Assembly: GCA_007449985.2 (NCBI GenBank)
Contig: VIIQ02000004.1
Span: forward strand, 310,001 to 374,000
DNA: 64,000 nt
From: Desmodesmus armatus
Taxonomy: Eukaryota; Chlorophyta; Chlorophyceae; Sphaeropleales; Scenedesmaceae
Direction: 5' to 3'
In this document: piece after piece, positions 1 to 64,000 of the stretch
Layout: each line of letters opens with the position of its first letter
Numbering within the stretch: the stretch's first letter is position 1
Notes under the pieces: model-generated
What the model was told of the DNA's origin: nothing
Databases searched by the model: none
Seen by the model: only the letters and a program-made list of their open reading frames with translations
Made by a program: the position numbers and the translations under genes

Positions 1-1013
1 GCTGCTGGCCCAGTGCACCGGGTGCACTGGCTAAGGTTGGCAATGAACAGTCTGGCCCAACCTGCATGTGCTAGTGATTGGTGGCACCCCTCGTGTGGGG
101 TTTGAAACACGCTAGTGCATGACAGCAGTGCGCACTGCAGCACATGGCATGCAAGAGTTGTCTAGCGTCCTGCCTGTGGTTGGCCCTATCTGCAACATGA
201 CTAGGTGTGATTTGGGCTGCAGGCCATTGGTTTGCGCAGGGCAAGATCTGGAGGCCATATGAATCAGGGCAGTGTTGGCCAGCAGGGGGACATGTAGGGC
301 TGGCAATTCGGTCAGCCTGGCAGACGAAGCCACTGTAACTTGTGGTGCCCTAGGCGTGTGCAAGCTGTCAGGTGGGACTGTTGCACTGCACCGGAAGCTC
401 AGATGGTTGCATGCGCAGTACTGCACAGTCACACCTGCTGATTCACCTTGTGCACCTAGCCTGTGCGGAAGTGTATATCTTGCACAGGTCGACTGCACCA
501 GCTGGTCCTGCAGGATGGCAAAGCTCAACCCCTAACCCTGCCTACCCCCCCCCCCCTACAGGGGGCTAGGTCATAGCCCCACAACAGTTGCGATACGTGT
601 GAAGTATCAATCGGTCTTACAGTAACAACATCACGATTAAGGCATGCTTGCGGCCTTCCAGGCAGCAATCATCGCCCTCCCTCGCTTCCTGGTCATCTGA
701 ATTCGTTGACAGCCTGTTCCGCCAAGTGCTTGCCGAAGCCTATAAGCAAATATTCGGCAGCTATCAAGTGAGACTCATACAAATTTGGAATGCCCAACAT
801 GCCCAGCCACTTGCTGCGACGGTGTCCTTGCAGCAGTACTGTGGTCCATAAGGGAAGCTGCTGCTGCACGGTTGTGGGGCCTGCATGGGGCTGAATTCGC
901 GCTGACGTACCTCAAATGCTACCGTCTGAGTCATGTGTTGCTTTCAGCAGCCCATGAGGTGCCACTGGTGACAACGCTCCCTGTTGCTGCATCGCTGCTG
1001 CCTTGCAGAGGGC
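1..1013. other. 5' flank of the F-box gene, no gene recognised
   Basis: Short open frames exist on both strands but none shows a recognisable domain. A C homopolymer lies near 547-556. A possible splice acceptor (ctgccttgcag) ends just before the F-box ATG, so a non-coding or short upstream exon cannot be excluded. Confidence 0.4.
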
Positions 1014-3650
1014 ATGGAAGATGACAGCCAGTCCTCACGGGTGACAGACCTGCCTGAGGACGTCGTTGCAATCATCTTGCAGCACCTGCCCGTGCATCAG
1101 CGAGCAGCATGCGCCCTCATCAGCCAAACCTGGGCAACAGTAGCTTTTCGGCTACCATCAGCAACAGTCCAAGCAGCAGCAGCCACCCAGCTCAGCTGTG
1201 ACACCTTGCGAGCATGGATACAGCAGCATGGGGGCTCTATCAATACCTTGGATGTCACAAACAGGGCCAGCCCGCAGTGGCCACAGCTGGCGCTGCCCTG
1301 TGCTGCTCTCACGCAGCTGCAGAGTCTATCCATTGCACGCGTGGGGCTGGTGCTGCACAGCAGTGCATCCCAGGATATGACCATGCAGACAAGTGCGCTC
1401 ACAGCAGTACAGGCAGCAGGCAGCTCCACTCCTGCAGCAGCAACAGCCGCAGCCACAGCGTCTCCAAGCCCCTCCACTCAGCCGTTGCTGCCTCAGCTGC
1501 AGCATGTGGACCTGAAGGGCTGCAGTATGCCACGCAGCACCTGGCAGCAGCTGGGCAGGGTCACCAGCATCACCAGTCTGCAGCTGCAGGGGCTGCGCAC
1601 TCACGCCAGCACAGGGGAACCTGCGGCCAGTCCCGGGCTCCTATGCGCTGCTCTGCAGCAGCTGCTGGCGCAGCTCCCAGCACTGGCAGACCTCTCCCTC
1701 AGCGACTCAGCCAACAACCCCCTGGGCCCTGTCCAGCTGCCAACCAATAGGCCAGCACTGCATCGGCTCAGCCTGGGCGGTGGCTGTGCCGCCGTGCTGT
1801 TGTCCAGCCTGCCAGGGAGCCTCACCTACCTCAGCCTGCACCCAGGTAGCGCAAACGGTGCTGCTTGGCGTGTGGTAGAGCAAGGCGTGCAGCTCACAAA
1901 CCTAACCAACCTGCAGCACCTGCAGCTCTCAAAAGTGCCGGACTTCCCTGCGCATCTGCTGGCCAGCATGACAGCTTTGCAGCACCTCAGCATCAGCCAC
2001 TCGACCTTCTTCGTCCCTGCAGAAGCAGCTGGCTCCAGGCTGGCGGGCGTGGGTACACTCCTGGTTGCTGTCAGGCAGCTGCCGCGGCTCCAGCGCATGG
2101 AGTGCAGCTACCTCAACGAACCATCAGTGGTGGAGGCGCTAGCTGCAGCGACCCGGCTGACAGCATTCGTCGTCACGGAATGTGGACAGCCCATACAGTC
2201 TGGTGTGCTTGCAAAGGTGCTGAAAGGCAAGCGGCTTGCGCAGCTGCGGCTGCTGCACCTGCACGCCGAGGGGCACGGCAAGGGCGGCCACAGGACGTAC
2301 TCCTGGGACCATAGGGATAAGCCCTCCTGTGTGGACGCCAGCGACCTGCGCAGCATAGCCGTCAGCTGCACAGGCCTGCAGGACCTCTCCCTCAGCGGGG
2401 TTGTTGCCTCAGCGGCGACTTGGGGATGCTTGCAGGGCCTTTCTGGCCTGCAGCGGTTGAGTGTTACTGGCACGGCTGTGAAGGACGCAACAGCAGGGGC
2501 GATAGCACAGGTCCCCAGCTTGAAGAGCCTGGTGCTGAGTGAGGGCCCCTTGTCGCTGTCAGGCCTGCAGCGGTTGTCAGTGCTCACAGGGCTGGTACAG
2601 CTGGAGGTGGCAGGGTGCGGCCTGGGGACAGCCCAGACTGGCCAGCTGCAGCTGAGCTGTGCAGAGGTGAGGCTGTGTTTACTGGTTGGTGGTTGGTGGT
2701 CACAGCATGGTAGGAAAGCTTTCATGGGCTTGCTTGCAAGATGGGGGCATTCTCTGGCATAGATCAGCAGTGCAGCAAGCACATGGTGCATGTTGGTCGC
2801 AATCAAAGCGGCTTGTGCCGCTGCTTCATGCTACTGTCAGCCCTCCTTTACATGTGGTTGTGCAGGGCTGGCATGTGCTGGCACTCAGATACATGTTGTC
2901 TGATGCCTGTCGTGTTGCTGCTGCTGCTTGTTGAATGTGTTGCAGGCCCATGACAGCCCAAGTGTGTCAAAGCAGCTGCAGGACTGGTGTGATGCACAGC
3001 AGGCTGCTGCAGGGCAGGACAGTGAGCGCTCTCGCGATCAGTGCACCAGTCGCAGGCCCACGCACAGCAGCAGTGCCAAATGCGCTGCAGACAAGCCGGA
3101 GCAGGGGCGTCCCAGCAGTCAGCCTGCAACCCCCAACAGCAGCAGCAGGCGCATGAACAGGCCAGTGGCTCAAGGGGAGAGCAGAGTGAAAACACCCAAC
3201 AGCAGCAGTGCCAAATGCGCTGCAGACAAGCAGGAGCAGGGGCATCCCAGCAGCCAGCCTGCAACCCCCAACAGCAGCAGCAGGCGCATGAACAGGCCAG
3301 TGGCTCAAGGGGAGAGCAGAGTGAAAACACCCAACAGCAGCAGTGCCAAATGCGCTGCAGACCAGCAGGAGCAGGGGCATCCCAGCAGCCAGCCTGCAAC
3401 CCCCAACAGCAGCAGCAGGCGCATGAACAGGCCAGTGGCTCAAGGGGGAGAGCAGAGTGAAAACACCCAACAGCAGCAGTGCCAAATGCGCTGCAGACAA
3501 GCAGGAGCAGGGGCATCCCAGCAGCCAGCCTGCAACCCCCAACAGCAGCAGCAGGCGCTTGAACAGGCCAGTGGCTCAAGGGGAGAGCAGAGTGAAAACG
3601 CCCAACAGCAGCAGCACCAGCAGCAAGGGAGGTGGTGCAATGAGTGGTAG
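1014..3650 (+). CDS. F-box and leucine-rich-repeat protein with repetitive C-terminal tail
   Basis: Probable substrate receptor of an SCF-type E3 ubiquitin ligase: F-box proteins bind SKP1 and use LRRs to hold targets. Two exons, 1014-2666 and 2946-3650, join in phase 0 (donor gtgagg, acceptor ttgcag) and give 785 codons. The F-box lies at residues ~10-50 (core DLPEDVVAIILQHLPVHQRA), immediately after the chosen ATG, which supports that start. Residues ~60-550 hold irregular LRRs of the form LQHLQLSKVPDF, LTYLSLHPGS and LQDLSLSGVV, interrupted by an Ala/Ser/Thr-rich stretch near residue 150. Exon 2 encodes a Ser/Gln-rich tail made of four 135-bp repeats; an extra G in the third unit switches the reading frame, so the tail starts as Ser/Pro-rich and ends as Gln-rich. 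The domain call is firm. Target and pathway are unknown, and the tail looks recently expanded and probably disordered. Confidence 0.82.
3064..3605 (+). repeat. 135-bp tandem repeat (four units) inside F-box exon 2
   Basis: The anchor GTGAA preceding the aacaccc block occurs at 3186, 3321, 3457 and 3592, giving spacings of 135, 136 and 135 bp. The 136-bp step comes from five Gs instead of four before agagc near 3445-3450. The period is a multiple of three (45 codons), so copy number can vary without breaking the frame. The single inserted G does change frame. Confidence 0.9.
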
Positions 3651-4322
3651 GCCAGCCAGGTCGGGCTGAAATCGACTGGGCATTTTGATGTGATGTTCAG
3701 CAATGTGACAGGGACCCCGTGGCAAGGTGTGTTGGCAACGTGTGTAAGCACTGCACGTAGGGGTGGAGTTGACCTGGCCCATCAGGGTGAAGGGGAGTAT
3801 CCTACAGTGGGAAAGGGGAGTAGCTGTGGGAATGGCACTTGTGTGCTGCTCTGGGCAACTGACTGACTGGTGCAGATGCCATGGTCAGTCCAGATGGGAG
3901 CGCTCCACACTGAGCAGAACAGAACTTGCACCAGCTCACTGGCCCGCCTTCCTTGCCCACCTGGCAGGGGTCAGGCGAAGAGCACACACAGGTGGCTTTT
4001 GGCGCGCAGCTGGCACATGCCTGTCGGTCCGGCAGAGCTTCATGTGCTACGTTTTAATGCAAGCAAAAAGCAAAGTCAGTGGAACAAAATGCTTGCACAC
4101 GTGGTGCTACAGCCAAGATCTGCAACCTGCCCAAAGGGGTCAACAACCAGCGTTCCAAACAGTAGCAGCATCATTTTGTGACCAAAACGTCTGCAGAAGT
4201 TGCTCTAGTTTGCGTGTCACCCCCGTCGGTTGGTGTTGTCTGTTTGATCCATGAAGTGCACAATTGTTTAGGCTCTGATGATGAGAAGCTAAAACATATA
4301 ACTAGGAACTCTCCAGACAGCC
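3651..4322. other. Intergenic: 3' region of F-box gene and 5' flank of copper ATPase gene
   Basis: No coding signal. TGTAA, the usual green-algal polyadenylation signal, lies at 3743-3747, about 93 bp past the F-box stop, and is the likely 3' end signal. An in-frame TAA lies shortly upstream of the ATG at 4323, supporting that ATG as the first usable start of the next gene. Confidence 0.4.
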
Positions 4323-7300
4323 ATGCCTGCGTGTGCTGGCCTTCAGCACAGGACAGCAGTAGCATGCACAGCATCACATCGCTCTCGGTCGTTGCTGGTG
4401 ATTGCATGCTCACACAGGCCAAACCAAAGCAGTTTCCTGAACCAGGCCTTTGACAAATGCACGCTCAATGTGCAGCAGCTCTGGGCTGCTGCAGTGCACC
4501 AGCACCAGCACCCTCGCACCAGCAAACGCAAGTGGCAGCAGTCTCTGAGCATTGGAGCTGGGCTCGGTGCAGTAGCCTGCAGTGGTGCAGGCGGGGCTGA
4601 TGGTCCCCCAGGGAACAGCGGCTGGGGTTCAGGAGGGGAGGGCAGCGGATGGGGCCACTCTGCAGGAGGGAGCAGCAGCTACGGCAGCAATGTTCTGGCA
4701 GAAGTAGCAGCTGCAGGAGAGGTTGCTGATGCTGTGGAGGATGTTATCCTACTGGATGTGGGAGGTAGGCGCAACACTGCTGCATCATACCCGCATGCTT
4801 TGTATTGTAGACAGACCAAGCAGCTAGTTCACATGCCAGGAGATGCAGGGCTCAGCATGCAAAGCGCGTCCAACATCAAGCCTTGCAGGTGCATCTGCAA
4901 CTCACTGACACAGGACACATAGGCTATAGAATATTCACACCAGTGGTTTGTCACCAGTCCAGCCTTGCATGCATATATGTATGTTACCCGCAGCAAGCTT
5001 GGCTGGCCATGAGCTCTGAACAGTATGTCCCTGCTGTGCTGCTCCTCCAGGCATGAAGTGTGGTGGCTGTGTGGGGCATGTGAAGCAGCTGTTGGAGCAG
5101 CACCCCAGCGTCACTGCAGCAACAGTCAACCTGGCAACGGAGACAGCGCTGGTGCGCGTCAAGTTGGAGGCAGGGGCAGACCTCACAGCACTGGCAGCTG
5201 ACCTGGCCAAGGTGAGGACTGAGAGGGTTGAAAGGGTACAGGCGGGGTTGTAGCGATCTTGTTTCTGCCGGGAGTTTTGTCACTCTGGGGATGTGGGTAG
5301 CGCGGTGACTGAGGGCAGGGCGCGCGCGGTTCAAGGTGGCGGGTGCGGATGTCACACAGGTAGCAGCTACCCTGGTCAAGGTGAGGGCAGGGCAGGGTGA
5401 GTGAAACGGGCACAAGTGGGGTGGTCAAGGGTATGCCCTTTGTGTCTGTTGTCTAGATGTGGGTAGCAGGTGGACTGTGGGGGCAGGGGCCGCCAGACAG
5501 TGAAAGAACCAGCGCCCGCCTGGAGACGAATTGCCAGAGTTTCTGGTTTGCAAGTAGGTTGTCATGGTGTGGATTGAGCAGCAGGTAAAGCAGTCAAACA
5601 GTTGTGGCGTGTAATTTGCTTAGGGAGACGGGACTAAGTGAGGCCCATTGTTTGTGGGCCAGTTTGGGCTAAAGGTCTGGGGTTCTGCACCAATTCAGCT
5701 TGTGCAGCAGTGGTGTGTGTTTGTGACAGGAAGGTGTGAGACGCATTGTGAGCAGCAGTGCGCTAGCAGCAGCAGCAGTGGCACCAGCAAGAGCGAGCAA
5801 TGGAGTTCACTCATGGGGTGCCATTGCTGCTGCTGCTGACTGCGTGCGCAGGTCCTAAGTAAAGCTGGGTTCCCAGCAACGGTCAGCAGGAAGGCCATAA
5901 CTGCAGCGATGAAGGGGCAGTAAGACAGCAGCAGCAGCAGCAGCAGCACTGACGGGAGGGTCTGCCGCAGTGGCAATTGTATATGTTCATTTGGTTGGAT
6001 TGAATCATGTCACAGGCTGGTCTGGGAGTGTGGAACACGCAACAGTGCCAGCTGTGGGCAAGTGGTATGAGTCAATCCGGGCTTTCAGGGTTTGATTGAT
6101 GTTTGTGATGATGGGCTTCCTTTAATGTGACCCAATTTTGTGATGTTTCATCATCGCACCACCTTTTTTTCAACACCTTTTTGCAAACGGCCGAGTCAAT
6201 TCATGTACATGCAATGTAAGGATGCTGCTTTTGGGTGTCTCTGCGTATTTCTGTGTAACAGCAGCAAACCCTGAATCTCAGAGATAACCAGGGGTGTGAC
6301 TGGCTGCACCTGGTCAACTAGGAAAACCTTGTACCACACATTCTGATTATATCTGCAAATTGGTTGCACTCTGCAACCACTAAATAAGGGCGGCAGGGTT
6401 CTCCCTTGCATGTGAATGTAGTGCAGTGTGCATGCCAGTACAGCAGGCCTAGGCGGCCCTTTAGGCATAACGCCAACTAAGTTGCCATGTTTTCAAACAT
6501 CGGCATCCATGCCAAATTGTGGCCTCCAGCGCCCCGGCGCGTGCAGTTTGGGAGGCTTGCTTTTGGTGACGGCTTAGTCTTGGTTGTGCATCATGCCGGC
6601 AGCTGCTGCTCAGGTCTCGAGTCTCATTGCACAACGCGCAGCAGAACAGCCGCTTGTCCGCACGCTCTACCTTGGACATGCACCAATATTACAATCAACG
6701 CATCGACCTCTCTTGCATCTGCGCTGTTGCAGGCATTGAGCAAGGGTGGCTTCCCCAGCAAGGCTCGCCCCCGCCGTGGCAATGCCTGGGTGTCTGACAC
6801 CTCAGCTGTCACCCTCAAGCGGCAGCAAAAGCTAGACAAGCTCCACAAAACCACACAAGACCTGGTGGTTGCTTGGGGCCTCAGCTTGCTGTGTGGGCTG
6901 GGTCACCTAGGGCACATGTGGCCTGCTGCGCCTGGTTGGGTGCATGCCCTGCACCACCCTGTGCTGGCAGCAACCATGTCTGCTGCAGCGTTGATAGGTG
7001 AGTGCACTGTGCACTGGGGTCAATGCGGCATTGAGAGGCAACGATGGTGCACTGCTGTGCATTCGGCAACACCGCCATCGCAATGCCACCATGCACAAGC
7101 TGGAGCCCCTACTGGGCGGCGTAGATGGTGTCCACACCTGTGCTTTGCCAGCCGCCGTCCTTCTAGGGACTGCAGCTGTCTCCATCTGCTTCTGTTGTCA
7201 ACAAAGAGTCCCCGACACCCTGCTGGTCTGCTCAGCTTGGCTCTGCAAATAGCTGCAACCCAAACGTTGACATACCTGTAACTGTACTTGCGTTTTGCAT

Positions 7301-10300
7301 GCAGGTCCAGGGCGTGACATCATCGCCAGTGGCTGGCAGGCGCTGTCAGCAGGGCGGCCTGATATGAACAGCCTGGTGGGGTTGGGGGCCACGGCGTCAT
7401 TGCTGTCAGCTGTGTGGCTGCAGCACTGCCCGCACTGCGCTGGAAGACTTTCTTTGAGGAGCCGGCCATGCTGCTAGGTAGGGCTTGGCAGCTAGTATGG
7501 CATGGCTACTGCTGAGGCGCAGGTTACATTATATGATGATTCAACAGTGAAGGTTTGGTTGTTGCTGGGTGAAATTTTGCAACTAGTATGACTCGGCTAC
7601 TGCTGGCAGTGCACCTCATTTGAGCTGCATGTTGTGGTGACCAGAAAACCAGCAGCATTGCTGGGTGTTGGGGTGCTGGCAGTATCAGGAGGCTTGACCC
7701 AACCCTTGCCATCGTTCCACAACACACCAAACCATAACGCAAGTTTGACGTCAACTGTCCTGACGAGGCTCTTGGCAGCTCACATGTCGTCCGTTGATGG
7801 TTGCAGTGGAGACGGTAGAGGCAATGTATGTTGCTGTGCATGCGTCTTTTTTGTGTATGCAGGCTTTGTGCTGGTGGGGCGGGCCCTTGAGGAGCGAGCC
7901 AAGCTGCAGGCCTCATCTGACATGGCTGCCTTGCAGGGCCTCATGCCACAAACAGCACGCCTCACACTTCAAAACACTCCCACTGGCAGTCTGCAGGACA
8001 GCACAGCAGCAGCAATCTCATCAGCACAGCAAGGCCACCCAACTGCAGGCTCCTCCACACACAGTGGTCCCAGCAGTGGCAGCGGCGGCAGCAGTGGCAG
8101 CAGTGGCAGCAGTGGCAGTGTCAACTGGGTTGAAGTGCCAGCAGATGCTGTGGGGCTAGGTGATGTGCTGCTGGTGCTGCCAGGGGACCGCGTGCCTGTG
8201 GATGGTACCGTGGTCAGCGGGCGCAGCACGGTGGACGAGTCGGCCCTCACCGGCGAGCCCCTGCCGCTCATCAAACAGGAAGGTGCGCTGATCAACATCG
8301 GTTCTGCAGCTGTAATCCTACTGCATGCATGTATCGCATGTCTCGATAGGGTTGGTGGTGCGCTTGCAAGCGGTGCTTTTCCTCGTCCGCAATACGACTA
8401 GTGGGCTGTGTAGGTGCTTGGAAGGCGGTCCACATTGCCTTGAGCACTGCCTGGTCTCATGTGCAGTGCCTTAGATGCCTGTTCAACAGCACAGTTGAGT
8501 ACAATGCTTGCTGACACAATGCGCGACCATACGTGCTGCTGCCTCTCTCTGCTCGTGCATCAGGTGCCAAGGTTACGGCAGGCACCCTCAACTGTGACGG
8601 CAGCCTCATGGTAGCAGCAGAGGCCTCAGGTCAGGACACAGTGATAGCAGACATTGTGCGCATGGTGGAGGCAGCACAGGCCCGCACAGCACCCATCCAG
8701 CGCCTCGCTGACTCAGTCGCAGGGAAGTTTGCCTACGGCGTTATGGGTCTCTCTGCAGCTACCTTCACCTTCTGGAGCACTGTGGGGGCGCGGATGTTCC
8801 CACAGGTTTTAGCAGCAGCCACGGCTGGAGCGGCAGCAGCAGGTGGCGCCGGCGCAGCCGCCGCAGGCGCGTGTTGCTGCCCGCCGGCTGCCGGCACGGC
8901 GGCTGCGGCGGCTGCAGGCGGCGCTGCAGTAGCAGTGCCGGCAGCAGCGGCGGTGTTGCTTGGGCTGCAGCTGGCGTGTAATGTGTTGGTGGTGGCGTGT
9001 CCGTGTGCCCTGGGGCTGGCGACCCCTACTGCAGTGCTGGTGGGCACTGCAGCTGGTGCTAGGAAGGGGCTGCTGGTGAGGGGAGGTGACATCCTGGAGG
9101 CAACGTCTCAGGTGGGCTTGGGTTCAGTGGAAGCACAGCTAGACGGAGGTTTCGTCCGCCAAACACAGAGAGAGTACATCTCAATTATGTGAGGCGGGGG
9201 ACACACTTACTTATGTAAGTTCATGATGTGCGGTTGAACCACCTTGGTGCTGCACCACTGACCTGCTTATGCTGACCCAAGTGCCTCTTCACCCACTGCC
9301 TGCAGGTGGACACAGTGGTGTTTGACAAGACAGGCACCTTGACAGCAGGGCGGCCTGTTGTAGCTGGCATCACCATGCTCTCGCAGCAGCACACCCCAGA
9401 CCACAGCAGTCAGGCACTCCATCAGCCCAACAGCGCAGGAGCCAGTAGCAGCAGCAGCAGCATGTCGCCTAGTTTGATGCTACAGCTGGCAGCAGCAGTA
9501 GAACGGCAGGCTACTCACCCAGTGGCAAAGGCCTTGGTGGCAGCAGCTGTAGCAGACCGTAATGCTGCAGCTGCTGCCAGCACAAGCAGCAGCAGCAGTG
9601 AAGCCAGTGAGCAGCAGCAGCTGCTGCAGGAGCGGCGAGGCAGTCATGCTGCTGCAGGCACCAGCAGCAGCAGAAGTGCGGACAGCGAGCAGCACCACTC
9701 CTGGTGGCACCCGCACAGCAGTAGTAAGGGCAGCGGCAAAAGCAATGCGTCCGGGTTCTCACTGTCTGCATCAGCAGCTGCGTCACTGGAGTCTGGCCGG
9801 CAACTAGAACCTGAGTCTGGCACATTCCGTCAGGAACCTGGCAGCGGCGCCATTGCAGTTGTAGCAGGGCACACGGTGTCAGTCGGCACCCTGGAGTGGG
9901 TGCAGCGGCATGGGGCACAGCTGGGGTCGGCGGCAGAGCAAGTGCTGAGTAACAACAGCAGCAGCACCACGACCAGCAGCAGCAGCAGTCAGAACGAGCC
10001 TCTGACGGGCCACACGCAGGTGTATGTGGGTGTGGACGGCATGGTTGTGGGCTTGGTGGATGTGGCGGATGTTATCAGGCCAGATGCGCGCAGTACAGTG
10101 CAGGAGCTGCATGAGCAGGGCATCAAGACAATCATGCTGTCAGGTGAGCTTGTGGGTGGAGCCGCATGCGGTGTTGGCATGCCAGGAGGTGTAGTGCCCT
10201 TGCGCATGCTACATGCTAGATAGGTTTGTTCTTGTCACCTGTCTACGGTAGCAATGTAGATGCACACTTCTGTATGCTTGTGCATTCCGTCAGTGGCATC

Positions 10301-11664
10301 CCCTCCTTCAAGGTAGTGCACTGGTTGGTGGTGCTTGTGTTGCCCTCTGTCTCTCACACAAACATGCTTGTTGTGCTGCTATGTTGTTGTTCAGGTGACC
10401 GGCAAGAGGCAGCAGTCAAGGTTGCAGCAGCTGTGGGCATCTCCCCGTCTGACGTGCATGCGGGCATCAAGCCTGCAGGTGAGCTCATTGGTCTCGCCTG
10501 AAGAATCCTTCTTCCAGTACCAGTGGTTGGCGAAGTCAAGCTTCGTAGCACTGTAGCTACACCTGGTGCGCACTGGGTGCAAGTCTGTAGGGCTGAAGTT
10601 TGGAATGTGCAGGAATGTGGGCCCCATGGCATGCATGTGCAACGTGCATGTTTGTGATACTGTCAACGGTATCCTCTGTATGCATGCAGGCAAGGCAGCT
10701 CTTGTGGAGCAACTGAAGGCGTCAGGGAGGAAGGTGGCCATGGTGGGAGACGGCATCAACGACACAGCTGCACTGGCTGCTGCTGATGTGGGCATGGCAA
10801 TGGCCGGGGGAGTGGATGCTGCATCAGATGTTGCCAAGGTGGTGCTCATGGGTGACCAACTGCACCAGGTGGGTGTGGGTGGGTGTCTGGAAGCAGTGAG
10901 CACAGTAAAGCGGACCGGCATATGCAACGCGCAATGCATTGTTTGCGGCTGTCTTTTTTGCTGTGTCTCTTCAGACATACCAGCAGCAGGCGTCAGCCTT
11001 GACCCCCTGTACTTGCACATGCAACTGCAGATGCATGTCCTTGGGTTGGGATAATAAGAGCTGGCTGACTTACCCGTGTGCTGTTAATGAAGCTAGCTCA
11101 GGGCAGGCATTGCTGCCTCATGTGAGCGTTCTCTCCCTTCTTGGCACACCCCAGCAGCCGATCGTTGCGCACCCAGCCATGCTGCTTTGCCCTACTGCCT
11201 CGCTCTGCCTTGCTTCTGTGTGCTTCCTTTTCACTGATATGCACTTGTCCTGCTTTGCCCACCAGGTGTGCGATGCCTTGGAACTCAGCCGCAAAACCCT
11301 GTCCAAGATCCAACAAAACCTCGGCTGGGCCTTCTGCTATAACCTGGTCGGCATCCCTCTGGCTGCCGGTGCCCTGCTGCCAACGTACGGCATCGCACTA
11401 ACTCCCTCCATCAGTGGGGCCCTCATGGGCTTCAGCAGCCTGGCAGTAATGGCCAACTCCCTAGTGCTGCAATGGGAGGTGCAGGGATTACGTAATGGGT
11501 TGGTGACAGCACAGCAGCATGACGCCGCACGTGCCTCGGTCAGTGCTGTTAGCAGGGCGAGTGGGTGGCAGCCGGTAGCGGCGGGCAGCAGCAGCAGCAA
11601 GGCTGGAAGTGGGAGTGGTGGGAGTGTCGTTGCTGCTGTTGCCACTGGTGTGGATGCTGTCTAG
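4323..11664 (+). CDS. PAA1: Chloroplast copper-transporting P1B-type ATPase (PAA1/HMA6-like), apparent frameshift in exon 4
   Basis: ATP-driven copper import into the plastid for plastocyanin and Cu/Zn enzymes, by family knowledge of PAA1/PAA2. Ten exons: 4323-4764, 5051-5211, 6733-6997, 7305-7477, 7863-8282, 8564-9111, 9306-10143, 10395-10478, 10690-10868, 11266-11664. In order: a transit-like N-terminus, a Gly/Ser-rich linker, an HMA domain with MKCGGC, first membrane segments ([20 protein letters not shown]), the TGE actuator motif (ALTGEPLP), the copper motif [11 protein letters not shown], the phosphorylation site DKTGT, a nucleotide domain with HP (ATHPVAKAL) plus a long Ser/Gln/Ala insert, GDGIND, and the last helices. 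Phases agree at every junction except exon 4: its first half reads [13 protein letters not shown] but the second half ([12 protein letters not shown]) lies in another frame, as if one TG were duplicated in GCTGTGTGGCTG near 7411. With two bases fewer the model gives 1168 aa. Residues such as EEPGSGA-like and [12 protein letters not shown] favour PAA1 over PAA2. An assembly error or a broken allele are the alternatives. Confidence 0.85.
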
Positions 11665-12289
11665 TGCCGTGAGGAATGCTGGTGTGGCTGCATGCAGTAG
11701 TCACTGTTCACTGAGTGAGGGAGTGCATATGCATTGACAGTGTGTTGAGTTGATGTGTTGATTTTGTCTGGGAATGCATGCCCTGAACAATGCTGAAACG
11801 CCACTGCTGTGGTGTGGATCGGTTTGTTAGAATCAAGAGTGGGGCGTGCTTGTGCTAGGACTCACTGAATGTAATGAGCTGTGGCCTGCATGGTATGGCC
11901 TGTCCTGTGAAGGCATCATTTTGCAGTAAAGCTGATATTGTTGGTGAAATGTTCAACCAGGGGCACACCTTGAGGATTTGTGTGACAGGAGCAAAACTTG
12001 TTCAAGCAGCTGGTTGACAACTCATACCCTTTGGTACACCCATCTGTCGCTGGGCCCTTTGAAAGCCGCATTGTAGATAAGCTAGTGAGCTGACTGTGGG
12101 AATCCGCGCTTGGGAATCCGCGCCATAAGACAGATGCTTTTGAATATACCAGTCGATCTGACCTTCAGGAGAAAGACCACGCACGGCAGGGGCTAGTAGC
12201 TGAGCGACCACATCAGCTGACATCTTCATGCGCCAGTTGCAGTGAAGGAAGTTCTCTCCTTCCCAGCATCATCAGGCAACGCGCTCACT
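11665..12289. other. Intergenic: 3' region of copper ATPase, 5' flank of BTA1
   Basis: TGTAA at 11870-11874, about 205 bp past the ATPase stop, is a plausible polyadenylation signal. A 12-bp direct repeat gggaatccgcgc occurs at 12098-12109 and 12112-12123, ~165 bp upstream of the BTA1 ATG, where a promoter element would be expected; its role is unknown. No coding signal was seen. Confidence 0.4.
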
Positions 12290-15200
12290 ATGGGCCGTGC
12301 CGAAGCAGTTACAGAGCAGGCTCCTACCGTGCTCGAGTCGCCACCCAGGAAGCTCAGGCGCAACTCATGGAGCTTTGATCGCCTCAAGAGCCTTGGCGGG
12401 GACATCAGCGATGACCTGATTGTGTTGAGGCACCTTTGGCTCAGCAACCTGGTGCCTGGCAAGAAGAAGAGCTCTGCCACGCATGCTCAGCGTCTGGAGT
12501 CCTTCTACGGCCCACAAGCAGCAGCTTGTAAGTGTATTGCTTTGGTGTAGCTGCTGGCCCTGTCCCTTGCCTTGTCCACCAGCAGGGCGCCACACACCCC
12601 TGGGGGTTACCCAGAATGTCCAGTACTTTGCCTGCTGGTTGTCCTAGAGAGGCTCACCCCCTTTGTACCGGCTCTTCTGCTTGATCAAAAGGTATTGCAC
12701 AATGTGCTGCAGGCAGCAAGCAGCAGGAGGCACTACACAGTCCATGGCATTCAGCCTGCATTGAATCACCAGCAGATGCGTTGATGCTGATGCTCGTTTG
12801 TGGTGACCTGTGCATATCGTGCCCGTACTGCCTTATTTGCAGATGACAAGTTCCGTGCCAACTTCCTGTGGGGCCGCAGGCCCATGTTGGCTGCCTGTGC
12901 TGCGCGATTGCGCGAGCGCTCTGACCTGGTCTGGGTCGACCTGGGCGCTGGGACAGGGGTGAGCGCAATGTATAATGCTGTTAATCAGGGGCTGGGACAC
13001 TATAGAACCACCTGTCGTCACCTAGACAGCACTTGGCACTGCCTGTTGATCATAGGAGAGATCTGTGTATGCACTGCCTGCCTTGGCCCTGAACCTTCTG
13101 CGTACATGCTTTGCAGGAGAACGTGGCCATGATGGACGAGTACCTGCCCCTGTCCCACTTCAAGGCAGTGTACATTGTGGACCTGTGCCACTCACTCTGC
13201 GAGCAGGTGGGTGCAAACCATCGACACGTGCTGTGGCTTAGTGAACACCTTGGGACGTCGATAGTGCTGTCTTGTTGGCCTGTGCTGCACTCTTGTGAGC
13301 AGAGCTGTGCGCAGGGACATGTCAACCTTGCCTGCAGTTCTACACTGGCACCGCAACCTGCTGCAGATGATGCTTCATGTGTGCTGGGACAGTGCTGAGT
13401 TCATGTGTGGTGGTGTTGGTGGCTGTCTGTTGCCCTGCAGGCCAAGGAGAAGGTGCGCGCCAAGGGCTGGACCAACGTGCACGTGGTGGAGGGCGATGCC
13501 TGCGAGTTCAGGGTGCCAGAGGGCGAGGCACAGCTGGTCACCTTCTCCTACAGCCTGTCAAGTGAGTTTCAGGGGAAGAATGGGCAGAAATCTTTGCATT
13601 TAGGGTAGTAGTTCCAAGCCTGAGCAGCCAAGCTACAACATCATAGGGCGGGTGGGTGCAGGGCAAGAATCAGCTTGGCTGCCTGAGGGCCAGGCACAGC
13701 TGGTGACTGTCAAGTGAGCATCAGGACCGACTCTTAACAGCCACAGGATCGCAGCAGAGCAGAGGTAGTCAGCAGCAGCCAGCATAGGTGTGTCTTCATT
13801 CACCTCGCCTGACTGCATACCCGTTTTATTTTTTCCTTTTGCTGAATGCTGTGTCTGCTGCAGTGATCCCTCCCTTCCACGAGGCCATTGACAACGCAGT
13901 GCTGCAGCTGGCCCCTGATGGCTTCCTGGGTGCAGCAGACTTCTTTGTCAGCGGGAAGTATGACACACCCATGAGGCAGATGCACTGGGGCAGGCGCTTC
14001 TTCTGGAGGTGAGGGGGCAGCCAGTCTAGGGGCCCTCCCCTGTTGTATGCACTACCTTTGGGTGTGTGTGCATTGACAGGGGTGGAGCAGGCCAAGCTGT
14101 TGGTGGCTGTGTTGGTGGATCGACCTGTGGTTGGATGGGGGGATTGGGCGTGCGGGTTGGTTGAGACAGCAACAGTCTCTGCAGCTAGCGACTTTATGTG
14201 ACACCCTCGTAGTTGTTCCTGCAGATTGGTAGAGGGAAGGGGTGCGGTTCATCACATGGCAGGAGTAGCTCATTTGTGCGCTTGCATGCACCAACATCTG
14301 CAATCAGACCGCAAGGGCAGGGCATCAGCAGACACGACGGCTCCTGCAGCAGAGGACATGCAACTCACAAAGCCCTCCCTGAGCCTCTGCCTGTGGGCTG
14401 TGTTGTGTTCTATATGCAGGTCCATCTTTGACATTGACAACATTGACATCGGCCCGGAGCGAAGGGCCTACCTGGAAACCAAGATGGAGCGGGTGTGGGA
14501 GATGAACAGCGAGGGCTCCATTCCATGGTACGAATGACACATGGGGGTTGTGCATACGGGCTGGGTTTGTGTTGGATTGTGACCATCAGCAAGGTGATCC
14601 ACTGGATGAAAAACCATCACCTGTACTGTGCATGGTTGTTACTGCATGAGCTATGGAACATTCAGTTGCTGATATTGCTGCTCCTACGCCTCCTGTTGTT
14701 GCTGCTGGCAGGGTCCCCATCCTGCGCGCCCCCTTCTACGCCTGGGTGGGCCGCCCCTGGGCTGATGCCCGTGCGTGTGTCCACCACGAGCAGAAGGTGG
14801 AGCGCCCTGCACTGTTCCCGCCAACCTTCCTGTACACACAGAGCTGGGAGGACCCTGAGCCTGATATGAAGGTGTGTTGGGTGTAATGATGGAGTACTGC
14901 CTCTGTCATAGACAGGACCTTGCTAGTGTGCTGCCATAAGCACTCTCTCCGCTGACAGATGTCACTGAAATTGAAGTTTCAATCAGTCAGGTCAGCTATG
15001 ATCAGAGTAAGAATAGTCGTAGGTGCGTGCGCCGCCGGTGAGGTTATCAGCTACAGGTTGTGAACCCAATCATGCATAGGCTGCATGCACCCAGGCTGTG
15101 CAAGACATGGTTCGTCACTTGCTTGCCAGTGTTCACTCAGTGAAGTCACCTTGTGCCAAGTCGGACCAACTGATTGAGAGAGCAGGATTACCCACATTGC

Positions 15201-18200
15201 TCAAGGGCTGTGCCAACTGCTGCCTGTGTGCCTTCTGCAGGTGATGCACATCAATGCCAACGACACCGTGCTGACACTCACCTCTGGCGGCTGCAACGGC
15301 CTCAACCTGCTGCTGAATGGTGCTGGCCACGTGGTCAGTGTGGACTGCAACCCAGCACAGAGCAGCCTGCTGCAGCTCAAGGCAACAGCAATCCAGCAGC
15401 TGGAGTTTGAGGACGTGTGGCAGGTGCGGGCTGGGGTTGACGTGTGAACAAAGACTGAGCAACGCAGATGAGCGCATGCAAGCATGTGCACGAGCTGCAT
15501 CACAAGCTGTGCATAGATGTAGGAAAGACCATGGGTGCGCACACAACTGGGAACAGTGTTGCCTGCTTGCATGAGGGTAAGGTCAGCAACCACAAGGTTA
15601 CAACCCTTTCACTTCATTTCCCCATCCAAGCAGCAGCTGATTTATTGAGGTCATGCCTGTCTTTCCTTCCTCTGTGCAGCTGTTTGGTGAGGGCCGTCAC
15701 CCCGACATCGACCGCCTGTTTGAGACGCGGCTGGCTCCCTTCCTCAGCCAGAAGGCCTACAACTTCTGGAGCACACGCCTGTGGTACTTCAAGGAGGGAC
15801 TGTACTACCAGGGAGGCATGGTGAGCACACGTGATGCTGAGTCCTGTCGACACTTGGGGGCTGTACAGTACTGTGCTGGCCGTATGGGGCACACAGGGGT
15901 TGCACCAGTTGCGGTTGTACGCCCCGCATGTTGACACCTGCATTTATGATCTGTGTGCGTTGCCACAAATCACCATCCAACCTACGTGGCAAGCGGCAGT
16001 TGAATCAGCAGGTTGACTTCGTCAGGCAGGATTCAGGGGTAACCGCCGCCTGGTGCCCGCAGGGCCACGGTCAGCACTGTCCAAGAAACAACCCTATTGT
16101 GTGCTGCACTTGTGCTGATGTCCTGCAGGGCAAGCTGTGCTGGGTGCTGCAGTGGTTGGCGGTGCTGCTGGGAGTGGGTGGCACAGCCAAGCGCCTTGCC
16201 AATGCCCAGACGCTGCAGGTTGGTATATCTGTTGGCAAGCCGTACAGCTTGCAGTCGGCATGTAGGGACGGCACAGCTGATTGTGTGGCCTGCAGCAGGC
16301 GCCACGCCTGCTGATGTTGGTGCGAAGAGCTGCAGGATGAAGCCCCTCCAAGTTGGTTTTTGTGTGGCAATTGTTCTCCTGGGGCACCCTAAGCTGACGG
16401 TGTTCAGCTGCAAGATCATCCTTGGTTGTGTGGCTCACCTGTCTGCCTGCCTGCTTGGCTGTTGCTGCATCTGCCTGGTGTGCTTGCCGGCCACAGGAGC
16501 AGCGCAAGATCTGGGACAGCATGGCACTGGTGTACTTTGTGAAGCAGGGGCCCACCGTGCTGGTCTGGCTCTTCAGCAAGCTGCTAGCGCTGCTGCTGTT
16601 TAACCGCTTCGTGCTGTGGTTTGGTGGAGGCGTGCCTGGCAAGCAGTACGCACTGATCCGCAAGGATGGCATCCCCATCGAGCAGTACATCGGCCGCACA
16701 GTGGACGGTGAGGACACTGTGTGCTGCTGCTTGTCATGCTGCTGTGATCGTCACAGCCTGTTACGGTTACTGCTCACTTTAGGTTTTAGTATGACATACA
16801 CCCTGCTGTCCAGCTGGGTGGTCTAGCTGACACTCAATTGCTCCTCACGTGCCAGCTGTTGACTGAAGTGAACAAGGCTTGCCCTCCTGGAGATTGTGAC
16901 GAGAGTATTTTGTAAGTTGATTGCTGCATGCTTGTTACTGTACGCATGTGTGCTGACCTGTGCGTCTCTTCCTGTTTCTGCTGCTGTCTGCTGTTTGATC
17001 AGGCGTCGCGGAGAACAGCCACCTGCGCAAGCAGAACTACTTCTACTACAACTGCATGACTGGCCACTTCCTGCGTGACAACTGCCCCTCATACCTGCGT
17101 GAGGAGAACTTCAACCGGCTGAAGGACGGCCTCATCAACCGCCTGACCATCAGCACAGGCTTCTTCCTGGATGAGCTGCGCGCACGCAAGTACAGCAAGG
17201 TGCGCTGCCCCGGTGACATTTTTTGGGGTTTGTTGGGGTATATGGGGGTACACGTATAGCAAGGTGTGCTGGGTTGGTTAACATTGGCATGGGCTGCGGG
17301 CACGCAAGTACAGCAAGGTGTGCTGGGATGGGTGGGGTCTGGGTGATCTGGGGCCATGCAAGCACAAGCTTGTGCTGGGTTGGGTGGGGTTTAAGTTGGC
17401 TGCGGGCACGTAAGAACAGCAAGATGTGCTGGGCTGGGCTTGACGAGGGTGCATGGCTCAATGCTAGCTGTGTTTTTGTCAGAGAATGGGTGTGCTGGGT
17501 TGGCTGGGGTTGGGATGAGCTGCGCGGATGGAAGCACAGCAAGGTGGGCTGGGCTGGGTGACATTGGTATGAGCTGTGGGCATGGAAGCACAACAAGATT
17601 ATGCTGGGTGGGGTGGGGTCGGAATGAGCTGCGGGCCCGCAAGTCCAGCAAGGTGCGCTGGTCTGGGCTTGACGAGAGCTGTTTGTGGCTGAATGGTAGC
17701 TGAATGTTTGGCAGAGGCAAAGGAAGGGGTAACTGCTCGCGAAGTGAAGTTGGGGTGTAGCTGGGTGGTCTGTGTGTGCAGGACAGTGACAAGTTGTCAC
17801 TGTGACAACTTGACAGTGATGATGCAGCAGTGTTTGCGGCATCAGCTGCATGAGCTGGAAGGAGGGATTGCTCTGCTGTGCTTTGCTTTACTGTGATGTC
17901 GTTTGCTGTACCGCACTGCAACATAGTTGTTTGTGTTGTGCTGCACTGTGTTGCCCCGCAGGTCATCCTGATGGACCATGTTGACTGGCTGGACTGCAAG
18001 ACCGTGCAGGAGCTGGCCAACACCCTGGCCCAGCAGGTGCTGCCAGGAGGCATCGTCATCTGGCGCAGCGCCAGCCTGTCTCCCCCTTACAGCAAGGTGC
18101 GTGCAGCTGTGACCCCTGCGTGGGGTCAGGTGGGGCTGGCTCAATTTTGATCCCGGCTTTTACCAAATGAATTATGAGAGGCGCTATTTGGAACATAGCC

Positions 18201-18668
18201 TGATGTGGTACACTGATCGAAGTGTGCTTCAAATTGAAGGTTTCCAAGTTGTCATACGCAGGGGCTGAGGATAGCTTGCTGGTGTGCTGAGTTGGCCATG
18301 TCATCACGATTGCATGCCGTGTGCTGTTTGCAGGTAATTGCTGATGCTGGCTTCACAGTGACCTGCCTGCAGCGTGCCTCTGAGGGCTACATGGACAGGT
18401 AAGGGGGTAGCTGACGCGGGGAAGACGCCGCAGGGAAAGAGCAGCATACTAATCGTGTAAAAGTGTGTGCAGTGATGCTACTAGCATTCTATGCAGCAAG
18501 GGTGAACTCCTGCATGTACCACAGCAGTCCCAATAGATGAGGGGGCATACCTCACGGGACCACTGTGCCTTTCATAACTGAGGTGGATATTCCACTTGCT
18601 GCTGCTACTGCAGGGTGAACATGTACAGCAGCTTCTACGTGGCTGTGAGGGGCAAGAAGGACAGCTGA
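12290..18668 (+). CDS. BTA1: Betaine lipid (DGTS) synthase, bifunctional BtaB-BtaA fusion
   Basis: Makes diacylglyceryl-N,N,N-trimethylhomoserine in the ER: the BtaA part transfers the aminocarboxypropyl group of S-adenosylmethionine to diacylglycerol and the BtaB part trimethylates the amine. Fifteen exons: 12290-12527, 12843-12958, 13117-13206, 13441-13561, 13864-14008, 14420-14527, 14712-14871, 15241-15423, 15680-15820, 16129-16218, 16497-16707, 17003-17199, 17962-18096, 18334-18398, 18614-18668. All phases close, giving 684 aa. The N-terminal half is a class I methyltransferase (VWVDLGAGTGENV as SAM motif I, then acidic VYIVDLCHS, then IPPFHEAIDNAVLQL). The C-terminal half is BtaA-like (YTQSWEDPEPDM, LTLTSGGCNGLNLLLNGAG, VDCNPAQSSLLQLK, YYNCMTGHF, DHVDWLDC). 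This BtaB-then-BtaA order matches the Chlamydomonas enzyme. A hydrophobic stretch in exon 11 (LVWLFSKLLALLLFNRFVLW) could be membrane-associated. In algae the gene is typically induced by phosphate shortage; I saw no element proving that here. Confidence 0.95.
17170..17690 (+). repeat. Degenerate tandem copies of the exon 12 3' end and its donor site within BTA1 intron 12
   Basis: The end of exon 12 (gagctgcgcgcacgcaag, then tacagcaag followed by the donor gtgcgctg at 17200) is echoed about six times downstream. Donor-equivalent positions are 17264, 17318, ~17424 (GT changed to AT), 17544, ~17598 (changed) and 17653. Copies share gagctgcgggc, gcaagtacagcaag and gtgtgctggg with point changes. 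At least four retain a GT at the donor position. Confidence 0.8.
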
Positions 18669-21600
18669 AGCGGCTCGCACAGCACGCACAGCATGAGAGT
18701 GTTGACTGCTGCAGCCCGTTCCTGCCAACAGTCGGCGGGGCAAAGGTGCTCAGGCTGTTTGTTTGAGTGGCTGGAGGGCAATTGTAGTTTCCCTGCTGTC
18801 TTCCCTGTGCTTTGAGAGCTTTTGTGTGATCAGGATGTGGTGTTCGGTTTCTGCTTGTCCAGTTTGCAACCAATGCATGTGAAGGTCGAGTGAGTGTCTC
18901 AGTTCAGCGCACGTCGCTGTGCTTCCTGCAGCATTGGCTATCCACAGGCAGTGACGTGTGGGGGCAGCCAGAACTTGCATGACTGCATCACTGTCTTGTT
19001 GAAGAGTGTACGTGCCCAGGCTGTAAAAGCCATGCTGCAAGGTATGGTGGGTGTTTGCTGAGTGAGGGGTAGAGGGCCTACGGCTGCAGTTGCCAGGTGT
19101 TTCTTGGTTACTTTTGCCTGCATTTTGAACTGGGCTCTTATGGCCACCTGGGTGTATGGCTCATCTGAGGGGTGCTGCAACGCTCGCACCTGGTGTGTAG
19201 GTACTTGCAAGCTGCAACAGCTTGCCTGCTGTCTGCCTGTCGGAGCTGTGTCTAAGGCATTTCCCTGTGGTGCCTCCTCCCTGTCGCTTGTATCAGCAAG
19301 GCTGTTGTGCGTTCATGGTTCTTCGCACTGGAGCCTGCATTCGTTTGAGGCAGGGTAAATGAAGCAGCCGAGCTGTAGGTGTGCGTGCATGGCAGTGCAT
19401 TGTGGCTCGACTGCAACAGTGCGCGGCTGCAGCTGTAAGCCCACTGGGTACCTGCAGTGTGCTGTCCTGGCTCAAGGATGGTGTGTGGATGAGCAGGCGA
19501 TAGCAAGTGGTGTGGCATCTCAGTCTACAGCTGGGGTATGCTTGCTCCATCATGAGTAGCAGGTGCATGAGTCTCAGTACTGTCCAGCATCTGCAAAGCA
19601 AGTTGGGCCCACAGCTTGCAACACATGGTGTGCATTCAGCAGCCACCATACACCGCCAGCAGTTCTGCTTCGTTTTGTCTCCCTATTCTGGTTGAGATCT
19701 GTGCTTGTTGCTTTCTGCATGGCTGCTTGGGGCAGACACGTCAGCAGTGGGTGGGCAACCAACATGGACGGTGTGGTTTCTGTTGCGGCAAGTATTGTAC
19801 AGTGTGGTATTCCAGTGCCACAGAGTTATGGTCTGTAGCAAGTTGCTGTGCGCTACCATCACATTTGTGTGCCCTGCCTGTTTTGTGAGGGTGGATTGTG
19901 TTTGTGGTAGCCTAGCAGCTCAGCAGCTGAAGAGCTTGTTACGGTCTGGGTGTTGTAACTGGGCTGGATGTGACATCCACAGAGTGGATGCGGTTCTGTT
20001 CATTGTAGCAAAGCACTGCAGCAGTACAACCTGACTGGTGCTGATCAATTGGACAGTTCGGGCTTGCAAATATTGATAGAGTCTGTGCAGCAATTTCATT
20101 CCATTGACAAACAGGGGTAACAAGTCAAGGATATGCCAAGGTCAAGTCAACAGCCAGAACAACACAGTCAACTGTACCCCGGGTTGCATGCATTCAATCA
20201 TGATGTTACAATTCACATTGGTACACTCCCACCCTACTATCACTTTCAAGGGCAATTGGTGGTTGGCTGCGGGTAGCAACCGCCTGGATGCATGCAGCAG
20301 GTGGCCTGACTAAAACCTGGCCACCAACAAAGGGCAAAATTGTGCGCACAGCAGCAAGCAGCCTGGGAAACAAATCATGCGGCTGGCAACTTCGCTACAG
20401 CATCAACATCATGCACAACACCACCAACCCTACACAGGACCATAGGGAGTGCCAGAGCCTGTGATGGGGTTTGGGTGTAGCAGCACCCTGGGAGATCCTA
20501 CCAGACTGGCCGCTGGCAAGGAGTGTTGTGGGAACTGCCTGTAGACCATCAGGCTTGAAAGCAATCAACCGCCCCAAAAACCCAAGATCCGCTGCACAGC
20601 ACCCCCGAGCTATGCACCACAACCCTTCGCCAGCACCACAACCCGCCGATATCAAGGCCTGTGCGGCACTGCACCACCAACCCGCACCACAAGCACCCCC
20701 ACCAGCAGTGTGCTGCGGACATGTTCAAGCAGTCGCTGCATCAAACACACGGTAGTTGCCACGCATGTGATGCAGCCCGTATCAACCATCACCAGGCCAA
20801 ACAATCATACTGGCAAGTGTACACAAGCTGAGGCATCATGTGGGGCACCATGCGGCACCCACAACACAAACCATGCAGCCAGCAGACACAACAAACAGTA
20901 CAGGCCGTAGCTGGCAGCATGATACAAGGTCCCTTCCAATCACATGCGACCCGGCTGCACTGGGCAAAAGCAAAGATGCGCTGGTGCTGCATTCTGCTCT
21001 AAATCTCTGCCCACTTTGCTGTCGGCTTGGTACAGGCCTGTTAGATCTGCAGCCAGGAACAACCACAAGCCTGGTAGAGTCAGTCGACGCACCCAAGACA
21101 GCCAGCAAAGCGCCCCACACATCAACCAACTCATACGACAATAACCTCTGGAGGGTGTGTGGTGAAATCGTGCATCACACCATCTGCACGGTGCAAGCCA
21201 GGGGAAGGCGTCTACCCTGACCTGATTAATGCCTATCATTGAGTCTTCTCAGCCATGTTGGCACAGCAAACACTGCCCATCAGCCACTTTCTGCACCAGT
21301 TGTCTGGGCATGAGGCAGAGCAACACGGCTACAACATGGCATAGTATACACCCTTGCAAGGGACCGGGGAAAAACAACCGTCGACAAAACTCTCCCACAG
21401 TGTGCGGCCTTTCAGCTACGCTGTGCATGCCACAGGAAGCCACCAAGTGAATGCCAAGAGTACCTCTCAGCACAGCGCGAGAGGTCTGGGCCCCTGCCAG
21501 AGACCACTGCCATATGCATGCCTGCCGGCAGCAACTGCAAAGACTGGTTGCACCAGCACACACACACACACATGCGCCAAGTCATGTGTCAACACACACG

Positions 21601-22619
21601 TGCGCCACTGGCAGGAAAAGAAGCACCAACTCGCATGCACACCATGTCAGCTCCTCTTCAGCGCAAACTCTCTGGCACCACCAGCACCACCAGCACCCAT
21701 ACCTGCCCAGGCCATCCAAGTCTGTGCCACTTCGTATGGGAGCAAGAGATGTTAGCAGTGCTGCTGCCTGCGGCTTGCAACCGGCTGCACAAAGCAGACC
21801 CTCATGCGCAGGCAGCAGCACAGAGCATACAAGCAACAGCTCTCATCTCAAGAGATGAATGTGTGTACCAGTGTGTATGCACGCAGAAAGAACGCAATGC
21901 ACTGCACTCAAGACACGCCATGCACATCCTCCGCTGAACCCCTCTCTTACGTGAACCAACACACACCCTGTGCTCAAGCACACCGACAGAAGCACTGTCG
22001 CTGCACACACACCACACCAGCCAGCACAAGAAACAACGGTTGAGAGTCAACCCTGTCTCACCACACCATGCAGGCCATACGATGCAGAGCGCTACAGGAA
22101 ACAACCTTTGCACGCAACAAGGGAACCAACAACGCTGCATGAAATGACTAAGCCTGTCGACACGGCTGGCCACAAAGCCGGCCCCTACTGTCCATGTACA
22201 TTGTAGTGCAGCTGACAGTGCATGCCAGGAACAGGGTTGTGCAGGGCTGTGACAAAAGCAGACACATACAGCGCCAAGCACGAAGTACCCCAACAGCTAG
22301 CAGCTGCCTGACAGCAGGAGGCTACCCTGGAAGGGTTAACAAGAACCAGTCTGCACCTTCTGTGCTGGAGTCACACTGTGAAGGGGTGAGAGCAGCATCA
22401 GTCAATCTATCCCACAAGCCCACTCTGCAAAGCCCCTCCAAACCCATAACATCAGACAACCCCGCCATCCATGACGACAAGACAGACAGATCAGCAACAA
22501 CTGGCAGCTTCATCTTGCACAACCTTGCGCACACTCCTAGGCCTGGGGGGATGATCAAATCACAGCTGTGCTGATCAGACCGCAGAAGCCATCCATACGC
22601 GTGTGATACTGTGGTAGCC
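18669..22619. other. 3.95-kb gene-poor interval between convergent genes
   Basis: No exon chain or domain was recognised on either strand. TGTAA at 19022-19026 is a candidate polyadenylation signal for BTA1. The + strand is G/T-rich up to about 20.05 kb and A/C-rich from about 20.1 kb onward, as expected where transcripts from BTA1 (+) and the J-domain gene (-) converge. Short CA-rich tracts occur near 21.55 kb. Confidence 0.45.
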
Positions 22620-25600
22620 TCAGTCATCCTTGCGCTGTGCGTACACAGTCATCGGCACCAGCGCGCGCTCAGGAGGCACCATGTAGTAGTCTCCTCCCAA
22701 ATCATCTAAGCTGCGCTGGGGGGAGCTGGAGCCGTTGCGCTCATACCAGCGCTGCGATCGCTGCCGACGTCCCACACGCACACCCTCGCCGGTGCCCTCT
22801 ACCACGCTGGCCATCTCGTTGACAGCGGCCTTGAAGAAGTTAGCAAAGAAGCCCATGTGCTCCTTCAGCAACTCCTCAGTTGCTTGCCTGTAAGGACAGC
22901 ACAGCACAGCACAACGCAACAAGCCAGGTCAGCACGACGCACAGATCAGCACTGCCCATCATGCAGCAGGTCCCAGCAGGGAGTTGGGACAAGTATGTGA
23001 TGTAAGTACACTGCCAGTGATGTCGAGAAACCTCAGCGCATGCGGGACCCCCTTGCTGGCATCAGTGCCGTGCAGGCTAGTCCATGCCATCCTCAACAGC
23101 CTTCAACTTGGCAGTGCAGACAGCACACCATCACCATACCCCATATCACAGCCGCCATCAGATACACACTTTGCTGACACCCGCGCTGACAATGACCACA
23201 CCACACAGACCAGCATTCAAGCCCAGCATACGCTCCCAGCAATGATTACATGTGTCTCACACACCTGCGTGCCTCCTCCTGTGCTGGGCTGTACTTCCGC
23301 TTGGCCCTGAGCGCCTCCTCCTCCTTGCGCTTACGTTCCTTCATGAAGGAGGCTGTGGCACTGAACACGTCAGACACACGGCCCTGCCCCGCCATCATGA
23401 CGCCCACGTTGACACGCTCCACGCGGTTGCGCATGACGTACTCGAGGGCAGGCAGCTCCTCCTTCTGGACCCTGCAGAGTCACATACACAAACGAGGGCA
23501 GCCACATACACAAACGATCAGAGGAGGGGCTCGCCTGTAAGGTTATGATCAGCCCCTAAGGGGGGGGGGGGCAGGGGAAGCAGGAGGAGGAGCAGGGCAT
23601 GCATGCGCAACTGCTGATTGGCGAGGGAGGATCATGGTGGTGACAGTGAGTATGGATACATGTGTGTCACATGTATGGGGTCAATGAAGTATCTGAGATA
23701 CATGCCCTTGTTGAGCTTGGTATAAGAACATCCAGAGAAATCAAAGCGCCACACCCTCACTCACCAGTGTATGCAGTTGACGGGGCAGGAGTCTGCAATG
23801 CAGCAACAGCCAGCAGTGGATCAGCATTTGCAGGCCGCCACAACAGGTGCACAACACAATGCAGCTGCACTAAAGCAGGGGTGTATGTTGCATGCAACCC
23901 TGAATGGCAGCACTGCAATTTCACCCCGGGCATGCTGTGCAAGAGCAAGCAAGCAAGCAAGCAAGGACAGCATGTCTCAAATCCAAATGCTCACCAATTG
24001 CATCCTGCAGCTCATCCTCTGTGTTGAGCCACTGTGCAAACACGCGGCTGCGGCCATGCTCATTCTCAATCCTGCAGGATGAATACACCCAGCACAATTC
24101 AGCTGTGTCTTGCAGACTGCCAGGCTGCAGTCCACTGTTGCACAGCACAGCATGCTGCACTCAAGGGTTGTACGCTGCTTGCATGAAGGATGTTTGGGTG
24201 TCTGTTGCTGTGCTGTTGGTGTCATGTGGAGGTGCTTTAGCTGTTTGCTGGTGTTGCCTGCCTGCCACCAGCTGCTGCTTGGCCCACCTGAAGCAGCCGG
24301 GTGCATGCCACACGCACTGTTTGCAACCAATGCAGGTGTTCTCGTCCTGCAGCAACACAGCAAGCATCGAATACAGGTACTGTCACAGAAATTGCACATA
24401 AGACCGATGGTACCCCTGGAAACACCTATTGCCTGGGTTGTTAAACACATGAGTTACACCCATGTGTGTGTTTTGCCTGTCTCCGGAGACCTAGACCAGA
24501 CTCCAGTGGAACAGGTCTCCACTGGAGTTAAAAACGGCTCCACTTGAGTTGGAAATTAGAATTTGGAGACACAGTTGGTTCTGGAAGTCCAAAATGTATG
24601 GGTCCCTGTACTCTGCCTTGGTGGTGGAGGGAGACCTTCCAGGGCTTCCATCCAATCCAGGGCTCCAGGAACTCGTTTGTCCCCCTCCCAGCCCGCTCCC
24701 ACCCTCCAGGCATTCCATCCACTTAAACCCCTCCAACCCCTCCAGCCCTCCCAGGCCCCCTCCAACCACTCAGGAATAGACATCAGCTTCTGCCTGATTT
24801 ATGCTAGCGGAGCCAAGCCAAAAATCCTGTTTCTGCCACCATACCCATGACTGCTACACAAAACCCTGACACCCCAGCACGCTGGTTTCTTTGGTGGTGC
24901 AGCGAACGGCTGTGGGGTATTGTGGAGCCCGCAGGGCTCCACGGTCCACAGCTGTTTGTTGCTTCACCAAAGGATGCAGGGCTGGGGTGTTGGGGTTTTG
25001 GGTATCTGTTAGGGTTTTGGTGTCTGGAATAGGGTTTCTGGATCGGCGAAGCCCCTACGGACAGTAAGGTTTCTGGGGGGGGGCAGGGGAGTACAGGGTT
25101 TAGGGTTCATACTTACTTGGCTCTACCAAGTTCTGAAGTGCTTTGAATGCCGGAGGGTGGGAGGGGGGTTGGAGGGTTTGGAGGGTTTGGAGGGGTTGGA
25201 GTGGACGGAATGGCGGAGGGTGGGAGGGGGCTGGAGGATTTGGAGGGGTTGGGGGTTTGGAGTAGATGGAATGAATGGAGGGTGGGAGGGGGCTGGAGGG
25301 TGTGGAGGGTTGGAGTGGATGGGATGCCTGACGTGGGAGGGGGCTGGAGGGGTTGGAGGGGTTGGAGGGGTTGGAGTGGATGGAATGCCTGGAGGGTGGG
25401 AGGGGGGCTGGAAGGCTAGGGTGGACGGAATGTCTGGAGTGTTCCCCAGTGGGAGGGGGGCTGGAGGGTTGGAATGCTATACTATTCTGTAGGTTTTCCA
25501 GACACACCCATTGGCATAATGTCAGCGATTGGCTCAGTAAGAAGATGAGCAACCCACAGGGAGCCAGAGGCTCATGCGCGATTACGACCTACATGAAGCA

Positions 25601-27096
25601 ATACGATGCTGCAAGGTGCACGAAGCACTGCGATGCCTGGTACATAGGGTAATTCACATTGCTGCACGTCACGATGTCGGTTGGCCTACCCCTTCCAACA
25701 TCTATGACGTGCAGCTATGTGTAGTAACCCTGATCCCAACGGCATCACATGTCTTGCCTGATGACCAGTGCTGCACATCTCACCCATCCAACCGTCTACT
25801 TCGTCAGCTCCAAGGCTCCAGGCCCCTTCGGCCTGCAGGATATCGGCCTGCTTCGCAAGGCCCTCACCTACTTGCTACACCCACACATGGCCAGGGAGCT
25901 CGTCTCAGCACAACTGACCAGGACCTGTAGACTAGACTGCAGCTGGGTTTACTTCCTGCTTACCACAAAGACAGCCCTGTTTTCAGCTGGGTCCTCATTC
26001 TTAGCCATGTTTGGGTTGGTGGTGGGGATCCACTTGCTCAGTGGCTCGTTGGTGTAGTCATCCTCCTCGTCCTGCAGGGCAACCTCCAGCTGGGCATTAT
26101 ACTGCGACCGCGCACCCTCGTCGCTGAGGACCTGTGGCAGCAGCAGCAGCAGCAGCAGGAGGGCATACACACATGCGTCCAGTCCTTTGCACAACACATA
26201 CTGTGCTGTTGTGCTGGGAGAGCTGTCTGAGCATCAAACTACTGCCCTGCTGATATTTCTGCAGTGCTCTGACGTCCAGGGGTCTGGCAGAGCATGCACC
26301 TTTTCCTGCAGGACCAACTGCAATGACAAAACCCCAACACTAGCTCGTGCCAACACCTGCAGGGGGTTACCCCTGCGCACCTCGTACGCCTCATTCAGCA
26401 GGATGCAGATGTTGTGCCCTTCGTCCCCTAGGTAGTCAGGGTGGCACTCCTTAGCCAGGGACCTGTACGCCTTCTTGATCTCATCAACAGTTGCATCATC
26501 ATCAACCTGACGCCCAGCACACAACCAGTACACACAAGACAGATGCAGGAGGGCACTTTAGTCATCCAGGTGGTCTAAGACCAGGAACCGCACTGTGCTG
26601 ACGCTGCTTGTACTGCAAAAGCACTGCTATGGTCCTTGACGCGCAGTTGCTGTGCAATGTGTGCTTGCATCACAACACAGATGTTGCACTGCGTGTCACA
26701 GTGGGGGCACGAGCTGAGTGCACCAACAAATCACTGCTGACATGAGCTCAAGAAGGCATGCCTGACAACTGCAGTTGTCACACCACCCCAACTGACACTT
26801 TGACAAACCAAAGAGAGTCTGCTGCACACAATGCAAGGCTGCCAACCGGTACAGCGGTAGGGGCAACTCACTCCCAAGACCTCGTAGTAGTCAACTAAGC
26901 CGCTCTGCAGCATCATCTTTGGCTCTGCAACTGCCTTGGGCGTAGTGCTGATGCGTTGCCGCTTCAAAGAGCCTGGGGATAGGGGCAGGGGTCCATGTGG
27001 CAAGGGTTGGAGGGTGCACCTAGGTTGGACCCCTGACATCATCACTCCAGGAGCAGGAGATGCATAATGCAAAGCATAATGCACTAAACTTGCCAT
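22620..27096 (-). CDS. Plastid-type J-domain protein fused to a 4Fe-4S ferredoxin domain (CDJ3-5-like)
   Basis: Probable chloroplast HSP70 co-chaperone carrying an iron-sulfur cluster, as in Chlamydomonas CDJ3-CDJ5 and related plant DJC proteins. Eight exons in transcript order: 27096-26872, 26506-26381, 26131-25964, 24346-24288, 24071-23995, 23792-23765, 23471-23265, 22887-22620. Phases close throughout, giving 385 aa. Residues 1-65 are hydroxylated and basic, like a transit peptide. The J domain follows (DYYEVLG, then VDDDATVDEIKKAYRSLAK, HPD, LNEAYEVLSDEGAR). The ferredoxin part has CIGCKQC at ~175-181 and a distant CPVNC after GRSRVFAQW, the arrangement known for this family. The C-terminal third is charged and helical (KERKRKEEEALRAKRK) and ends KDD. 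Intron 3 (1.6 kb) holds an inverted repeat and an unexplained + strand open frame. Cluster binding and plastid location are inferred from the family. Confidence 0.88.
24640..25490. repeat. Imperfect inverted repeat with G-rich minisatellite arm, inside intron 3 of the J-domain gene
   Basis: The left arm is C-rich (ccctccaggcattccatcc at ~24703-24722) and the right arm contains its complement several times (ggatggaatgcctggaggg at ~25378) embedded in ggagggtgggagggggctgg units. Towards the centre the arms still pair: CTTTGGTG near 24889 with CACCAAAG near 24965, and GTGGAGCCC with GGGCTCCAC around 24922-24942. The right arm has been expanded by tandem duplication of G-runs and could form G-quadruplexes. 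Confidence 0.75.
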
Positions 27097-30000
27097 ATAT
27101 TATGAGTAGGTGCAGCTTAAACTCAGCCTTAACTCACCAGCATGCCTCAGGGGTGCTGCACAGTGACTGTGACGATACTGCTGCAGAGCTGGGCCAGAAC
27201 AGGGCGTCCGAGATGCCAGGCACCAGCTCATTCTGTTCCACAACGACACTTAAAGGAAAGCGTAAGCTTGACGTAGGGAGAGGGAAGGAACACACACAAA
27301 GCCCACTGATCCGCGAACAGAATAGACGCAGGTGATCCTTGTGCGTGATCCCGCTCAGCAACGTCTCATAGTCGACTTTCAGCGTTGGTCCCTCTTCCTT
27401 GACCTGTTTGGTTGAGCGTGGGTTTAGCAAAAAAGCAAAACCTTTCGCAACGGTTTAAAAGTTGCTGGTATTGCTAATCGTCTGTGTGGCATCGTTTCAG
27501 GGGTATCCAAAGCTTCCGTGACAGACATGCGATGAAGCACGCTGGCCACACTGGTGCACGCGCCAACATGCCAAGCCCAGTCGAATTGTTCACCAACACA
27601 CACAAACCAGTGCATTGCTGGTGGTGGAGGGAGGGTGGTGGTTGGTTGCCCATAAGAGACATAAAACATCCCTGCCAATGGCAGCCATGCAGAAGCCGAA
27701 CATAAACCCAAGTTGAGCTAGTTCTAAGAGGGTACCGTACTTGTTTCACACATGGTATGTGCTGAAAGCTATCTGGCAGCCTGATGAGCACATGACAAGG
27801 CATTCAACACTTGGTGATGTGGAGGCTGTCCTGGAGCGGTACCTGCGGCAATGACTCGGTGTTGCAAACCAGCCTGACTTACAAACGCCCAATCAGAGGT
27901 AATCAGACCTCTACACAATCACACACGCCAACAAACCTGACCATTCATGGGAAAGCCCCATCGACTGTGGGCCTGCTAGTAACCAACCCACAAAATTCCA
28001 ACCCACAAAGCCCAACCAACAAAACAATGATTCTCTACATTCAATTCACATTAAGGCCAAGTGGATTCTGGTGCCAATATGATGGATGCATTTGCAAGCG
28101 ACTGCTTGCGCCCTGCTGTGCTGTGCGGCCACCACCCTTCTGCAATGGCAAACCTGAGAGGATGTGCCACAAGGCCGGCATGCATGCTTACATTCACACA
28201 AGCACAGCCTGCACCATCAAGCACAGTCACACCTAAAGCTGCCGCCATCATAGGCTGGCAGCATATGCAAAAACACACGGAAGATGTACATACACAGTCC
28301 AGACCTGACTAGATCCCAAACAAGGCTGATCCCTTCCTGCAGCCCTATCAGCGTGTGCGCCCTGGCACAGCAGGGGCAACCAGTGTTCACACATCCTTGG
28401 ATGGTCACATCCTTGGATGGTTGATGCATTGGCTGGATGCACTCCCTGTGTCTACACACCTGTGGTCCCACCAGCACATGCATCAAAGAAAGTATCCTGG
28501 CACCCAGCGCGCCCGACACAACCGCAGTGCAGTCGAGGCAAACAGCTAGCGCTGCATGCATGTGCACGCACAATGTGGGCAGTCATGAGCCTTCCTGGGC
28601 TGCTTGCAGAGCCCTCCCTAACTCTGGTGTTGGTAGGTACATCCACCATGATGCATGGCGACACTGCGCCGGCAAACCGCAAACCGCACATGAAAACCAT
28701 CCGCATGTTTCAAGTGTGCGACAGCCACCCAACTGCCACAGATGCAATCCACTTCACGCATGGACTTCAAGGACACGTCACCACGACGTGGCTGCAGAGC
28801 AATGACGCACGTGCACCCACCCACACCCCAGTCAGCAGCCTGCGTGACGGCACCAGCCGTCAGTCGTGCTGCAGTGAGCGGGTGGTTCAAAAAAGGCACG
28901 CGCCCGGATGCAGGGTGCAGCTCTTGATCACACGGCCACAGCCACAGCACAGCGACAACACGGTCAAGCACCCGGGCTAAACTTGCTGCACGTCACCACA
29001 GCTCAAGCACAAGTCTGCAATCTGCAGCTATTTGAGAAGGCCGCACTGGCATCGTTGCACGTCAGCACAGCTCGCGGACACGGCTGCTGCCAGCACCCCG
29101 TTCGTCAGGCAAGCACAGGGCACCCACCCGTAACCTCAGCACCAAACCAACCCATCAGCCCCTGTGGTGACTGAAAAACACCCACAACCTAGTGTCCTGA
29201 AACACTTGGGAGCTGCGCCATGCGTTGTTGTTGACCGCAAGGGTGCCTACCCCAGGCAACATGAGAGTTGCAGATGCCTACTGAGGTTGAAACGCCCTCA
29301 AATCCAGCAGCAGCAGCAGCAGCAGCAGCTAGTAGTCTTGGACATGCAGGACTGCGCTACTGTGCTCCGCAACAGTGAATAGCATGCTGGCAGCAGCTGC
29401 AAACTTGAAGTCGCCACTGGTGCATCAACCCAATCCATACGGACCGTATGGGGACTGCTCAAGTAAGTCTGGAATAAACAGGCACAGTGGAGCTGACAAC
29501 GTGCTGAAATGCCTTTCAAGACACAGCAAACGTGCAAGCTGGCTGGGAAGCACCAGCACCAAGGCACCTCGGAAGCTGTGAGCCAGTCTGCTGCACGCTA
29601 CACAAAAGAGAGGCAGGAAGAGTGTGACTCCCACAAGTACCCCGACAGGATGCAACGACGCCCTCGCACACAGTGCCCCATCCATTCTGACACCCAGCTG
29701 CCCTGCATGTGGGTGCAACATGCAGGGAGAAGCCCAGCACACTAGATGCCGTAAAAATGCACCAAACTGACAAGTAGAGTATGAAATGCGGGACAAAGCA
29801 GAAGACCCAACACACCATTCCTGGCCTGTTTCGACAGCATCCACGGCACATGGATGCACACTGGCCCCTCAAGGAGCCCAAAGCAAGACCTGTCACTAGA
29901 CGGGCGTCAGATCCCCCCAGTATACACACATGGCCAAGGACCCATGCGAGAACAACCTGCGACGATGACGCACCACCCCTGTGCACGTGCTGGCAATGCA

Positions 30001-30349
30001 TAACAAGCAGCTAGCAGGCTGCCGCACGTCTGGTGCAGGTGTTGGCTCCACCACCCCAGCCAAGAACCAACTCAAACAAGCAACATGTACCACTGCTTAC
30101 AAGCACTCCCTGATGTGCAGACAGCTACCTGTACCTGCAAAACCTAACACACAATGACACAAATGCACTGCAACAACAAACGACTCAAAGAACACAAGCA
30201 ACCATCAGCCCATGACAGCCTGGTAGCTGGGGTTGCGCAAGCAGGCTCCAAACCCACCAAGCACCCATTTAAAACCTTCAACACAGAAGCCAGCCAGCCA
30301 ACCACAGGCAAGACCATCGCATGTCCTGCCAGCAGCTGGCTGGGAGACA
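27097..30349. other. 3.25-kb interval: 5' flank of J-domain gene and 3' flank of the large - strand gene
   Basis: No convincing gene. The + strand is A/C-rich over most of the stretch, as expected downstream of a - strand gene. The sequence ttaca at 30097-30101 (TGTAA on the - strand), 250 bp past the stop at 30350, is a candidate polyadenylation signal. A CAG microsatellite lies at about 29307-29328. A - strand piece around 27340-27410 with an acceptor-like edge reads VKEEGPTLKVDYETLLSG, but no partner exon was found. Confidence 0.4.
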
Positions 30350-33300
30350 TTAGCTAGCAGTACGGGCCATGCCGCGCCTGCCCGACCGCACAATACGCAC
30401 CAGCGCTGCCTCTGCATGTGCCACCACGCGCGGTATGCTGAACATGCCGGCGTCCACGCCCAGGGTGCTGATGTGCAGGGCAGCAGCGCGTGCATCGTCG
30501 TCCGCCAGCACCTCTGGGCTCTCCAGGAACTGCTGCATGCGCATGACCGTCTGGTGCATGCCATCTGTGATCTTCAGCAGCTCACTGAGGTGCTCAGCAC
30601 ACGTGCTCTCTGCAATCATCAGCGCACGCTCCTGCCCTGCGCCCGAACCACCACCAGCGGCCCCATTGCCGCCAGCGCCCCCGTTGTAACCAGAGCCCCC
30701 GGCGCCAAAGCTGCTGCCATGCGCCAGGCCTGGGGAGTGCTGCTGCTGCTCCAGCAGGCCAGGCAGCTGCACCCTGTCCTGGTTGCTGGTGTTGCTGTCG
30801 TCTGGGCTGCGCTTGTTGAAGGCCTGCTTGCCGCGCGGCGAGCTGCCGCCAGCTGCTACCGAAGCAGCCGCTGCTGCCACAGCCCGTGCAGGAGGCCTGC
30901 CAGCAGACCCAGCGCGCTGGCCCTGCTGCTGCTGCTGCGCCTTGCCGCTGGTGACTGTGGCAGCCCCCTTGAGCAGGTTGGCCTGCTGCGAGAGGCTCTC
31001 GCGCTGGCTGTGCAGGTGCCGCAGCTGGCAGATGGCGCACAGCCGCTCCAGCAGCATGCGCAGGGCCTGCTTCTGCACGTCCTGGCCCTTGCAGTTGCTC
31101 GCGCTCTGCAGCGCAGCCGTGCACAGCTGGCTGACCTGCTTGAGCAGCCCCGTGGTGGTCAGCGTGTTCAGCCGCTTCTTCACAGCGTCTGCAGGCTTCC
31201 CCGCATCCTGCAGCTGCTTGAGGACCTTAGGCGTGGCATCCCAGTACCGCAAGAACTCCAGGGCACTGTAGGCATAGTAGGTCAGCGCAAAGACGTCCCA
31301 GCCCCCCTTCTGCTTGCTGCGGCTGTCGCCTGTGTGCTTCTTGCTGCGCGCCTCCTTGAACATGCCCTCCAGGTACTGCATGGCCTCCTCCTGGCTGTTG
31401 AACAGCTTATCTGGCAGCACGCTCCGGAAGGCCACTGTGGGGACTGTGAGGCTGCCCAGTGCCAAGGCTGCAGGAGTCATTGCAGACGCCTCCAGCTCCA
31501 GCAGGTGCTTCTTCGGCTGCGGGGCGCCAAGCGACAGCCCGCCCGGCCCTGCGCTGCCTGCATACTCGCTGAGCGCCCCAGCAGTGCCTGCGGCACGCGC
31601 TGTGCTGAGCCCGCCTGCCGCGCCAGCGCTGGCTGCACCTGCAGGAGACTCCGCAGGCTGCTGCAGGCTGCACTGTGAGCGATCCCGTGACACTGCCGTC
31701 TGCTCCTGCGGCAGGTGTGGTGCCACGGACTGCACTGGCGGTTGCAGCTGCTGCAGGTGCTGCGGTACAGACGCGGCAATCGGCTGCTGGTGTGATGTCT
31801 CAGAGGGCGGCGACTCCGGCTTGAGCTCTGGTGCAGCCGCTGCTGCAGGAACAGACTCCGCAGCAGAAGCAGGGGTGCCAGCCTCTGCCTTGGCAGCCAC
31901 TGCAGCAGCCGGCTTGACCACTGTTGCTGCTGCTGGGACCTTGGCATTAGCTGGTGCAGCCTTGGAGGCAGCTGCTGCTGGCTTGGCCGGTGAAGCAGCT
32001 TCAACCTTAGCCGCTGCTGCTCCCGCAGCCTTGGCAGGTGCAGCAGGGGCATTGGCAGGCGCCTGCTGCTCTGCTGCCGCCTGCACAGCTGCTTGCTTCT
32101 CCGCTGCTGCGGCTGTGGCAGCAGCAACTTTGCCCTTTGCTGGGGCCTTGGCAGGAGCCTTGGCTGGCGCCTTTGCTGGGGTTCTGGCCGGAGCTGAGCT
32201 GTCAGCAGCATCTGCTGTGGCTGACGGCTTGCTGACGGCTGCAGGTGCTGCACCTGCAGCCGCTGCTGGCGCGCTTTGCTCTGCCGTGCGGGCCTTCTTG
32301 GCTGGAGGCGCGCTGTCTTGCGACAGCTCGGAGGCCTTCTGCTTCTGCTGCTTCTGTTTGCCCTTGACCTGCTTCTGCTGCTTTGCCGGCACCTGGCTGC
32401 TGCAGGTCTCTGGCTGCTCCGCCGCTTTCTTCCTGCGCAGCCGGGTGGCGATGCTGCCACTGCCATCTGCAGTGCTGGCTTCACTCTGCTGCGGCTGCTC
32501 CTGCTCCTGCTGGGGTTGCGCCTTGGGCTCGGCCGGTGGCTGCGCCTTGGGTTCAGCCTGCGGCTGCGCCTTGGCATCCGCCTGCGGCTGCTCCTGCTGT
32601 GGCTGTGCCTTGGGATCTGCCTGCGGATGCGCCTTGGGATCTGCCTGCGGATGCGCCTTGGGATCTGGCTGCCGCGGCGCTTTGAGATCCGCCTGCGGCT
32701 GCGCCTTGGGTTCAGCCTCTGCCTGCAGCTGCGCCTTTGGCGCTGCCTGCGGTTGCGCCTTGGGCTGCTCTTTTGCTTCCGCATGCGGCTGCGCCTTGGG
32801 CTCAGCAGCTGGTGTTGCCTGCTGCTGAGCCTTGGGCTCAACCTGCGGCGGCGCCTTGGGCTTGGCCTCCTGCAGCGTTGCCTTGGACTGCTCTGTGGCG
32901 TTCGCTTTAGGCTGCGCCTTGGGCTCAGGAGCTGGTTGTGCAGGCGACTGCGCCTTGGGCTCAGCCTGCGGTTGCGGTTGCTCCTTGGGCTCTGCCACAG
33001 ACTGCTCAGCCAGCGCGGGCAGTGGCGCCTGCTGGCTTGCTGCTGGCACTGCCTGCTGCTTCGCGGCCTGCGCTGGTGGTGCGGCAGGCATGGCAGGCAC
33101 AGCCACCGGTGCCTGCTTCTGCTGCTCCTTGACTGGCTTGGGAAGAGCAGCTGCCTCAGGTGATGCAGCAAGCTGAGTCTGGGCCACAGGAGGTGCCTGC
33201 TTCTGCTGTTCCTGCTGTGGTGCCAAAGCTGCCAGCGGCGATGGCGCTGCTGCAGCAGGCAGGTTGGGCGCAGCTGCTGCGGGTGGGGTTGGCGCAGCTG

Positions 33301-34939
33301 CTGCAGGTGCAGCGGGCGGCTGGGCAGCCGTAGCCGCCCGTTGCTGCTGCTTGTTCTCAACTGGCTGGGACTGCCGTTGCACCACGGCTGTCTGCACAGG
33401 CAGAGGCTGGACAACCAGCTGGGGATATGGCAGCGGTGGTTCTGGCTGCTGCTCCTCTTCTGCTGGTGGCAGGTGCTGTTGCTGCAGCGCTGCTGTTGCC
33501 GGCACGCGTGCCTCCTGCACACGCGCCAGCTGAGCCACTGCTGCAATCTGGGGTGCGGCCACTGCCGGCGCCCTCTGGACGCTGACAGGTGCAAGGTGCG
33601 GCAGCTGCTGCTGGGGTAGGGGTGGCACCAGCTGCACTGGATCGTCCAGCCCATCCAACCGAGGGGACGGAGGCCTGGGAGGTATCTGCACAGGCTGCTG
33701 CCGTTGCTGCTGCTGCTGCCGGTGTTTGCGCTGCTCGGCGCCAGCAGACAGGGAGCGCGGCTGCTGCTGCCGCTGCGGCTGTGCAGCTGGCTTCACCGCT
33801 GCACTGGCCTCTCGCTGGCTGCTGGCGTGCTGCCCGCTGGCCAGCACGCGCTGCAAGCTGCTGCTGAGCTGCGCTGGGCTTTTAGCCAGGCGCTTCGGAT
33901 GCTCACTACGCTGCCGCTTGTGCCTGCCCCAGACAACATACTGGGGGCCCAGCTCCACCAAGCTGAACTCCGCAGGTGCTGCTGCGCAGCGCTTGCGCAC
34001 CCTGGCCGTGCTGGAGCCTGCTGCATACTGCACTGCGGTGAGACCTGGGACAACCTCCTGCAGGGCACAGACAGCAATTTGCAGCACATGTGAGGACAAA
34101 GTGTGTGTATACTAGACCAGTTGCATGTGGCACTATGCATGGTGCCTAGGCGGCAGTAAGACCGTGAAGGGCAGTTTGTGCTGAGAGTCAGCTTGGGCTG
34201 CATCTGCTGCATCAGGAGTGCGAGGTGATACAGCCTGCTGCAACCGTGGTTGTGTGCTGCAACTGAACAACCTCACAAGAAAGGCTGTGACATGTACCGG
34301 CCATGCTGTGGTGGATGACAGTTGGGTTGAGCAACAGGTGCAAATGGCACTGACCTGCTGCGCCTGCAGCACTGCCTCCTCGTTCCAAGGGTCCAGCAGC
34401 ACACCCTCTGGCAAGCCGTTGACGCCCTGCTTCGAGAAGGCCTCAACTGCAAGTAAACAAAAGACGCCGCATGCACCCAAGGCAAGGACCACACTCTGAG
34501 GTCAACTGCCAATAACAAACCACAGGTGCTGAGAGCATGCATGCCCTGCTGCCTTGGCATGCACCTCCATGCACACGTTCGTGAAGTGAGAAGCAGACGT
34601 GCAAGCCAACCCAGCTGTGCCTGGCATGAGCCGCCCCGTCCCGCAATGCCCAGGTGCTGTTTCTCACCAGCTGCTCGCAAGTCCTGCAGTTGCAAGCTTG
34701 CCCGCACTGCCTGTGTTGCCGAGCCTGCAGCGATGAGCAAACAGACGTGTGAGTGATTGGCAAAGATAACACTCAGGCAGTGCTGCTGTGGACGGAACAG
34801 GCATACACAGAGAACTGCTGCTGCCCGAACCAACTACAGTATGGGACCCACCCTTGTGCTGGGTACCATTGTGTGCCCTTGGCACGCCCTTCAGCTTGAT
34901 GCGCAGCTTGTTGGTCGCAGTGACGCATGGCTGCGCCAT
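30350..34939 (-). CDS. Large low-complexity protein with a C-terminus resembling plant CW-domain proteins
   Basis: Four exons in transcript order: 34939-34852, 34724-34668, 34446-34355, 34057-30350. Phases 1, 1 and 0 close, giving 1314 aa. The N-terminus has NKLRIKLKGV, EAFSKQGVNGLPEG and LDPWNEEAVL, then a block reading FSLVELGPQYVVWGRHKRQ. Residues ~150-850 are Gln/Pro/Ala/Lys-rich with many PQAEPKAQPQA-type repeats, then Ala/Lys-rich histone-H1-like repeats (PAKAPAKAPAKAPAKG), probably disordered. Residues ~940-1100 are globular and helical (LPDKLFNSQEEAMQYLEGMF, KHTGDSRSKQKGGWDVFALT). With the final IAESTCAEHLSELLKITDG segment this resembles the C-terminal region of plant CW-type zinc-finger proteins, but no CW zinc finger is visible. 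A nuclear, chromatin-related role is a guess. The first exon could be preceded by another one, since a ctgcag acceptor lies just upstream of the ATG. Confidence 0.7.
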
Positions 34940-36120
34940 AGTGCAAGCCCCTGCAGCGGCTGGGTGTCCCGTGGGTGCAGCCCAGGGAGCCCACTGTCCT
35001 TAGCCTGTGCTACTGTAGGTTGGTGAGCTGCCCACGAGCCACGGCCCCAAGCTGCATCCTAAATAGACTACGGATAGGTAGATGGCATTGGACAAAGACC
35101 AACCCTGCGGCAGAGAAGCGCCTGAGTGAGGCAGAGACGCGAGGCACACTGCAACAGACACAAAGGTCCGCAGCACCAAGCACGAGAGCCACAATCAAAA
35201 CGTGAAAGAGTTCAAACAAAACCTGAACACTTACCCTCTTGACACAGGATGCAGGGCGTTGTCCCCGAGCCCTGGGATTCCGTGCCCAGCTTTGTCTGCC
35301 CCAGGATGCTACGTTGCGCTGCAAAGTATACGAGGATTCAGACTGCTACCAATGAGCGATGTTCTGAGCTTCCTAGCACAAGAGATGACCAAGAACCTGC
35401 GCAAAGGACGATGGGATAAAGGAGACACACACGGGTCCGGACCAGCCAGGGAATGCACGATTCATGGCAACATTCCTTTTGGCAGCTAGCTGTGGGGAGG
35501 CTGAGCAGTGAGACAACAAGATAACAAGCTTGGCTTGGCCTCACACAAGGAGGAACAGAGATCAAAATCAGAACATCAGAATCGTATAAGACACACAATC
35601 AAGGCACAATAGATGCAAGGATGGAGTGGATGCCATGTTGGACCATCAACTGGGTGGATGGAGGTTCCAACACAAGCCAGAGCAGCCCCCCGCTGCATGC
35701 AGGCTCTTCAGTAGCTGATCTTTGTGTCTCCAATGTGCAGTAACACTCTACAGCTTGCTGTGCCATACACGCATGCGCAGGTGCACGGCATGTAGCAAGT
35801 CCACAGTCCGCTGACTCCAGTGCATGGCCTCTGCACCCCCCCCCCCTCCCTCGACTTAACCTAGCGGGCAGCACACCAAGCGCGTCCTTCAAACTGCACA
35901 TCCCTGGATGTTCCATGCTACTGGGCTTTGAGGATCTCCAGCACTCGTCGGCAGCCCCATGCACATGAGCACAGCACGCCATGGCACAGGCAAACTGGCT
36001 GTCATGCAGGACACAGACCTGCACATGCTGGACCCACATACCTGCTCATCAGCCCACTCACTGCTGCAATAATGGACTTTTTTCTTATACGCTGATTTCC
36101 TTCGCTCTTGCGCCTGCGGG
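34940..36120. other. Intergenic between divergent genes
   Basis: Separates the - strand large gene from the + strand His-rich array. No exon or domain recognised. A C homopolymer run lies around 35837-35847. Confidence 0.4.
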
Positions 36121-36124
36121 GCTA

Positions 36125-36171
36125 TGACGGCGATTTCGTCACAACCTGCGACGCGCTGACGATTCTCGTCA
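36125..36171 (+). promoter_or_regulatory. TGACG/CGTCA cluster upstream of copy A
   Basis: Four half-sites in alternating orientation within 47 bp: TGACG at 36125, CGTCA at 36137, TGACG at 36157, CGTCA at 36167. They end 130 bp before the ATG. TGACG is the core bound by bZIP factors of the TGA/CREB type. A TATAT lies at 36227-36231. Confidence 0.6.
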
Positions 36172-36300
36172 GCTCATTGGGCACAATCCAGTGATATCAA
36201 CTGCGCCAGCACGGTCTCCAGGCAACTATATCTCCCCCAACCCGCTAACCAAACACACAAGCAAGTTTCCTTGCACCAAGTTACTACAGCAACAGCTATC

Positions 36301-38084
36301 ATGCACAAGATCAAGGAGAAGATCCAGGCACACCGTGCAGCAAAGCACGAGCAGGTAAGCTTCTGTACACATTTCTTGGCTGAGCCTGCCCACTCCATGC
36401 TGCAGTGCGGCACTGCACCCATGTCCTGACACCTTGCGTGCATGCATGACACGTGTCCCTGCCCCGCTCTGCGCGTACCTCTCCGCAGGACGTTACCACA
36501 GGCACCACAGGCGCTATGGTGGGCAGTGAGGCCATGCACCATCACCACCATGAGCACATTGAGGGCGAGGTCGTGACGGAGCGCCCAGTCGCTGTAGGCG
36601 TCGCTGAGGTGGGTTTGCTGTGCACCATATGGTGTGGATAATGGGTGGGGTGCCGCACCCTGTCTGTCAGCTTCTGATTGCGACATACTGCTGCAGCTGG
36701 TCCCAAATATTCGCTCACTCCTGTGTTCAATATGCATCACGCCGATGCATCGAGGGTGCGCACTGCATAATTCAAGTTCCATACCTTTGCAGTTGTCAAC
36801 TTGACAGTGCATGCGCCGCCAGCCTGACTGAGTGGGGCTGACAGCTTGTGACTGTCATGCATGCGGCATGCAGGCTCTGGCTGACTGATTTGCTGAACAA
36901 CAGCAACTTTTCACACCCCTTGCCTGCTCTTGCCACCCCATGCTCCCCACAGGTCCCTATCATGGTGACTGAGCAGGAGCGTGCGGTGCACGGCCACCAC
37001 CACGAGCACCACCACGAGCGCATGGGTGAGGAGGTGTGCGGCCAGAAGACCTTCACTGAGGTTGAGGACCGCCCAGTGGTGCGCGAGAGGGTGGAGCGCA
37101 TCGTGGAGCACAGGCCAGTGGAGAAGCAGGTGGGTTAGACACAATATCATCGCTTGCGCCAACACCTGCTGTATGTGCAGAGTTTTTGTGCCCGGCACGG
37201 TGACCAGGCGGTGCAGGAGCACCAAAATCACTTATTATCCCCGAGGGACAACTAGTACTTCTGCTTGTTGAGCATTTTGGTATTGTGCACCACTACTGAT
37301 TGCCAATCAAGGCTTGATAGAAGGCAAAAAGTGTGAACGCATGGCTCCTTCTAATTTGGCCTTCCTCTCCGCCTGCACATGTTGCTGCTGGTGCTGCTGG
37401 TGCTGCTGCTGCTGCTGCTTTCCTCCTCCTGCCTGCAGTATGTGGTTGAGACCAAGTTTGTGGTGAGCAGGAGATGGGTGTTGCTGGTGCTGAGATTGTT
37501 GACATCAAGGACAGGGTGGTGGATGTGGCCGCACCAGGACCCACCTGCCCAGTCAACACAGGTGAGCTTCCAAGCCTTTCCTCAAACTGGACGAAACAAG
37601 TGCGTTTGGCAGTGCGCAAAACTGCCAGGCTGCTGTGTCTGTACTGCTGCACGATTGGTAGCCGCTACTCGGTAGTACCTGAGACAGGGTTTGCCATGTT
37701 CAGCTGTTTACGGGTTTTGAATACTTGCCGACAGTGTTGCTGGCATCGTGATGTGCAAATGGGTGTCTGAGACAGGTTTGCTCTGTATCAGTGTAAACTC
37801 GCCAGTGATCCACAGGGTGCCGTAGGTACCTTGCTGGAAGCTGCAACTCTAGGACGGGACCCGTATGATACTGCGCTTGAGCTAATGTCAGCCTCAGGGA
37901 TCAACCTTTATGCTGCTTGAGCCTGTCCGACAGTCCCTCAAAACCTGCACTGCCTTCTTCTGTGACTGCAGGTGCTGTGATGAACGAGGTGATTCACGGC
38001 GTGACTGGCACCACACACACGGGTGTGGTTGACGCATCTGGCTACGACAGCACTGGCCGCACTGGCATTACCGATCGCCTGTGA
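36301..38084 (+). pseudogene. His-rich array protein, copy A, broken by a 1-bp deletion
   Basis: First of six head-to-tail paralogues. Exons 36301-36354, 36489-36608, 36953-37129, 37439-37561, 37972-38084. Exon 1 encodes MHKIKEKIQAHRAAKHEQ, exon 2 has a five-His run (MHHHHHEHIEGEVV) and ends PVAVGVAE, and exon 3 has HGHHHEHHHERMGEEVCGQK and RERVERIVEHRPVEKQ. Exon 4 is 123 bp instead of the 124 bp found in all other copies: GTGGGTGAGCAG of copy C is GTGGTGAGCAG here (about 37461). This shifts the frame across the conserved EIVDIKDRVVDVAA segment and desynchronises exon 5, which would otherwise end GYDSTGRTGITDRL. The splice sites are intact, so the loss looks recent, or is a sequencing or assembly error. 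The deletion creates a GTGAGC that resembles a donor. Function of the family is unknown. Confidence 0.8.
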
Positions 38085-38392
38085 TTCTTGTGTAGCATAC
38101 ATCAAGATGGCATCGTGTGCAGCGCACATCCACCAATAGCATGCTGTGAGGCCTGCTGTTAGGTAGCCTGGCTGTGTGCTGTGAGCCTTTGGTACAATGG
38201 TTGAAACATCTATCGCCAGTGGTGGTTGATGACCTGACGTGCTGCCATGTTGAGCATGCTTAACCTTTGTTCGCGTGCCATGCACCGGGTGCCCTAGGCA
38301 CAGCCAGCCTGCCAGTTTTGCATTGGCATACTATTTGTTACCTGTCAACCCCAGGCAAGGACAGCTGCTGCACCAACCAAAAGCTTTGGGGT

Positions 38393-39244
38393 TGTGCCAG
38401 GTATCAGGCTGCGGTGGCTGGGGCACGTCTTGCGTATGGGGGAGGAGCGTTACCCTCGACAGGTGCTCTTCTCACTTATGCACGACGCTGGTGCAGCACC
38501 GCGGGGGGCACCGCCTATGAGCTGGGGAAAATGTGTCACGAGGGATCTGCAGGCCTTGGGGCAGCCAACGAACATGCACGACCTTACGGATGCATGTGCA
38601 TTGCGCGGTTCTTGGCGGAGCATGCTCTACAGACTGACACACCCACGCGCTAATTGGGGAAGAAAATGTTACACGCAGACACATTCGCCACACATCAATG
38701 GCATTGCCTGCCAGGGTTGAACCGGTTGAAACACTAAGGTGGGGAAAAACCCCGATCCCCGTCAGTGGTTTGCACCACCTACACCAGATAGTAGCCTGAT
38801 TCAAAGCAAGACAGCAAAGGAGACTTCATTGACATCCTGAGGCAACACGACAACCTTGTACAGAAGTGGGAAGCAAACAGCTAGGATCCAACAGCTAGGA
38901 ATGGGGTGCCTTTCCGGCGACCACTCAATGCCACACGCTACAGCAGCAGGATGCGGCAGCGCGCTGAGACCCTGCCGTTCCAGGAAGCATGGTCTGCAAC
39001 TGGACCAGGGGTCATGTCCAACTGAGTTGCTTGTATAGTATATGTACAACATACTACCTATATTAGTTCTTTTTCTTGCGCTGTTGGCTTTGAGGGCCGT
39101 AACTGGCCCAGGCTTTCTAGTGCCCTAGGTCACTGGTCGCCTGGTGGTGTTTGCTTGTCTTGCACCAAGGTCGACTCGCTGCTAGCAGCATGCTGCGCGA
39201 TGAACCTGGCTGGAAACACGTGTAATGATGATGATGATGTGCCA
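38393..39244 (+). mobile_element. 5'-truncated LINE (non-LTR retrotransposon) 3' end
   Basis: The open frame 38400-38720 encodes the C-terminal tail typical of LINE reverse-transcriptase polyproteins (RLRWLGHVLRMGEERYPRQV, then KCVTRDLQALGQ and RLTHPRANWGRK). About 500 bp of 3' untranslated sequence follows, ending in TGTAATGATGATGATGATG, a microsatellite tail common in LINEs. A 7-bp TGTGCCA flanks it at 38393-38399 and 39238-39244 as a likely target-site duplication. The paralogous flank of copy B lacks the insertion. Confidence 0.85.
38400..38720 (+). pseudogene. LINE ORF2 C-terminal remnant
   Basis: About 107 codons, open to a TGA, carrying the post-RT C-terminal signature WLGHVLRM...PRQVLFSL...GKCVTRDLQALG. 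Everything 5' of this, including endonuclease and polymerase domains, is missing, as expected from incomplete target-primed reverse transcription. Not functional. Confidence 0.85.
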
Positions 39245-39959
39245 TGAGGCTGCACTGCACCTGTAGCTGTGTGACAGCAGGCGGCCCGCTGTTGAGTGGG
39301 CAGGCCTATATACTGTTCACTGTTAGCTTCCCATGCTTGGTGTCATGCTGCAACATGCATGGCAGCCTATAGCTGTTTGCCCGCTGTTGAGTTGGCAGGC
39401 CTAGGTATTCAGTGTTGGCTTTCTATGCTTGGTGTCACGCTGCAACATGCATGGCACCCTGCACACCCTGTGATGCTTTCAGGCTGCAATGCGCATGGTG
39501 CACTGCTGTTCTATTGTCATAGCTGCGTTGCAGCTTGGAAGTGCATGCAGCCAGGTGTCAAGTGGATATGAGGTTTGATGTAATGCATTGAGAAACTTAC
39601 TGTACCGCAACTCACATCAGGCTCAAACACAGTGACAACGTGCCAGCCCTAGATGCAGTGATAGCCTACACGGTGTAATAATCATGGCACTTATGGCAAG
39701 GTACAATCATTGTTGCCAACAATTTGCAAGCTTAGCAACCTATTACCATGGGGACAAGAATGTATTGAAAATCGTGTGAGTGTGTGAAAGCCTTCGGTTG
39801 AGCCTGTGCTGGTGATTTTGCACGCACGGCTCCTGCCACTGCACCAGAGCCATGTACTACATGGTACAGGCTGTAACATATATGACCCTTGCACAAATCA
39901 TCCTTATATAACCCTTGCACAAATCATCCGTGTGTAGTGCAAAGCAGTCATCGTGACCA
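39245..39959. other. 3' flank of copy A beyond the LINE, with short direct repeats
   Basis: No gene. The motif ctgcaacatgcatggca occurs near 39347 and 39441 and again in the 3' flank of copy B near 42894 and 42932. It is partly palindromic (ATGCAT). A second near-duplicate, cttgcacaaatcatcc, occurs twice around 39888-39930. Confidence 0.5.
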
Positions 39960-40860
39960 TAGTGACGATGGTATGTCACCCACACCCAACACAGCTGCAA
40001 TCCCCTGAACCGCCAACCGTTGACTGCTGAGCAGCCCCTGGGCCTGGTGTGATACTTTGAGGTTGCTTCAAGAAGTGCAAGAAATGTCTAGATGGTACTC
40101 ACTGTATGAGGCAACTGGTCACCTTTCTTGCCTCTCAACTGTAAGGGGCAGCACTGCTGTGGCACAGATCCCCAAAGAGGACGTCTCAGATGGTGCATGG
40201 ATCGCCCAGGGATGCTGGCCCAGTACTAGTTGAACTCTGCTGAGTGGTCTGTTGCTGTGGCCACCCAGTCAGAAACCGCTTGCTACTCAACCACTAAGTG
40301 CACACATGCCCAGGCCCACAGGTCCCTCTCGACCCTCCCTCGCCTTCCTCAACGTGGTGGTGCACCCGCTCATGAGCGGCAGTGCACACCATTGCAAAGT
40401 CAGCGAGGGCTGCTGCCGCCGTGCCTTTGGGATTTCAATCACACATGTTGAATCCTATCAACTCCTACAACTCTGAGCTCACTGCTGACGACCAGTCAAT
40501 TGGCAACTTTGTGCCAGATACACACAGCATGGCACAGCACGAGCAACTGCTGCCACAGCCCGGGGCAGACCCTCACATGCAAGGATGCGAACCCCGTGGC
40601 ACGAATTTGTGCTCAAGTAACTCGTGAACAATGATTTCCACCACATTTCGACGCGTCGTGACGTTCGAAGTCGTCACAGCCTGACGTCGACGTCATGGCT
40701 GCGTCACCATCGTGGGGCTGAATCAAGTATAAGTGTGAGTGTGCGTATGAGTGTGCACGCAAGCAGCGTATCCAGCGTACAGTTCTTTAAATTTGCCCTC
40801 CAGCAACAACGCGACTTCAATCCTAAAACCTTTGCAACCCGTTACCAAGACAGCAACAGC
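39960..40860 (+). repeat. Duplicated 5' flank, copy B version
   Basis: Collinear with 43325-44305 upstream of copy C. Shared stretches include gcagcccctgg(g/a)cct, caaccact(a/g)agt, atgcccaggcc(c/t)acaggtccct, and gcaactgctgccacagcccggggcagaccctc in pieces. It shows that B and C arose by duplication of a unit that included about 0.9 kb of upstream DNA. Confidence 0.75.
40659..40732 (+). promoter_or_regulatory. TGACG/CGTCA cluster and TATA-like box upstream of copy B
   Basis: TGACG at 40659 and 40682; CGTCA at 40672, 40691 and 40702. A TATAA lies at 40728-40732. The last half-site ends 159 bp before the ATG. Spacing is the same as in copy C except for a 9-bp difference inside the central TGACGTC(GACGTC)A. 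Confidence 0.65.
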
Positions 40861-40864
40861 AATC

Positions 40865-42463
40865 ATGCACAAGATCAAGGAGAAGATCCAGGCACACAAG
40901 GCAGCAAAGCACGAGCAGGTAAGCTCCATATCTACCGCACACTTGCCTGCCCCCTTGGCGGACCTGCTCGAAGAGGATCCATCCGCTGACACCCCTTTTT
41001 GCCCCTCCCTTACTGTCTGCTTTGCAGAATGTGACAGGCACTGGTTATCACGACAGTGGCATGGTTGGGGACCAGGGCATGCACCATCACCACCATGAGC
41101 GCGTTGAGGGCGAGGTTGTGGCAGAGCACCCAGTCGCTGTTGGTGTTGCTGAGGTGGGTGTGTTGCCGGACAGGGGGGTCGCCTGCCCTGCCGCAGGGGG
41201 GTCCCCTGCCCTGCCCAGCGGCTGGGCCACTATTGCCATACACACCCGTACTGCCATGCATGCTCAAGTGCAAGCAGGCCCTGCCACAGGCCTGTGGTTT
41301 TGGTTTACGTCAGTGGGTGTTGTGAAGTACTCTTTCTGCATGCATGCATCCTGGACGTTTTGTGCTCTGTGCAGTTATGTCAGGGTTTTGCTGTCACTGG
41401 CTTGTGCTGTTCAAGGCCTGGCTGCCAGTCCAGTGGGCCTGCATGTCGCTTACATATCATGTGCGTACCGCCTGCCTGCCACTTCTCCTTCCGTACAGAT
41501 CCCCGTGGTTATCACTGAGCAGGAGCGTGCGGTGCACGGCCACCACCACGAGCACCACCACGAGCGAATTGGTGAGGAGGTGTGCGGCCAGAAGACCTTC
41601 ACTGAGGTTGAGGACCACCCAGTGGTGCGCGAGAGGGTGGAGCGCATCGTGGAGCACAGGCCAGTGGAGAAGCAGGTGGGTGAGGGTGCCTGATCATCAG
41701 TTGACCCGGGCATAGTATGCATTTGCTGCCTGCACAGAGCTATTGGGTGCCATTTTTTGGCTAGGCTGCTTGATGTGTGTAGGAGCAGTACTCAGGGTTT
41801 CTAGCTGGCCCAGCAGTGCTGCTGGTTCTGCACCATGTCATGAAGTAGTCTTTGGGGTGCAGTTCGCGATTGAAGGCTTGATACACTGTAACAAGTACAT
41901 TAAATCATTGGCCACCTTGAATTGAACCATTTCCCTCTCTTCCTGCCTCCTGCTGCTTCCCTCCTGCCTGCAGTATGTGGTTGAGACCCGTTTTGTTGGT
42001 GAGCAGGAGATGGGTGTTGCTGGTGCTGAGATTGTTGACATCAAGGACAGGGTGGTGGACGTGGCCGCACCAGGACCCACCTGCCCAGTCAACACAGGTG
42101 AGCTTGTCAAGCTTTCTGTCAAGCTGGATGCCGAGTGCGGCGCACAGACAAGTTTGGCCGTGCGTATAAGTCCCAGGCTGTGTATTAGACACAGTAGTAC
42201 TGCTGCATGCTTGGCAATGGGCAGGGTCTTGATCAGCCATGCAGTGGTGAAGTGTAATGCTGCGTGAGACTGTCAGATGGTTCTCATGCGCAGTACATCG
42301 CCTATGCCTCTCACGACCCGCACGGCTTCTTGTTGTCTCTGTGACTGCAGGTGCTGTGATGAATGAGGTGATTGGCGGCGTGACTGGCACTACACACACG
42401 GGTGGTGTGGGAGCAACTGGCTACGACAGCACTGGCCGCACTGGCATCACTGACCGCCTGTGA
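40865..42463 (+). CDS. His-rich hydrophilic array protein, copy B
   Basis: Intact, 197 aa. Exons 40865-40918, 41028-41153, 41499-41675, 41974-42097, 42351-42463; phases 0, 0, 0 and 1. Exon 1 gives MHKIKEKIQAHKAAKHEQ, a short basic amphipathic start. Exon 2 has MHHHHHERVEGEVV and ends HPVAVGVAE. Exon 3 has ITEQERAVHGHHHEHHHERI, then EEVCGQKTFTEVED and RERVERIVEHRPVEKQ. Exon 4 is YVVETRFVGEQEMGVAGAE, then VDIKDRVVDVAAPGPTCPVN. Exon 5 ends STGRTGITDRL. No signal peptide or membrane segment is visible. Two cysteines (VCGQ, TCPV) and the His clusters are shared with most copies and suggest metal binding (inference). The Val/Glu/Arg alternation faintly recalls the YsnF/AvaK (DUF2382) pattern of stress proteins, but this is only a resemblance. 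Family and function not recognised. Confidence 0.85.
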
Positions 42464-43324
42464 ATGTAGCGGTCATCACCATGGCGTGGTGTACAGCGTA
42501 CATCCACCAGTAGCGTGCATTTAGGCTTGTTGCAGTCACAGTAGTACAGTTACAGTGTGGTACTTGCTACTGAGAGCCTGGCTGTGTGCTGTGACTCATG
42601 GCTGAGCCCGTCTTGAACCATGGTGGTTTAATTGGTTGATCACCTGTGCTGCCATGCTGAGCATGTTTGGGCTGTGTTGGTATTGAGGTATCCTAGCCAC
42701 AGCCAGCCTGCCAGGTACTAAGCCGTTTTGCACTAGTGTAGTATTTGTTACTTGCCAACCCCAGGCAAAGACAGAAGCTTTGGGGGTTGCTGTGGCATGC
42801 GGCAGCACATGTAATTATTTGCCCGCTGCTGAGCTTTGCAGGCCTGTATACTGTACATGTGTGCACATGTGCTTTCCAAGCCAGGTGCCATGCTGCAACA
42901 TGCATGGCAGGCTGCATACCTAGGCCTGCTTCCATGCTGCAACATGCATGGCGTGGCCTCGTTGTATTGTCAACACATGCACACTGCAGACTGTTGAGTC
43001 TGCAGTGTGCACCCTTGACCCGACTGTCATGTGGGAACTCAGTGCTTGGGTGTGGTGGGGTATGGTGTTTTTAATTTTGGAAACAATGCCATTTGGTGTA
43101 CGGGCTCACTGTTGCACTGCATGACACAAACGCAGGCATGACATGACATACGACTCAAGTCTGTACAATACTGAGGAAGCATGGGGCTCAACCAATATAG
43201 TGTAGAGACCCAAACCTTTCCTGGTCCACGTGCTTTTGCATGACAACCACCGGCCTCTGTGCCAGAGCAAATTAGCTGTTTCCACACAAGCACAGAGCAA
43301 CCATTTGTGCTACAGTACTTGTGC
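42464..43324. other. 3' flank of copy B (LINE-free counterpart of the copy A flank)
   Basis: Homologous to 38095-38395 plus 39245-39480: both contain gagcctggctgtgtgctgtga, cagccagcctgccag and ccccaggcaa(g/a)gacag. TGTAA at 42810-42814 is a candidate polyadenylation signal about 350 bp past the stop. No gene recognised. Confidence 0.5.
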
Positions 43325-44305
43325 AAAGCAGCGATACAATGGCAGTCAGCAGCACCCAACACAGTTGCGCCACAATCCGCTGCCCGGCCATGATGGCAGG
43401 GGATTGCAGTAAGTGCCAACAGCAGCCCCTGGACCTAGTGTGATGTCTGAAGGATGGTGCAAGCAGAGCGCGACAAGTCAAATTTACTGCCTGGGACGGC
43501 TGATCAACGGCGCCAATGTTGTGGCGCCGCACAAATGCCAGCGGCAGCACTCCTGTGGCAACAGTTCCCCACTGGGGACCTCAGGTGACAAGGGCTGCTC
43601 AGGCGGTGTGGACAGCCCAGGGACGCTGGGGCAGACTCTGTCAGATGATCTGTTGCTGTGGAAAATTTGACGGCTTGTTTTTCAACCACTGAGTACACTT
43701 ATGCACATATATGCCCAGGCCTACAGGTCCCTGCACCCCCTCCCTTCCCTGCCTGGTGGTGTGTCCTTGCAAGACCCTCAAGTAAGTCAAGAGTGGCAAT
43801 GCACTATTGCCATGATCTCTTCATGATCAGTCAGCGGTGGCCACCCATGGATGTTGCTAAATTACTCACACATGTTGCAACCTATAACGCCCACAACCCT
43901 GAAGTCGATTGCGGGTGGCCAACACCAAGTACTTTGCCAGTGTATGCACGGCGTGGCACAGCACAAGCAACTGCTGCCACAGCCCGGGGCAGACCCTCCA
44001 CATGACAGGGCCACGACCCCGTTGCACGAGTATTTTTGGTCCAGCATCTCATGAACAATGCACCCTTTCACTTCAACGTTTGCTTCTACCTTCCTCGAGG
44101 AAGGTACGAGTCGCAACGGTCGTGACGTTGTGTGTCGTCACAACCTGACGTCATGAGTGCGTCACCATTGTCGGGCTGTTTTGTGCACGTATATAGGTGC
44201 GCGCAACACTTGTGTTCAGCGCTTAACTCTCTCCCGATACACTTCAGCAACAACGCGACTTCAACTCGACATTCTTCAAACCCGTTACCAAGACAGCAAC
44301 AGCAA
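43325..44305 (+). repeat. Duplicated 5' flank, copy C version
   Basis: Partner of 39960-40860. Similarity runs up to exon 1, including the leader cccgttaccaagacagcaac found immediately before both ATGs. Numerous small indels distinguish the two. Confidence 0.75.
44123..44195 (+). promoter_or_regulatory. TGACG/CGTCA cluster with a full CRE and TATA box upstream of copy C
   Basis: TGACG at 44123, CGTCA at 44136, perfect palindrome TGACGTCA at 44146-44153, CGTCA at 44160, TATATA at 44190-44195. The last half-site ends 144 bp before the ATG. Confidence 0.7.
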
Positions 44306-44307
44306 CC

Positions 44308-46140
44308 ATGCAGAAGATCAAGGAGAAGATCCACGCACACAAGGAAAAGAAGCACGAGAAGGTACGCTCCATATGTACCGCACACTTGCCTGCCCCCTTG
44401 GCGGACTTGCTCGAAGAGTTGCCCTGACACCCCTTTTTGCGCCCCTTGATGTCTGCTTTGCAGGAAATGTATGGCACCACGGCTGGTGACCAGGGCATGC
44501 ACCATCACCACCACGAGCGCATGGAGGGCGACGTTGTGGCAGAGCACCCAGTCGCTGTTGGTGTCGCTGAGGTGGGTGTGCTGTCGACAGGGGATTCCGC
44601 TGGGCTGGGCTGGGCTGGGCTGGGCCACTGCTGACATATGGTCATGCATGTCAGTTACATATCCGTGCTGCCATGCATAACTCTGCATGCATGCGTCCTG
44701 GAAGTGTGTGGTTCGTGCAGTTATGTCATGGCTTCATGGTTGGGCTGTTGGCAACATGCATGATCTGAACATGCATGTTGAGTCAACATGGCATGTCAAT
44801 GGCTCGGCTGCCAGCCAGTCCAGTGGGCCAGCACATCACTTAAACTTGGCATGTTTGACTGCCTGCCTGCAACTTCTCCTTCCTTTACAGGTCCCCGTGT
44901 TGGTGACTGAGCAGGAGCGTGCGGTGCACGGCCACCACCACGAGCACCATGACCGCATTGGTGAGGAGGTGTGCGGCCAGAAGACCTTCACTGAGGTTGA
45001 GGACCGCCCCGTGGTGCGTGAGAGGGTGGAGCGCATCGTGGAGCACAGGCCAGTGGAGAAGCAGGTGGGGGTTGACACCAGACGAACTCTTTGAGGGCCA
45101 TTTGGTTGTGCAAGGAGTTGACAGTGCATGTCAGTTTGTGTTTGCAAGTGTACAATTCACTCTGGGCTCTGCTCACTGCGATTCTGATTGTACCAAATTC
45201 AACTTACATAGCAAATCATGACCCACAATTTTTTGTTGTTGGTAAGACAGCCAATTGATACGTCTCAGCTCAACTTCTGCACATCGACGGCTTCCACTCC
45301 TGCATGCATGTCAAGAAAAGGGCCCATCCGACACAACACTGCATTGTGCCATCCCTCTTGCTGATGTCCCCTTGTGCTGTGTGGCATATCTCATGCCGCC
45401 CTCCTCCTGCCTGCAGTATGTGGTTGAGACCAAGTTCGTGGGTGAGCAGGAGATGGGTGTTGCTGGTGCTGATATCGTCGACGTGAAGGAGAAGGTGGTG
45501 GACGTGGCTGCACCTGGACCCACCTGCCCAGTCAACACAGGTGAGCTTGGCCTGCCTCAATTTGAGGCTGAACTGCAGTCCAAATTCGCTCACGCGTGCA
45601 TTCACTGGGCCGCATCACCATTGCTGGCGCGCATGCAGCCTGGCAGTGCCACAGCGTGTGTGGCTGAATTGAGTTGGCTGCCTGCAGTCCAACTTGAAGA
45701 CTGCAGGCTTAAGGACTGTGTGAAAACAGAAAATCGAAATAATGCTCGTGCTGGCTACAAACCTGAAGTATGGCCGAAGGGCCCCTCAATGTAAAGTTGC
45801 CAGTCTATGGGCCTGGCAGGTCCGGAATCTGTTGACAGCTACTAGTTGTGTGTGACGTCAAACCGGTTGACTGCTCTGGTGTTATTTGATGCATTACACC
45901 AATGCTGCACCATGCTGGCAGCTGAGCCTTGCTGTCTGTGGAAGATGACGTCAAATCGCTGCATCTCAACTCGCGAACTGGACTGTCAATGGCAGTGGCT
46001 GTGGCATGTGGTCATGATCTGATGGATAGGAGGTAATGGGCTGAACAAATTGCGCTGCTGTTCTGCTTTTTATGCCTGCAGGTGATGTGATGGATAATGT
46101 GATCCATGGGGTGCAGGGCACATCCACCGACCGCGTGTGA
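44308..46140 (+). CDS. His-rich hydrophilic array protein, copy C
   Basis: Intact, 172 aa. Exons 44308-44361, 44464-44571, 44891-45064, 45417-45540, 46082-46140. Exon 1 gives MQKIKEKIHAHKEKKHEK. Exon 2 has MHHHHHERMEGDVV and ends HPVAVGVAE. Exon 3 has HGHHHEHHDRIGEEVCGQK. Exon 4 reads YVVETKFVGEQEMGVAGAD, then VDVKEKVVDVAAPGP. Exon 5 is much shorter than in A and B (DVMDNVIHGVQGTSTDRV) and lacks the GYDSTGRTG tail, so the C-terminus is the least constrained part. It shares its duplicated upstream region with copy B, 3443 bp away start to start. Exon 1 codons keep the frame of the family, and donors and acceptors match the other copies. Function unknown, as for the rest of the array. Confidence 0.85.
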
Positions 46141-49100
46141 AGACTGCGTGGTGCTTGTCTTTGAAAAAGCTGTGGGCTTTTGAGTTAAGAGTGTTGTTGA
46201 AGTTGACTGTCTGGAATGGTGTGCACTGAGACCTGGCAATCCGGTCGTGGAGCGTGCTTTCCTCAGGTCGACGCATCATTGTGCACCTGTCCCAGTTTGG
46301 CTTGTTTGCCCCGCGCAGTTCTCAACTCAATCTGCCTAGCGCACCAGGTGGACCTTGGCGCCAGGGTCTGTCTGTGGCTGTCCATGGCCTGCCATGATTG
46401 TATCAGTAAAAAGTTGTGTCGCACGCGCTCCCACACAGCAGCATGTGCAGACTGGCTGGTTTGCATAAACCTCCTGGTTCTCTGCTGTGTTTGCGCATAT
46501 GCACATGGCCATGTTGATGGGGATAGGACGTGTGTGCTGTGCATCCTGCTGGCAAATGCTGAGCCTTCAAGTGCTGCAACATGCATGGTGCAATGCAGTG
46601 CAGTGCATGGTGCAGTGCAGTTGTGCATGCAGGGCAGTGCATGGTGCAGTGCAGGTTGTGGCTCAGTACACTGAGGCAGTGAAGTTGCTGTAGTGGGGGC
46701 TGGACAGTGTGTGTTGCCTTTGAATAGGTTTCTCCAAGTTGAAACTTCAATTTGAAACTATCCATGGACGCTAAGCTGAACACGGACAAGGAAGTGGGGC
46801 AAACAGCAGTATTGCCAGCAACAGTGTTGTGCAACAGCAACAGTATTGTGCTTCTGGTTTTTCTGCGTGTGCAGCCTGCAGTGCTGCTCAGTGGCACTGT
46901 ACAGGCTGTACAGGCTGTGCACATGAGCTGCAGCAGCATGCCATGCAACCAATACACATGTTGGCAGTCAGCTGTACAAGTTGCACCAAAACACTACTGG
47001 TGTACACTTTTATCTGAATATCTGCTGATTATCACACTGGATGGTTTCCTACATCCCTCCCAACACCAAACAAAAACACACAAATACATCACAAATATGT
47101 TGTCAGGGAGGCCTGCTACACAAGGCTGCACATGTGCTATCAAGCCAAGCATAGTTGGCATACTTCGTGCATCCAATGCCACGTCTGATTTTGAACCAGT
47201 TAGATGGTTGCTAGCTGCAGTCCTCTTACGCTGGTGCCAATGGCCAAAGCCACAATGTGCTGCACGTGGGACCTTGGTGCCAATGCTGGCAGTGCCCGCA
47301 GGTAAGATTCGTGGCACAGACCCATCATGCTCACAACCCAAATGCTGCTGATCCCAGGCTCAGTCACTGACCAGCACTGTTGGGCAACCCGGCCACATGC
47401 AGTGCGCGCCCTCACAACCCACATGCTGCTGACCAGGCTCAATCACCAGCATTCTTGGGCCACCCAGTCATATGATATGCAGTGCGCGCCAAAGCGCCGC
47501 CCTCCCACAAATAGAGGCTGACATGTACATACAGTATTTCTTATAGGAGGTTAGCTAATGCAGCCTGAGCCTCTAACACGCTGCCCCTGCCCAGCTGTCA
47601 CATGCTGCTGCAGCAGCGGCCCGCTGGGCTGCCTTTGCCAGCTTGCTGCATAGCTGTTGGTGATGCTGCCAGCAGTGCCACAGGCAGCAGACACAGACCC
47701 ACAGATTTTCACAGACCCATCCCCTTTACAAACCACATGCAGCTGATCTCAAGCTCAGTCACTGACCAGCACTGTTGGGCCACCCGGCCCTATGCGGTGG
47801 CGCCAAAGCGCTGCCCTCCCTTAAACGGCGGCTGACATGTACAAATAGTATGGCTGATGCAGCCTGAACTTCTACACACGCTGCCCCTGCTCTACTGTCA
47901 CATGCTGCTGCAGCAGCGGCTGCCTGTGCCGCAAAGTTAAACTTGCTGCATACCTGTTGGTGATTCCAGGCAGAGCCTGTGCCACAGGCAGCTGTGCTGC
48001 CTGACATGCACGGGAGCAGTATTTGCAGGCAGCCGCTGCCAGCATTAGTAGGCTAGTAGGCTCATTGTCGGCAACGTGCACATGTGCGTGATGTACATCA
48101 CGTGATGCGGTCACCGCCTTGCGACATGCCGCATGGGCCATGATGCAGCAACGTTGTTGTATGCAAGGTCTCCCGTGCTGAGAGCCTACTGGGTGTAGTC
48201 GTACAGCATCAGCTGAATGCAGCTGTTACGTTTGCCAGTCAGAAACAGCTCGCCATCTCTGAAGTATGGGATCACCCTCAAGGGAAGGCTCGTCTCGCTG
48301 CCCCAGCACTCCATGAGAGTGCACAGCTGCCAGCCCTCTAGCCTGCAGCCCCAGGCACCCATTACACACACGCATGCACGTCTCTCTGTCGACACACACG
48401 GCCCTTGCCTCGCACCAGTGCAAAGCTTGTGCTGACCCCATGCGCATGCAGGTCGGTGCATCGGGGGTTGCCACCACCTGCTGCGGCTGCCGCAGCTGCA
48501 GGGTACAGCAACGCAAAGCACCTCACGGAGCTGCAGCAAGTTGCTGCACAACTCTGGGTTCATGACGGGAGATACACTGTTGCTGTTTTAGCCTGAATGT
48601 CATGTCAAATGGCCTTTGGAAGGCCTTGTCAAGCTTCCCAGGTCAGCAACCGTTGGCAAACTCGTGATGCTGTGCCGTGTGCAGGCAGCACAGCCATCTT
48701 GCAGACAGCATCACCGTGATGCTGCTGTGACAGCGGCACCTGCTTGCCCACAGCTTGCAGCCTGCTGAGCTGTGAACTGTCGGACAGTGCAGTGTGGGGC
48801 TAGCCCCTCAATCCGTTAGTGATTAGCGCTCCACATGTACTGCTGGAAGCAGAAGTCCAAAGAGACAAGTATGTGCTGAGCATATTTGCTCAAGGGAGCC
48901 CCTGTCATGTGCAGACAACTGTCTGTACTACAGTTGCCGATACCAGCATGTTCACTAGTGGCAGTAGCAGCCTGCTGGCCAGGCCAGTCTAGCAGCGGCA
49001 GTTCCACCAGACTGAGTATGCCAAATGATTTCTTAGCAGTTGGCTCAGATCTTCTTAGTGCTTAAAAGTCCAGCAGCACTGGTGGCAGCAGCAGCTGCAC

Positions 49101-50757
49101 TGACGACAGGCGCAACGCCTTGCAGATAGAACCAGGCAGTATGCGCAACTCACGCAAAATAGCAAGGGAATCCAGGAAGATGCCGGTGTGGAACAAGCTG
49201 CTGCCGCCTTGAAGCGAGCGTTGCACGCTATGCTTGTAAAGTTTACTCAGTTGCAGTTGTGGCAACTGCTCAAGCAGCTGTGGGTGTGCTGCTGATGCCG
49301 ATAAATCGCTGCAGTTGATGCAGCGCTCCAAGGTGTTCAGCAACGGACACTGGATGGTGCGCTGGATCAACTGCAGCGATGTATTAGCATCAGCAGCAGT
49401 GACCATTCTGGCAGGTGCCATGTGCATTTGATGCCAAGCTGCTTGACCCTGCAGCTGCCGCAGCTGCTGGCTGCATTACGAAGGGGGGGGGTCAACGCCA
49501 CAAGCTGGTGGCTGTGCATCCTGTGCTGCAGCTGTTCACAAGTGGGATGTGTTGATGAGCCTCCTTAGATCTAACTTGTCTACGGGGTCGTGGCAGTGCA
49601 TGCCTGCGCCTGTTGCACGAATATCGGTGATCAGCAACATGCAAGACATATTTCAGGCACAAAAACAGCGCTTTGGTTGCTTCTGTATGTGCGGCACTCC
49701 TGGCTGATTGCCAGCACATTCCAGTGGCAGACCATGTGCAGCAGGCATGCAGGTTTTCACAGGCCTGCTTTCATGCCAGTTGAACTCTTCAAGAGTGACC
49801 GTCACTGTGACAAGCTGGAAATGGAACACCCACACCACCCCTTGAGTTTGGCACAATCTGTTGGGGTTTCACAAATGTTACCAACGAAAGGCTGTCGACA
49901 GCAGTTGCTGAGGCTGAAACTGACGGTCATGTATGATTGCTGGGCCATCTGCATACCAGAGAAGTCTCTTGCTGGCCTGGAAAGGCGCTTGTTGAGCTGG
50001 GCAGCAGCCAAGGTTACTTCGCAGGGGGGGGCACATGCTATGATTCGCGGCAGAAATGTGCACCAGATGGGGGAGGGGGTGCATGTGCAGCCTGCACTGT
50101 TGTGACAGCTGGGACTCCCAGCTCGGAGCTGACGGGTTACAAAAGTTGGAGTACATGCTCGTGCAAGCACCCAGGCGCAACATGTGCATGCCAGCACATA
50201 GGCCAAACAACAAAGCCAGCTGGCTGCATTCCATGCCAGGTGGTAGAACCCAACCTATAGCTTGGCTGGACTCTGTGCAGCGGTTTCCTAGTGGACCTCC
50301 CGATGGTGATATGACTATCTTCAGGCAGGGCATTAGCAGCAGCCATTTTTTTAAAAAGGAAGGAAGGGGAGATGGAACTGCCGCTGCATATGCTGCCACT
50401 GTGCTGTCATTCCCTCATTACTGGATACTTTCACCACATAGTGGTACTCTCCAGACCTAGTAAACTGCCGAAGCCGAAGCTTGGTATCACCACGCGTGAA
50501 GGGTAAACCACCGAAACCCCTTCACCACTGCGAGCCGCTACAAGGGTGGGCGGACATCACAGCCTGGCCAGTGTCTTTGTATTTGAGCGGTGTAAGCCTG
50601 CATTCGAGCAAAAACAAACCCAACGCCACCTCGTCCGCAGCGCCACGGCAATTGCCGAACAGTGCCTGTCAAATGACGACGAGGTGGCTGTTCTGCGCTG
50701 CAAGCGCTGTCTTCAAAAAATACACCACCGTGCTGTTCCCCTTCCCTGCTGTTACGG
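46141..50757. other. 4.6-kb interval between copies C and D, no gene recognised
   Basis: Several open frames were read on both strands without a recognisable domain. A - strand stretch at 48186-48330 ends LRVIPYFRDGELFLTGKRNS and looks protein-like but has no partner exon. Short reiterated gcagtgcatggtgcagtgc repeats lie at 46590-46665. A ~0.4-kb direct repeat is listed separately. Confidence 0.4.
47349..48010 (+). repeat. Imperfect direct repeat, unit up to ~400 bp
   Basis: The sequence ctcagtcactgaccagcact occurs at about 47357 and 47755 (398 bp apart). The later part, ctgcccctgc...ctgtcacatgctgctgcagc, recurs at 47581 and 47881 (300 bp apart), so one copy has lost about 100 bp. The first unit also contains an internal partial copy (gaccaggctcaatcaccagc, ~47430). 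No coding signal. Confidence 0.7.
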
Positions 50758-50759
50758 GG

Positions 50760-50832
50760 TGACGCGTCATCAGTGTACGAGGTCGGTCACAGCTTCCCTG
50801 TGACGCAATACCTTGGCGCGCCAAGACAATAA
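50760..50832 (+). promoter_or_regulatory. Palindromic TGACGCGTCA and TGACG module upstream of copy D
   Basis: Perfect 10-bp palindrome TGACGCGTCA at 50760-50769, then TGACG at 50801 followed by caataccttggcgcgcc and caataaag. The last half-site ends 125 bp before the ATG. The TGACGCA...CTTGGCGCGC module is also present upstream of copy E, where it is split by a retrotransposon. Confidence 0.65.
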
Positions 50833-50929
50833 AGAGCCGAAGCTGCAGTGGCCAACCACTTGCGACATCCGCTGCAAACGTACTATTCTTCATCAAACCC
50901 TCTTACTTTCGTGAAACCAAAAAAACAAC

Positions 50930-52669
50930 ATGCAGAAAATCAAGGAGGTTCTCACCGGCACCCCAGCTCAGCCCGAGGTAGGGCTGACTGCTGTGTCTTG
51001 GTGCTCCTGATACATCACCCTGCTGCCCTGGACAGTGCTCACCCATCCCTTTTGTTTGCTGCTGCCTGCAGACCCACCACTCATCCCACCATGAGCACCA
51101 CACGGTCAACAGCAGCACACACTCCTCCCAGATGGGGGAGGTCGTGAGCGAGCACCCAGTTGCAGTGGGTGTCGCTGAGGTGAGTCAGCTCCACGTCATC
51201 CCCCACCTTGCATTTAAACTTGGTATGCCTCTACCATGCCTGACTGGCAGAGTATCTGGTCACCTGGGGCAATGCATCCCAGCACATCTACCCAGCCCTA
51301 GCCCACATGTACAGACTCTCTGCCGCAGAAACGTTGCATCAGACAAGCATTGCAAACGCAGAGAAGGCACCACTGCTTGTGCACTTGTACTGATCACTGA
51401 GTATGGCAGGTTGTAGTACACTAATGCATGCATATGCATGCGCATGCATTCAGTGCCTTCCAGGACCCCTGACTGACAAGCTCCCATTGCCAATGAGGGC
51501 CTCCAACACCCCCTGCATTGTCATGCCTTCAGGTCCCTGTGGTGGTGACTGAGCAGGAGCGTGTCAGCACCCACCAAAGGAAGGCAGAGGTGGAAGTGTG
51601 TGGCCAGAAGACCTTCACCGAGGTTGAGGACCGTCCCGTGGTCCATGAGAGGGTTGAGCGTATCATGGAGCACAGGCCAGTGGAGAAGCAGGTGGGTGGT
51701 GTTGCACAGATTCCCAATGCAACATCTGCAGTGTTCGTGCAGGTGCTGACAGCATGTATTTTTTTTTCTATTTTGTTTGTGTATTATATGCTGAGACCTG
51801 CATTGTGCTACTATGCAGCCCAGCTGTACACGGGTGGCAGGCTTTGTGCTGCTCCAGCAGGTGTCAAATGCATTGGCATAGCAACCCAACTGCTGCATGC
51901 ATTGGTGTATTTCTCACCCACTCCCGGCTGTCAAAGCGCAACCTGACAAGTCTTGCAGCAATTACACCATATTTTGAGTTGCGCAGTGCACGTGTACTGG
52001 TGTATAACGCCCTGGCATTGCGTCTCTCCCCATTCTGTCTCCAAAGTAACTGTGTGGTGCTGACCTGTGTCTGCTGTGCCGTGCCTCTGCTCCCTGCAGT
52101 ATGTGGTGGAGACCCGCTTCGTTGGGGAGCGTGAGCTGGGTTCCAACCACACTGAGATCGTGGACGTCAAGGAGCGCATTGTGGAGGTAGCACAGCCAGG
52201 ACCAACCTGCCCTGCCAACACAGGTAGGCCCTGACGCTGCATTGGCATACACTGGTGCTGTGCAGTTACAACAGGCCGCCTAGCACATTGCATTGAGGCA
52301 TCAGGACTGGGCGTCGTCTTGTAACCATCACAGTGTTCCAGCAGGCAGTATTTGCATCACCTTTTGCAGTATCATACTGATGTACTGCTTATTCAGCAGC
52401 AAGAGGCTGCCACTGTGTCAGATGTCACTTGCAGTCCTCAGCTGGGCCAATCGACACCTAATCCATTGTGCAGCAATTTGTGCTGCCAGCGTTTTCAAAA
52501 CGCTCAAGATTGCGGCAAGCACCACGTGCTGTACTACAGTATAGCCCAGTCTTGATTACTGGTAACACTTCTGTGCTGATGTGTGGCAGGTGCCATCATG
52601 GAGCAAGTCATCGGTGGTGTCACAGGAGGTGTCACAGGCCACTCACACATTGGCGGTGGCCGCATCTAA
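50930..52669 (+). CDS. His-rich array protein, copy D (exon 3 His cluster lost)
   Basis: Intact, 172 aa, the most divergent copy. Exons 50930-50977, 51072-51179, 51533-51691, 52100-52223, 52590-52669. Exon 1 gives MQKIKEVLTGTPAQPE. Exon 2 is Ser/His-rich (THHSSHHEHHTVNSSTHSSQ) and ends SEHPVAVGVAE. Exon 3 keeps TEQERV and EVCGQKTFTEVEDRPVV, but the HGHHHEHH block is replaced by STHQRKAEV. Exon 4 keeps the 124-bp length and YVVETRFVGE, with ELGSNHTEIVDVKERIVEVA instead of the usual core. Exon 5 reads AIMEQVIGGVTGGVTGHSHI. The exon 3 His cluster is therefore dispensable, or its role has moved to exon 2, while both cysteines (VCGQ, TCPA) persist. Older duplication than A-C by divergence. Function unknown. 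Confidence 0.82.
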
Positions 52670-53759
52670 GATGGGCCCTTTCCACCAAGTGCTCTGACCA
52701 CCCTGATGTATCTGGATGGGTGGTGCAGCTCAAACAACATGGCTGATGTGTTGTCCACCTGTGGTGTAGGCTAGCAGGCTAGGCATGTGTGGCAGGTGGC
52801 CCTGTGGGGTTGTGCGCATGCTTTGTCTATCGGCCGTTGTGCTCGTTGTTGTTGTTTTGTTGTACATTGTATATCTGAATGTCCCATCCAGCTGACTGCT
52901 GCACAGTGCTGCCTTTCAGCATGCAGCTGAAGTGCTATTGTTGTGAGGTATAACTTTTGCTGCAGAACACACTGTGATGATTGCTACGGTGATGTAGCAT
53001 ACTATGCCACGGTGGTGCTGCTTGTACAATGAATGGTATATTGTGTTGTTTTCTTCAGTTGTTGCTTTCTTCAGTTGTTTAGCTGCCTCTGAGCTGAATG
53101 TAGTAGCAATACAAAACCAATCGGTACAGTTGTGGTTTCCCTAATGTAACCAACTGCGCAGTTGAATTGTGCACCTTGGTTGCATGATCCATTTTTATGT
53201 TGCTAGATAATTGCAGTGCCGGGGTGTGACATCCAGCAAGCTAGGCAAACCTTTTCCACTTCTGTGGCATAACTCAACTGGCACAAACAACAGGCTGTCA
53301 TCCTGCATGAAAAATATGGACAGGATAAAGGGTGCAGCCGTGACAGGCCCAGACACCTCCAAGCTATATCTATAAGCTACACCCCAAAAAGCAGCTACTG
53401 TTTCGTCAAGACCATGCTGCGCTCTTTGGTCAGGTGGGGATGAACTGATTGTAGCTGCATCCTGTGGACACTTTCACAATGGCAATGAATGCAGTCATGC
53501 CTGCATACTCTGCTGCTGCTGCTGCTGCTGCCACAGCTAGCTTGTGCAACCTGGGCTGCACCTCCCTTGCCACTTTCACACTGTGCTGAGTGTTAAAGAT
53601 AAGTACATATTGGGTGGGTTTTGAGGGGGTGGAGTCCCTCAACCCTTGCCATCGTCAGCTGACTCACAAACCATACAAAACGTTGAGAAAACTAATGGTC
53701 TACTTGGAAATACATCGTTTACCGCGAGCAATAGCAGAACAGATTAGTTGACGCATACT
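52670..53759. other. Intergenic: 3' flank of copy D, distal promoter of copy E
   Basis: No gene. TGTAA at 53145-53149 is a candidate polyadenylation signal for copy D. A GCT microsatellite lies at about 53512-53531. CGTCA at 53653 and TGACG at 53749 belong to the copy E promoter and are cut off from it by the retroelement. Confidence 0.45.
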
Positions 53760-53764
53760 CTCTT

Positions 53765-54020
53765 TGACACGTGCCCTTACTAGGACACGGGTGAACCAGG
53801 GTAGAATACTGTCCGGGGCTTGGGGAACAGCTATTAGCTGGACCTGCCAACGTAGAAACCTATGACCACTGATGACACATAGGATGTCACCATAACAGGC
53901 CGTCCTACTAGGACTCCAAGGTTCCATCAAAGCCCCTGTTACCAACAGTATACGTCGTTCTTACACCAACAGGCTGGACCAGGGCGTCCCCTTGGCCTCT
54001 GTGCACGTATCCACGTGACA
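53765..54020 (-). repeat. 3' LTR (left in window)
   Basis: 256 bp, TG...CA. Identical to the right LTR except for two substitutions (ctgccaacg/ctgccgacg and cttacacc/cttatacc). Confidence 0.95.
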
Positions 54021-54372
54021 ACTCTCCCCACCCAGCTTCCAACGTCCTCGTTGGTAACCAGCAAATTTACTCCATCTGTAAGGCAGACGGTGCGCGCAGC
54101 AGGTACCGGTAAACCACGCTAGGGGGTGATGCCCGTCTCAACACCAGTGCAGGGATGGCTCAATCCCTCACCTGCGGACACTGCATTGCAACTTGTCTTG
54201 CAACCAGCATCAGTCCACTGGGGTACAGTACTTTACTGCTGTGGCCACGTAGTGTCATACAACACTCCTCAGGGCTTACTCCAATGCAAACCAGATCATA
54301 CACTGTCTTGCTACAAGCTGCCAGACCAGCGCTCAAGCCGCGCAGGGCGCTCACACCACAGGGTGGTGGGCT

Positions 54373-55860
54373 TCAACCTGCTCGACGGGCACATGCAGCC
54401 TGATATGCCTGCAGCACAGCAGGGCAATCCCGAAGCAACTGCTTCTCTGGTACCCATGCAATGTACTCTGGACCAAGGTCGGCGTACTTCACTAAGTACG
54501 AGGTTATAACCCGTTTCTTCCGACCTCCTGCACGCCTCTCTCGGTGTGCCAGTATCGTTTCCACTTGATAACCCAGCTCGCCGGTCAAATCGATGACCTC
54601 CGGTAATGCCGGGTACCGACCGTCACTGCGGTACGGCTTCAAGAGCGAGACGTCGAATACATCATGCATCTTCAGCTTAGCTAGTAGCTTAAGCTTGTAC
54701 GCAACTTCTCCGATGCGTTGCATGACTTTGAAGGGGCCGACATATCTGGGCAGAAGCTTCCTAGTCCCAGGATGTTTCAGTGTGAGGTTCTTTGTGAGCT
54801 GCAGCCAGCAGCTGTTTAGCCTCCCTTACAGCAGCCTGCACTCCCAGCGAGAACTGCTTTGCGGCCGGTACTGTGCTGTCATGTTTAGCAGACACAGGTG
54901 TCAGCGGATGCTGCCCGTAGTTCAGGAAGAAGGGGGTGTTACCCACCGACTCCTGGTACGAGTTGTTGATGGCAAACTCCACCATAGCCAGGTGTGTGTC
55001 CCAGTCGTCCATCCTGGGTTGCACAAAGTGGCGCAGCATTTCCTCAACCACCCGGTTGACCCTCTCAGTCTGACCATCAGTCTGAGGGTGGAAGGCTGTA
55101 GACATGGCTTGCTTGATGCCCAGCAACTTGCTGATCTCCTTGAACAGGTCACTAGTGAACCTAGGATCCCTGTCAGAGAGTAAGGTCTTAGGCACTCCGT
55201 GTGACCTAAAGACACTGTTCACAAACATGTTGGCAACTTCCAACGCCCCATCTGTCTCATGGCAGGGGACAATTTGGACCATCTTGCTCAGTTTGTCAAC
55301 AAAAATCGCGATGGCGTCATTCCCCTCCTCCGTGGTGGGAAGGCCCGTAATCAGGTCCATGGAGACCATCTCCCAACGTCTGCCAGGAATGGGTAGTGGC
55401 TGCAATAGGCCGGCTGGGGCCTGTGTCGATGGTTTGTTGCGCTGACAAGGCACGCACGTGCCCACAAAGCGCTCAACATCGGCTCGCATCGCTGGCCACC
55501 AGTACGTACGCAATAACAAGCGGAACGTCTTGTGCATACCCACATGGCCAGCAAACGGATGATCGTGGCATTCCTGCATACGACGCTTGCGTAACTGGGG
55601 TGCATCAGGCACCACCAGTACGTCTGTGCCGTCCAGCAAGCGCTTCCAGTACAAGCCGTGCCGCAGCTGCAACTCAGCTGTATTGGCAGAGTCGGCAAAC
55701 CACTCATCATTTTTGTAACCCTCTTGAAACTCGTTCAGGAACGCTTCATCAGCTGCATCGGTTTCAATTGGGTCTGGCGTCGGTTCCCGCGCAGGGACAT
55801 CGCCTGTCGAGCCGGTCTTAGAGGTCTCGGATGACCCTGACCAGGCACCTCCGCTACCAA
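54373..55860 (-). pseudogene. Retroelement pol remnant: integrase and chromodomain
   Basis: Open on the - strand from near the right LTR. The N-terminal zinc-binding part of integrase has HDHPFAGHVGMHKTF and CVPCQRNK. The catalytic core shows the three acidic positions in MDLITGLP, SDRDPRFTS and TDGQTERVNRVVEE. The frame then ends at 54761 after EAKQLLAAAHKE. The next frame (54373-54723) carries the chromodomain-like tail (MHDVFDVSLLKPY; SYLVKYADLGPEYIAWVPE). The segment that normally joins them is missing, so an internal deletion also shifted the frame. Reverse transcriptase and RNase H are absent. Non-autonomous remnant. Confidence 0.9.
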
Positions 55861-55862
55861 AA

Positions 55863-56118
55863 TGACACGTGCCCTTACTAGGACACGGGTGAACCAGGGT
55901 AGAATACTGTCCGGGGCTTGGGGAACAGCTATTAGCTGGACCTGCCGACGTAGAAACCTATGACCACTGATGACACATAGGATGTCACCATAACAGGCCG
56001 TCCTACTAGGACTCCAAGGTTCCATCAAAGCCCCTGTTACCAACAGTATACGTCGTTCTTATACCAACAGGCTGGACCAGGGCGTCCCCTTGGCCTCTGT
56101 GCACGTATCCACGTGACA
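55863..56118 (-). repeat. 5' LTR (right in window)
   Basis: 256 bp, TG...CA, followed by the target-site duplication CTCTT at 56119-56123. It lies 280 bp upstream of the copy E ATG, and its transcription direction is away from copy E. Confidence 0.95.
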
Positions 56119-56123
56119 CTCTT

Positions 56124-56236
56124 GGCGCGCGATACTCGCGCGCGGCATTCTTAGTGCTGCTCGCAAAAGCCATACAAACTGACCCAATAAAGTTGATGGT
56201 TTTGCCCACCGTCAGGCGTTACGATGACTGACGTCA
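56124..56236 (+). promoter_or_regulatory. Proximal promoter of copy E with a full CRE
   Basis: Begins with ggcgcgcgatactcgcgcgcgg directly after the retroelement, then ccaataaag (56182-56190), CGTCA at 56210 and the perfect palindrome TGACGTCA at 56229-56236, 163 bp before the ATG. The upstream TGACGCATACTCTT half of the module lies on the other side of the insertion at 53749. Confidence 0.6.
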
Positions 56237-56398
56237 AAAAGGGGTTTGACATCACACATGTCATCTGCACACCTGCTGCCCCACTGGGGCCAAGTTCGTT
56301 AAACAGGCAGCCAACTTGAAACACTGTCAGACAACCCCAGCTTGAAAATAAATCTCAAACACCAAGTTACTCTGCCCAGCATCTCGTAGAGTCACAGC

Positions 56399-59114
56399 AT
56401 GCAGAAGATCAAGAGTGCCGTCAAGGGCCACCGCCACCATGGAAATGAGGACCGCCACCATGGGCATGTGAGCGGATTCGCTGCTTTTAATTTGCCGTTG
56501 TGTCATGACACTGTTTGTATGTGACAGACACTGACATGGGGTAAAACATGATTGCTTCACTGGCCAAAGCATCAATTACCAACAAAATGCAGCGGCGCCC
56601 ACCGTGCAGGCTGCCTGAGTTTTTCTCCCTGTCCGCTGCTGGCACCCCTCTGCAGGTTGTTGAGGACCAACCTGTGGCACAAGTTGTGCCTGGCAGTGTG
56701 CCAGTGACTGGTACCTACTCAAAGACAGAGGCTGAGTACCAGGCAGCTATGGGCAATGCTGGTGGTGTGCGTGCCACAGAGGTGGGTTCAAACCACTGGC
56801 AGTGGTGCATTGCCCACGTGGACATGTGGCATCATGCGGCCGCCGCCTTGCTGTGTAGGCATGCCATGGACAGAATTATGCGATGTTTGGACAAGGGCAT
56901 ATGCCACGCTGGCGGCAAACGTGGCTTTTGAACCCCCAAGCTCAAAGACCTGGAGTACTGGGTGCAATGCAGCAGCTTGCAGGGATTATGTCCAGACAGG
57001 ATCGATCTCCTAGTCCAGTCCAGGACTACTCAGTAGTAGCGGCTCTAGTCCTCTGTCTCAGATCTGAGAGGCACATGTCACAAACACGGCACACATTCAG
57101 CAATTGCAACTGACCCATTGCATGCACCCTTTCTGCCTGCTGCCTCTGGCGCAGACCACCACCAGCACTGGCAGTGGCACCACCATTGGCACCGGTGGTA
57201 TCAGCAGTGCTGCTGGGGCTATCACAGGAGAGGTGGTGGCAGAGCGCCCTGTTGCTGTTGGTGTGGCTGAGGTGAGGAATGCCTTGTGCCAGGGTTGACC
57301 TTCCTGCCTGCTCATATCTGCTTAGTTGTAATGGGGAGGGGCAGCCTGCCGAGCAGGCGCAGTGTGAAGCAGGCACAGTATGCAGCAGAGAGTGTCGCAG
57401 TGCAACCAAACGTTGCGCATACGGTCTCATGAGCTCAACAGGCGCTGTCAGCATAGGCTATGCTCTTGGCAGGACAAGTGTGGCTTGGGACCTTCAAGCT
57501 TGTGATGCTGGCTTCAGGCAGGACCTGCACAAGTGCACAAACACATCAACAACATTGCAAGCCTTCCCCCCTCCTTTGCTCCGCCCCTCTCACTACAGGT
57601 CCCTGTGAAGGTGACTGAGCAGACGCGTGTGGTGGGCACCACCCATGAGCACCATGAGCATCACCACGCCCACCACCATGCCGGCACTGCCAGTGGCACT
57701 GGGGGCATTGCCAAACAGGTGGAGCAGGTGTGCGGCCAAATGACCTTCACACAGATTGAGGACCGCCCGGTGATCAGGGAGCGGGTGGAGCGCATCGTGG
57801 AGCACAGGGCAGTGGAGAAGCAGGTGGGTGTGGGAACTGCGAGGCATGTGGACATGTGGGCCAGCTGCAAGCGCAAGGGCAGTCCATCACGCTGACCGCT
57901 TCACGAGGCCCTGAAGTTCAGGGGGCCCAAGCCTCCAGGGTGGGCAGCACACGCTGGATGCTTTGGGTACTACCCACGGTACGGTACGGTACAGAGCTTG
58001 ACCCATGCTGAGACTAGGGCCGAAAAGCAAAGCACATGGCAAGGGAGTGTTACGAAGGTCTAAGAAGAAAAAACTCTAAGAAGCTCAGGCTACTAGCCGC
58101 TAGTATGAGGGTCACGCCGGTCTTACTACTACTAGCGGGTAGAACCCGCTGCAAAAGCTAAGGACGTGGCAAAGGTTGTTGTGCAGAAGGTGCCTCCAGC
58201 ACCTCAGATGGTTGAATTTCAACGAGAGGCTGTGACTGGTAGCGGCTTATGCTACCTGACCGTCAGGTGCAGCGGTCGCACTGCTTATAACTATGTGAGC
58301 AGTCACTGCTGGGATGGTCCCAGTGACAGGGGCTTTCTGTGACAAGGGCTGGCTTTGTTTGCAGCAGGGGCAGTGTTGAACAAGACCTCCTGGGTCAGCT
58401 TTAATACCACCCTTAGCGTCCTCTCACGTGCCCCACTGGTTCACTGGCCTTTTCAGTGCCGCCGTTTGTGATTTGCTGCTGCTGCTGCCTCCCTCCTGCC
58501 TGCAGTATGTGGTTGAGACCCGCTTTGTGGGTGAGCAGGAGATGGATGTTGCTGGTGCTGAGATTGTTGACATCAAGGACAGGGTGGTGGACGTGGCTGC
58601 ACCAGGACCCACCTGCCCAGTCAACACAGGTAGGTTGCAACAAGTGTCCTGCCACCTGGCAAGCAGCCATATGTCATTGGACCAGCTTGGGGCTGTTTGG
58701 CAGCATCCATATCAAGGCTACCAAGTCACTTTCTCTAGGCTAACACGTCACTTTCGCATCATGCCTATTGCAGCAGACGCACAAAGGGCTGCAGAAGGGT
58801 GCCGGCAGCTGTTAGCACTGCAGACTGTAGGACAGTAGTTGCAACTTTCCAATTGGAAAGTAACCATCACTGGTGAGCCTCAAGCACTCAGTCATGATAT
58901 AGTCTGTCATACAGGCCTTCCCATCCAGGGTTGCCTTCTAACAGTAGTGAACCCCGATGATGCCCAGGTACCCAGGCCCCTGGACTCGGCAATGCTGCTG
59001 CAGTTCTGATTTTGTGTCTGTGTGTTCACCATTGCTGTCTGGGTTGCAGGTGCCATCATGAGCGAAGTTGTGGAAGGGATCAGCCACACCACAGGGACAG
59101 CAGGAAGGGTGTGA
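56399..59114 (+). CDS. His-rich array protein, copy E, with an extra exon
   Basis: Intact, 241 aa, the longest copy. Exons 56399-56467, 56656-56781, 57155-57271, 57599-57823, 58506-58629, 59050-59114. Exon 1 gives MQKIKSAVKGHRHHGNEDRH. Exon 2 (42 codons; VVEDQPVAQVVPGSVPVTGT) has no counterpart in the other copies, although phase 0 on both sides lets it be inserted or skipped freely. Exon 3 is Thr/Gly-rich and ends ERPVAVGVAE. Exon 4 has HEHHEHHHAHHHAG, a Gly-rich linker, EQVCGQMTFTQIED and RERVERIVEHRAVEKQ. Exon 5 is the invariant 124-bp unit (YVVETRFVGEQEMDVAGAE). Exon 6 ends ISHTTGTAGRV. A retrotransposon interrupts its promoter, so expression may differ from its sisters. Function unknown. 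Confidence 0.83.
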
Positions 59115-61312
59115 AGTGATGTGATTTGACAAGGTCAAGCAGCAAGCTAGGCAGCAGCCTGTGGCAGTTGTGCAGGTGCCCTTGCTGTTGTGGTTTCTTG
59201 TGTGTGCACCACATTGAGCCCCTGGGTAGTTGTGAGTTGCTTGGTGCTTGTATAGTGCCTTCAGTCTGGATGTCCTGCTGCAGCAGTGTGGCGCGATTGG
59301 ACGGGGGCGGGGCGACGGGGAGTGCACAGCCTGGGGGGGTGGTGGCAGTGCGGCAGGGCAGCAGCAGAGGGGGAGAGGGGTGCTACGCTGCCTTCTGCTG
59401 AGGGGTCTCAGGTCTGGCTGGCACTTGGGTCCACTCCCTGACCCTGGTCCTTCCTCAAGGGTCTAGTGTGGGCACTTTGAGACAGGAACAACTGCTTTGG
59501 TGTTTGGGAGTGTCTCTGCACTCAGGGAAACAGGCTGGTGTGTGAGAAGCACTCAAGTCAGGTACAGGCTGGCACTAGCACAGCACAGCAGGATCGAGAC
59601 AGTAGAAGGCCGAGGCCGGTATCAAGGTAACCAGCAACATTCAAGGCTTGGAAGGAGTCTCAATGTTACAAAAGGACGTGTCGGTGCACGTTGGCAACTC
59701 GTTGGCAGATTGAAGTCTGTTCAGACTCTGCTTGGAAAAGCAGCGAACGGCCCGCCTTATATAGGCCAGGGCGACAGTTTCCGCTAGCTTCCAAAACAAC
59801 CAAACGGCATGCAGTATGCAGCAGACGACTCCCAAAGTAGCTGTAATCACTGCGCGGGGCCACAACAGCCCGGGCAAGGCGAAGCCAAGATTTTCGCCTC
59901 ATGTCTCACTTCCGCAGAACTTCAAGTATAGTAGGGAATACGTCGTCAGGCAACAACTATATGCAGGGTGGGACCTGCGGTCCCAGAAGAACGTGCAACC
60001 ATAAAATGACATGTTGCAACCGAGAAAGTCGGTTGGAACATATGCAACTACACAACAATACATATGACAGGCGACGACAGGTGGACAAATGCATGCAAGA
60101 CCAGACCCGAGTGTGACGCTCGTAGTGTCGTGCTGGTGCAGTGCCACACTTACTGGCCTCAATGCAAAGTATCGACCATCGTCAACAACGCTAAATGCAC
60201 GTATGAGTCCAAAACAGCTCAGCACCGGAGCGGACAGGCTCGTGCTTGAGCTTTGTTCAAGTCAACAGTGGCAGTGACAGCAGCACCTCAGGTGCTGCAC
60301 CTGCAGGTGCCAAGTCACCTGTGACAGGAAACCCAGGACCACACAGCTGCTTCTGGCAGCCAATTCTATTAATTCATGATCTCAAGTAGTTCAATTTGGC
60401 AGCTTGCAGCTGCCTCATGAGCTTTTAGCCCAATCAGACCGGGGTCGGGGAACAGTACAACAGTAGCAGACCAGCACCCGCAGTCCTGCCAGAGGGCGCG
60501 CATGCCCATCAAGCATGCAATCTACCAGCAGCAACAGACATGTAGAGAACAACCACAGCGTGCACTTGGAACAAAAGGACACCCCTAGTCAACGTGAAGG
60601 CGCCACAGCTTGCCACAGCAGTAGACACTGGTCCCAGCCGGTGGGTGCTGCAGGGCTGGCAGAGAACGAGGCCTGGTGATGGCATCAATCAAGGGGTGCC
60701 CAGTATGCATGTTGATCACTGTGCGCACCCGTGTGGTCTGTCGGAGCCTGCCGTTGCAAAGCACACAGCATCCTTATCGATCACAAGGCGTGTGGAGGCA
60801 CGTTGTGGGACAGGCACCAGTTACCACCGCAGTGTACTCACAGGTGTGGCTAGCACTCATGTTAGTACCACACAGTACTGCGTTGCATGTTGTGCACTGG
60901 AGCATCCAAAGGGCGATACGCTTGCCAGCTGGTCACGTTGACGGGTTGTATACATCATATTCATCACACAGTGTAATTCAATGTTGGGTGCTCGGCAGTT
61001 GTCCCAGTTGTTGCAACAGCAGAGAAGCCATGGTTGCATGCAAGTATCACCATGCACGGTGGGTGCATCATTGACTTGGCCAGATAGTAGCTTGATTGAG
61101 AGGAACTGAGCTTCCGGTGCAATGTAACTATATGTTGACTGTTTTTGTTGCTGTTGTGGTCGTCAATCGCAAATGCAACTGCACCATGATCAAGTGGCGA
61201 TCATGCCATGACGACAGGCTACAAAGGCCTCGTCCTGCGCCGTTAATCATTCTTGATTTGGAAAGTTCGATGACAACACAGAACCTGTCAGACCGGGATG
61301 ATTCTTGTCTTC
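59115..61312. other. Intergenic between copies E and F
   Basis: No gene recognised. Nested palindromes made of CACCTG/CAGGTG lie at 60283-60325 (gcacctcaggtgc, tgcacctgcaggtgc). Confidence 0.4.
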
Positions 61313-61384
61313 CGTCAGGTCCTGATGACGGAGTGTGACTCACTGTGACGCGCGACAGACGCGTCAGGTTCTACATATATAGCG
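61313..61384 (+). promoter_or_regulatory. TGACG/CGTCA cluster and TATA box upstream of copy F
   Basis: CGTCA at 61313, TGACG at 61326 and 61346, CGTCA at 61362, then catatata at ~61374-61381. The last half-site ends 120 bp before the ATG. The segment gtgacgcgcgacagacgcgtcagg resembles the copy D palindrome with a spacer. Confidence 0.65.
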
Positions 61385-61485
61385 CGAAGGAATTAATGCA
61401 GCGACAGTATTTCGACAGACTCGGCACTCTCAAAGACATCATAATCTTCGACTCAACTACCTTTCTCACCGCAAAGACAGACAAC

Positions 61486-63360
61486 ATGCAGAAGATCAAG
61501 AACGCCATCAAGGGTCACCGCCACGGAGACCGCACTGACGAGTACGATGTAAGTTGCGTTAATTGTTTGCTCGTTTTGACCTTTAGGCCCTGTTGAAGGG
61601 TTCGCAGCTCGCGACATGGCGGTTGAATACACCTGCTGACCATCCTCTGCACTCCTGCTTGCATTGTTTCCTGCTGCAGACCACCACTGGCGCAACCACC
61701 GGCTATGGTGGAACCAGTGGCGCTGCAACTGGCTACGGATCCGAGACAGTGGGCCACCACGGCACTGCCGCTACTGGCATGACCGGCGGCGAGGTGGTGG
61801 GAGAGCACCCCGTTGCTGTTGGCGTGGCTGAGGTGTGCATTGTACCTCTAAGATCTCTTTGAGCAAGTACTACATGCTTTGCTGTTACTTGCATGGACGC
61901 TTGGATGCATGGATGCGTGCCTGCATTCCAGACTCATAGCACGTGTACCAGAAACCATGACGAAAGTGCTACTGTACAAGGCATATCCATGCAGGCAGGC
62001 TCATTCCTCCAGCTGGACCCCAGCTGCCTTGCAGACAGCCCACTTGTGTTGTGTGCATGCATGGATACTACATCCACCCAGGCTGCTGTTGTTGCCCTAA
62101 ATAGCCTGCATTCATGCAGTCCTGTACTAAAGCCCTCATGCATTGCCCTGCCCTGCCTCCTGCTGCCTCTGTGCAGGTCCCGGTTGTGGTGACTGAGCAG
62201 GAGCGTGTGGCTCACGGCCACCACCATGAGCACCATGAGCACCATGAGCACCATGAGCACCATGAGCACCATGACCGCATTGGTGAGGAGGTGTGCGGCC
62301 AGAAGACCTTTACTGAGCTTGAGGACCGCCCGGTGATGCGCGAGAGGGTGGAGCGTATTGTGGAGCACAGGCCGGTGGAGAAGCAGGTAGGGAAAGGTCT
62401 GCAAAAGTTACAGGCCCTGTACTGTGCTTGTTTTGCTGTAGCTCAAACCGCTCTTTCTGGAGTGCTGGTGGTACTCTAGGTTACTTGGTTGCATGACATG
62501 AACATGCGGCTGGCATAATCAGAGTGTTGACATACAAGCTTGGGTCAAGTAGCCTCCTCAGGAGGCTCAGGCCTGGCCCCAGCTTGCTTGTGGCAAAGGT
62601 GTGCCTGTGGCAAACAGCCGGGTCTCTGCATTGTTTTGACTCACCAATGTTGTCGCCACAAGCTGTGGCCATGGTGTTGATACCTGGCCAACAACAGTGA
62701 TCATAAATGCCTTGCTACAACCTTGCTGACGTGCTGCTCCTCCTGTCCTGTGTTACCCGCCCTCCCCTCGTGCAGTATGTGGTGGAGACCCGCTTTGTGG
62801 GTGAGAAGGAGATGGGTGTTGCTGGTGCTGAGATCGTCGACGTGAAGGACAGGGTGGTGGACGTGGCTGCCCCAGGCCCCACCTGCCCAGTCAACACAGG
62901 TGAGCTCCAAGGTGGTTGAAAACCACGTCAGTGTGTTTTTGCAAGTTGATGTGCGGCATATGTCCTGGTTGTGCAAGGCTGGTAAGTGTTATTTTGTGTT
63001 TGTGATCGTCAGCCTGACCCGGGGGCTATCGATTTGCATTGTACATGGGTGTTGTAGCAAATGACATTGTCAGTAATTCTCTGCTTGGGAGGTGCCAGCA
63101 AGTGCACAAGCCTTGTCAAAGATTTATGCAAGAACCTGCTTCCCTGTTCCAAGCCACGTTCATGCATCCCTGAACCGTCACAAAGGTAGCCAGCTCCGTA
63201 TCACACAACCATCATGCGATCCTGCATGTCTGTGCCCGCAGGTGCTGTGATGAACGAGGTGATCCAGGGTGTGCAGGGCACAGGCACCACAGGCATGATG
63301 GGCACCCATGGCCACCACCACCACACTGGTGGCCACACCGGCGCCACTGACCGCCTGTGA
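61486..63360 (+). CDS. His-rich array protein, copy F, with expanded Glu-His-His repeats
   Basis: Intact, 222 aa. Exons 61486-61548, 61680-61832, 62177-62386, 62776-62899, 63242-63360. Exon 1 gives MQKIKNAIKGHRHGDRTDEY. Exon 2 is Gly/Thr/Ala-rich (TTTGATTGYGGTSGAATGYG) and ends EHPVAVGVAE. Exon 3 carries a GAGCACCAT trinucleotide-pair repeat giving repeated EHH units, then DRIGEEVCGQKTFTELED and RERVERIVEHRPVEKQ. Exon 4 is the 124-bp unit. Exon 5 is His/Gly-rich (THGHHHHTGGHTGATDRL) and ends DRL as in copies A and B. The exon 3 repeat is a likely site of length variation. Cysteines in VCGQ and TCPV are kept. Function unknown; metal or pH buffering by His is one possibility. Confidence 0.86.
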
Positions 63361-64000
63361 ATTACCTGAGAATCAGAAGTGCTGCAATTAATGTGCGCAG
63401 TCAGTATATATTCAAGAGTTGTTCCTGTGCACTTGTCTCATGTGTTGACTGAACGGCATTTGCACCGTTGGCCACCTTGTTGAGCAGTCATGTTGGGCAG
63501 ATCAGTCATGACTGTTGCAAACGTGTAGCACACTGGACGTTTGTACCCTCACCGTATTGTCACCACTTGGACAGTCTGGTGTGTGGTGCAGATGGTGATG
63601 ATGAGCTATTGAGGTTGTGTGAGCATGTTTGTATATATGGAATGCTTGTTCCGGCTTGGCATGTGCATCAGATTGATGCTGGTGCAAGTGTACAGTATGT
63701 GGAAGCTGAGTTGTGCCCCTGAAAGTTGTGCTGTGATGACTATGTGATCCATTCATGCTTGCCACATGTGTGTACACTACACATGCATGGACTTGTAACT
63801 GCTACAGGGTGAAGGGAAATTTATGTGGGCAAATGTGCATCTGGTCATGGGCTGTCACTTGACAAGGCACAGTAGCTGCGTGTTTGTAAAGCCACCACTG
63901 CACAGCCGCATCTTACACGTGCTCAACCATCATACATTCGCAGTCTCTTCTTCACACTGCTTGTGGTTGATGTTGGTGATTTACTCTCATACAAAGTTTA
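63361..64000. other. 3' flank of copy F
   Basis: No gene recognised before the window ends. TGTAA at 63794-63798, about 430 bp past the stop, is a candidate polyadenylation signal. Confidence 0.4.

Follow-up and report, generated by a model that had tools for sequence, protein, structure and literature searches.

A head-to-tail array of COR1-like genes, candidate stress protectants, in the green alga Desmodesmus armatus

Two novel LEA proteins, ccor1 and ccor2, were reportedly described in Chlorella vulgaris by Liu et al. in 2011. Relatives of the genes examined here carry the names 'Cold-regulated protein 1' (Chlorella vulgaris, G0YUY2) and 'cold-regulated 1' (C. sorokiniana); judged by its name, the name-bearing C. 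vulgaris protein (P0129) is presumably cold-induced. Chlorella also possesses HIC6 and HIC12, hardening-induced group 3 LEA proteins, which a review reports to protect lactate dehydrogenase from freezing (PMC3749462). We liken these two to the present proteins by description; the array family matched none of the Pfam models for group 3 LEA proteins. Among the matches listed in the literature, no title or abstract start concerned a COR1-type family, and the words cold-regulated and late embryogenesis are absent from PMC7955037.

Organization of the array

Within the window, a 64,000-nucleotide stretch of D. armatus DNA, six genes lie head to tail on the + strand between position 36301, the ATG of copy 1, and position 63360, exactly the stop of copy 6. 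An earlier note on this DNA had described six genes of one orientation with a common exon order and a fixed core, and this description held: the quoted motifs were located at six places, with three exceptions: copy 5 reads TEQTR instead of TEQER, copy 4 has HERVERIM in place of RERVERI, and copy 1 has lost FVGE through a frame change. All six genes have five exons and GT-AG introns, and each is closed by a short exon 5 with the pattern [AD][IV]M..V[IV].G.... The intron phases, also said to be shared, are indeed 0,0,0,1 in copies 2-6, but copy 1 departs at its last intron only, through a one-base deletion.

Copy 1 (36301..38084; exons 36301-36354, 36489-36608, 36953-37129, 37439-37561 and 37972-38084) lacks one base in exon 4 at approximately 37462, and exon 5, whose end was placed using the conserved frame, is therefore out of frame. 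Because the missing base falls in or adjoins a G run, an assembly error is possible, and the deletion may be an artefact. The remaining copies in the window, likewise on the + strand, are intact: copy 2 (40865..42463, 197 aa; exons 40865-40918, 41028-41153, 41499-41675, 41974-42097 and 42351-42463), copy 3 (44308..46140, 172 aa; exons 44308-44361, 44464-44571, 44891-45064, 45417-45540 and 46082-46140), the most diverged copy 4 (50930..52669, 172 aa; exons 50930-50977, 51072-51179, 51533-51691, 52100-52223 and 52590-52669), copy 5 (56399..59114, 199 aa; exons 56399-56467, 57155-57271, 57599-57823, 58506-58629 and 59050-59114), and copy 6, with the longest HHE run (61486..63360, 222 aa; exons 61486-61548, 61680-61832, 62177-62386, 62776-62899 and 63242-63360). 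The count of six holds for this interval; once neighboring sequence is included, the total is at least seven, an intact copy 7 (C3:378362-380227) lying 4.4 kb past the window end. A diverged relative with two modules is found on another contig.

Chance is excluded, since exons 1-4 of copy 6 align along their full length with an intron-free relative obtained elsewhere (E 1.1e-69). The whole of this query was matched by the intron-free relatives P0001 (a 1182-bp contig), at 73%, and P0003 (a complete ORF from a transcript assembly), at 49%.

Assignment to the COR1 family

The family, previously regarded as unrecognized, can be assigned: judged by sequence, the array encodes proteins of the green-algal COR1 family. 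Besides the names of the relatives, this assignment draws on an hhalign comparison of 17 Sphaeropleales-type with 13 Trebouxiophyceae-type relatives, which gave a probability of 99.9 and an E of 5.7e-35 over 101 columns. The array copies carry the COR1 core, EDRPVx[KR]ExVExxxEHRPVEKxxVVETRxxG, from which copies 2 (EDH), 4 (VHE), and 5 (HRA) each depart by a single change. The family's short N-terminus, [QE]K[IV]K, takes the form M[HQ]KIK in every one of the seven copies, and K[IV]K stands near the start of most aligned relatives. Both Cys that had been noted as conserved are present in 59 of 66 aligned relatives.

The Chlorella COR1 proteins (G0YUY2 and those of C. sorokiniana) resemble those of the array in their N-terminus (M[QE]K[IV]K), size, and composition, and most have the core EDRPVVKExVExIxEHRPVEKEFVVETRxTG. 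Unlike the array proteins, G0YUY2 has neither the PGPxCP end nor the two Cys, and the C. vulgaris protein that bears the name (P0129), in which both Cys are missing, is distant, with an end branch of 1.62 in the tree; conversely, His runs and a tail from the fifth exon set the array proteins apart, and identity lies mainly within the core. The array's plan of N-terminus, core, and tail recurs in Tetradesmus obliquus OEZ86_005326, Scenedesmus sp. NREL 46B-D3 COO60DRAFT_78021 and COO60DRAFT_78118, and Raphidocelis Rsub_11835, all of them annotated 'hypothetical protein'. Three of these four have VCG...PGPxCP, COO60DRAFT_78118 being without the VCG stretch. They differ from the array in occupying separate tree branches and in having, for instance, PSATGATVID where most array copies have VAGA[ED]IVD. 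Relatives seem to be tandem in other algae too; consecutive locus tags occur in Chlorella, Micractinium, and Parachlorella.

The Pfam check that had been proposed yielded no fitting model, although 14 families were matched by any of the 66 relatives at up to E 1. Dehydrin was matched weakly by two of the 66 (best E 0.047), with no other LEA family among the matches, and no LEA or dehydrin model matched copies 2 and 6 (exons 1-4). Also missing from the 14 was DUF2382, the family of bacterial YsnF/AvaK and the only lead that the earlier note had offered, of which the array would then be a eukaryotic branch. By eye, both families abound in short strings of V/E/R/P (RPV or VVE, for example), but the likeness is superficial. 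When the array family was compared by hhalign with 44 bacterial DUF2382-like proteins, the probabilities were 1.0, 0.4, and 0.35; these proteins (80-450 aa, from 49 loci in bacterial genomes, five having been dropped by length) were gathered with a DUF2382 consensus. The DUF2382 model, moreover, had no match in the D. armatus genome, yet had matches in two of 14 control genomes. A search of plasmids for DUF2382 proteins found none. With the own-genome search, the Pfam scan of relatives, and the profile comparison all negative, we reject membership in PF09557 and regard such a descent as having next to no probability.

Selection and homogenization of exon 4

In 14 of 15 pairs of copies, dN/dS of the core was 0.10-0.38 and the core is under purifying selection; the single higher value, 0.71, belongs to copies 2 and 7 (dS 0.06). 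Regions outside the core diverge more, and the linkers change fast. Dosage selection, which local amplification had been thought to indicate, is not established by this pattern. The frameshift of copy 1 and the quick divergence of the linkers could alternatively be signs of a repeat array in decay, in which few genes still work, yet six of the seven are intact, and every splice site is retained while intron similarity, in 73 of 84 comparisons, differs by no more than 0.10 from that of one shuffle. Given also the low dN/dS of the core, we consider decay highly improbable.

Exon 4 is 94-98% identical among copies 1, 2, 5, and 7 (in copy 2, 41974..42097 on the + strand), the flanking introns being 42-57% identical. 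This homogenization, which also lowers dS, suggests gene conversion. Conversion mediated by cDNA is disfavored by the identity between copies 2 and 7, which runs 13 bases into intron 4 and therefore points either to (i) a short DNA tract, or (ii) selection. A general codon constraint on exon 4 is unlikely, because copy 4 has only 62-66% of its exon 4 codons in common with the remaining intact copies, where 51-53% would be expected.

Protein features and proposed role

The intact copies encode proteins of 172-222 aa, rich in Gly and charged residues, in which a conserved N-terminus (M[HQ]KIK) and a variable linker are accompanied by a core module, some 65-75 residues long, between two Cys. A 14-residue unit occurs twice in this module, EDRPVVxERVERIx / EHRPVEKxYVVETR; in the 146 of 175 proteins fitting the pattern, a mean of 5.4 of the 14 positions are identical, one match being built into the search pattern, versus 1.6 after shuffling. 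The six intact copies have GRAVY values of -0.37 to -0.70, 8.7-14.9% Gly, no Trp, and two Cys each. Structure prediction, another of the proposed checks, gave no confident fold when AlphaFold2 was applied to two relatives (not array copies), with mean pLDDT of 54.3 and 53.7 and pTM of 0.17 and 0.14, and the single match among solved structures (E 0.8) was taken as chance. Composition and these unfolded models thus agree with the small, hydrophilic, disordered protein that had been envisaged, and the array proteins are probably mostly disordered. By prediction, from the models of the two relatives and the GRAVY of the copies, they have the hydrophilic character and the absence of a stable fold that mark a LEA-like disordered protectant. 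Hydrophilins, more narrowly, have Gly above 6% and a hydrophilicity index above 1; the intact copies exceed this level of Gly but not the hydrophilicity index, with minus GRAVY only 0.37-0.70.

Each intact copy contains 13-26 His, in runs of the HHHEHHHE type, and together with the two Cys these could bind Zn, Ni, or Cu, the array raising the dose in metal stress. Copy 6 does match ZrgA and metal transporters, weakly and by composition (E 0.037-0.23, all below cut-offs). The length of the runs, however, varies between copies, and runs of at least three His, present in five of ten Sphaeropleales-type relatives checked, are missing from all 15 of the Trebouxiophyceae type (0.8-6.5% His, no run above two). 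By sequence comparison the runs are lineage-restricted and lie outside the conserved core. Metal binding is therefore unlikely as a shared function, and we give it only a slim chance overall. Nor is TGCRCNC enriched upstream of the genes (9 found, 8.5 expected). In the 500-bp upstream regions of these seven copies there was no excess of copper or metal elements and none of CRT/DRE, ABRE, or HSE motifs; only TATA-like sites exceeded expectation (4 versus 0.57).

Since the family is known in Chlorella as 'cold-regulated protein 1', it is not entirely unknown, and the array probably consists of genes for stress protection. The stress role already suspected is likely by analogy with that name, and a disordered, LEA-like protectant role is likely from the name, the composition, and the failed folding of two relatives. 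We accordingly lean toward COR1-type, LEA-like protectants of core green algae as the account of the array. Such proteins would accumulate under water-deficit stress, cold included, and would shield proteins or membranes from aggregation; copy number would add dose or condition-specific isoforms, and the Cys and His residues may have a redox or metal role.

The module may instead be a disordered, portable segment whose place of action is set by a partner domain, membranes in the case of C2 or thiols in that of glutaredoxin, with the free proteins of the array as soluble partners. A C2 domain accompanies it in at least 14 relatives among the 120 matches listed, and in at least 12 among the 120 listed in a second search, the fusion having been checked in three proteins; there is one metagenomic glutaredoxin fusion, and the Cys pair is widely conserved. 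No C2 domain, however, was found in copies 2 and 6 (exons 1-4 scanned), a C2-fusion query gave, in the D. armatus genome, matches to the module alone, and the glutaredoxin fusion comes from just one contig of 1406 bp, its module being without the Cys pair. We judge such an adaptor role unlikely for the array. More tentatively, and with less confidence than we place in LEA-like protection, COR1 could be a family of disordered stress proteins not yet registered, in which two Cys flank the duplicated motif of 14 residues; tandem-amplified in several lineages and joined to C2 and glutaredoxin domains, it would form a protection module that is portable and redox-tunable and that differs from known LEA groups.

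Through this assignment Chlorella COR1 is connected with 'hypothetical' proteins of Tetradesmus, Scenedesmus, Raphidocelis, Monoraphidium, and others. C2 fusions among the relatives point to a definite site of action to examine, and the seven linked copies offer a natural series for testing dose, division of labor, and exon-limited homogenization.

The array and its surroundings

The window (C3:310001-374000 of a 115.8-Mb genome) carries six head-to-tail genes on the forward strand, copies 1 to 6, which start at window positions 36301, 40865, 44308, 50930, 56399 and 61486. Each contains five exons separated by GT-AG introns, the short fifth exon encoding the tail and stop. Intron phase is 0 for three introns and 1 for the last, except in copy 1, where one base missing from exon 4 shifts the last intron and puts exon 5 out of frame; the missing base may be a true lesion or an assembly error. 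Copies 2-6 are intact and encode proteins of 172-222 residues. This confirmed the same-orientation array with a common exon plan described in the earlier note, copy 1 deviating in the phase of its last intron. A whole-genome search located an intact copy 7 at C3:378362-380227, 4.4 kb past the window end, and a diverged relative with two core modules was found exon by exon on the reverse strand of contig C552 (~555.4-558.5 kb, within L025, the stretch C552:552000-561000). These counts (at least seven array copies and at least one diverged gene on C552) are lower bounds.

Between copies 4 and 5 lies a retroelement integrase open reading frame with Integrase_H2C2 and rve domains (window 54761-55957, reverse strand), flanked by a repeat of at least 123 bp (53903-54025 and 56001-56122; 98% identity) that may be longer, as a border between analysed stretches cuts it at 56001. 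Elsewhere in the window, a 1253-residue open frame with abundant Pro, Ala, Lys and Gln and repeats of the EPKAQPQ type occupies 30350-34111 (reverse strand) in surroundings of high G+C with strong AT skew at 32-34 kb, and a 135-bp unit is tandemly repeated at 3064-3614 (4.1 copies, 97% matches).

Relationship to Chlorella cold-regulated protein 1

Scans of copies 2 and 6 (exons 1-4) gave no Pfam or NCBIfam family above cut-off. Copy 6 (exons 1-4) as query of a protein search returned 68 matches (E up to 1), and two profile searches returned 170 and 255 (E up to 10; best 120 listed for each). Scenedesmacean green algae were among the closest named relatives, and the listed matches with E at most 1e-3 and an organism name, which most matches do not carry, came from core chlorophytes throughout: Scenedesmus, Tetradesmus, Raphidocelis, Monoraphidium and Chlorella, and further Micractinium, Parachlorella, Auxenochlorella, Trebouxia and Coccomyxa. 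Among the matches listed, three C. sorokiniana proteins were annotated "cold-regulated 1" and one C. vulgaris protein "Cold-regulated protein 1". A profile of 17 Sphaeropleales-type relatives matched one of 13 Trebouxiophyceae-type relatives (probability 99.9, E 5.7e-35; both sets came from one alignment, and several members lack a species name), an E-value that leaves little room for chance. The array is real and its family, which the earlier note had considered unrecognised, is already named in Chlorella, yet without a Pfam model match in this analysis.

The DUF2382 (YsnF/AvaK) resemblance previously offered as a lead was rejected. The DUF2382 model found nothing in this genome, while giving matches in 2 of 14 control genomes; a Pfam scan of 66 relatives (E up to 1) matched 14 families, DUF2382 not among them; and a profile of 44 bacterial proteins, collected with a DUF2382 consensus, aligned to three algal profiles with hhalign probabilities of 1.0, 0.4 and 0.35.

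In other algae also, tandem copies are suggested by genes of one contig with adjoining locus tags (Chlorella ohadii, COHA_004000/004001; C. vulgaris, D9Q98_000905/000906; Parachlorella, N2152v2_011015/011016; Micractinium, ABPG77_003940-003942) and by four relatives each from a contig of 186266 bp, as read from tags and contig sizes rather than maps. A C2 domain was fused to the module in 14/120 and 12/120 of the listed matches of the two profile searches, and the fusion was checked in three proteins. A metagenomic protein of 257 residues (P0175) combines a glutaredoxin domain with a following COR1-like module.

Homogenisation and history of the copies

Sequence identity over exon 4 is 94-98% for copies 1 (window 37439-37561), 2 (41974-42097), 5 (58506-58629) and 7 (in L023, the stretch containing that copy); introns 3 and 4 of the same pairs are 42-57% identical, versus 38-50% after one shuffle each. 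At conserved exon 4 residues, copies 2 and 7 use identical codons at 39/39 positions, versus 52% expected from codon usage, and copies 2/5 and 5/7 share 93% and 95%. Sharing is much lower in exon 5 (2/7, 67% of 15 codons; 2/5, 12% of 8; 5/7, 17% of 6) and in exon 4 of copy 4 (62-66%), which suggests that short-tract gene conversion, rather than general codon constraint, homogenised exon 4.

Core dN/dS among the six intact copies was 0.10-0.38 in 14 of 15 pairs, the exception being copies 2 and 7 (0.71); outside the core, where the alignment is poorer, it was 0.38-0.73. In a 37-protein tree with several weakly supported forks, copy 4 fell outside a group (support 99/93) that comprises the five remaining intact copies together with two fetched relatives, P0001 and P0002. 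Because P0001 is at most 88% identical to this genome over its best exons, its source is a different alga; the lineage of copy 4 seems to predate the split from that alga.

Protein anatomy and putative role

The core runs from VCG to PGPxCP and is bracketed by two Cys. Of 66 aligned relatives, 59 have both, 62 the first and 61 the second. The core contains a duplicated 14-residue unit, a pattern that fits 146 of 175 fetched proteins; the repeats agree at a mean of 5.4/14 positions (range 3-8), one match being built into the search pattern, versus 1.6 when shuffled. Runs of at least three His were seen in 5/10 Sphaeropleales-type versus 0/15 Trebouxiophyceae-type relatives. AlphaFold2 models of two relatives (not array copies) had mean pLDDT of 54.3 and 53.7 and pTM of 0.17 and 0.14; the core of the first reached pLDDT 71-82, without strand or helix there.

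Upstream motif counts did not support regulation by cold, ABA, heat or metals. The Chlorella proteins HIC6 and HIC12 shield lactate dehydrogenase from freezing, according to passages of a review (PMC3749462), and the Antarctic strain NJ-7 is described as having abundant cryoprotective LEA proteins (PMC7874021); the relevant passages of these two sources do not name COR1. Taken together, the Chlorella name, the composition and the absence of a predicted fold make it moderately likely that the array encodes putative protectants, which would act in the manner of LEA proteins.
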